33,864 nt of DNA from Paludibacteraceae bacterium. Its GTDB lineage: Bacteria > Bacteroidota > Bacteroidia > Bacteroidales > Paludibacteraceae. Where the stretch lies: assembly GCA_017508305.1 (NCBI GenBank), contig JAFVZF010000070.1, forward strand, positions 1-33,864, in the 5' to 3' direction. This document shows, in pieces, positions 1 through 33,864 of this stretch; position 1 is the stretch's first letter, and each line of letters opens with the position of its first letter. The translations under genes and the position numbers were made by a program. Under the pieces are notes generated by a model, which did no database searches, was not told the origin of the DNA, and saw nothing but the letters and a program-made list of their open reading frames with translations.

Positions 1-361
1 AGAAGATGCCGAAAATCTGCAAGCCCAGTTTGCCAACTTAGATCAGGTCGCCGCCTATGTATGTGCCAGCTACGGCCAAAAATGGCGCATCAATCTATTT
101 GGCGGCTATATCAAAACCTTAGGAAGCGACCAAGAGTGCCTTTCGTATTATGGAACCGGTACCGATGTCAGCGACATTATCAAGGCGGCAGCTTCGGTCG
201 AATTTAACTACAAAGGACTAAACGTAGGGCTCGAAGCCGAATATACCAACGCTGCCTATGGTCATTGGGAGGGCAAAAAAATAACCCCTGATTATCGTGT
301 CGATAATATCAGGGGCGTATTGCGGGTAACCTATAGTTTAAGCCACACTTGGAATAAATAA
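1..361 (+). CDS. C-terminal part of an outer-membrane beta-barrel-like protein (5' end outside the window)
   Basis: An open frame enters at base 2 and runs 119 codons to a TAA at 359-361. The peptide alternates polar and hydrophobic residues in strand-like blocks (WRINLFGGYIKTL, AASVEFNYKGLNVGLEAEYT, IRGVLRVTYSLSHTWNK). This is typical of the last transmembrane strands of an outer-membrane barrel, and the end has an aromatic residue near the C-terminus. A porin-like role is inferred from this pattern only; I do not recognise a specific family. The N-terminus, signal peptide and start lie outside the window. Confidence 0.6.
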   Translation, partial: EDAENLQAQFANLDQVAAYVCASYGQKWRINLFGGYIKTLGSDQECLSYYGTGTDVSDIIKAAASVEFNYKGLNVGLEAEYTNAAYGHWEGKKITPDYRVDNIRGVLRVTYSLSHTWNK

Positions 362-363
362 TT

Positions 364-433
364 CGACTAATCGACTAATCGTTTAATCGTTGAATCGATC
401 GATTCATCGTATTTTTATTACGATTTAACGATT
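364..433. repeat. Period-8 array followed by an AT-rich hairpin
   Basis: Units CGACTAAT, CGACTAAT, CGTTTAAT, CGTTGAAT and CGATTCAT follow one another directly after the stop codon of the barrel gene. They run into ATCGTA-TTTTTAT-TACGAT (406-424), a degenerate copy of the AT-rich hairpin seen intact at 1643-1679, 5387-5434, 14754-14790 and 17165-17213. Confidence 0.75.
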
Positions 434-517
434 ATTCGGACTTCGCCCTCATGAAGTTTGGCGGCGCCTCGGCATAGTTCAAACAAGTTTGACTCTGCTC
501 TCGGCTTGCACAAACTT
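434..517 (-). repeat. Structured intergenic element, copy A
   Basis: Read on the minus strand. P1 is AAGTTTG/CAAACTT (511-517 with 454-460). P2 spans 472-498, with GCAGAGT facing ACTATGC across the conserved G-A mismatch and a TCAAAC/GTTTGA apex. The 3' hairpin P3 (434-452) has stem GGGC/GTCC, loop GAA and end GAAT. The P3 stem has a G-T pair on the minus strand, which would be an A-C mismatch on the plus strand. The left flank ends in GA. Confidence 0.75.
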
Positions 518-530
518 TCTGCAATTTAAC

Positions 531-587
531 GTTGCGAAGCAACAAGCAACAAGCGACTAAACGCCTAAACGACTAAACGCCTAAACG
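531..587. repeat. Small GAA-loop hairpin, heptads and period-8 array
   Basis: GTTGC-GAA-GCAAC (531-543) is a perfect 5 bp hairpin with the same GAA loop as the P3 hairpins. It is followed by two GCAACAA heptads and then alternating octads CGACTAAA/CGCCTAAA twice (554-587), ending a few bases before the cysK stop codon. Confidence 0.7.
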
Positions 588-592
588 TCATT

Positions 593-1483
593 TTACAGCA
601 AATTGGTACTAAAATAACGCTCGATGCGGTCTGCCAAAACAGTGGCAACACGTTTTTCTCTGCCGTATTTATTTGCCATTTGAATAGCAGCCCATACATT
701 GGCACCAGAAGAAGTACCACACAACAATCCGTACACTTCTGCCATTTTGCGTGTGGTATAAATGGCATCGGCATCCGAAACTTCTACCACCTCATCAATG
801 AGCGAAGTATCCAATACCTCAGGAACAAAACCATCGCCAATGCCCTGAATTTGATGCAAGCCCGGTTCGTGTCCCAACAACGCCGATACATCTTTTGGCT
901 CTACTGCCACCACTTTTATGTTTGGATTTTTTTCTTTTAAAAATTTACCGATACCCTGTAAAGTACCTCCACTACCCAATCCTGACACAAAAATATCGAT
1001 TTTTCCCTCCATTTGTTCCCACAATTCTACCGCAGTGGTTTGATAGTGAATAGCAGGATTATTGGGATTGACAAATTGTTGCGGAATAAATGCGTTGTCG
1101 CCCAATTCGGCTGCCAGTTCCTCGGCTTTTTTTACCGCTCCATCGAGGCTTAACTCTTTGGGGGTCAGTTCTAACCCTGCACCCAAACAACGAATAATGC
1201 GCTTGCGCTCTTCGCTCATATTTTCGGGCATTACAATAATAACCTTATAGCCTTTTCGCACACCGACCAAAGCCAAACCAATACCGGTATTACCCGATGT
1301 GGGCTCTATAATAGTCATACCGGGTTTGAGTTTTCCCTGTAATTCGGCTTGCTCGATCATGTTTTTAGCAACCCTGTCTTTAATACTGCCACCCGGGTTT
1401 AAGAACTCTGCTTTTCCAAAAATGTTTAAATCATCACTTACCTTTAACAAAGGTGTCTTTCCTATTAAATCGATAATGTTCAT
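593..1483 (-). CDS. cysK: Cysteine synthase (O-acetylserine sulfhydrylase)
   Basis: PLP enzyme of 296 residues that makes L-cysteine from O-acetylserine and sulfide in the cytoplasm. The PLP lysine is K35 in NPGGSIKDR. The substrate loop PTSGNTG covers 61-67, and the phosphate-binding glycine loop SGLGSGGT covers 167-174. The C-terminal ERYFST motif matches the family ERYLST ending. It is slightly shorter than the usual 300-310 residues, with no missing core motif. The start at 1483 gives the usual N-terminus (MNIIDLIGKTPLL). It is bounded on both sides by repeat-filled gaps, so it is probably monocistronic. I saw no clear TAnnTTTG box just upstream. CysK is preferred over cystathionine beta-synthase by length and motifs. 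Confidence 0.95.
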   Translation of the reverse strand: MNIIDLIGKTPLLKVSDDLNIFGKAEFLNPGGSIKDRVAKNMIEQAELQGKLKPGMTIIEPTSGNTGIGLALVGVRKGYKVIIVMPENMSEERKRIIRCLGAGLELTPKELSLDGAVKKAEELAAELGDNAFIPQQFVNPNNPAIHYQTTAVELWEQMEGKIDIFVSGLGSGGTLQGIGKFLKEKNPNIKVVAVEPKDVSALLGHEPGLHQIQGIGDGFVPEVLDTSLIDEVVEVSDADAIYTTRKMAEVYGLLCGTSSGANVWAAIQMANKYGREKRVATVLADRIERYFSTNLL

Positions 1484-1562
1484 ATGTTTGTTTATTCGTT
1501 TATTTGTTGATGCGTTGAGTCGTTTAGTTCGCTGCGCTCACGACTAATCGACGAATCGGTGA
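1484..1562. repeat. Period-8 array with a solo P3 hairpin (minus)
   Basis: Degenerate octads (CGTTTATT, TGTTGATG, CGTTGAGT, CGTTTAGT) lie upstream of cysK. At 1527-1542, read on the minus strand, is CGTGAGC-GCA-GCGAAC, a stand-alone variant of the P3 hairpin. More octads (CGACTAAT, CGACGAAT, CGGTGAA) lead into the next element. The whole 1484-1792 gap is filled by repeats and holds no gene. Confidence 0.65.
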
Positions 1563-1642
1563 AAGTTTGTGCAAGGTGAGTGCAATAAAGTTTACTTTAA
1601 TTGCCGAACCGCAGCCAAACTTCATGAGGGCGTAGCCCGAAT
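1563..1642 (+). repeat. Structured intergenic element, copy B1
   Basis: P1 AAGTTTG (1563-1569) pairs with CAAACTT (1616-1622). P2 spans 1582-1604: GCAATAAAGT pairs with ACTTTAATTGC with one bulged A. P3 is 1623-1642: CATGA, stem GGGC/GCCC, loop GTA, end GAAT. The left flank is GGTGA. It is one of the cleanest copies in the window. Confidence 0.8.
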
Positions 1643-1679
1643 AATCGGTGATTCGTTTTTTTATTACGATTAAACGATT
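1643..1679 (-). repeat. AT-rich recurrent hairpin
   Basis: Minus-strand copy of a motif that on its forward strand reads AATCGTTTAATCG, TAAT, A7, CGAATC, ending in an AACGATT-like arm. Other copies are at 5387-5434, 14754-14790 and 17165-17213, with a decayed one near 406-424. The T7 run next to a weak stem gives a terminator-like look, but it occurs in either orientation to genes, so a terminator role is only inference. Confidence 0.65.
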
Positions 1680-1759
1680 CTGCGGTTCGGCAAATCAATG
1701 CTGGGCACTTCGACAGGCTCAGTGACCGCATTGTTTCTGCACTCACCTTGCAGTGACTT
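1676..1759 (-). repeat. Structured intergenic element, copy B2 (uninterrupted reference for the nested insertion)
   Basis: On the minus strand the P2 arms are 1728-1740 (GCAGAAACAATGC by complement) and 1690-1701, enclosing the TCACTGAGCC-TGTCGAAGTG core. The 105 bp at 1655-1759 are identical, in reverse complement, to 5227-5276 joined to 5357-5411. It is therefore the empty-site version of the host copy at 5227-5390. Its P1 is weak (CTGC/GCAG only). Confidence 0.8.
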
Positions 1760-1792
1760 TCGACTTTCGACTTTTGACTTGCGACTTGCAAC
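1755..1792. repeat. Period-7 array at the 3' end of the nucleoside phosphorylase gene
   Basis: Units of seven bases (GACTTTC, GACTTTC, GACTTTT, GACTTGC, GACTTGC, AACTT) run up to the stop codon at 1793-1795. This is the heptad version of the arrays that are mostly octads elsewhere. Confidence 0.7.
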
Positions 1793-2659
1793 TTATATCC
1801 TTTTCAACACCGTTTGAATCAGCTCTTTCATTTTTTCGTCGTAACTACCAATAAAACGTTTGCCCAAACGATTGGCAATGATAAGACAGACCGTTGTCGC
1901 TTCGTGCCCCATTAAAGCCGACAAACCGGCAATGGCAGAGCCCTCCATTTCAAAATTGGTAATGCGATGACCCTCGTATTCAAACTGCATAATTTTTTCG
2001 TTGAGCAAGGCATCATGCAATGGAATACGTATCGCCCTACCTTGCGGTCCATAAAAACCGGGAGCCGAAATAGTTGTTCCCAACACCATGTCATTGCCGG
2101 CAATTTTTGCAGTTAGCTCTGCCGATGTCTGTAAGCAATAGGGAGCCGCAAAACGAGCGTCATACCCCGTCTTTTCTACAAAAGCTTTCTCAAAAGAAAG
2201 ATCGCAAACCGCATCCCTCCCCGCATAATAATTAAGCAACCCATCAAAACCGATGGCATACTGCGATACCACAAAAGTTCCCTCGGGAGTAAAAGGTTGT
2301 AATCCACCCGATGTTCCTATGCGAACAATAGAAAGTTTTGTTTTATTCTTATTATCTTCGCGAGTTTGCAAATTGATATTTACCAAGGCATCTAATTCGG
2401 TCAAGACAATATCGATATTGTCTGTTCCAATACCTGTCGATACCACCGAAATACGCTTGTCGGCATACCATCCTGTAACAGTTCTAAACTCACGATTTTG
2501 TACCGTATGTTCGATACGGTCAAAATAGGCAGCCACCTTGTCCACTCGGTTTTGATCGCCCACTAAAATAACCTTTTCGGCTATCTGATGAGGCAACAAA
2601 TGCAAGTGAAATACACTGCCATCTGCGTTAATGATAAGTTCGGATTCGGAGTATTTCAT
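1793..2659 (-). CDS. Nucleoside phosphorylase (uridine phosphorylase-like, PNP/UDP family 1)
   Basis: A 288-residue member of the PNP_UDP_1 family, which splits nucleosides with phosphate into base and ribose-1-phosphate for salvage. Family features visible are the early block AEKVILVGDQNRVDKVA (a variant of the VGDPxR phosphate-binding motif), VVSTGIGTDN, IVRIGTSGGLQP (phosphate-binding arginine and glycines), and NFEMEGSAIAGL (ribose-binding Met-Glu pair) near residue 237. Bacteroidota homologues of this length are usually annotated as uridine phosphorylase or simply nucleoside phosphorylase; substrate choice cannot be fixed from motifs, so no symbol is given. A perfect period-8 array begins four bases upstream of the ATG. 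Confidence 0.9.
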   Translation of the reverse strand: MKYSESELIINADGSVFHLHLLPHQIAEKVILVGDQNRVDKVAAYFDRIEHTVQNREFRTVTGWYADKRISVVSTGIGTDNIDIVLTELDALVNINLQTREDNKNKTKLSIVRIGTSGGLQPFTPEGTFVVSQYAIGFDGLLNYYAGRDAVCDLSFEKAFVEKTGYDARFAAPYCLQTSAELTAKIAGNDMVLGTTISAPGFYGPQGRAIRIPLHDALLNEKIMQFEYEGHRITNFEMEGSAIAGLSALMGHEATTVCLIIANRLGKRFIGSYDEKMKELIQTVLKRI

Positions 2660-2662
2660 AAT

Positions 2663-2720
2663 CGGTTATTCGGTTATTCGGTTATTTGGTTATTTGGTTA
2701 TTTGGTTATTTGGTTATTCG
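2663..2720. repeat. Period-8 array (GGTTATT(C/T))
   Basis: Seven consecutive octads: GGTTATTC twice, GGTTATTT four times, GGTTATTC once. They sit immediately upstream of the nucleoside phosphorylase start codon. This is the longest and most regular array in the window. The complement unit GAATAACC contains TAA. Confidence 0.9.
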
Positions 2721-2721
2721 A

Positions 2722-2797
2722 AAGTCAGCGCAAGGTGAATGCAGAAACCATGTTTACATGGGTTATGCTGAACCGAAGCCTAAAATCATGTAATAAG
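2722..2797 (+). repeat. Structured intergenic element, copy C1
   Basis: P2 spans 2741-2768: GCAGAAACCATGT faces ACATGGGTTATGC with G-A and A-G mismatches at the conserved places. The left internal loop CAAGGTGAAT and right loop TGAACCGAAGC match copies 14656-14733 and 17320-17404. The 3' hairpin is missing: AATCATG continues straight into TAATAAG. The left flank is TCGA. Confidence 0.75.
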
Positions 2798-2858
2798 TTG
2801 CTCGCGCTCGGCATAATCAAAGTAAACTTTGCTTCTGCTCTCGCTTACTCGCAAAATT
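2795..2858 (-). repeat. Structured intergenic element, copy C2
   Basis: Read on the minus strand: left arm ATTTTGC, loop GAGTAAGCGAGA, P2 2811-2838 (GCAGAAGCAAAGT facing ACTTTGATTATGC with two G-A mismatches), right loop CGAGCGCGA, and arm GCAACTT. The outer arms do not fully match each other (ATTTTGC against GCAACTT), as if arms of two subtypes were joined. It lies tail to tail with C1. Octads (CACCGACT, CACCAAAT) flank it at 2858-2880. The rest of the 2660-2968 gap holds no gene. Confidence 0.75.
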
Positions 2859-2932
2859 CACCGACTCACCAAATCACCAATAGTTTGATTCAACAAATGT
2901 AAGAATTATTTCGGTATATGCCAATTATTTCG

Positions 2933-2940
2933 TATATTTG
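2933..2940 (+). promoter_or_regulatory. Bacteroidota -7 promoter box for purU
   Basis: TATATTTG matches TAnnTTTG exactly. A partial -33 (TTTC, 2909-2912) lies 20 bases upstream. Transcription would begin near 2947, downstream of an ATG at 2918, which supports the ATG at 2969 as the start of purU. Confidence 0.6.
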
Positions 2941-2968
2941 CGTTTCTAAAAAAGACACACAAAAAGAC

Positions 2969-3838
2969 ATGGAAAAAGCCCAAAAAGATACCGCAGTTCT
3001 ACTTTTGCACTGCCCTGATAAGCAAGGTATCATTGCCGCCGTAACCGAATTTATCAACATCAACAAAGGCAACATCATATACCTTGACCAACACGTAGAC
3101 AAAGCCGAAAAAGTGTTCTTTATGCGTGTAGAATGGGAACTGGAAAATTTTCTTATTCCACGCGACAAAGTAAAAGAATATTTCGATACCCTTTTGGCAA
3201 AAAAATACCAAATGGATTTTGAAATCTATTTCCATGCCCAAAAACCTCGAATGGCATTGTTCGTATCCAAACAAGCACACTGTTTATACGACCTTTTGGC
3301 ACACTACGAAGCAGGCGACTGGAACGTAGAAATTCCACTTATCATTAGCAACCACCCCGACATGGAGCACGTGGCTAAAAAATTTGGCATTTCCTACTAT
3401 TGTTTGCCCATTACCAAAGAAAACAAGGCAGAGCAAGAAGCCAAAGAGATGGAACTATTACGCCAGCACGACATTACCTTTGTGGTATTGGCACGCTACA
3501 TGCAAATCATCACCCCTGCCATGATCGAGGCTTACCCCAATAAGATTATCAACATTCACCACTCTTTCTTGCCTGCTTTTGTGGGTGCGAAACCCTATCA
3601 CGCAGCATTTGAACGTGGCGTAAAAATTATTGGTGCCACCAGCCACTATGTAACCGAAGAGTTAGATGCAGGTCCTATCATCAAACAAGATGTTGCCCGC
3701 ATATCGCACAAAGACAGCATCGAAAACCTTATCCGCAAAGGACAAGATTTAGAAAAAGTGGTACTATCGCGCGCTGTCGAAAAACACATCGAACGAAAAA
3801 TTTTAGTATATAAAAATAAAACCATCGTATTTGGTTAA
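2969..3838 (+). CDS. purU: Formyltetrahydrofolate deformylase
   Basis: Hydrolyses 10-formyl-THF to THF and formate, balancing one-carbon units. It is 289 residues from the ATG at 2969. The N-terminal ACT domain begins at VLLLHCPDKQGI. The formyltransferase domain carries ISNHPDMEHVA, VLARYMQIITP, the Asn-His pair in NIHHSFLPAFVGAKPY, and the Asp in ELDAGPII. An in-frame ATG at 2918 would add 17 residues, but it lies before the -7 box and the extension does not resemble the family. The 3-base gap to hisH suggests one transcript. PurU normally supplies formate to PurT, while histidine synthesis yields AICAR, which needs 10-formyl-THF, so the pairing makes metabolic sense (inference). Confidence 0.93.
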   Translation: MEKAQKDTAVLLLHCPDKQGIIAAVTEFININKGNIIYLDQHVDKAEKVFFMRVEWELENFLIPRDKVKEYFDTLLAKKYQMDFEIYFHAQKPRMALFVSKQAHCLYDLLAHYEAGDWNVEIPLIISNHPDMEHVAKKFGISYYCLPITKENKAEQEAKEMELLRQHDITFVVLARYMQIITPAMIEAYPNKIINIHHSFLPAFVGAKPYHAAFERGVKIIGATSHYVTEELDAGPIIKQDVARISHKDSIENLIRKGQDLEKVVLSRAVEKHIERKILVYKNKTIVFG

Positions 3839-3841
3839 ACC

Positions 3842-4429
3842 ATGCAAGTTGCCATTGTAAAATACAACGCAGGCAATATCCACTCGGTAGTACATGCCAT
3901 TAGAAGATTGGGCATCGAGCCCATTTTAACCGACGACCCCACCCTTTTACAACAAGCCGACAAGGTCATCTTTCCGGGGGTTGGCGAGGCGGCCACTACC
4001 ATGCAATATTTGCAAAAAACGGGGCTTGATAAAGTGATTAAAGGCTTAACACAACCCGTTTTGGGCATTTGCTTGGGCATGCAATTGCTGTGCAAGCACT
4101 CGGAAGAAGGGCATGTAGACGCCTTGGGCATTTTTGATATACCCGTTAAAAAGTTTAGTTGGGTAAAAGGCATTAAAATTCCACACATGGGATGGAACCA
4201 AATAGGTCAGCTAAAATCGCCCCTATTTGCCAAAAATCAAGAAAACGATTACGTATACTTTGTGCACAGCTACTATGTCCCTGTATGCGAGCATACCGTT
4301 GCCACAACCCAGTACAATGGAGCATTTAGCGCAGCGCTCAACAAAAACAACTTTTACGCCACCCAATTTCACCCCGAAAAAAGTGGCGATGTAGGCAGTC
4401 TTATTTTAGAACAGTTTTTGCAGCTATGA
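3842..4429 (+). CDS. hisH: Imidazole glycerol phosphate synthase, glutaminase subunit
   Basis: Class I glutamine amidotransferase of 195 residues that releases ammonia for HisF. The triad is complete: C77 in GICLGMQL, and H177 and E179 in QFHPEKS. The oxyanion-hole motif is PGVGEA (45-50). The length is normal (about 195-200). It starts 3 bases after purU, and its stop overlaps the hisA start by 4 bases (ATGA at 4426-4429), so it is translationally coupled to hisA. Its partner hisF is separated from it by hisA and the repeat block at 5158-5550. Confidence 0.96.
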
Positions 4430-5157
4430 TTCAACTCATTCCCGCTATCGACATTATTGACGGCAAATGTGTTCGTCTATCGCAAGGCGATTACAACCGC
4501 CAAAAAACATACAACGAAAATCCGTTAGAAGTAGCAAAATCTTTTGAAGATCATGGCATCACTCGCCTGCACTTAGTCGATTTAGACGGAGCCAAAGCAC
4601 AACATATTGTCAATCACAAGGTATTGGAAACCATTGCAACCCAAACCCACCTTACCATCGATTTTGGGGGTGGACTTAAAACCGACGATGATTTGCGCAT
4701 TGCCTTTGAAAGTGGTGCATCGATGATTACAGGCGGTAGCATTGCAGTAAAGAGCCCCCATACCTTTTTGTCGTGGTTAAACCAATATGGTAGCAGTAAA
4801 ATTATTTTGGGTGCCGATGCCAAAGACAAAAAAATTGCCGTAACAGGTTGGTTAGAAAATACCGATTGCCAGCTACTCGACTTCTTGGCAGACTACATTC
4901 ACAAAGGCGTCAGCCAAGTTATTTGTACCGACATTGCCAAAGACGGCATGTTGCAAGGGCCATCCACCAACTTGTACCAAGAAATTTTGGCTGCCCACCC
5001 TGCCCTATGGCTCATTGCAAGTGGCGGAGTTAGCAACATGAACGACATTATGCAGTTGGATGCTGCCGGTGTTCCTGCCGTTATTTTTGGCAAAGCCATT
5101 TACGAGGGCAACATCACCCTCAAAGAAATAGAACAGTCGATTGTCGCTAATCGATAG
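4426..5157 (+). CDS. hisA: ProFAR isomerase (HisA)
   Basis: TIM-barrel enzyme of 243 residues that isomerises ProFAR to PRFAR in histidine synthesis. The N-terminal catalytic Asp is D9 in [20 protein letters not shown]. The second half has [13 protein letters not shown] and the phosphate-binding ASGGVS and [10 protein letters not shown] motifs. It overlaps hisH by 4 bases. The last codons and stop run directly into repeats (GTCGCTAA, TCGATAG), so the array appears to touch the 3' end of the coding region. HisA is told from HisF by its N-terminal block and size. Confidence 0.96.
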
Positions 5158-5198
5158 TCGTTTAGACGTTTAGACGTTTAGGCGTTTAGGCGATTAGT
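5158..5198. repeat. Period-8 array after hisA
   Basis: Octads CGTTTAGA twice, CGTTTAGG twice, then CGATTAGT. Each unit contains TAG on the hisA strand, and because 8 is not a multiple of 3 the stops fall in all three frames. Confidence 0.8.
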
Positions 5199-5217
5199 CA
5201 TGAGGGCAAAGCCCGAA
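5199..5217 (+). repeat. Solo P3 hairpin
   Basis: CATGA, stem GGGC/GCCC, loop AAA, end GAAT. It has the same frame as the 3' hairpin of the full elements but no P1/P2 body upstream; octads precede it directly. Confidence 0.75.
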
Positions 5218-5226
5218 TAAAGTCGC

Positions 5227-5390
5227 AAGTCACTGCAAGGTGAGTGCAGAAACAATGCGGTCACTGAGCCTGTCGAATTTTGCGAGTAAGTGAGAGCAAT
5301 GATAAGCTTGCTTAATCATTGCCGAGCGGGAGCAAAATCATGAGCGAAGCGAATAGAGTGCCCAGCATTGATTTGCCGAACCGCAGAATC
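5227..5390 (+). repeat. Structured intergenic element, copy D, interrupted by another copy
   Basis: The left part 5227-5276 and right part 5357-5390 together form a full element (left P2 arm GCAGAAACAATGC, right arm GCATTGATTTGC). The copy is split inside the TGTCGA/AGTG core by the 80 bp element at 5277-5356. The two parts joined are identical to the reverse complement of 1655-1759. Confidence 0.85.
5277..5356 (+). mobile_element. Nested 80 bp structured element inserted in copy D
   Basis: P1 ATTTTGC (5277-5283) pairs with GCAAAAT (5332-5338). P2 spans 5296-5322 (GCAATGAT/ATCATTGC plus AAGC/GCTT). P3 is 5339-5354 (CATGA-GC-GAA-GC-GAAT). Insertion is after TGTCGA; the boundary is ambiguous by one A and no clear target duplication is visible. 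A near copy stands at 14414-14495. It has no coding capacity, so any enzyme would act in trans. Confidence 0.8.
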
Positions 5391-5434
5391 GTTTAATCGT
5401 AATAAAAAAACTTTCAACGATTTAACGATTAAAC
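5387..5434 (+). repeat. AT-rich recurrent hairpin
   Basis: Forward copy with AATCGTTTAATCG, TAAT, A7, then CTTTCAACGATTTAACGATT. The first part is shared exactly with the complement of 1655-1679; the CTTT segment replaces the CGAA of other copies. Confidence 0.65.
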
Positions 5435-5438
5435 AGTA

Positions 5439-5471
5439 ATTCGGGCCCTTCGACAAGCTCAGGGACCGAAT
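5439..5471 (+). repeat. TTCGACAAGCTCA-core hairpin
   Basis: ATTCGG/CCGAAT outer arms enclose CCCT/AGGG and the core. The core read on the minus strand is GAGCTTGTCGA, which leaves tandem G-A mismatches inside the stem. An identical 33-mer stands at 17263-17295. Confidence 0.75.
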
Positions 5472-5472
5472 A

Positions 5473-5532
5473 GGATCGCCTAAACGACTCAACGAATCAA
5501 CGATTCAACGATTAGTCATGAGCGAAGCGAAT
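5473..5532 (+). repeat. Period-8 array ending in a solo P3 hairpin that overlaps an upstream ATG of hisF
   Basis: Octads CGCCTAAA, CGACTCAA, CGAATCAA, CGATTCAA and CGATTAGT lead into CATGAGC-GAA-GCGAAT (5517-5532). The ATG within CATGA is in frame with hisF but belongs to the repeat. Confidence 0.75.
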
Positions 5533-5550
5533 ATTAGTCAACAAAAAAAT

Positions 5551-6306
5551 ATGTTAGCAAAAAGAATTATTCCCTGTTTGGACGTAAAAGACGGCAAAGT
5601 CGTTAAAGGCGTCAATTTTGTAAACTTTCGCGATGCAGGCGACCCCGTAGAGTTGGGCGCATTTTATAGCAAAGCCGGTGCAGACGAGTTGGTATTTTTG
5701 GACATAACCGCCTCGCACGAGGGCCGCAAAACTTTTGTAGAAATGGTAGAAAAAGTAGCTGCCAACGTAAACATTCCCTTTACTGTAGGTGGTGGCATCA
5801 ACGAGCTAAGCGATGTAGAACGCCTACTCAAGGCAGGTGCCGACAAAGTTTCTATCAACTCGGCAGCCCTTCGCAACCCCGATTTGATTAACCAAATAGC
5901 TGCCAACTTTGGTTCGCAAGTATGCGTTGTTGCCATCGATGCCAAGCAAGAAGAAAACGGCGAGTGGGTTTGCTACCTAAACGGTGGCCGCATCCCTACC
6001 GAACGCAAATTGGTAGAATGGGCAGTAGAAGCACAAGAACGAGGTGCCGGCGAAATTTTATTTACCAGCATGAGCCACGATGGTGTAAAAACCGGCTATC
6101 CAAACGAAGCCTTAGCCGCCCTTGCTGACGCACTACGCATTCCTGTCATTGCATCCGGAGGCGCAGGCACCATGGAACACTTTAAAGACGCCTTTGAAAA
6201 AGGCAAAGCCGATGCCGCGTTAGCAGCCAGCGTATTCCACTTTGGCGAAATTAAAATCGACGAACTAAAAGCCTATTTAAAAACACAAAACATACCGGTA
6301 AGATGA
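5551..6306 (+). CDS. hisF: Imidazole glycerol phosphate synthase, cyclase subunit
   Basis: TIM-barrel synthase of 251 residues that closes the imidazole ring from PRFAR and HisH-derived ammonia, giving IGP and AICAR. It begins [20 protein letters not shown], with catalytic D11; the second catalytic Asp lies in VVAIDAKQE. Phosphate loops are VGGGI and ASGGAG. An in-frame ATG at 5518 would add 11 residues, but those bases are a P3 repeat, so 5551 is preferred; translation from 5518 cannot be excluded. It overlaps hisIE by 4 bases (ATGA, 6303-6306). No TAnnTTTG box is visible between hisA and hisF, so expression may need read-through of the 393 bp repeat block. Confidence 0.95.
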
Positions 6307-6899
6307 ACTTAGATTTTGAAAAACAAGGAGGTTTGATACCTGCCATTATCCAAGATAACACCACACTAAAAGTGTTGATGTTGGGTTACATGAACGAAGA
6401 ATCGTTAAAAAAAACCCAAGAAACAGGCAAAGTAACTTTTTACAGCCGCACACGCAAGTGTTTATGGACAAAAGGCGAAACCAGTGGCAACTTTTTAGAT
6501 GTAGTTTCTATCAAAGAAGATTGCGACAACGACACCCTACTTATCAAGGTTAATCCAGTGGGACCTGTTTGCCACACCGGTAGCGACACCTGCTTTAACG
6601 AAACCAACCAAATGGATGGTTTAGCATTTATCAAATACTTGCAAGACTTTATCGACAAACGTCATGCCGAAATGCCCGAAGGTTCTTACACCACATCGCT
6701 ATTTAAAAAAGGGGTAAATCGTATGGCACAAAAAGTGGGCGAAGAAGCCGTAGAAACTGTTATCGAAGCCACCAATGGTACCGAAGAAGGTTTTATTTAC
6801 GAAGCTTCCGATCTTATCTATCACCTTATTGTATTGCTCACCTCTAAAGGCATGCGCATCGAAACATTGGGCGAAGAATTAAAGAAAAGACACAAATAA
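6303..6899 (+). CDS. hisI: Bifunctional phosphoribosyl-AMP cyclohydrolase / phosphoribosyl-ATP pyrophosphatase
   Basis: Fused HisI-HisE enzyme of 198 residues catalysing steps 2 and 3 of histidine synthesis. The N-terminal cyclohydrolase domain (about 1-110) has [29 protein letters not shown] and the zinc-binding block [12 protein letters not shown]. The C-terminal pyrophosphohydrolase domain (about 112-198) has [21 protein letters not shown]. The fused architecture is usual in Bacteroidota. It overlaps hisF by 4 bases and precedes ftsE by 7. hisG, hisD, hisC and hisB are not in the window. Confidence 0.96.
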
Positions 6900-6906
6900 C
6901 AAGTGT

Positions 6907-7632
6907 ATGGCAGAAATTATTAGCTACAAGGGTGTTGACATCTACCAAAAAGAGCAGGTAGTGCTACGCAACGTTACCCTGTCGGCACAAACGGGGCAAT
7001 TTTACTACCTTATCGGCAAAGTGGGATCGGGCAAAAGTAGTTTGCTCAAAACCATGTATGCCGAACTTCCTGCCTATGGCAACGCAAGCGTATTAAACTA
7101 CGATCTGACCCATATCAAAGAAGCAGACATCCCCTATCTACGCCGTCAAATAGGCATTATTTTTCAGGATTTTCAGCTACTTACCGATCGTACCGTATAC
7201 GACAACTTAGCGTTTGTACTCAAAGCTACCGATTGGAAAAGCAAAGAAGAAATGGACAAACGTATAGGCGAAGTATTAAAAGAAGTGGGAATGGGCACAA
7301 AAGGTTACAAAATGCCCCACGAACTTTCGGGTGGCGAACAGCAACGTATTGTCATTGCACGCGCACTGCTCAACAAGCCCAAATTGATTTTAGCAGACGA
7401 GCCTACCGGCAATCTCGACCCAGAAACAGGCAAAGGATTGGTTGATTTGCTTCACAGCATCTGCAAAAATGGCGACACCGCCATAGTAATGGCTACTCAC
7501 AACCTTACCCTACTCGAAACGCATCCTGCCAACGAGTGGCACATCGAAAACAATCAGATTACCTGCCAACTGCTTTCTGCATCCAATAGTTCGATGGAGA
7601 ACAGCTCCAACACTTCTGAGGCAGCAATATAA
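6907..7632 (+). CDS. ftsE: Cell-division ABC ATPase FtsE
   Basis: ABC ATPase of 241 residues that in the family pairs with membrane protein FtsX to control septal peptidoglycan hydrolases. Walker A is GKVGSGKSS (37-45), the signature is LSGGEQQR (140-147) and Walker B with the D-loop is [13 protein letters not shown] (160-172). No ftsX follows; the next gene is convergent. The last ~26 codons (7554-7632) overlap the opposite-strand gene. The C-terminal tail there ([18 protein letters not shown]) is Ser/Asn-rich and not conserved in the family, so it looks like read-through past an ancestral stop. A general LolD-type ATPase is the alternative, but length and motifs fit FtsE. Confidence 0.88.
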
Positions 7633-8240
7633 CGTTTCCAATACGCATCTATAATGTCTTTGTTCTTGGTATTTTCCGGAACAAAGGCATTTGCATATTG
7701 TTTAAAGCGCACGGCAACAGCTGCAGCATCCTCATTGGTATAAGCCACATTTGGAAAAACAAACCTTGCATTGGCGCTAAATTGCAAGGTAGCCATGGGA
7801 TATTTTATCGTAAATTCGATAGGAAAGACAGCTGTACATTTTTGTACCAAGGGTAATGTTTTGCCCAATTTTTGGCGCTGTACCATCAACACTTGACGCA
7901 ACGAAATAGAAAGCGAATGCTGCTTTACATAGTCCATGGTCTCTACCATCTCTTCGAACGAAAAGCCCTCTACCTTGTACGAAACGCACAAATCGTAGAT
8001 GGGAGCCGAATAACCTTTCTCCTTTAGCAATTTTAAGCCATCAAAAAAACGTTCGTCAAAACATCCTTCCGAATGCATAAAAAACAAGTTAGAAGAAGTA
8101 ATCGAAAAACCTCTTTTGTAAGCACGCCACTTTCCTATCAAATAGATGCCTATCCACTTATGCAAAATAAGTATTAAGAAAAAGATTACTAATATACCTA
8201 CTATAAAGCTTGTATCGATGTATCTTAAAATTGCATTCAT
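7554..8240 (-). CDS. Conserved hypothetical protein with one N-terminal membrane helix
   Basis: I do not recognise the family. From the ATG at 8240 (MNAILRYIDTSF) it is 228 residues: one strong membrane helix at about 9-32 (TSFIVGILVIFFLILILHKW), then a soluble, probably cytoplasmic domain with alternating helices. An in-frame ATG at 8312 would add 24 residues, but those codons run through the ppdK terminator hairpin (8272-8300), and a -7-like box (TATCTTCG) lies at 8262-8269, so 8240 is chosen. The block after the helix (VEGFSFEEMVETMDYVKQHSLSISLRQVLMVQR) looks faintly like the helical repeats of membrane-scaffold proteins, but that is not evidence of function. The 3' end overlaps ftsE by 79 bp. 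Confidence 0.75.
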   Translation of the reverse strand: MNAILRYIDTSFIVGILVIFFLILILHKWIGIYLIGKWRAYKRGFSITSSNLFFMHSEGCFDERFFDGLKLLKEKGYSAPIYDLCVSYKVEGFSFEEMVETMDYVKQHSLSISLRQVLMVQRQKLGKTLPLVQKCTAVFPIEFTIKYPMATLQFSANARFVFPNVAYTNEDAAAVAVRFKQYANAFVPENTKNKDIIDAYWKRYIAASEVLELFSIELLDAESSWQVI

Positions 8241-8261
8241 ACTACTTTTGTTTTTATGGCA

Positions 8262-8269
8262 CGAAGATA
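8262..8269 (-). promoter_or_regulatory. -7-like promoter box for the hypothetical membrane protein
   Basis: TATCTTCG on the minus strand is one base off TAnnTTTG and lies 21 bases before the ATG at 8240. Confidence 0.4.
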
Positions 8270-8271
8270 AT

Positions 8272-8300
8272 AAAAAAACCTCGCAATTGCGAGGTTTTTT
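8272..8300 (-). terminator. Intrinsic terminator of ppdK (symmetric)
   Basis: The perfect 16-base palindrome CCTCGCAATTGCGAGG (8279-8294) is flanked by A7 and T6, so it can act in both directions. It lies 21 bases after the ppdK stop. Confidence 0.9.
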
Positions 8301-8321
8301 ATATATAAACAATAGATTTGC

Positions 8322-11045
8322 TTATTCTTTAATAGCAGCCTGAGCAGCAGCCAAACGTGCAATGGGCACGCGGAAAGGAGAACAACTTACGTAGTTCAAA
8401 CCAACTCTGTGGCAGAATTCTACAGAAGATGGTTCGCCACCATGTTCGCCGCAAATACCACATTTTAAGTCGGGACGTTGGCTACGACCTTTTTCGGTTG
8501 CCATTTGTACCAATTGACCTACACCTGTTTGATCCAATACTTGGAATGGGTCATTAGGAAGAATCTTCATGTCAAGGTATGCAGGCAAGAACGAAGCAAT
8601 GTCGTCACGGCTATAACCAAAGGTCATTTGGGTCAAGTCGTTGGTACCAAACGAGAAGAATTCGGCTTTGGTAGCAATTTGGTTGGCAGTTAAGGCAGCA
8701 CGAGGAATTTCGATCATAGTACCTACTTTAAATTCTACACGTTCTCCTCTTTCTGCAAACAATTTTTCTGCCTCTGCACGAATAATGCTTTCTTGGTTAG
8801 CAAACTCATTTACGATACCGGTAAGAGGTACCATAATTTCCGGCAATGCTACCACACCTTCTTTTTTCAAGTCCAAAGCAGCACCCAAGATAGCGCGAGT
8901 TTGCATTTGAGTAATTTCAGGATAGGTGTTACCCAAACGACAACCACGGTGACCCAACATGGGGTTAGCTTCGTGCAACGAATCAACACGGTGACGGATA
9001 TAATCGAACGATACGCCCATCACTTCTGCCAATTCGCGTTGTTCTTTTTCTGCATGAGGTACAAACTCGTGCAAAGGTGGGTCTAACAAACGAACGGTTA
9101 CAGGGCAACCTTCCATTGCTTTGAAGATGCCTTTAAAGTCGGCTTGTTGATAAGGCAAGATTTTTTCCAATGCTTTACGACGTCCTTCTACGGTTTCAGC
9201 CAAAATCATTTCGCGCATAGCACGAATTTTGTCGCCTTCAAAGAACATGTGTTCGGTACGGCATAAGCCAATACCCACCGCACCAAATTTACGAGCAACG
9301 GCAGCATCATGAGGAGTATCTGCGTTGGTACGTACTTGCATGCGAGTATATTTGTCTGCTAAAGTCATCAATTCGGCAAAGTCGGCATCCAATTCTGCTT
9401 CTTTGGTAGCAACAGCACCCAAATAAACATCACCGGTAGAACCGTTAAGCGAGATGTAATCGCCTTCTTTCAAGGTTGTGCCATCTACAGTCATGGTTTT
9501 AGCGACATAGTCGATAACCAAAGCACCTGCACCCGATACGCAGCATTTACCCATACCACGAGCCACCACAGCAGCGTGAGAGGTCATACCACCGCGGGCG
9601 GTCAAGATACCTTCGGCAGCAGCCATACCTGCCAAGTCTTCAGGAGAGGTTTCGATACGCACCATAATTACGCGTTCGCCTTTGCTTGCCCAAAGAGCAG
9701 CGTCGTCTGCGCTGAACACAATTTTACCGCAAGCAGCACCGGGAGAGGCTGCCAAACCTTTGGTAAGTACTTGAGCAGCTTTCAAAGCGGTTTTGTCAAA
9801 TACAGGGTGCAAAAGTTCGTCTAATTTGTTAGGCTCGCAACGCAAAACAGCTGTTTTTTCGTCGATCATACCTTCGTGCAACAAGTCCATGGCAATTTTT
9901 ACCATAGCAGCACCGGTACGTTTACCGTTACGAGTTTGCAAGAACCACAATTTACCTTCTTGTACCGTAAATTCCATGTCTTGCATGTCACGATAGTGGT
10001 TTTCCAATTTGGTTTGCAAAGCATCCAATTCAGCATAAATTTCGGGCATAGCTTCTTCCATCGAAGGATATTTTGCCAAACGTTCTTCTTCCGAAATGTT
10101 TGCCAATTTAGCCCAACGTTGCGAACCAATTTTGGTAATTTGTTGAGGCGTACGGATACCAGCTACTACGTCTTCGCCTTGTGCGTTAATTAGGTACTCA
10201 CCAACAAACAAGTTTTCGCCGGTAGCAGCGTCACGGCTAAATGCCACACCGGTAGCAGAGGTATCGCCCATGTTACCAAACACCATGGCTTGTACGTTAA
10301 CAGCTGTACCCCATTCTGCCGGAATACCTTCCATTTTACGATACAAGATAGCACGTTCGTTCATCCAGCTATCAAATACAGCGCAGATAGCACCCCAAAG
10401 TTGGTCGTATGCCGAGTTGGGGAAATCTTTACCGGTACGTTTTTTAACAGCAGCTTTAAATTCGGCTACCAATTGTTTCAAATCGTCTACGGTAAGTTCG
10501 GTATCTAACTTAACGCCTTTTTGTTCTTTTACTTTTTCGATAATTTCTTCAAATGGGTCGATGTCGGTTTTGTTAACGGGTTTCATACCCAACACAACGT
10601 CGCCGTACATTTGCACAAAACGACGATAAGAGTCCCATACAAAGCGAGGATTACCGGTTTTAGCCACCAAACCTTCTACAACTTCGTCGTTCAAACCCAA
10701 GTTCAAAATGGTATCCATCATGCCGGGCATCGAAGCACGAGCACCCGAACGAACCGAAACCAACAATGGATTTTTTACATCCCCAAATTTCGAGTTCATC
10801 AAGTCTTCTACGTGTGCAAGAGCCTTAGCTACATCTTCTTTCAAAATTTCTACCATTTTTTCTTTACCAACTTCGTAATATTCATTACAAACGTCGGTAG
10901 TAATGGTAAAACCGGGAGGCACTGGTACACCGATCAAGTTCATTTCGGCCAAGTTAGCACCTTTACCACCCAACAAGTTTCTCATGTCTGCCTTACCTTC
11001 GGCTTGTCCGTTACCAAAAGTGTAAACGCGTTTTTTGTTGTCCAT
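8322..11045 (-). CDS. ppdK: Pyruvate, phosphate dikinase
   Basis: A 907-residue cytoplasmic enzyme interconverting pyruvate, ATP and Pi with PEP, AMP and PPi. The N-terminal nucleotide-binding domain starts RVYTFGNGQAEGKADMRNLLGGKGANLAEM. The swivelling phosphohistidine is H490 in GGMTSHAAVVARG. The C-terminal PEP/pyruvate barrel has the catalytic Cys near 865 in CGICGEHGGEPSS. The length equals the family norm. It has its own -7 box (11223-11230), a leader of about 170 bases carrying two period-8 arrays, and a strong terminator, so it is monocistronic. It is expected to be highly expressed in anaerobes that use PPi-linked glycolysis (knowledge of the family, not shown here). Confidence 0.98.
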   Translation of the reverse strand: MDNKKRVYTFGNGQAEGKADMRNLLGGKGANLAEMNLIGVPVPPGFTITTDVCNEYYEVGKEKMVEILKEDVAKALAHVEDLMNSKFGDVKNPLLVSVRSGARASMPGMMDTILNLGLNDEVVEGLVAKTGNPRFVWDSYRRFVQMYGDVVLGMKPVNKTDIDPFEEIIEKVKEQKGVKLDTELTVDDLKQLVAEFKAAVKKRTGKDFPNSAYDQLWGAICAVFDSWMNERAILYRKMEGIPAEWGTAVNVQAMVFGNMGDTSATGVAFSRDAATGENLFVGEYLINAQGEDVVAGIRTPQQITKIGSQRWAKLANISEEERLAKYPSMEEAMPEIYAELDALQTKLENHYRDMQDMEFTVQEGKLWFLQTRNGKRTGAAMVKIAMDLLHEGMIDEKTAVLRCEPNKLDELLHPVFDKTALKAAQVLTKGLAASPGAACGKIVFSADDAALWASKGERVIMVRIETSPEDLAGMAAAEGILTARGGMTSHAAVVARGMGKCCVSGAGALVIDYVAKTMTVDGTTLKEGDYISLNGSTGDVYLGAVATKEAELDADFAELMTLADKYTRMQVRTNADTPHDAAVARKFGAVGIGLCRTEHMFFEGDKIRAMREMILAETVEGRRKALEKILPYQQADFKGIFKAMEGCPVTVRLLDPPLHEFVPHAEKEQRELAEVMGVSFDYIRHRVDSLHEANPMLGHRGCRLGNTYPEITQMQTRAILGAALDLKKEGVVALPEIMVPLTGIVNEFANQESIIRAEAEKLFAERGERVEFKVGTMIEIPRAALTANQIATKAEFFSFGTNDLTQMTFGYSRDDIASFLPAYLDMKILPNDPFQVLDQTGVGQLVQMATEKGRSQRPDLKCGICGEHGGEPSSVEFCHRVGLNYVSCSPFRVPIARLAAAQAAIKE

Positions 11046-11222
11046 AGTAAATTTAATATAATGAGTAATTAATTGTTTAGTCGTTTAGTCGTTAAGGCGT
11101 TTAGTCGATTCTATATTTCTCCTTTATTCCCTTCGGTCATCAACACGTCTCCTTTATCAACTCTCCTTTAAATAAAGCCGATTCACCGATTCACCGATTC
11201 ACCGATTTCTTTTAAAAGAGTG
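11046..11222. repeat. ppdK leader region with two period-8 arrays
   Basis: Octads GTCGTTTA, GTCGTTAA, GGCGTTTA (about 11075-11107) and CGATTCAC three times (11179-11207), separated by pyrimidine-rich CTCCTTT-type words. If transcription starts at the box at 11223-11230, both arrays lie in the ppdK 5' leader. No element with P1/P2/P3 is present. Confidence 0.7.
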
Positions 11223-11230
11223 CAAATTTA
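11223..11230 (-). promoter_or_regulatory. -7 promoter box for ppdK
   Basis: TAAATTTG on the minus strand matches TAnnTTTG. A TTTG at 11245-11248 is 14 bases upstream, somewhat short for a -33. It lies just downstream of the yggS terminator. Confidence 0.6.
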
Positions 11231-11246
11231 ACAAATTCCTTATACA

Positions 11247-11290
11247 AAAAAAAACGTTTGCCGCTATTTTTTAGAGCAAACGTTTTTTTT
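11247..11290 (-). terminator. Intrinsic terminator of the recF-dciA-yggS operon (symmetric)
   Basis: Arms 11247-11261 and 11276-11290 (CGTTTGC/GCAAACG plus A8/T8) enclose a 14-base loop. It lies 31 bases after the yggS stop. Confidence 0.9.
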
Positions 11291-11320
11291 CTCATTTTTA
11301 CAGAAATCAACCTCTTATTC

Positions 11321-11998
11321 TTAATGATTCTGATACATTCTTTCACCAAAAATACCACTTCCTACCCTGATTAAAGTAGCTCCCTCTTTTATGGCAATGG
11401 GATAGTCGTGCGTCATACCCATGGAGATGTGTTTAAAATGAGGAGCATCGGCAAAATAATGAATCTTAAAGTGGGCAAACAAACGGGCTATCTCGGCAAA
11501 ATCAGCGCGGATGCGTCGCTCATCGTCTGTATTCGATGCCATTCCCATAACACCATCTATTCTAACATTGCGAAGATTATTAAATTCTTCTGAGCTTAAT
11601 ATATATTCGCACTCCTCTTTTGTCAAACCGGACTTGGTTTCTTCCATGGCTACATGAAATTGAAGCAAACAAGGAATTATCCTATCCACCTTAAGCGCCT
11701 GTTTATTGATTTCCTGCAATAATTTTAACGAATCGACCGATTCGATACACGCCACATAAGGAGCTATGTACTTTACCTTATTGGTTTGCAAATGACCGAT
11801 AAAATGCCACTTTACATCCGGGGGCATTTGCTGTGCTTTGGGCACCATTTCTTGCGCCTGACTTTCGCCAAATAAACGTTGTCCTGCGTCGTAGGCTTCT
11901 TGCAACGCCTCTATGGGATTAAACTTAGAGACTGCCACCAACGAAACATGTGGCGGAAGCGATTGTGTTATGGTGTGTATGGCAGATGCAATACTCAT
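11321..11998 (-). CDS. yggS: YggS/PLPBP-family PLP homeostasis protein
   Basis: Cytoplasmic PLP-binding protein of 225 residues with an alanine-racemase-like barrel; the family keeps free PLP in balance and has no settled catalytic activity. The PLP lysine is K25 in LVAVSKFNP. Family motifs are LFGESQAQE (usually FGENYVQE), WHFIGHLQTNK, the SMGMTHDYPIAI block and the ending IRVGSGIFGER. It starts 2 bases after the stop of the DUF721 gene and ends the recF operon. Confidence 0.95.
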   Translation of the reverse strand: MSIASAIHTITQSLPPHVSLVAVSKFNPIEALQEAYDAGQRLFGESQAQEMVPKAQQMPPDVKWHFIGHLQTNKVKYIAPYVACIESVDSLKLLQEINKQALKVDRIIPCLLQFHVAMEETKSGLTKEECEYILSSEEFNNLRNVRIDGVMGMASNTDDERRIRADFAEIARLFAHFKIHYFADAPHFKHISMGMTHDYPIAIKEGATLIRVGSGIFGERMYQNH

Positions 11999-12000
11999 AA

Positions 12001-12291
12001 TCAGTGAAATATGATGTTATCAATAACGTGACTACCCAATTGTTGGTTAATGCGTTGCAACAAATTTTCGCGCTGCATCATCATTTCGTTGCGCAACGTG
12101 GCAGAATGAAAAAACACATACATTATTCTGTTCTTTACAAAGACAGTTTTGGTACGACGCAACACTTTATCGTCTACCACCTTGTTCCAGCACCCCACCG
12201 CCATGGCCTCTTTGATTTTATCCTGTAAGCCGTATCGATCAAAATACGCCTGCATAAACGATCCTATTTTCTGCGGCTGACTGCGTTTCAT
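12001..12291 (-). CDS. DUF721/DciA-like protein
   Basis: Small protein of 96 residues from the ATG at 12291 (MKRSQPQKIGSFMQAYFDRYGL). DUF721 is the domain of DciA, which loads replicative helicase in bacteria lacking DnaC/DnaI. The core here has the W in VGCWNKVVDDKVLRRTKTVFVKNRIMYVFFHSATLRNEM and a typical ending (LLQRINQQLGSHVIDNIIF). The 12291 start overlaps the recF stop as ATGA (12288-12291); an upstream ATG at 12327 would overlap recF by 40 bases and is less likely. The recF-DUF721 pairing is common in Bacteroidota. The helicase-loading role in this phylum is inferred from the family. Confidence 0.85.
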   Translation of the reverse strand: MKRSQPQKIGSFMQAYFDRYGLQDKIKEAMAVGCWNKVVDDKVLRRTKTVFVKNRIMYVFFHSATLRNEMMMQRENLLQRINQQLGSHVIDNIIFH

Positions 12292-13376
12292 GCTATAATG
12301 GAACCTTGATGAATGGTAAAGAGACATTTTTCGCCTTCTACTTGCTGCAAGAGCGTATCCAAATGTTCTCGGTTGGTATCTGTAATAAAAATTTGCCCAA
12401 AACGATCGGTTGCTACCAACTTTACAATGCGTTCTACGCGAGTAGCATCCAACTTGTCAAAAATATCGTCCAATAGTAAAATGGGATATTTTCCACAAGC
12501 CTTTTTCATAAATTCAAATTGCGCCAATTTAAGTGCCACCAAAAAACTTTTGGTTTGCCCTTGCGAAGCAATGCGTTTAAGCGGATAATCGCCCAAATAA
12601 AAGGCCAACTCGTCTTTATGAATACCAACGGTGGTATACCCTACAGCCTCGTCACGATACCTGCTTTGCTCCAAAAAAGCCAACAAATCGCCCTCCTGCA
12701 AGTGCGACTCATAGCGAATGGACACAAGCTCGTTATCGCCTGCAATGGCAACATAATACGTAGCAAAAATAGGAATAAACTGCTCCAAAAACGCCGCTCT
12801 TTTGGGGTAAATATACGCTGCTTTTTCTGCCATAATGCGCTCGCAAACACCCAATAACTCTGCATCGGCTACATGCGCACGCAGCAAAGTATTGCGCTGC
12901 AACAATGCCTTATTGTACGCCAAAAGTTGATGCAAATATTCTTTATCGTATTGGGATATAATACCGTCTATTAGTTTTCGGCGTTCGCTACTTCCTTCGA
13001 TAATCAATTCCAAATCGTTAGGCGATACAATGACCAAAGGAACCAACCCTATGTGATCTGCCAAACGTTCGTACTCTTTTTTGTTGCGTTTGATTACTTT
13101 TTTTTGCCCTTTTTGCAACCCCACCGACACCCTTTCCTGCCTATCGTGGCTGCAAAACTGAGCATCGAGCAACAAAAACGACTCGCCGTGCCTAATTACC
13201 TGAGTATCTGCGTGACAAGTGCGACTTTTGCCAAACGCCAAATAGTATATAGCATCCAACAGGTTGGTTTTACCCATCCCGTTATTACCTATAAAGCAAT
13301 TTACGCCATTGCAAAATTGCACCTCAACTTGCCGGAGGTTTTTATAGTTGGTAGCCGATAAGGTTTGTAAAAACAT
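12288..13376 (-). CDS. recF: DNA replication and repair protein RecF
   Basis: SMC-like ATPase of 362 residues that helps load RecA at gapped DNA. It begins MFLQTLSATNYKNLRQVEVQF; Walker A is GNNGMGKT (30-37). The signature region is RIASQGQTKSFLVALKLAQ, and Walker B with the D-loop is ILLLDDIFDKLDATR. The length is normal. It is first in a three-gene operon with the DUF721 and yggS genes. The region just upstream is a period-8 array, and no clear -7 box was found. Confidence 0.96.
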   Translation of the reverse strand: MFLQTLSATNYKNLRQVEVQFCNGVNCFIGNNGMGKTNLLDAIYYLAFGKSRTCHADTQVIRHGESFLLLDAQFCSHDRQERVSVGLQKGQKKVIKRNKKEYERLADHIGLVPLVIVSPNDLELIIEGSSERRKLIDGIISQYDKEYLHQLLAYNKALLQRNTLLRAHVADAELLGVCERIMAEKAAYIYPKRAAFLEQFIPIFATYYVAIAGDNELVSIRYESHLQEGDLLAFLEQSRYRDEAVGYTTVGIHKDELAFYLGDYPLKRIASQGQTKSFLVALKLAQFEFMKKACGKYPILLLDDIFDKLDATRVERIVKLVATDRFGQIFITDTNREHLDTLLQQVEGEKCLFTIHQGSIIA

Positions 13377-13382
13377 TATTAT

Positions 13383-13510
13383 GGTTATTCGGTTATTCGG
13401 TGAGTCGGTGAGTCGGTTAGTCTAAATCGGTCACTGAGCTTGTCGAAGTGCCCGATTTAGTCGGTGAGTCGGTGAGTCATCAAATAACCAAATCACCAAA
13501 TCACCGACGT
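13383..13510. repeat. Period-8 arrays around a core hairpin
   Basis: Octads GGTTATTC, GGTGAGTC and GGTTAGTC lie on the left (13383-13422), and GGTGAGTC twice, CAAATAAC and CAAATCAC twice on the right (13460-13508). They flank the hairpin at 13423-13459. There is no gene in the 13377-13542 gap. Confidence 0.8.
13423..13459 (+). repeat. CACTGAGCTTGTCGAAGTG-core hairpin
   Basis: Outer arms TAAATCGG (13423-13430) and CCGATTTA (13452-13459) are perfect. Inside, CACT/AGTG, tandem G-A mismatches, one G-C pair and a CTTGT loop form a second helix. In the copies at 5439 and 17263 the arms are ATTCGG/CCGAAT and CCCT/AGGG, so both helices covary around the same core. Confidence 0.8.
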
Positions 13511-13513
13511 ACT

Positions 13514-13533
13514 GATGAGTACGAAGTACGAAT
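13514..13533 (+). repeat. Solo P3 hairpin with GTAC stem
   Basis: GATGA, stem GTAC/GTAC, loop GAA, end GAAT. The stem is unlike that of other P3 copies but fully paired, which is good evidence that pairing rather than sequence is kept. Confidence 0.7.
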
Positions 13534-13542
13534 AATCACCAA

Positions 13543-14301
13543 TTATTTAATGGTAATAAAAGGCAATTGGCTGCCACTAAAATATTGAGGCATTTTGCCA
13601 TCCCACTTGTTAATCGCCATTTCTTGCAATACCATGGGCGACAAAGAGGCTTGTTTTACCTTTTGTGCTTCGGCTTCCAATTTCATACGTTCCAACGTAA
13701 ATTTGGCGGTAAGTGCTCCTTGTTCGGCAATCTTTTTATCCTCGATAGCCTTGTTAAAATCGTCACTAAAGTCGTGATTAGTAATAAGTAAACTTTTTAC
13801 CACTATACCACTTCCTGCCACTTGTTCGGCAAATGCAGTATTGATGCGGCTCGAAATTTCGGCACGTTTTTCCACAAATGTTTCGATGGGATATTCGGCA
13901 ATAACCGCATTGATTTTTTCTGACAAGGTAGGTCTGATAAGTGTATTTTCTATTTCCATACCATAGGTTTGAAACACCTTGCCCACTTCAGAAGGAGACA
14001 AAGCATACACCAAACTTACCTGCACCGTAATGGTCTGTATATCGCTCGAAGACACCTCGGTCTTAACCGTCAAATTTTGGTCGCGCACCGACATAATTTT
14101 TACATCATCCATTACAGGAACTTTAAAGTTAAGCCCCTCACCCACAACGTTAATAAGCTTACCAAAACGAAGTACAACTCCTCTTTCGCCTGTATCAATG
14201 GTATAAAAACAAGCCATACAAGCCACTACAATAACAGCCAACAAAATGCCTAAAAACATTCCTTTAAACGAAATCTGATTTACTGGTTTTGCATTGTTCA
14301 T
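13543..14301 (-). CDS. Prohibitin-like SPFH/Band 7 membrane protein
   Basis: A 252-residue single-pass membrane protein. The membrane helix is at about 14-35 (GMFLGILLAVIVVACMACFYTI). It is followed by an SPFH domain (TGERGVVLRFGKLINVVGEGLNFKVPVMDDVKIMSVRDQ) and a charged coiled-coil segment (DFNKAIEDKKIAEQGALTAKFTLERMKLEAEAQKVKQ). Family members form ring-like membrane scaffolds that bind proteases such as FtsH. The short domain with a YALSPSEVGKVFQTYG block fits prohibitin-type rather than HflK/HflC or flotillin proteins. It is monocistronic, with its own -7 box. Confidence 0.88.
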   Translation of the reverse strand: MNNAKPVNQISFKGMFLGILLAVIVVACMACFYTIDTGERGVVLRFGKLINVVGEGLNFKVPVMDDVKIMSVRDQNLTVKTEVSSSDIQTITVQVSLVYALSPSEVGKVFQTYGMEIENTLIRPTLSEKINAVIAEYPIETFVEKRAEISSRINTAFAEQVAGSGIVVKSLLITNHDFSDDFNKAIEDKKIAEQGALTAKFTLERMKLEAEAQKVKQASLSPMVLQEMAINKWDGKMPQYFSGSQLPFITIK

Positions 14302-14324
14302 AATCGTATTCTTTAAAATTTATA

Positions 14325-14332
14325 CAAAGATA
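14325..14332 (-). promoter_or_regulatory. -7 promoter box for the prohibitin-like gene
   Basis: TATCTTTG on the minus strand matches TAnnTTTG exactly and lies 23 bases upstream of the ATG. No good -33 TTTG is seen. Confidence 0.6.
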
Positions 14333-14342
14333 CTATTTTTTT

Positions 14343-14413
14343 TGGTGAATCGACTAATCGACTAATCGGCGAATCGTTTTTTTTTGTGAATCGACTAATC
14401 GACTAATCGGTGA
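14343..14413. repeat. Duplicated period-8 array
   Basis: Two near-identical stretches, each GTGAATCGACTAATCGACTA-type octads followed by ATCGG(C/T)GAAT, are separated by T9. The second leads directly into the element at 14414. Confidence 0.75.
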
Positions 14414-14495
14414 ATTTTGCGAGTAAGTGAGAGCAATGATAAGCTTGCTTAATCATTGCCGAACGCGAGCAAAATCATGAAGGCGAAGCCTGAAT
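14414..14495 (+). repeat. Structured intergenic element, copy G1
   Basis: P1 ATTTTGC (14414-14420) pairs with GCAAAAT (14469-14475). P2 matches the insert at 5277-5356. P3 is 14476-14495 with stem AGGC/GCCT and loop GAA. Against the 5277 copy it has changed right-loop bases (CGAACGCGA against CGAGCGGGA) and a longer P3 stem. Left flank GGTGA. Confidence 0.8.
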
Positions 14496-14496
14496 A

Positions 14497-14549
14497 AAGT
14501 TTGTGCGAGGCGAATGCAGAGACAAAGTTTACTTTGGCTATGCTGACTG
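14497..14549 (+). repeat. Truncated structured element
   Basis: Left arm AAGTTTG, loop TGCGAGGCGAAT, and P2 14516-14543 (GCAGAGACAAAGT facing ACTTTGGCTATGC). The expected right loop and CAAACTT arm are missing; the next element begins instead. Confidence 0.65.
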
Positions 14550-14650
14550 TTGCGATTAAGCGAGAGCAGAAGCAATGCGGTCACTGAGCCTGTCGAAGTG
14601 CCCAGCATTGATTATGCCGAGCGGGAGCAACTTGAGCGAAGCTAATCGAT
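14549..14650 (+). repeat. Structured intergenic element, copy G2 with the TGTCGA core in its apex
   Basis: P1 is GTTGC (14549-14553)/GCAAC (14627-14631). The P2 arms are 14566-14578 and 14605-14617, enclosing the CACTGAGCC-TGTCGAAGTG core. The 3' hairpin is decayed (GAGC-GAA-GCTAAT). A closely similar copy is at 17062-17164. Confidence 0.75.
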
Positions 14651-14655
14651 GCCAA

Positions 14656-14733
14656 ACTTATTACATGATTTTAGGCTTCGGTTCAGCACAACCCATGTAA
14701 ACATGGTTTCTGCATTCACCTTGCGCTAAACTT
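14656..14733 (-). repeat. Structured intergenic element, copy G3
   Basis: Minus-strand copy close to 2722-2797. Outer pairing TTTAG/CTAAA; P2 14686-14713 is GCAGAAACCATGT facing ACATGGGTTGTGC. As in C1, the 3' hairpin is missing after AATCATG. It abuts a P3 hairpin at 14734. Confidence 0.75.
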
Positions 14734-14790
14734 CATGAGGGCGTAGCCCGAATAATCGTTGATTCGTTTTTTTATTACGATTAAACGATT
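14734..14790 (+). repeat. P3 hairpin joined to AT-rich hairpin
   Basis: P3 is CATGA, GGGC-GTA-GCCC, GAAT (14734-14753), then the AT-rich hairpin in reverse (14754-14790). The stretch 14728-14799 differs from 1616-1688 at about three positions, so this compound unit recurs. Nothing else is coded in the 14302-14881 gap apart from the flanking promoters. Confidence 0.7.
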
Positions 14791-14846
14791 CCGCGGTTCA
14801 TCGATTTTTTCTCCTTTCTCCTTTCTCATTTCTCCCCTAAATTTAT

Positions 14847-14854
14847 TACCTTTG
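14847..14854 (+). promoter_or_regulatory. -7 promoter box for the esterase gene
   Basis: TACCTTTG matches TAnnTTTG and lies 27 bases before the ATG. A CTCCTTT heptad tract (about 14808-14838) precedes it. Confidence 0.65.
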
Positions 14855-14881
14855 CACCTTATTATATAAATACATACTACC

Positions 14882-15808
14882 ATGAAAAAATATACCCTAT
14901 TTGCTGTTATGGCAATTCTGTTAGCCTGCGTCGGTTGTACCCACAACAAGCCCATGCCTAACTTGCCCAAAGCCCCATTAGAAGTAGTTAGTGGCACCGT
15001 GTATCGCACCCAATTGTACAGTGCCAACTTTGGCGATAGCCTAACAGTCGATATTTGGACACCCGATAATTACAACACCCAACAAACCTATCCTGTACTA
15101 TACATGCACGATGGACAAAACCTGTTTGACCCCAACAGCACATGGAACAAACAAGCATGGAACATAGACGATGCCATTGCACAATTGGTAGCCGATGGCA
15201 AAATAGAAGCTCCTATTGTAGTGGGTGTACACAGCATTGGCGAAAGCCGCATTGACGATTTGATGCCCGAAAAAGTAGCACCCCTTATTAAAGATTCCAC
15301 CATTTTTGCCTACATGGATGCCATGTGTCAAGGCAAATACAGAGGCGACGAATACGTTGATTTCTTGGCGAATACTGTCAAACCATTTGTTGACAGCGTG
15401 TTTAGCACCAAACCAGAAATGGAACACACCGCAGTAATGGGTTCGAGTATGGGCGGATTAATGTCGTTTTATGCCCTTTGCGAAGCACCTCACGTGTTTA
15501 GCAAAGCCGGTTGTTTTTCTACCCACATTGGCAACAACCCCGAAAATGGTGCTTTGGCATACGCTTTAATGGATTATTTGGAGCAAAGCCTACCCCAAGA
15601 CGAAACGCACTACATTTATTTGGACTGTGGCGATCAGAACATCGATGCTCCCTATGCTCCATTCTTTCCTGCTTTGGTAGCAAAAATTGATAGCTTAGGC
15701 TATACAAATCGCATGTTACATGGCTTTTACCCCGGTGCCGGCCATACCGAAACCGACTGGGCAGCCCGCGTGCACGTAGCGTTGGAATACTTTTTTTCAC
15801 GTCGCTAG
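14882..15808 (+). CDS. Lipoprotein esterase, alpha/beta-hydrolase of the putative-esterase (Fes/EstD) family
   Basis: 308 residues. The N-terminal lipoprotein signal ends in LLAC with C16 as the lipidation site, so the protein is probably anchored facing the periplasm or cell surface. The hydrolase begins YRTQLYSANFGDSLTVDIWTP. HDGQNLFD (76-83) is the family's oxyanion-region motif. The nucleophile is S189 in GSSMGG, the His is H288 in GAGHTE, and an acid is likely at D248 or D251 in LDCGDQN. Relatives split carbohydrate esters (feruloyl, acetyl) or siderophore esters; the substrate cannot be told here. The next gene follows after 71 bases of repeats and may be co-transcribed. The stop TAG lies within a CGCTAGT repeat unit. 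Confidence 0.88.
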   Translation: MKKYTLFAVMAILLACVGCTHNKPMPNLPKAPLEVVSGTVYRTQLYSANFGDSLTVDIWTPDNYNTQQTYPVLYMHDGQNLFDPNSTWNKQAWNIDDAIAQLVADGKIEAPIVVGVHSIGESRIDDLMPEKVAPLIKDSTIFAYMDAMCQGKYRGDEYVDFLANTVKPFVDSVFSTKPEMEHTAVMGSSMGGLMSFYALCEAPHVFSKAGCFSTHIGNNPENGALAYALMDYLEQSLPQDETHYIYLDCGDQNIDAPYAPFFPALVAKIDSLGYTNRMLHGFYPGAGHTETDWAARVHVALEYFFSRR

Positions 15809-15876
15809 TCGCCTGTCGCTAGTCGCTAGTCGCTTGTCGACTCACCGAATCACCGCATCACCGCATCACCGATAAT
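15805..15876. repeat. Period-7 then period-8 array between the esterase and peptidase genes
   Basis: Heptads CGCTAGT, CGCCTGT, CGCTAGT, CGCTAGT, CGCTTGT begin at the stop codon itself, then octads TCACCGAA, TCACCGCA, TCACCGCA, TCACCGAT run to just before the next ATG. Confidence 0.85.
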
Positions 15877-15879
15877 AAC

Positions 15880-17034
15880 ATGGAATTTCAAATTCGACAT
15901 AACAAAATAAGACAAGCCATGGCACAAGTGGGTGCCGATGGTTGCTTGCTGACCACTCCTGTTAATGTTTACTATACCTGCGGACACATCATTGTAGGTT
16001 ACGTATATCTTCCGCTACAAGGCGATCCCACTTTTTTGGTGCGTCGTCCAAATAATTTGCAAGGAGAGCACTTTCATTTGGTGCGCAAATTAGAAGATTT
16101 ACCTACCCTATTGGCTGCTAAAGGACAATCGTTACCCACCCAACTAATGGTAGAGGGCGATGATATTTCGTATGCCGAGTGGATGCGCATCGAAAAGTGC
16201 ACAGGCGCCAAATTGATAAATGGTTCTAAAATTATCCGCTATGTTAAAAGCGTCAAAACAGCATTCGAGCAAGAACAATTGCGCATATCGGGCAAAAAAC
16301 AAACCGAGGTATTAGCCAAAGTACCTGCGGCCTATCGCATCGGCATGACCGACCACGAATTTAGCGTAGAAGTAGAACGCATTTTCCGTTTGGGCGGTTG
16401 CTTGGGTTTGTTCCGCATTTACGGCAGTACCATGGAATCGCACATGGGTTCTGTATTAACAGGCGATAACGCAGCCACCCCCTCGCCCTACGATTTTGCC
16501 TTGGGCGGCGCAGGCATGCACGACTCCTTGCCATTAGGTCCAAACGGAACCATCATCAAAGAAGGACAAACCGTTATGGTTGATATCAACGGTAATTTTA
16601 CCGGCTATATAGCCGACCAAAGTCGCACCTATAGTGTAGGCAAATTGCCCCAAATGGCATACGACGCACACGCCGTATCGATTGAGATACAAGAAGCCAT
16701 TGCCAAGGCTGGCACTCCGGGTGCTACTTGCGAAGAGCTATGGCAACTATCGCTCGACATCGTAAAAAAACACCATTTAGAAGCCTATTACATGGGCATT
16801 GCTCAACAAGCCAAGTTTGTAGGACATGGTATTGGATTGGAAATCAACGAATTGCCTGTACTATGCGGACGCAATCCGCAACCATTAGAAGTAGGTAATA
16901 CCATTGCTTTAGAGCCTAAATTTGTATTACCGGGCATTGGTGCTGTAGGCACAGAAAACAGCTATATAGTACAAGAAGGAGGTATGGAGAAAATAACCTT
17001 TGCCCCAGAAGAGATTATCGACCTTACGGAATAG
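15880..17034 (+). CDS. M24-family metallopeptidase (Xaa-Pro aminopeptidase type)
   Basis: Cytoplasmic 384-residue pita-bread peptidase. The N-terminal creatinase-like domain (1-125) includes MAQVGADGCLLTTPVNVYYTCG. All five dimetal ligands are visible: D235 (MVDINGNF), D246 (IADQSRTY), H316 (GHGIGLEINELP), E345 (LEPKF) and E359 (GTENSYIV). It is expected to remove an N-terminal residue before proline or to cleave Xaa-Pro dipeptides; the two activities cannot be separated by motif, so no symbol is given. It is slightly shorter than classical PepP (about 440). It has no signal peptide. The stop TAG starts a TTGATAG heptad run. Confidence 0.9.
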   Translation: MEFQIRHNKIRQAMAQVGADGCLLTTPVNVYYTCGHIIVGYVYLPLQGDPTFLVRRPNNLQGEHFHLVRKLEDLPTLLAAKGQSLPTQLMVEGDDISYAEWMRIEKCTGAKLINGSKIIRYVKSVKTAFEQEQLRISGKKQTEVLAKVPAAYRIGMTDHEFSVEVERIFRLGGCLGLFRIYGSTMESHMGSVLTGDNAATPSPYDFALGGAGMHDSLPLGPNGTIIKEGQTVMVDINGNFTGYIADQSRTYSVGKLPQMAYDAHAVSIEIQEAIAKAGTPGATCEELWQLSLDIVKKHHLEAYYMGIAQQAKFVGHGIGLEINELPVLCGRNPQPLEVGNTIALEPKFVLPGIGAVGTENSYIVQEGGMEKITFAPEEIIDLTE

Positions 17035-17053
17035 TTGATAGTTGATAGTTGAG
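17031..17053. repeat. Period-7 array at the peptidase stop codon
   Basis: ATAG-TTGATAG-TTGATAG-TTGAG, with the stop codon as part of the first unit. Confidence 0.75.
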
Positions 17054-17061
17054 AAAGGAGA

Positions 17062-17164
17062 AAGTTGCGAGTAAGCGAGAGCAGAAGCAATGCGGTCACT
17101 GAGCCTGTCGAAGTGCCCAGCATTGATTATGCCGAGCGTGAGCAACTTCATGAGCGCAGCGAAT
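17062..17164 (+). repeat. Structured intergenic element, copy I1 (full length)
   Basis: P1 AAGTTGC (17062-17068) pairs with GCAACTT (17142-17148). The P2 arms 17081-17093 and 17120-17132 pair with two G-A mismatches and enclose the CACTGAGCC-TGTCGAAGTG core. P3 is 17149-17164 with stem GC/GC and loop GCA or CAG depending on register, end GAAT. This is the most complete long copy. Confidence 0.82.
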
Positions 17165-17213
17165 AATCGTTTAATCGTAATAAAAAAACGAATCAACGAT
17201 TTAACGATTAAAC
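17165..17213 (+). repeat. AT-rich recurrent hairpin
   Basis: AATCGTTTAATCG, TAAT, A7, CGAATCAACGATT, TAACGATTAAAC. It directly follows the GAAT end of the preceding element, as at 1643 and 14754. Confidence 0.7.
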
Positions 17214-17262
17214 ATGAGCGAAGCGAACTAAACGCCTAAACGAATCACCGAATCACCAACAA
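17213..17262 (+). repeat. Solo P3 hairpin followed by period-8 array
   Basis: CATGAGC-GAA-GCGAAC (17213-17228), then CTAAACGC, CTAAACGA, ATCACCGA, ATCACCAA. Confidence 0.65.
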
Positions 17263-17295
17263 ATTCGGGCCCTTCGACAAGCTCAGGGACCGAAT
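17263..17295 (+). repeat. TTCGACAAGCTCA-core hairpin
   Basis: The 33 bases are identical to 5439-5471: arms ATTCGG/CCGAAT and CCCT/AGGG around the core. Confidence 0.75.
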
Positions 17296-17296
17296 A

Positions 17297-17319
17297 GAAT
17301 CGACTAAACGACTAAACGA
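17297..17319. repeat. Period-8 array
   Basis: ATCGACTA, AACGACTA, AACGA, with the next element beginning right after CGA. Confidence 0.7.
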
Positions 17320-17404
17320 ATTTCAGTGCAAGGTGAGCGCAGAAGCAAACTTGTTTGGTTATGCCAAGGCGCAGCCTGAAATCATGAAAAGCGAAGCTTT
17401 GAAT
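17320..17404 (+). repeat. Structured intergenic element, copy I2
   Basis: P1 ATTTCAG (17320-17326) pairs with CTGAAAT (17376-17382). P2 spans 17339-17364 (GCAGAAGCAAAC with GTTTGGTTATGC). P3 is 17383-17404 with a 5 bp stem AAAGC/GCTTT, loop GAA and end GAAT. It is embedded in CGACTAAA octads on both sides. The rest of the 17035-17433 gap is repeats; no gene or clear promoter box was seen before leuS. Confidence 0.82.
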
Positions 17405-17433
17405 AATAAACGACTAAACGAATATACAACAAT

Positions 17434-20190
17434 ATGGAATACAATTTTAAAAACATCGAACAAAAATGGCAAACTTATTGGAAAGAAAATGCCATTTACA
17501 AAGTAGAAGCAGACGCAACCAAGCCCAAGTATTATGTATTAGACATGTTTCCCTATCCATCGGGAGCAGGGTTACACGTTGGTCACCCATTGGGCTACAT
17601 TGCATCAGACATTTACAGCCGCTATAAACGCCTAAAAGGCTTTAATGTATTGCATCCCATGGGCTACGATGCTTACGGATTGCCTGCCGAACAATACGCC
17701 ATTCAAACCGGACAACACCCCGAAGTAACCACCGAGAAAAACATTGCCCGCTACCGTGAGCAAATGGACAAAATAGGTTTTTGCTACGATTGGGACCGCG
17801 AAGTGCGTACCTGCGAACCCGGCTATTACAAATGGACCCAATGGGCGTTTATTCAAATGTTCAACTCGTGGTACAACAAAGATGCCGACAAAGCATGCCC
17901 CATTACCGATTTGGTAGCTATTTTTGAAAAAGAAGGCAACAAAAACGTAAATGCAGCAGCCGAAGCACCTTTGTTTACTGCCGACGAATGGAACAGCTGG
18001 AGCCTCAACGAGCAGCAAAACATGCTCATGAACTACCGCATTGCCTACTTGGCAGACCTAAAAGTAAACTGGTGCCCTAAATTGGGTACCGTATTGGCAA
18101 ACGACGAAGTAAGCGAAGGGCTTTCGGTACGTGGAGGCTATCCTGTAGAACAAAAAGTAATGCGCCAATGGAGTTTGCGTGTATCTGCCTATGCGCAACG
18201 ATTATTGGACGGTTTAGACAGCTTGGATTGGACCGACTCGCTCAAAGAAACCCAACGCAATTGGATTGGTCGTAGCGAGGGTGCCGAAATGGATTTTGCC
18301 ATTGCAGGCAGTGACATCAACATGACCGTATTTACCACTCGTGCCGACACTACGTTTGGTGTTACCTTTATGGTATTGGCTCCAGAAAGCCCCTACGTGG
18401 CACAAATTACCACTGCCGAACAAAAAGCCGAAGTTGACGCTTATTTAGACATGGTAAAACGCCGTACCGAACGCGAACGCATTGCCGATCGTCGTGTAAC
18501 AGGTGTTTTCTCGGGTGCGTACGCCGTTAATCCTTTTACCGGCGAAAACATTCCCGTATGGATTTCCGACTACGTATTGGCAGGTTATGGTACCGGAGCT
18601 ATCATGGCTGTACCTGCCCACGATAGCCGCGACTATGCCTTTGCCAAACACTTTAACTTGCCTATTATTCCCGTTATCGAGGGATGCGACGTAAGCCAAG
18701 AAAGTTTCGATGCCAAAGACGGTATTATGTGCAACTCTGGCTTTTTAAACGGTTTGCAAGTGAAAGATGCCATTGCCACTGCTAAAAAATACATTGCCGA
18801 AAAGGGCATTGGTAAGGTAAAAGTAAACTACCGCTTGCGCGATGCCATTTTTAGCCGCCAACGCTACTGGGGCGAGCCATTCCCTGTGTACTACAAGGAC
18901 GGACAACCTTACACCCTTAGCGAAGATCAATTGCCACTGCAATTGCCAGAAATTAAGACCTACTTGCCTACCGAAACAGGCGAACCTCCATTGGGCAGAG
19001 CCGAAAATTGGCAAACCGCCGATGGCTATCCATTAGAGCTAAACACCATGCCCGGTTTTGCCGGTTCGTCGGCATACTACCTACGCTACATGGATCCCCA
19101 CAACGACAACGCCTTGGTAAGTACCGAAGCTAATAGCTATTGGCAAAATGTAGACCTTTACATTGGCGGAACCGAACACGCCACCGGTCACCTTATCTAC
19201 AGTCGTTTTTGGAACAAGTTTTTATTCGACTTAGGCATTATCTGCAAAGACGAACCATTCCAAAAACTCATTAACCAAGGTATGATTCAAGGTCGTTCTA
19301 ACTTTGTATACCGCGTAGTGGGCACCAATAAGTTTGTATCGTACGGACTAAAAGACCAATACGAAACCCAAGAAATACACGTAGACGTAAACATTGTAAG
19401 CAACGACGTATTGGATACCGAACGTTTTAAAGCATGGATGCCCGATTTTGCCAATGCCGAATTTATCCTCGAAGACGGCAAATACATTTGCGGATGGGCA
19501 GTAGAAAAAATGTCTAAATCCATGTTTAACGTGGTAAACCCCGACGATATTGTCGAAAACTACGGAGCAGACACCTTGCGCCTTTACGAAATGTTCCTTG
19601 GACCATTGGAACAATCCAAGCCATGGGATACCAATGGTATTGACGGAGTGCATCGTTTCTTAAAACGCCTTTGGGGCTTATTCTTTAACGGCGACGAGGT
19701 TTGCGTTACCGACGAAGAACCCACCAAAGAAGAATTAAAAACGCTCCACAAAACCATTAAGAAGGTGGCAAGCGACATCGAACAATTCTCGTTTAACACA
19801 TCGGTGGCAGCCTTTATGATTTGTGTAAACGAACTAAACCAACTAAAATGCCACAAAAAAGCCATTTTAGAACCTTTGGTAGTATTGCTAACACCATTTG
19901 CTCCACATATTGCCGAAGAACTATACCACCTATTGGGTCATAAAACCACCGTTTGCGATGCCACCTACCCTGTACACAACGAAAGTTACTTGGTAGAAAA
20001 CAGCGTTAAATACCCCATTTCGTTTAACGGGAAAGTGCGCTTTACATTGGAATTAGCCGCCGGCTTATCTGCCAAAGAAGTAGAGGATATCGCACTTAAC
20101 CATGAGCAAACACAGAAATTTACAGCCGGCAAAACTATTCGTAAAGTGATTGTCGTTCCCGGCAAAATTGTAAACATCGTCCTTGGGTAA
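17434..20190 (+). CDS. leuS: Leucyl-tRNA synthetase
   Basis: Class I synthetase of 918 residues that charges tRNA-Leu. HIGH-type motif HVGH at 48-51 in [16 protein letters not shown]. The CP1 editing domain (about 220-430) contains [18 protein letters not shown] and [24 protein letters not shown] is at 692-696. The anticodon-binding and C-terminal domains follow, ending in [11 protein letters not shown]. The length matches Bacteroidota LeuRS, which carry an insertion compared with E. coli (860). wzx follows after 46 bases, so co-transcription is possible. Confidence 0.98.
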
Positions 20191-20236
20191 AGTTAGGATT
20201 TGGAGTTTACCTATTAGTTATTTGCAAAGCTAATAC

Positions 20237-21679
20237 ATGAGTGACCTAAAAAATAAAATGTTAGGTGCGCTCACATGGAGCAGCATCGACCGTGTAGCAC
20301 AACAGGGAGTACAGTTCCTTATCGGAATTGTACTCGCCCGCTTGCTATCGCCCACCGACTATGGCCTAATGGGCATGGTAATGATTTTTGCCACACTGTC
20401 GTACGTATTAGTAGAGAGCGGCTTTAACTACGCATTGGTACGTACCAAAAACCTAACAGCAGCACATGCCAATACCATTTTTTATACCAACTTAGGTATA
20501 TCGGTAGTGCTTTACCTATTGCTGTATGTTACAGCCCCTTCTATTAGTCGTTTTTTTAACCAACCGGAACTAACCGCCATTGCCCGCGTCACCTTTTTAG
20601 CTATTCTTTTTAACGCCTGCTATTTAGTTCCTTATGCCCTTATCAACAAAGCATTAGACTATAAGTCGTTGGCAAAAATAAACCTTTCTGCTACCCTTAT
20701 AGCAGGAACTATAGGCATCTTACTTGCCTATAATGGCTACGGCGTATGGGCACTGGTTTTTCAGCAAACTGCCTACCATTTTTTTCGCATTTTTGGATTT
20801 TATTACCAAACCCGTTGGAAACCTGCTCTCATCTTTAAATGGCAGGTTATTAAAGAATACTACAAATTTAGCAGTCACATTATGGCAAGTTCGTTGCTTA
20901 CCATTTTGTTCAACAACATTTACACCCTCATTTTGGGCAAACTTTATCCCATTAAACAAGTAGGATTTTATACACAGGCTTACAAGGCAAGCGAAACCGC
21001 CAACTTTACCTTTCAGGCCATATTTAATGCCACTTACAATCTGTTTGCCCAAATTCATGACGAGCGCGAACGATTGGTACGTATCCTAAACACCCTTATC
21101 GAAAGAGCTGCCCTAATTGTCATCCCCATTACTGCCTTGCTCATAGTGGCGGCACACCCACTTTTTTACACCCTGTTTGGCGAAAAATGGTTGCCATCTG
21201 TACCCTACTTTCAGCTTATTTGCACCGCCAATTTGCTTATTCCTCTCTACCAAATTAACATCCATTCGCTCAATGCCATTGGAAAATCGAATGTAAGTTT
21301 TGGCATCGAATTAAGCAAAAGAGTACTTATTTTGCTTTCTATCGTTATCGGATTAAAGTGGAATATCTTAGGATTATTAGTGGGCTATGCCATTGCCTGC
21401 AGCATGGCATGGATAATTAGCTGTAGCGAAGTAAAACGCCAACTGCAACTACCTATACTAAGGCAGTTTAGACACATTTTGCCGGCATTGACACTATCGG
21501 CAACATTAGGCATTATCAGCTATTGGGCGTCTACTCTCTGCCCCGATGTATACGCACAATTGGCCATCAGAGCAGGCGTATTTTTAGGTGGATATGCCCT
21601 ACTGACCCGACTCTTCTTTCCCACTTTTTGGCAACAAGCCATCGAGTATGTCTCTGATTTTTTTAAGAAAGCTGCCTAA
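20237..21679 (+). CDS. Polysaccharide flippase (Wzx/PST family, MOP superfamily)
   Basis: Inner-membrane protein of 480 residues with about 12-14 hydrophobic segments along its whole length. It begins with the family start SDLKNKMLGALTWSSIDRVAQQGVQFLIGIVLARLLSPTDYGLMGMV, typical of WzxC-type lipid-linked oligosaccharide or exopolysaccharide exporters. It would move undecaprenyl-linked glycan across the membrane. The convergent GT4 gene ends in a 4-base overlap (21676-21679). Together with the GT4 it suggests a small surface-glycan locus, but no polymerase or other transferases are present in the window. Confidence 0.9.
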   Translation: MSDLKNKMLGALTWSSIDRVAQQGVQFLIGIVLARLLSPTDYGLMGMVMIFATLSYVLVESGFNYALVRTKNLTAAHANTIFYTNLGISVVLYLLLYVTAPSISRFFNQPELTAIARVTFLAILFNACYLVPYALINKALDYKSLAKINLSATLIAGTIGILLAYNGYGVWALVFQQTAYHFFRIFGFYYQTRWKPALIFKWQVIKEYYKFSSHIMASSLLTILFNNIYTLILGKLYPIKQVGFYTQAYKASETANFTFQAIFNATYNLFAQIHDERERLVRILNTLIERAALIVIPITALLIVAAHPLFYTLFGEKWLPSVPYFQLICTANLLIPLYQINIHSLNAIGKSNVSFGIELSKRVLILLSIVIGLKWNILGLLVGYAIACSMAWIISCSEVKRQLQLPILRQFRHILPALTLSATLGIISYWASTLCPDVYAQLAIRAGVFLGGYALLTRLFFPTFWQQAIEYVSDFFKKAA

Positions 21680-22953
21680 CAATTGCGTAGTAGCATCGCC
21701 AACTGTTCGGCAACGGCTTTTCGGGAGTATTGGCGATAGTTTTCGTTGGTAGCAACCCAAGGTGCTTGTGCTGTCAGGTATTTTTGTATGCAATCAGCAA
21801 GTTTGTTTGCATCGTAGCCACAACAATCGCCAGCCTCGCACGTAGATAGAATACGAGCGGCATCACCACCTTCAGGTCCCAACAATAAAATAGGACGTTG
21901 AGCCGCCAAATATTCAAACAACTTGCCGGTCAAAATACCTTTGTTTTCTGCTATATCCGGCACACAAAGCAATAGCATATCCGACGAGCACATATACTCA
22001 ACAGCCTCTTTATGAGGCACATAATCAATATATTCTACCATACAGGACAATATTGACAGTTGTTGTTTGACAACGGGCGACACCTTGCCCACAAAACGAA
22101 GCAACAACTTTTGTTGGCTTTCTTGGGGCAGCAATTGTAGCGCCTCGACCAACACATCTGCACGGTATTGTTCGTTAAAAACACCCACATAAGACACTAC
22201 TTTTTTCTCTCTTTTAGGCAGAATAGAAACAGTCGTAAAATCGGCAGGATCGTATCCGTTGGGTAGCACAAAAATGGGTAGCTGCTTCGCCACTTTACCG
22301 GCAAAGTTGCGTGCACAATCTTCGCTTACCGTTATAATTTTATCGGCATGCAACAAAGTTTGACGCTCGTACTTGGCATTGAGTGCCTTTGCCCATCTTG
22401 TCTGAAACAATGCTTTATTGTAGTATATATCTGTCCATGGGTCGCGCAAATCGGCTATCCAATCCAATTGTGGAAAACGTTTCTTCAGCTTACCACCTAT
22501 CAATTGGGTAGAATGCGGCGGACTGGTAGTAATAATGGCATCGACGCCCTCTTTTCGGATAATGTCGCAAGCTGCCCTAAAAGCATACTTATTCCACCCC
22601 CTACGTGGATCGGGCAAAAAGAAATTGCCACGCACAAATCGAGAAATTTTCTGAAATACAGAGGGATGCGGCTCGTTAGCAAATCCGCTATAGGGAATTT
22701 CGTTGGTAGACGATACCTTTTTGTACAAAGAAAGTACCTCGCAAGTTTGGGTTTTATATACCTTTACATTTTGCGGAACTTCGTGCAATAACGTGTTATC
22801 TATTTGGGGATAAGAGGCAAATTTTTCGTCGACGGTAAGTACAATAGGCTCTACGCCAAATTCCGGCAAATACTTTAGCATTTTTAGCCAACGCTGCACG
22901 CCGGCTCCCCCACTTGGCGGAAAATAGTACGATATAATCAACACTTTTTTCAT
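21676..22953 (-). CDS. GT4-type glycosyltransferase
   Basis: A 425-residue GT-B fold enzyme. The N-terminal acceptor domain starts KKVLIISYYFPPSGGAGVQRWLKMLKYLPEFG, with the glycine-rich loop of GT4 proteins. The C-terminal donor domain has VSYVGVFNEQYRADVLVEALQLL and the EX7E-like region GILTGKLFEYLAAQRPILLLGPEGGDAA. It should transfer a nucleotide-sugar residue to a lipid-linked glycan at the cytoplasmic face. It is last of a three-gene minus-strand set, 19 bases after the peptidase-like gene. Donor and acceptor sugars cannot be inferred. Confidence 0.88.
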   Translation of the reverse strand: MKKVLIISYYFPPSGGAGVQRWLKMLKYLPEFGVEPIVLTVDEKFASYPQIDNTLLHEVPQNVKVYKTQTCEVLSLYKKVSSTNEIPYSGFANEPHPSVFQKISRFVRGNFFLPDPRRGWNKYAFRAACDIIRKEGVDAIITTSPPHSTQLIGGKLKKRFPQLDWIADLRDPWTDIYYNKALFQTRWAKALNAKYERQTLLHADKIITVSEDCARNFAGKVAKQLPIFVLPNGYDPADFTTVSILPKREKKVVSYVGVFNEQYRADVLVEALQLLPQESQQKLLLRFVGKVSPVVKQQLSILSCMVEYIDYVPHKEAVEYMCSSDMLLLCVPDIAENKGILTGKLFEYLAAQRPILLLGPEGGDAARILSTCEAGDCCGYDANKLADCIQKYLTAQAPWVATNENYRQYSRKAVAEQLAMLLRNC

Positions 22954-22972
22954 CGCTGCACGCTCGTTTGGA

Positions 22973-23452
22973 TTATTGCTTACAAATATAGTGAAAGCTT
23001 TGCCACTTTCGCCAGAGTTTTAGTAGAAACTTACGCAGTAGTACCTGCTTGGGCCAGATGCAGGCGTATATACGGCAGCTTAACGATGATACATCTATCC
23101 ATCTACTTCCTCTTTGTACTGCCTTGACGTAGGCGATTACCTGCTGCTGTTGCACTTTTTCAACCTGTCCTAACGCAGCATCGCCTTGCAATAGCAATGC
23201 ACCACTGCCGTCCATGCCTATTAGTCGATGCAGTACATACGCACGATTGGGTAGTCGACACAACAAAATCATTCCTTTATGCAAAGGCACATGTTTAGCA
23301 GGTGTAAGCAGTACTTTATCGCGCTGTGGTTGCAAAAAAGGATGCATGCTTGTACCTTTTATTGGAATAAGCAATTCTGAGGCAGTTGCCAACTGCTGTT
23401 CTACCTGCTCAAAAAAATCTTGATTGGCAATATATAGGGTCTGCTTACTCAT
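22973..23452 (-). CDS. S24/S26 (signal-peptidase-like) protein
   Basis: A 159-residue protein with the serine-protease motif GTSMHP (S35) and, after an RDKVLLTP strand, YVLHRLIG, where a His (H75) stands in place of the Lys of bacterial signal peptidases. That is the Ser-His arrangement seen in Sec11-like and some Bacteroidota S24/S26 proteins. The LQGD motif (88-91) offers an acid. No N-terminal membrane helix is present, unlike a true signal peptidase; the C-terminus is basic and amphipathic (VLLRKFLLKLWRKW). It overlaps the kinase-like gene by 8 bases, so the two are translationally coupled. The substrate is unknown. Confidence 0.75.
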   Translation of the reverse strand: MSKQTLYIANQDFFEQVEQQLATASELLIPIKGTSMHPFLQPQRDKVLLTPAKHVPLHKGMILLCRLPNRAYVLHRLIGMDGSGALLLQGDAALGQVEKVQQQQVIAYVKAVQRGSRWIDVSSLSCRIYACIWPKQVLLRKFLLKLWRKWQSFHYICKQ

Positions 23453-24323
23453 GCACTACAGTTTGATAACACAAGCGAGCCGCTTCTGCAGTGGGCAAAC
23501 ATTGCAAAAGATACACCGGCAGTTGCTGTACCATTTGAGCCACCCACGCACATTGGCTTTCAAAAATCTGTTTATCTTTTAACCATTTAAACAACGAAGG
23601 CATAATGGCAATGTAGGATTCGGTAACTGAATAACGGGTTATTTGATTGTATTTTTCTTGCTGTAAGCGTACCATGGCTCCAATGGGATAGCAAGCCTGT
23701 TTGTAACATCTGCCTTTGCCACTCCATGGCGAACCGCATGCGTACCATACGCCACCCGCTTGGCGCAAAATAGGACCATCATCGTTTAAAGCCTCTACAT
23801 GAGCATACTCCGATTTCCATAACTTGGCATGCGTACTTTTTCCGGTGCCACTTTTACCCAAAAACAGGTAGGCTTTGTTATGCGCAATTACTGTCGAGGC
23901 ATGAATCATGCACACTTGCTTGGGCAGCGCAAAATAATTGTAACAAAATTGCACAAAAACATTGAGTAAGGGTGCATACAAGCTATCGGGCAACTCGTGT
24001 ATACACAGGCTATGGCGTGCCGTATGGATGGTAGCACGTAGCGTATGCTCTTTGTAAGTGGCAAACAACTCCATGGTTACGTTATCCACCATGTACAAGG
24101 TAGTTTGCATGCCTTCGTGCACTTGCGTTTGCCATTCAACCTTGCATGTTTGCATATACGGTACTCCAAAAGAAACTTCGAAAAGTAACTTTTCCTCGCG
24201 CTCAAACAAACAGGACGTACCACATGCAGTTGCTGCAAAGCGCGTATAGTTAGGCATAAGGTGAGACAATTGCTCGTCGGTGGCATGTACAGCAAACGAC
24301 AAGCCGGCTACAGTATAAATCAT
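23445..24323 (-). CDS. HPr-kinase-like protein
   Basis: A 292-residue protein whose C-terminal half matches the HPr kinase / PEPCK-like P-loop fold: HASTVI at 141-146, P-loop GKSGTGKST (156-164), an acidic pair NDD (180-182) and GSPWSGKGRCYKQ (197-209), followed by PIGAMVRLQQ. The N-terminal half has no obvious motif. Bacteroidota carry such proteins beside S24/S26-like proteins and often PqqD-like proteins or sugar enzymes. Related kinases in lasso-peptide clusters phosphorylate the peptide. No PqqD, precursor peptide, HPr or PTS gene is seen here, so it is not a genuine hprK and no symbol is given. A -7 box lies only 4 bases before the ATG. Confidence 0.78.
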   Translation of the reverse strand: MIYTVAGLSFAVHATDEQLSHLMPNYTRFAATACGTSCLFEREEKLLFEVSFGVPYMQTCKVEWQTQVHEGMQTTLYMVDNVTMELFATYKEHTLRATIHTARHSLCIHELPDSLYAPLLNVFVQFCYNYFALPKQVCMIHASTVIAHNKAYLFLGKSGTGKSTHAKLWKSEYAHVEALNDDGPILRQAGGVWYACGSPWSGKGRCYKQACYPIGAMVRLQQEKYNQITRYSVTESYIAIMPSLFKWLKDKQIFESQCAWVAQMVQQLPVYLLQCLPTAEAARLCYQTVVHE

Positions 24324-24327
24324 GACA

Positions 24328-24335
24328 CAAAAATA
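24328..24335 (-). promoter_or_regulatory. -7 promoter box very close to the kinase-like start codon
   Basis: TATTTTTG on the minus strand matches TAnnTTTG, and only four bases separate it from the ATG at 24323, which would give a leaderless or nearly leaderless mRNA. Confidence 0.5.
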
Positions 24336-24360
24336 GCGGTTTTAACGTTGTAAAACAAAC

Positions 24361-24384
24361 AGAGGCGTACAAATGTACGCCTCT
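24361..24384 (-). terminator. Intrinsic terminator of the 739-residue protein gene
   Basis: Perfect 10 bp stem AGAGGCGTAC/GTACGCCTCT with loop AAAT. On the minus strand it is followed by GTTTGTTTT, a slightly interrupted T tract. Confidence 0.8.
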
Positions 24385-24408
24385 GAAAGTAGTATCAAGT
24401 TAGTAAGA

Positions 24409-26628
24409 TTACCAAACATTAATTAAAGTAGCACCATTTTCTGCTTTTACAATGTAAGTGCCATACAACGAACCGTTCATAGCGGTTACGTCCACACCGG
24501 CAAGGGTGTAAATGGCAATTTCTGCATCAGCATAGATAGTACCTTCGGCTGCATAGATGCTCAAAGCTTCTGCTTCGTCTACTGCAGTTGGTTCGCCTTC
24601 AGGATCATATAGTGCCAACCAAGAAGCTACTACGTCTGGGTTACCAGCTTCGGTTCTATTAGCAACTTCGCCACCTTGTGCATCTTTTTCTACATATGCC
24701 CAGTCTGGACCGCTCGCATATTTCCATTGAGTTCCTTTCAATGCGGTGGTAGTAATGGTAAATAGGTTTTCTTCGCCTTCTACTTTTTCCATTTGCAAGA
24801 ACTCGCCGGTATTCCATAGGTCTGCACCGGTAATGTAGCATTCGATGGTACCTTCTGGTACTTGAACGGTAAAGGTAATACCTGCTGGTTCTTCGGGATC
24901 TACTGGTTGATCAGGATCTTCTGGATCAACGGGTTGATCAGGATCCTCGGGGTCAACGGGTTGATCAGGATCTTCGGGATCAACAGGTTGGTCGGGATCA
25001 TCAACAGAAGTCAAATCAATCCAAATGCTTTTTGAATCAACTTTAAAGTAGATGTCATACTTACCTGCAGCCAAGATAATATTATCTACTCCTGTTTGGG
25101 TAATTTCAGGATTTGCCTCTAAAGCAGAAACACCGTACCATGTGATGTTCACATTTTCATCCACATAGATTACTTTAAACTCTTTATCGGCTTCAATGTC
25201 AAGACCAGTAATAGCATATTCTGTTCCTTCTGCATTAGCAGTCAATTTAATATCGTCTGCCATATCCCAGCTAACCAAGCCACGAATTGCGTAGTAAGGT
25301 TCGATAGGTTCTGCATCTGGTTCGTACAACAACGCCCATTTTGCAACTACATCAGGATTACCTGCTGCTGTTCTATCAGAAATTTCATTGCCTTGAGCAT
25401 CTTTTTCTACGTATGCCCATCCGGGACCACTGCAATATTTCCATGCAGTACCTTTCAATGCAGTAGTGGTAACAGTAAATAGGTTGTCTTCGCCGTCTAC
25501 TTTTTCCATTTGCAAGAAATCACCTGTATTCCACAATGGGTCACCGGTTACGTAGCATTCGATGGTACCTTCGGGTACTTGAACGGTAAAGGTAATACCT
25601 TCTGGTTCTTCTGGATCAACAGGTTGATCAGGATCTTCTGGGTCAACTGGTTGGTCGGGATCTTCGGGATCTACTGGTTGGTCAGGATCTTCTGGATCAA
25701 CTGGGGTATCAGGATCTTCTGGTTTTACTTCTGGAGTATAAAGTGCTAACCAAGAAGCTACTACGTCTGGGTTACCTGCTTCGGTTCTATTAGCAACTTC
25801 GCCACCTTGTGCATCTTTTTCTACATAATCCCAAGATGGACCGCTCGCATATTTCCATTCTGTTCCTTTCAATGCGGTAGTAGTAATGGTAAATAGGTTG
25901 TCTTCGCCTTCTACTTTTTCCATTTGCAAGAACTCGCCAGTATTCCATAGGTCAGCACCGGTAATGTAGCATTCGATGGTACCTTCGGGTACTTGAACAG
26001 TAAAGGTGATGCCAGCAGGTTCTTCGGGTTCTTCTGGATCTGGCACTACAGGAGTATCAGGATCTTCAGGGTCAACTGGTTGGTCAGGATCTTCAGGGTC
26101 AACTGGTTGGTCAGGATCTTCGGGGTCTACTGGTTGATCAGGATCTTCTGGATCAACGGGTTGTTCGGGATCTTCGGGTTCCAAAGATGGCAATTCATAA
26201 TCAGTAACAAGGGTCAATGTACTTGTTCCTTCTAATTTAACACTGCCAGAAAGATCTGTGGTTAAATCCAAGACTCCGGTTTTTACAGGAGCCCAACCAA
26301 TTCTTGTTTTAGGTTGAGATGAATCTCCACTACCTTCTCCTCCCCACAAAGCATTTGCCGCCATCACACCAATTTGGGTAGCTCCATCCCATTGTGACAT
26401 AGTCACACAATAGTAGCCTGCATAACCATCTACAGGATCCATTTGATAGGTTGTTGAATAGGTTCCATGACCTATCATCACTTGAACAACATTGTTTTCG
26501 CCCAAGTCGCCCCATTCGGAAGCATCAAAGTAAATTTTTGTTCCGGCTGATACATTTGCAGCTCCCGCGGTTAGAGGGAAAAGCAAACCCAACAAGAACA
26601 ACATACTTGTTAGTAATTTCTTTTTCAT
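24409..26628 (-). CDS. Secreted modular protein with three carbohydrate-binding-like domains and Asp/Pro repeat linkers
   Basis: 739 residues. The signal peptide ends near TAGA/ANVS (about 23). An N-terminal beta domain reaches about 135. Three homologous modules of about 90 residues start GITFTVQVPEGTIECY and end near GNPDVVA(S/K)W (roughly 207-302, 351-443, 605-700). A different module sits between the second and third (YYAIRGLVSWDMADDIKL to SIWIDL). Linkers are 9-residue repeats PVDPEDPDQ. The C-terminus (IYADAEIAIYTLAGVDVT to YGTYIVKAENG) resembles a short type 9 secretion sorting domain. The modules look like starch-binding or SusE/F-type beta-sandwiches; the glycan is unknown and no catalytic domain is visible. 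First and third modules differ at only about five positions, pointing to recent duplication. Confidence 0.82.
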   Translation of the reverse strand: MKKKLLTSMLFLLGLLFPLTAGAANVSAGTKIYFDASEWGDLGENNVVQVMIGHGTYSTTYQMDPVDGYAGYYCVTMSQWDGATQIGVMAANALWGGEGSGDSSQPKTRIGWAPVKTGVLDLTTDLSGSVKLEGTSTLTLVTDYELPSLEPEDPEQPVDPEDPDQPVDPEDPDQPVDPEDPDQPVDPEDPDTPVVPDPEEPEEPAGITFTVQVPEGTIECYITGADLWNTGEFLQMEKVEGEDNLFTITTTALKGTEWKYASGPSWDYVEKDAQGGEVANRTEAGNPDVVASWLALYTPEVKPEDPDTPVDPEDPDQPVDPEDPDQPVDPEDPDQPVDPEEPEGITFTVQVPEGTIECYVTGDPLWNTGDFLQMEKVDGEDNLFTVTTTALKGTAWKYCSGPGWAYVEKDAQGNEISDRTAAGNPDVVAKWALLYEPDAEPIEPYYAIRGLVSWDMADDIKLTANAEGTEYAITGLDIEADKEFKVIYVDENVNITWYGVSALEANPEITQTGVDNIILAAGKYDIYFKVDSKSIWIDLTSVDDPDQPVDPEDPDQPVDPEDPDQPVDPEDPDQPVDPEEPAGITFTVQVPEGTIECYITGADLWNTGEFLQMEKVEGEENLFTITTTALKGTQWKYASGPDWAYVEKDAQGGEVANRTEAGNPDVVASWLALYDPEGEPTAVDEAEALSIYAAEGTIYADAEIAIYTLAGVDVTAMNGSLYGTYIVKAENGATLINVW
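24885..25005 (-). repeat. 27 bp coding tandem repeats, third linker
   Basis: Four or so 27-base units encode PVDPEDPDQ. Synonymous differences between units (GGATCTTCTGGATC against GGATCCTCGGGGTC) show they are not freshly copied. Confidence 0.85.
25598..25725 (-). repeat. 27 bp coding tandem repeats, second linker
   Basis: Same 9-residue unit, four copies, with a variant ending PDTPVD at the module boundary. Confidence 0.85.
26020..26190 (-). repeat. 27 bp coding tandem repeats, first linker
   Basis: Longest run, five to six units, flanked by variants PEQPVD and PDTPVVPDPEEPEEP. Confidence 0.85.
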
Positions 26629-26675
26629 AGGCTTGATTTTAAATTAAACAAATAGGTTATAAGATTTGATTAGAA

Positions 26676-26683
26676 CAAATGTA
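26676..26683 (-). promoter_or_regulatory. Promoter for the 739-residue protein gene
   Basis: TACATTTG on the minus strand matches the -7 consensus. A TTG at 26705-26707, 21 bases further up, can serve as -33. The leader is about 40 bases. Nothing else is seen in the 26629-26789 stretch, which is AT-rich. Confidence 0.6.
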
Positions 26684-26789
26684 GGCATTATTTTTTTAAT
26701 AGTGCAATCGTTTGTAAAATATTTTTCAACTAATCTTAAATTTAGCTAACTTTTAACAATTACCTATCCATATATACTGCAAATAGGAC

Positions 26790-26818
26790 AAAAAAAGGGC
26801 TGACCTTAGAGTCAGCCC
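26790..26818 (-). terminator. Intrinsic terminator of the 287-residue protein gene
   Basis: GGGCTGAC/GTCAGCCC stem (26797-26804 with 26811-26818), 6-base loop, then T7 on the minus strand. Confidence 0.92.
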
Positions 26819-26841
26819 TCAATAATTGTTATTGCTAATAA

Positions 26842-27705
26842 TTAGTCGTTAACAACTTTAGCAGCTTTGCCTGAAGCGTATTGCAAGATTACAATACCTT
26901 TAGCGTCAGCAGCAACTGCTTTACCAGTCAAGTCGTAAGCAGCAACTACAGCGTCGTCAGCAACTGCATCTTCTACTGCGGTCAATTCGCCTACGTATTC
27001 CAATTCAGCAGTCAATTTGAATTCGCTGTCATCAGCTTCGTTGGTATCGAAGGTGAAGGTAATGTTGTAAAGACCGTCACCATCCAAGTTAGCAAGAGAT
27101 TGAGACATCATTGGGCCAGGGAATTCATAAGAAGCATATGAGTGGTTACCTGCAACTTTGTATTGGTATTCACCAATCATCAAAGGTACGTTTTCGTAAA
27201 CTTTGGTGTAAGTACCGTCACCATTGTCTTCCATGTCGTTAGCAGTGTTAGATGGATCATCTTGAGTACCGAATATAGTAGCATCACCTACCAAAGTATA
27301 TACATCAATAATCAATTCACCAAAGTTACCAGTAACAGTAATTACTGTACCATCAAACGAAACGGTGATTTGTCCAGCAGCAGGTAAAGTTACTTGAATA
27401 TTACCAGATCCTGATACACCTTCTGAAGAGTTTTCAAAGTCAACCGCTTCAGTTCCGAACCAAGAAGCAGCACCTTCAGAGTCAACAGATACTACTTTAA
27501 ATGCCCATGTACCGGTAGGAGCATCCAAAGTAATGCTACCATCGGTCATAATGTTAGGGTTGCCATCTACACTGGTATTCCAGCTTAGACCACCCAACCA
27601 AGTACCGGTTGCGTCGTCGCCACCGTTACCGGCTACCAAATAAGTTTGTGCACTCACGCACAACGAGCCAATCAACATAGCTCCTAAAAGTAAAATCTTT
27701 TTCAT
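26842..27705 (-). CDS. Secreted beta-sandwich protein, SusE/F-like, with sorting-like tail
   Basis: 287 residues. The signal peptide ends at VSA/QTYLV (about 19). A first domain (20-125) starts YLVAGNGGDDATGTWLGGLSW. A second (about 130-240) reads VYTLVGDATIFGTQDDPSN, DNGDGTYTKVYENVPLMIGEYQYKVAGNHSY, the pattern of starch-binding SusE/F and CBM-like modules. The C-terminus (VAAYDLTGKAVAADAKGIVILQYASGKAAKVV) resembles that of the 739-residue neighbour and short type 9 sorting domains. It begins 63 bases after the next upstream gene, without a -7 box, so it is probably co-transcribed with it. The ligand is unknown. Confidence 0.8.
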   Translation of the reverse strand: MKKILLLGAMLIGSLCVSAQTYLVAGNGGDDATGTWLGGLSWNTSVDGNPNIMTDGSITLDAPTGTWAFKVVSVDSEGAASWFGTEAVDFENSSEGVSGSGNIQVTLPAAGQITVSFDGTVITVTGNFGELIIDVYTLVGDATIFGTQDDPSNTANDMEDNGDGTYTKVYENVPLMIGEYQYKVAGNHSYASYEFPGPMMSQSLANLDGDGLYNITFTFDTNEADDSEFKLTAELEYVGELTAVEDAVADDAVVAAYDLTGKAVAADAKGIVILQYASGKAAKVVND

Positions 27706-27768
27706 AACTTAAAAATTTAATGAATAAATAAAAGGAATAAATAAAATCTAATTTATAGTAAACTTGTA

Positions 27769-28767
27769 CTACCAAGCTTTAATTTCGTCGTATTGGGTAG
27801 TAAAGCCTTCAAACTTAACCTTGCGTGTAGCGCCACCTTTTTCTACCGCTTCTTTTTGGTCTTTGCTATAGTACTTGTACTCTATCACATTTTTGCCATC
27901 CAATGCGGTAGGAGGCACATGGTATGTCCAAATATCATTACCGGCATCCATCATGGCAATAAAGGTCCAATTGCTAAAATTACCTGCCACGTACATTTCT
28001 TGTGTTCCGTGGGGAACGGTTACGTTCAAGGTCATATCTCCCCAATAGTCTACTATATCGTTTACTTGCGAGCGAGAGCCCAATGGGCGGTGACCCAAGC
28101 GGAATTCGGCTTGGTCGGTACGCGGACCCCATACATAAAGGTATTGCAAATTAGCAGGAACGTTTGTCAATACACCTTCAAAGTGGTTGTTGTCTACTTT
28201 TTTAAGTTCCAATCTTGCATCAGCATGTTTCCAATACAAAGGATCGCCTTCTTTACCAAAAGTACCTGCCACATATACTTTTTCGGTACCTACCGGCACT
28301 TGCACACGGAATTTTACCGTTCCGTTAAACGAAGCCTTAAGCTCGTTATCGGGTGTTAAAGCAATGTATTTATCGGCAGTTTGATACTTATCGTTTTTCA
28401 AGATCACAAAAAGACCGGTTACATGGGGCAATTCGGCATCTGTCAATCCAAAATAAGACTTGATATTAGAGATGGTATAGGTTAGCTCGCCATCGTATTT
28501 TTTAGTCCACTTAAAGTTAGGCTGATTACATTTAGACCATTCTGCCTTTTCCTTTACCCACTCGCCATTTTGGTCCATTTCTAAACAAACGTAAATGTAC
28601 ACATCTTCATTTTGCATCCATTGTTGCGATGCCGAAGGAGAATACACCAACGTAATGGGATTATCTACCGATGGTTTCTTAGGAGATACATCCAACACTC
28701 CATTAGCAGCATTCGTTGCAAAGCAAACGCTTAAAAAAGCGGCAATTGCCAAACAGATTTTTTTCAT
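27769..28767 (-). CDS. Secreted protein with two CBM20/48-like modules
   Basis: 332 residues. The signal peptide ends at TNA/ANGVL (about 20). An Ig-like N-terminal domain covers about 22-130 (DVSPKKPSVDNPITLVYSPSAS). Two related modules follow: KFRVQVPVGTEKVYVAGTFG to about 235, and LNVTVPHGTQEMYVAGNFSNW to the end. The VPxGTxxxYVxGxxxxW signature is shared with the modules of the 739-residue protein. Unlike its two neighbours it has no sorting-like tail. A well-formed promoter upstream makes it the first gene of the trio. Confidence 0.8.
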   Translation of the reverse strand: MKKICLAIAAFLSVCFATNAANGVLDVSPKKPSVDNPITLVYSPSASQQWMQNEDVYIYVCLEMDQNGEWVKEKAEWSKCNQPNFKWTKKYDGELTYTISNIKSYFGLTDAELPHVTGLFVILKNDKYQTADKYIALTPDNELKASFNGTVKFRVQVPVGTEKVYVAGTFGKEGDPLYWKHADARLELKKVDNNHFEGVLTNVPANLQYLYVWGPRTDQAEFRLGHRPLGSRSQVNDIVDYWGDMTLNVTVPHGTQEMYVAGNFSNWTFIAMMDAGNDIWTYHVPPTALDGKNVIEYKYYSKDQKEAVEKGGATRKVKFEGFTTQYDEIKAW

Positions 28768-28796
28768 AATACCCTACTCTATGGTTTTCGATAGTA

Positions 28797-28826
28797 CAAA
28801 AATACTATTTTTTTTCTTTCCGCAAA
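28797..28826 (-). promoter_or_regulatory. Promoter of the secreted-protein cluster (-33 and -7)
   Basis: On the minus strand TTTG (28823-28826), 18 bases, then TATTTTTG (28797-28804). This is the best match to the Bacteroidota promoter in the window. The -7 box sits in a small dyad, GATAGTA with TACTAT. Confidence 0.75.
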
Positions 28827-28893
28827 CGTTTTTATTAAAAAAAATATGCACAACGTCCGTTTTTTAACATATATTCCTCCCAACCAAAATCAA

Positions 28894-28935
28894 TGCGAGG
28901 CTGACTTAGGAGTAAAATCCATCGTCAACCTCGCA
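28894..28935 (-). terminator. Intrinsic terminator of carB
   Basis: TGCGAGG/CCTCGCA (28894-28900 with 28929-28935) plus TGAC/GTCA inside. On the minus strand it is followed by TTGATTTT, a weak T tract. Confidence 0.7.
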
Positions 28936-28966
28936 ACTTTCAACTTCTTTTATTAAAAAGGGGTAC

Positions 28967-31900
28967 TTATGCTTCTTCGGTTTTATAGGCTGCCCAATCT
29001 TTAATAGGTATATCGGTTTCTTTAATGGTACAGAAAGCATGAATAAAGGCAGACGCCAAACGAGCATTGGTAAGCAGCGGAATATTATGATCAATGGCAG
29101 CACGACGAATCTTGTAACCATTGGTCAACTCGCGATGGGTATGATTTTTAGGAATATTGATCACCAAATCAAACTGCTTGCCTGCCATCATATCGGTTAT
29201 CTTAAGTTGGCTGTTATTATCGTCGGGCCAACCTACCACAGTAGCTTCTACCCCATTTTCTGCCAAGAATTTTTGAGTACCTTCTGTAGCATAGATGGTA
29301 TAGCCTTTTGCTTTTAGCTCTTTGCAAGGTTCTAACAAATCGACTTTCGATTTGCTATCGCCCGAAGACACCATCACGTTTTTGGCAGGAATATCGCAGC
29401 CCACTGCGATAAGCGAGCTAAGCAATGCTTCGTTAAAGTCATCGCCAATGCAACCCACTTCGCCGGTAGATGCCATATCTACGCCCAAAATCGGGTCTGC
29501 TTTGTGCAAACGAGCAAAAGAGAATTGCGAAGCTTTTACGCCGATACGTTCTATATCAAACACTGACGAATCGGGTTTGGTATATGGTGCATCCAACATA
29601 ATGCGAGTAGCGGTCTCGATAAAGTTGCGATTCAACACTTTGGATACAAAGGGGAACGAACGCGATGCGCGCAAGTTACATTCAATTACTTTGATTTCGT
29701 TGTTTTTTGCCAAGTATTGAATATTAAATGGTCCGGTAATTTGCAAGGCTTTGGCAATTTGCTTAGATACCTTTTTAATACGGCGCATGGTTTCAAAATA
29801 GATGTTTTGTGCAGGGAACACTAAAGTAGCGTCACCAGAGTGCACACCGGCAAATTCTACGTGTTCCGAAATAGCATATTCTACTACCTCGCCATTTTTT
29901 GCCACCGCATCAAATTCTATTTCTTTGGCATTTTGCAAGAATTGCGACACCACCACAGGATGTTCTTTGGATACATTTGCCGCCATGGTCAAGAAGCTAT
30001 GCACTTGCTCGTGGTCGTAACAAACATTCATAGCCGCACCCGACAGCACATAAGAAGGACGGATAAGTACCGGATAACCCACTTCTTCGATAAACTGGTC
30101 GATATCTTCGAAACTGGTAAGTTCGCGCCAACGAGGTTGGTCGATACCCATGCTATCCAACATGGCAGAGAATTTGTGACGATCTTCGGCACGGTCGATG
30201 TTTTGCGCCTTGGTGCCCAAAATAGGTACATTTTGGCGATCCAACTTCATTGCCAAGTTGTTAGGAATTTGTCCTCCCATCGAAATGATAACACCTTTGG
30301 GATTTTCCAAATTAAGCACATCCATCACACGTTCAAACGAAAGTTCGTCGAAATACAAACGATCGCACATATCATAATCGGTCGAAACGGTTTCGGGGTT
30401 GTAGTTAATCATAACCGATTGATAACCCAACTTGCGCGCTGTTTGCACGGCATTCACGCTACACCAGTCAAACTCTACAGACGAACCAATACGATAAGCA
30501 CCCGATCCCAATACCACGATGGCTTCTTTGCCGGTATTGGCAGGGGTATAATTTTGGTCGGTTCCATACGTCATGTATAGGTAGTTGGTCAAATCGGGAT
30601 GTTCTGAGGCAATGGTATTGATACGACAAACAGATGGTTTAACACCTTGCGACAAACGATGTGCACGCACACGCAACATTTCGGCTTCCATGTTGCCGGT
30701 AGGATTTTCGACGTATCGAGCAATTTGGAAATCAGAAAAGCCCAAACGCTTGGCTTCTTTCATTACGTCGGCAGGAAGGTCTTCTATTTTGTTATACGAG
30801 GACAACACCAACGTGTACTTGTAGATGTTTTCCAAACCGGTCAAGAACCAAGGGTCGATTTTTGTTAATTGTTCGATACGCTCTACCGTATAACCTTGCT
30901 CAAATGCTTGCGCAATGGCAAAGATACGCATATCGGTAGGATGCGAAAGGGCATAATCCAAATCGTCAAATTGTAATCCTTTATTGCCCACAAAACCGTG
31001 CATGCCTTGTCCAATCATACGAAGGCCTTTTTGCATGATTTCTTCGAACGATTTGCCGATAGACATAATTTCGCCTACCGATTTCATGGCAGAACCGATT
31101 TCGCGGCTAACCCCTACAAATTTACCCAAGTCCCAACGAGGGATTTTGGCAATCATGTAGTCTACTTTAGGAGCCACATAAGCAGAATTAGGAGTACCCA
31201 TTTCGCCAATTTGGTCGAGCGAGTAGCCCAATGCCAACTTGGCTGCTACAAATGCCAAGGGATAACCGGATGCCTTCGATGCCAAGGCAGAAGATCGGCT
31301 TAAACGAGCATTGATTTCGATGATACGATAGTCGTTGGTTTCGGCATTAAAGGCGTATTGAATATTACATTCGCCCACAATACCAATGTGACGTACCACC
31401 TTAACGGCAATATCTTGCAACAGCTTAATTTGCTCGTCGCGAAGCGAAATAATGGGCGACACCACGATACTTTCGCCGGTATGAATACCCAATGGGTCTA
31501 CGTTTTCCATGGGAACTACCGTAAAGCAATGGTCGTTTTTATCGCGGATTACCTCAAATTCTATTTCTTTCCAACCTTTTAGGCTTTCTTCTACCAAAAT
31601 TTGTTTGGAGTATGCCAATGCACTTTCGCAAAGTTCTACAAACTCTTTTTCGTTGGTACAAACACCCGAGCCTAAACCACCCAATGCGTATGCCGAACGC
31701 ACCATAACAGGATAGCCCAAATTTTGTGCCACTTGCAAGGCTGCATCCAATCCCTCTACCGCTTGCGAACGGGGAGTTTTAGCCTCTATTTCGTCCAATT
31801 TTTTTACAAACAAATCGCGGTCTTCGGTAATCATAATGGCTTCTACCGACGTACCCAACACTTTAACGCCGTATTTTTCCAACGTGCCATTTTGGTATAA

Positions 31901-32197
31901 TTCGGTGCCACAGTTAAGGGCTGTTTGTCCACCAAATGCCAAAAGAATACCGTCAGGGCGTTCTTTTTTGATAATTTCTGTTACAAAATAAGGGGTTACA
32001 GGCAAGAAATATACCTTATCTGCTACTCCCTCTGACGTCTGAATGGTAGCAATATTTGGGTTAATCAACACTGTTTCAATACCTTCTTCGCGCATCGCCT
32101 TTAATGCTTGCGAGCCCGAATAGTCAAATTCGCCGGCTTGGCCAATTTTTAGCGCACCAGAACCTAACAAAATTACCTTCTTAAACGTCTGTTTCAT
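28967..32197 (-). CDS. carB: Carbamoyl-phosphate synthase, large subunit
   Basis: A 1076-residue enzyme making carbamoyl phosphate from bicarbonate, ATP and ammonia for pyrimidine and arginine synthesis. The N-terminal half starts KVILLGSGALKIGQAGEFDYSGSQALKA. The second, homologous half starts IVVLGSGAYRIGSSVEFDWCSVNA near residue 560, both with ATP-grasp motifs. The C-terminal MGS-like allosteric domain is at about 930-1076 (KSKVDLLEPCKELKAKGYTIYATEGTQKFL). The small subunit carA is not adjacent; rarA lies upstream instead. A promoter at 32437-32444 and an intrinsic terminator between promoter and start (32227-32264) suggest attenuation. Confidence 0.98.
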   Translation of the reverse strand: MKQTFKKVILLGSGALKIGQAGEFDYSGSQALKAMREEGIETVLINPNIATIQTSEGVADKVYFLPVTPYFVTEIIKKERPDGILLAFGGQTALNCGTELYQNGTLEKYGVKVLGTSVEAIMITEDRDLFVKKLDEIEAKTPRSQAVEGLDAALQVAQNLGYPVMVRSAYALGGLGSGVCTNEKEFVELCESALAYSKQILVEESLKGWKEIEFEVIRDKNDHCFTVVPMENVDPLGIHTGESIVVSPIISLRDEQIKLLQDIAVKVVRHIGIVGECNIQYAFNAETNDYRIIEINARLSRSSALASKASGYPLAFVAAKLALGYSLDQIGEMGTPNSAYVAPKVDYMIAKIPRWDLGKFVGVSREIGSAMKSVGEIMSIGKSFEEIMQKGLRMIGQGMHGFVGNKGLQFDDLDYALSHPTDMRIFAIAQAFEQGYTVERIEQLTKIDPWFLTGLENIYKYTLVLSSYNKIEDLPADVMKEAKRLGFSDFQIARYVENPTGNMEAEMLRVRAHRLSQGVKPSVCRINTIASEHPDLTNYLYMTYGTDQNYTPANTGKEAIVVLGSGAYRIGSSVEFDWCSVNAVQTARKLGYQSVMINYNPETVSTDYDMCDRLYFDELSFERVMDVLNLENPKGVIISMGGQIPNNLAMKLDRQNVPILGTKAQNIDRAEDRHKFSAMLDSMGIDQPRWRELTSFEDIDQFIEEVGYPVLIRPSYVLSGAAMNVCYDHEQVHSFLTMAANVSKEHPVVVSQFLQNAKEIEFDAVAKNGEVVEYAISEHVEFAGVHSGDATLVFPAQNIYFETMRRIKKVSKQIAKALQITGPFNIQYLAKNNEIKVIECNLRASRSFPFVSKVLNRNFIETATRIMLDAPYTKPDSSVFDIERIGVKASQFSFARLHKADPILGVDMASTGEVGCIGDDFNEALLSSLIAVGCDIPAKNVMVSSGDSKSKVDLLEPCKELKAKGYTIYATEGTQKFLAENGVEATVVGWPDDNNSQLKITDMMAGKQFDLVINIPKNHTHRELTNGYKIRRAAIDHNIPLLTNARLASAFIHAFCTIKETDIPIKDWAAYKTEEA

Positions 32198-32226
32198 ATT
32201 TATCGTATTATATTGTTGTTTATTGC

Positions 32227-32264
32227 ATAAAAAAAATGCGTCGGTTATAACTAACTAACGCATT
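32227..32264 (-). promoter_or_regulatory. Terminator hairpin in the carB leader (candidate attenuator)
   Basis: On the minus strand AATGCGT (32258-32264) pairs with ACGCATT (32235-32241), with GTTA/TAAC inside, followed by T8. It ends about 30 bases before the carB ATG and lies downstream of the only good -7 box. A terminator for rarA is the alternative. Confidence 0.65.
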
Positions 32265-32275
32265 ATATAAAAGAG

Positions 32276-32335
32276 AAAACACCTACCCAACCAACGCATT
32301 TGCATTTGGTAGTGAAATTATATGTTTGGTGTTTT
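32276..32335 (-). promoter_or_regulatory. Upstream leader hairpin with a second AATGCGTT copy
   Basis: AAAACACC (by complement of 32328-32335) pairs with GGTGTTTT (32276-32283). Inside is a second ATGCGTTGGTT, similar to ATGCGTTAGTT of the terminator's 5' arm, so the terminator's 3' arm could pair with either copy. Confidence 0.5.
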
Positions 32336-32340
32336 ATCAT

Positions 32341-32436
32341 CTATATACGGTGATTTGGATATTCGGTGATGCGGTGATGCGGTGATATGATTTCTCATTT
32401 CTCCTTTATCCGCTATCCGCTCTGATTTAATCTCGG
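32341..32436. repeat. Period-8 array and pyrimidine tract in the carB leader
   Basis: GGTGATTT, GGTGATGC, GGTGATGC, GGTGATAT octads (about 32350-32390), then CTCATTT/CTCCTTT words. If the -7 box at 32437 is used, all of this is transcribed. The 32198-32556 gap has no gene. Confidence 0.65.
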
Positions 32437-32444
32437 CAAAGGTA
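32437..32444 (-). promoter_or_regulatory. -7 promoter box for carB
   Basis: TACCTTTG on the minus strand, the same box as at 14847-14854. It gives a leader of roughly 230 bases. A clear -33 TTTG is not seen. Confidence 0.6.
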
Positions 32445-32514
32445 CGGTTTATTGGTGGATAAAAAAAATGAAATGAGGCTTTTTTTATTAACAAAATGTT
32501 TTTTTTAATTGATA

Positions 32515-32556
32515 AATCGACTAATTGACGAATCGGTGAATCGAAACTTCGCTTTT
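32515..32556. repeat. Period-8 array after rarA
   Basis: AATCGACT, AATTGACG, AATCGGTG, AATCGAAA; on the minus strand the last part reads AAAGC-GAA-GTTTCGAT, a possible decayed P3 hairpin. Confidence 0.5.
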
Positions 32557-33816
32557 TTATTTCTTCCAATATTTGCGCATACGTTCGCTTAGTTTGCGTT
32601 CGGCATCGTTGTCCTGCGGCTGCCAAAAAGCCGTATTTTTTAAGGCATCAGGCATGTATTGTTGAGGCGTAAAATGTTCGGGATAATCGTGCGGATATTG
32701 ATAGGTATTGCCATACCCCAACTCTGCCATTAGCCGTGTGGGGGCATTACGCAAATGCAACGGAACAGGCAAATTGCCGGTTTGTTTTACCTTTGCCAAC
32801 GCCTCGTCGATAGCCAAATACGCCGAATTGCTTTTGACACTGGTTGCCAAATATACAGTGGTTTCTGCCAATACTATACGGGCTTCGGGCATACCTATCT
32901 TATGCACCGACTCAAAACAAGCATTTGCCAACAGCAAGGCATTGGGATTGGCAAGTCCAATATCTTCGGCTGCCGAAATAATGAGTCGCCGAGCAATAAA
33001 TTTAGGATCTTCGCCTCCTTCTATCATGCGTGCCAACCAATAAATGGCAGCATTGGGATCGCTGCCTCTAATGGATTTGATAAAAGCCGATATAATATCG
33101 TAGTGCATCTCCCCTTGCTTGTCGTACACCACCCTGTTTTCTTGCAACTTAGCCTGCACCATTTCGTTGGTCAATTGGATAGTAGAGTCGGTTTCGGTAG
33201 CAATCAACACTTCTAAGGCATTGAGCAGTTTGCGCGCATCGCCTCCCGAATAAAGCAACAGGGCTTCTGTTTCTTTTACGATTACCTTTTTGGTTTTTAG
33301 GACCTCGTCTGTTGTCAACGCAACGTGTACAAGACGCAATAAATCGTCTTTTTCGAGTGGCTGCAACACATATACCCTGCAACGAGACAGCAAGGGAGTA
33401 ATCACCTCGAACGATGGATTTTCGGTAGTAGCACCAATGAGTACCAACGTGCCTTTTTCTACGGCAGAGAGCAATGAATCTTGTTGCGATTTGCTAAAAC
33501 GGTGTATTTCGTCGATAAACAAGATGGGTGGCTTTGGAGCAAAGAGCTTGTTTTTTTCTGCCTTTTCGATTACTTCTCGTACATCTTTTACCGACGAATG
33601 AACGGCACTGAGCGCATAAAAAGGACGCTCTGATTGATGAGCTATGATGCGTGCCAAGGTAGTTTTACCTACTCCGGGAGGTCCCCAAAGGATAAACGAC
33701 GCCACATTGCCCAAATCTATCATTTTTCGCAAAATAGCTCCGGGGCCAACCAAATGTTGCTGACCTATGTATTGTTCTAAGGTATTGGGACGTAAGCGTT
33801 CGGCAAGGGGTTGCAT
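32557..33816 (-). CDS. rarA: Replication-associated recombination protein A (RarA/MgsA AAA+ ATPase)
   Basis: Clamp-loader-like AAA+ ATPase of 419 residues acting at stalled forks. It begins QPLAERLRPNTLEQYIGQQHLVGPG. Walker A is GPPGVGKT (45-52), Walker B is ILFIDEIHR (98-106), sensor 1 is LIGATTENPSFEV, and the arginine-finger region is LLSRCRVYVLQPL. The C-terminal tetramerisation region includes YDIISAFIKSIRGSDPNAAIYWLARMIEGGEDP and the HLRNAPTRLMAELGYG motif. The length is typical (about 420-450). The ATG at 33816 sits at the edge of a 17 bp inverted repeat that carries a -7 box on each strand. Confidence 0.96.
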   Translation of the reverse strand: MQPLAERLRPNTLEQYIGQQHLVGPGAILRKMIDLGNVASFILWGPPGVGKTTLARIIAHQSERPFYALSAVHSSVKDVREVIEKAEKNKLFAPKPPILFIDEIHRFSKSQQDSLLSAVEKGTLVLIGATTENPSFEVITPLLSRCRVYVLQPLEKDDLLRLVHVALTTDEVLKTKKVIVKETEALLLYSGGDARKLLNALEVLIATETDSTIQLTNEMVQAKLQENRVVYDKQGEMHYDIISAFIKSIRGSDPNAAIYWLARMIEGGEDPKFIARRLIISAAEDIGLANPNALLLANACFESVHKIGMPEARIVLAETTVYLATSVKSNSAYLAIDEALAKVKQTGNLPVPLHLRNAPTRLMAELGYGNTYQYPHDYPEHFTPQQYMPDALKNTAFWQPQDNDAERKLSERMRKYWKK

Positions 33817-33853
33817 TTTTTTCTAATTTTGTTGGGACAAAATTAGAAAAAAA
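33816..33853. promoter_or_regulatory. Perfect inverted repeat with -7 boxes on both strands, upstream of rarA
   Basis: Arms 33816-33832 and 33837-33853 (T7-CTAATTTTGT and its complement) around loop TGGG. TAATTTTG reads on the plus strand at 33824-33831 and on the minus strand at 33838-33845, each matching TAnnTTTG. It could be a divergent promoter pair or an operator, or a terminator for a gene beyond the window. Confidence 0.55.
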
Positions 33854-33864
33854 AGTCAAAAGTC

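Follow-up and report, generated by a model that had tools for sequence, protein, structure and literature searches.

Structured elements inserted cleanly at NA|A in a Paludibacteraceae genome, its relatives and phages

The 33,864-nucleotide stretch of Paludibacteraceae DNA analysed here (the window) contains copies of a structured element that is mobile. Its insertion is clean at NA|A (the bar marks the joint), with GA|A and TA|A prevailing in host DNA, as seen in empty and filled sites, in nested copies and in phage proteins. We hold it to be reasonably probable that the copies form one mobile DNA family, inserted cleanly at NA|A with no fixed duplication, whose likely moving form is a folded single strand handled in trans by a putative enzyme.

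Distribution, fold and covariation of the family

Covariance model R1, trained on element copies, was run against the window, its own genome and relatives. All 13 places at which the first-pass annotation had located its roughly 13 copies are indeed occupied: R1 recovers 12 of them (43.5-67.1 bits), and the remaining one, 5227-5390, is a single element split by another element within its P2, as judged from its sequence and from comparison with 1676-1759; the two sides of the insert are 98% and 100% complementary to stretches in 1655-1767 (inverted repeats I4 and I5; Table 1). The same search finds at least 144 copies in the own genome; 14 of the 16 genus genomes have the element, the number per genome ranging from 0 to at least 144. 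Among this group of gut bacteria the family reaches hundreds of copies, and phage genes carry copies too. Intact elements measure 75 to about 90 nt. The set fetched from the own genome and relatives, after removal of 8 overlapping loci, comprises 228 elements (105 of type A, GAGTAAG; 75 of type C, TGCAAGG; 17 of type D; 31 others), of which 158 could be parsed (134 distinct). The initial description of these high-copy, clustered hairpin elements as filling the gaps between genes holds for the 210 of 228 that lie outside predicted ORFs, but not for phage contigs, where copies stand in frame inside genes. Rfam 15 gave no match across the window at the gathering score, in agreement with the earlier view that this is not a named RNA family; at a relaxed threshold, 14380-17430 yielded only two matches, both at chance level (E 1.5 and 3.4). 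Within open-licence PMC text, CTTCGACAAGCTCAG is absent, one or other of three core strings turns up in 13 papers unrelated by title, and none of the titles listed describes this element family.

Table 1. Elements and solo mini-hairpins in the window, with the model score or other basis for each.
Position	Strand	Feature	Basis
433..517	-	Type C; P1 AAGTTTG/CAAACTT, P1c GCC/GGC, P2/P3, CATGA, P4 GGGC-GAA-GTCC, GAATA	R1 463-510, 58.0 bits
1563..1643	+	Type C; P4 GGGC-GTA-GCCC; flanked by ATCGGTGA on both sides	R1 53.6 bits
1676..1759	-	Type C; CACTGAGCCTGTCGAAGTG palindrome at P2 tip, weak P1; uninterrupted relative of 5227-5390	R1 43.5 bits; inverted repeats I4, I5
2722..2795	+	Y element; P2 CCATGTTTACATGG, right end CATGTAATA; abuts foot of opposite-strand element	R1 60.9 bits; sequence
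2795..2857	-	Type A; Y element at its 3' foot	R1 67.1 bits
5197..5219	+	Solo mini-hairpin GTCATGA-GGGC-AAA-GCCC-GAATA	Sequence
5227..5390	+	Type C; P2 interrupted by another element	Sequence; I4, I5
5277..5355	+	Type A; P1 ATTTTGC/GCAAAAT, P4 GCGAAGC; inserted at CTGTCGA|AGTGCCC	R1 54.8 bits; comparison with 1676-1759
13508..13534	+	Solo mini-hairpin CGTACTGATGA-GTAC-GAA-GTAC-GAATA at CACCGA|ATCACC	Sequence
14414..14496	+	Type A; P4 AGGC-GAA-GCCT	R1 55.2 bits
14497..14659	+	Type C; right internal loop interrupted after TGCTGA	R1 14504-14552, 46.2 bits; sequence
14547..14644	+	CTGTTGC...GCAACTT-GAGCGAAGCTA; nested within 14497..14659 element	R1 51.2 bits
14659..14732	-	Y element; right end CATGTAATA	R1 57.6 bits
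17062..17165	+	Type A; palindrome at P2 tip, P4 GC-GCA-GC	R1 50.3 bits
17320..17405	+	Type C; P1 ATTTCAG/CTGAAAT, P4 AAAGC-GAA-GCTTT; before leuS	R1 44.5 bits

The unit is larger than first outlined, having an extra mini-hairpin and defined ends. Its plan runs P1, internal loop, P1c, tandem GA/GA and P2/P3, followed to the right of P1 by a second hairpin, P4 (CATGA-stem-GNA-stem-GAATA), which the earlier plan lacked, as it did the insertion borders. What had been taken for a conserved G-A mismatch is conserved, but is actually a tandem GA/GA, present in 133 of the 134 distinct elements; the P4 foot is CATGA or CACGA in all 78 elements having that end. P1, read at fixed offsets and not picked by pairing, varies yet stays paired, as had been noticed, each of its 7 pairs being standard in 105-129 of 134 elements. 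Covariation was assessed by our own G-test with APC (not R-scape) against a tree-based structureless null (IQ-TREE, 60 simulated alignments), on 129 rows (5 with P2 longer than 26 nt dropped) with columns at least 4 apart and P4 not included. Helix pairs take all six top ranks among the column pairs (P1-3, P1-5, P1-6, one in P2 and two in the distal hairpin; E 0 to 0.017), so that the helix covariation anticipated from the window does exceed phylogenetic expectation; under this null the remaining pairs of P1 and others, those of P1c included (E 1.1 and 1.4), are individually not significant. A simpler shuffle test, in which 4 of 5 measures lie above the shuffles and the fifth (further pair types) does not, serves as support only, as kinship among copies can inflate its result. 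Covariation and parsing together support the proposal of selection on a folded strand within one family.

Insertion sites in host and phage DNA

In the host, 77 elements whose right end is intact reduce to 65 distinct sites; the copies being related to each other, the site counts are not independent. The preceding base is A in 64 of the 65, the last two bases before the element being GA 44 times, TA 14, AA 5, and GT and CA once each; A follows the element at 61 sites and G at 4. No fixed-length target duplication was found at the junctions or in the empty/filled pairs. Across 54 sites, base 2 past the left border agrees with base 2 of the right flank 32 times, and for base 3 this holds 24 times; at some sites 4-7 nt of the P1 5' arm recur in the flank downstream, a pattern that could be taken for a short duplication whose border has shifted. 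Nor is the border an absolute one, as the right junction of the 5277..5355 element has one additional G (5356) and some right ends differ from GAATA.

Locus L118 gives no match and has two syntenic gaps without the copies; its place syntenic to the 17320..17405 element has none. One orthologous locus holds a single copy (L098), two tandem copies (L109) or two nested copies (L027), and nesting like that of 14547..14644 is also found at L022, L027, L035 and L110. At the DNA level, phage contigs L383 and L384 are empty and L382, L349 and L385 filled, and phage proteins occur with and without exactly the same 25 residues (202 and 227 aa; 184 and 209 aa), the copies lying in frame inside unrelated phage genes. 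Rickettsia palindromic elements are likewise structured repeats in frame in genes; their sequence and fold differ, and the present elements are found in phages too.

Folded DNA, RNA and a proposed mechanism

At the own loci, 82 of the 159 P4 hairpins before GA[AG]TA have a GNA loop; mononucleotide shuffling gives 64 hairpins, and none of their 12 commonest loops is GNA. At viral loci, 21 of 47 P4 loops are GNA and 11 GNNA. PMC4686876 describes GNA and GNNA loops as giving extra-stable DNA mini-hairpins, and folded single-stranded DNA of the mobile element, favoured over RNA, is therefore the likely substrate. DNA and RNA folding energies barely differ (P1 formed in 113 versus 104 of 116, P4 in 48 of 74 with both), and we set them aside as not decisive. 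The minimum DNA fold of the 1563..1643 element contains P1, P2 and P4; one of four top strands folds as DNA no better than shuffles (z -0.66), and for three of the four copies the complementary strand comes close to the top strand in folding. A hammerhead-like core (CTGATGA...GAA) in the solo hairpins was also considered and rejected, as it is broken by TTGACAA and TTGATGA variants noticed on visual inspection.

The copies may instead be cis-acting or small RNAs spread through duplication, which appears very unlikely to us. The conserved fold would suit such RNAs, as would the RNA folds of four window copies, strong in two (z -2.8 and -3.4) though not in the remaining pair (-1.2 and -0.3), and the excess of sense over antisense copies in co-directional gaps (79 to 32), an excess that also fits a lagging-strand template, if genes are mostly leading-strand. 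These points are opposed by the occurrence of both orientations and of copies in convergent and divergent gaps, by the in-frame copies in phage genes, by clean insertion, by the GNA/GNNA loops and the empty Rfam search, and by the flanks of single-copy loci, which differ save for two pairs (compared as flank sequence).

In the mechanism we propose for a mobile DNA family, the strand as written would be exposed as single-stranded DNA and would then fold. Cuts would fall on the 3' side of two A residues, one at the P1 foot and one following P4, and the excised strand would then be ligated between A and A of a target, in the manner of IS200/IS605 and REP systems. The strand-transfer enzyme, most likely HUH-like, would be supplied from elsewhere and would recognise shape together with the foot and the tandem G-A pairs, but not the stem sequence, so that stems would drift freely as pairs. 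The ends of IS200/IS605 elements and of their non-autonomous derivatives are alike in having two hairpins close by, polarity of a single strand, and insertion on the 3' side of a short target with no fixed duplication; here, in contrast, the border lies at the hairpin foot at NA|A, no tnpA was found in element or genome, and the stems vary with pairing kept. A MITE of a DDE transposon would carry a fixed-length target site duplication, which these elements lack.

Candidate movers and other explanations

It is possible, though unlikely, that the elements are REPs of a RAYT (a Y1 HUH protein), perhaps of Bacteroidetes subclass 2.6, whose gene is lost or elsewhere. Like the REP/REPIN sequences of RAYT (TnpA-REP), they are small imperfect hairpins, high in copy, mostly intergenic and clustered, with no fixed duplication, and subclass 2.6 genes are described in PMC6006769 as having atypical flanking structures without GT[AG]G and copies elsewhere in the genome. 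Set against the GTAG and CGTC REPs of RAYT as reference systems (PMC3733652), however, the element is about 80 nt long, where REPs have 20-40 nt, and combines two hairpins with tandem GA pairs; it lacks a GT[AG]G or CGTC foot (A precedes P1 in 64 of 65 sites), has no linked Y1 gene and also lies in frame within phage genes. The searches around Y1 genes speak against such a partner as well: R1 matches (E<0.01) were found at 0 of 30 PF01797 loci, at 0 of 30 subclass-2.6 loci and, in a second PF01797 set, at 1 of 20 (L059, 30 bits, the gene lying some 0.8 kb away), and seven Y1 flanks read by eye (L054, L059, L061, L066, L328, L336 and L339) hold other repeats or none recognised. PF01797 is absent from the own genome (84% complete); across the family genomes it is present in 11 of 31 with at least 9 listed copies versus 135 of 219 others. 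The subclass-2.6 profile A7 (NH[LIV]H, WQ, YIH[QN]NP) is found in 0 of 16 genus genomes and in 61 of 250 genomes of the family sample.

Other movers were rejected. The ORFs of at least 70 aa at the own loci include one family in three loci only (L017, L033 and L035), overlapping elements; reverse transcriptase (PF00078, 5 of 16 genus genomes) and Y2 transposase (PF04986, 1 of 16) have no visible relation to copy number. Of 160 listed phage neighbour ORFs, 133 were scanned; they fall into 48 Pfam and 127 PHROGs families, and no mover is evident among the 25 commonest. These neighbours include portal, prohead protease, methylases, two reverse transcriptases and one OrfB_IS605, and a rarer phage mover could lie beyond the 25 commonest.

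Replication template switching at short A-ended homologies, with no dedicated enzyme, might spread the elements and would likewise produce the arrays of 7-8-nt units, whose NA|A joints agree with theirs. These units, the solo mini-hairpins and the elements have common [GT]A|A joints, flanks are periodic at 31 of the 65 joined sites, tandem copies exist, and the P1 5' arm on average resembles the DNA directly downstream of the insertion, many sites being without a match. All this would favour template switching, but insertion is element-exact at unlinked sites across many genomes and phages, an outcome that slippage alone is, to our knowledge, not known to give, and we consider it an improbable origin. 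Least probable of all, in our estimation, are integron attC-like sites used by a tyrosine recombinase acting on folded single-stranded DNA. The layout of attC (a box stem, an unpaired spacer, a second box with an extrahelical base, and a variable tip) is analogous, and attC is described as recognised by folded single-strand shape over sequence, a functional analogy. The attC recombination junction, however, lies inside the G|TT core box and that of our elements at the P1 foot, and our copies stand single or clustered in gaps, with no gene cassettes.

The resemblance between the P1 5' arm and the target, an average one with many sites unmatched, hints, from sequence comparison, at guided targeting; in IS200/IS605 elements a guide sequence pairs with the target. 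One might tentatively speculate that Bacteroidales and phages share a new class of guided single-strand mobile DNA, in which the P1 3' arm would close the element on itself and, after excision, pair with the target, and whose mover would belong to an undescribed enzyme class. A new stem sequence would then mean a new target, and the covariation would be a record of guide-target pairing. Most small repeats in bacteria are simple palindromes, and a known transposase is linked to many of them; here, in contrast, we find an elaborate fold with compensating changes, clean joints, natural empty/filled pairs and 25 in-frame residues in phage proteins. The elements are a ready substrate for fishing out a single-strand DNA mover, and they allow testing whether shape and a self-paired guide can select targets.

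Fold and covariation of the element

We recovered a consistent fold plan across the copies with a structural descriptor. P1, of 7 bp, leads to an internal loop with a left side of GAGTAA or TGCAA type, then to P1c (GC/GC, GT/AC or CC/GG) and tandem GA/GA, beyond which come one pair (G-C or A-T), a single bulged base, GCA/TGC and a hairpin whose tip is of TT type; the right side holds the second arms of all helices, then CATGA, the mini-hairpin P4 and GAATA. In 26 aligned cores, 94.6% of cells were paired and both sides changed in 10 of 14 pairs; pairing dropped to 26-39% in a control with slid partners, and all but one of five shuffle measures (further pair types) lay above shuffles. The covariation of several helices claimed in the first-pass annotation withstood a tree-based null (60 alignments generated along the element tree, P4 left out): all six top-ranked column pairs belong to helices (E 0 to 0.017), as do the next two (E 0.42 and 0.45), and the P1c pairs gave E 1.1 and 1.4. 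Standard pairs at the successive P1 positions, counted at fixed offsets in 134 distinct elements, numbered 110, 105, 123, 128, 126, 129 and 126. The 78 of 158 elements with a P4 end combined CATGA with GAATA (62), CACGA with GAGTA (12) or CATGA with GAGTA (4); no element combined CACGA with GAATA. The pattern is a T-A/C-G swap across a further tandem GA. At L020:131-258, adjacent elements with exchanged right arms (A-left/D-right and C-left/A-right, by loop type) suggest recombination between elements.

Sheared tandem GA pairs are compatible with both DNA and RNA, and folding energies did not decide between the two; complementary strands were nearly as stable. The P4 loop is GNA in 82 of 159 own-locus hairpins upstream of GA[AG]TA. 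Among 47 viral hairpins, of which 13 have fewer than five P1 pairs, 32 carry a GNA or GNNA loop; of the viral non-GNRA loops, GACA occurs in well-paired copies and GATA in weak copies only. A passage of PMC4686876 describes hairpins with GNA/GNNA loops and two or more G-C pairs as DNA mini-hairpins of exceptional stability, with a melting temperature of 78 C for GCGAAGC.

Distribution and neighbouring repeats

The proposal that the window's copies form one repeat family was borne out by a search with R1, a covariance model built from copies of the element. It found at least 144 copies in the own genome, a lower bound because only 149 candidates were scored, and matches in 14 of 16 genus genomes (2 to 144 copies each, at least 635 in total), with no copy in the other two. 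In the family sample, where filters were stricter and 24 candidates per genome were scored, at least 105 of 250 genomes, from 26 of 33 genera, had at least one copy. Own-genome loci came from 39 stretches fetched around pattern matches, with window reading and repeat listing. Flanks of low-copy loci (30 genomes, 28 with one match and two with two), compared by eye where the printed stretch contained the element, were dissimilar save in the pairs L263/L271 and L265/L281. By eye, two single-copy elements (L264, L276), from two genomes of family genus g37, adjoin tRNA-like sequence. Eighty named LeuS loci (662 kb) gave a single weak R1 match; the closest named LeuS relative, at 95% identity, is a cattle-rectum MAG of the Paludibacteraceae, RGIG873.

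About 0.90 of the window is taken up by predicted ORFs, and its gaps are dense with repeats. Tandem 7-8-nt units (AACGACTA, ATCGGTGA, AAGTCGA, ATTAGGA, ACCGAATA) fill gaps and show the [GT]A|A joint at their borders, as do elements (the bar marks the insertion joint); on viral contig L364, ACATTGA arrays contain an element. A second palindrome, around CTTCGACA(A/G)GCTCAG, is dispersed in gaps and within P2 tips; by eye, elements are inserted into it at L023, L100 and L101, and one such string had no match in open-licence PMC literature. A 739-aa ORF (24409-26628) has internal repeats of 27 nt and 300 nt and no NCBIfam match.

Window positions of the neighbouring repeats
Feature	Positions
Gaps with 7-8-nt units	360-400, 1500-1560, 2660-2720, 11060-11210, 13375-13510, 14340-14410, 17220-17320
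Second palindrome	1700-1725, 5440-5470, 13427-13456, 14580-14605, 17095-17120, 17266-17295

Insertion into host and phage DNA

The element at window 5277-5355 lies within another, whose intact relative is at 1676-1759, and nested elements follow TGCYGA of the host element at L022, L027, L035, L110 and window 14547-14644. Three species differ at one locus, which carries a single copy, a tandem pair or a nested pair. L118, a stretch without R1 match and with pepP-leuS gap CAAATCGACTAAACGAATATACAACAATATGG, aligns with window 13668-21448, showing short gaps where the window carries elements; from this pair alone, the window may have gained them or L118 may have lost them. At 65 distinct sites (from 77 elements with intact right end, 81 of 158 being dropped for a missing end or fewer than six P1 pairs) the joints are GA|A 40, TA|A 14, AA|A 5, GA|G 4, GT|A 1 and CA|A 1. 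We found no fixed-length target duplication: beyond the first A, which is shared, agreement falls to 32 of 54 sites at base 2 and 24 of 54 at base 3, and 4-7 nt are repeated at some individual sites. At L080 in genus member G006, copies with P1 AATATAG/CTATATT stand three in a row, head to tail, with unit border TA|A.

A strict core pattern matched 39 IMG/VR stretches on 37 contigs, and R1 found 64 copies in 38 of these stretches, some from near-identical contigs; L362 was dismissed as a chance match. Viral P1 is mostly AGGCTGC/GCAGGCT (6 of 7 pairs), P4 is placed as in the host, and genes for portal protein, prohead protease and major head protein are among the neighbours. Of the 64 copies, 44 overlap predicted ORFs (60 aa or longer), 22 on the coding strand and 22 on the opposite strand, where some ORFs may be spurious; 19 of the 22 coding-strand copies share one frame, though one of the frames is often closed by a stop, so that one third is no baseline. 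The insert makes a length difference of exactly 25 residues between phage proteins that carry it and those that lack it, in the L349 family (11 selected of 102 homologues, plus both L349 copies) and the L370 family (8 of 389 homologues, plus the L370 protein); one insert-free protein has 183 aa, not 184 aa. An extra 24-residue insert in the L349-family alignment follows the element's A-E, the position where host elements nest, and phage protein P0154 carries two elements in tandem. Empty (L383, L384) versus filled (L382, L349, L385) viral DNA gives joint GA|A or CA|A. By eye, the element in viral stretches L348, L355 and L370 lies upstream of conserved GNGLSRTAM, in the same frame.

Bases 2-5 of the host P1 5' arm match the DNA directly downstream 127 times against 94.5 expected (n=65, p 5e-5), 82 against 63.4 with one per P1/flank type (n=46, p 0.001) and 63 against 50.9 at non-periodic flanks (n=29, p 0.010); 30 phage copies, picked by hand out of 47, gave 49 against 40.2 (p 0.010; 0.015 minus one tandem case). 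Expectations come from permuted pairings, and the statistics ignore shared ancestry of sites. The upstream flank showed no effect (p 0.62). Notable single matches are L349 (ACCCTTC at ACCCTTC) and L366 (AGCCTGC at AGCCCGC), and the match is absent at many sites. These comparisons give only a hint that the P1 5' arm may resemble its downstream target.

Candidate movers and mode of movement

The own genome has no member of the Y1 transposase family PF01797, and neither have 14 of the 16 genus genomes. The best lead was TnpA-Y1 subclass 2.6, which a passage of PMC6006769 assigns to Bacteroidetes, with atypical structures and without GT[AG]G. Its profile, made from 20 relatives of the L066 protein, matched 61 of 250 genomes of the family sample and none of the genus; R1 placed no element beside 30 subclass-2.6 genes at E<0.01. 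Because neither search tied an enzyme to the elements, no mover is named here; it may have been lost after amplification, may reside on a plasmid or phage, or may belong to another enzyme class. The element works like the IS200/REP systems and is not assigned to them because defining features, when tested, were not found. The elements are a real, structured and mobile repeat family, one that we infer to move by a single-strand mechanism.
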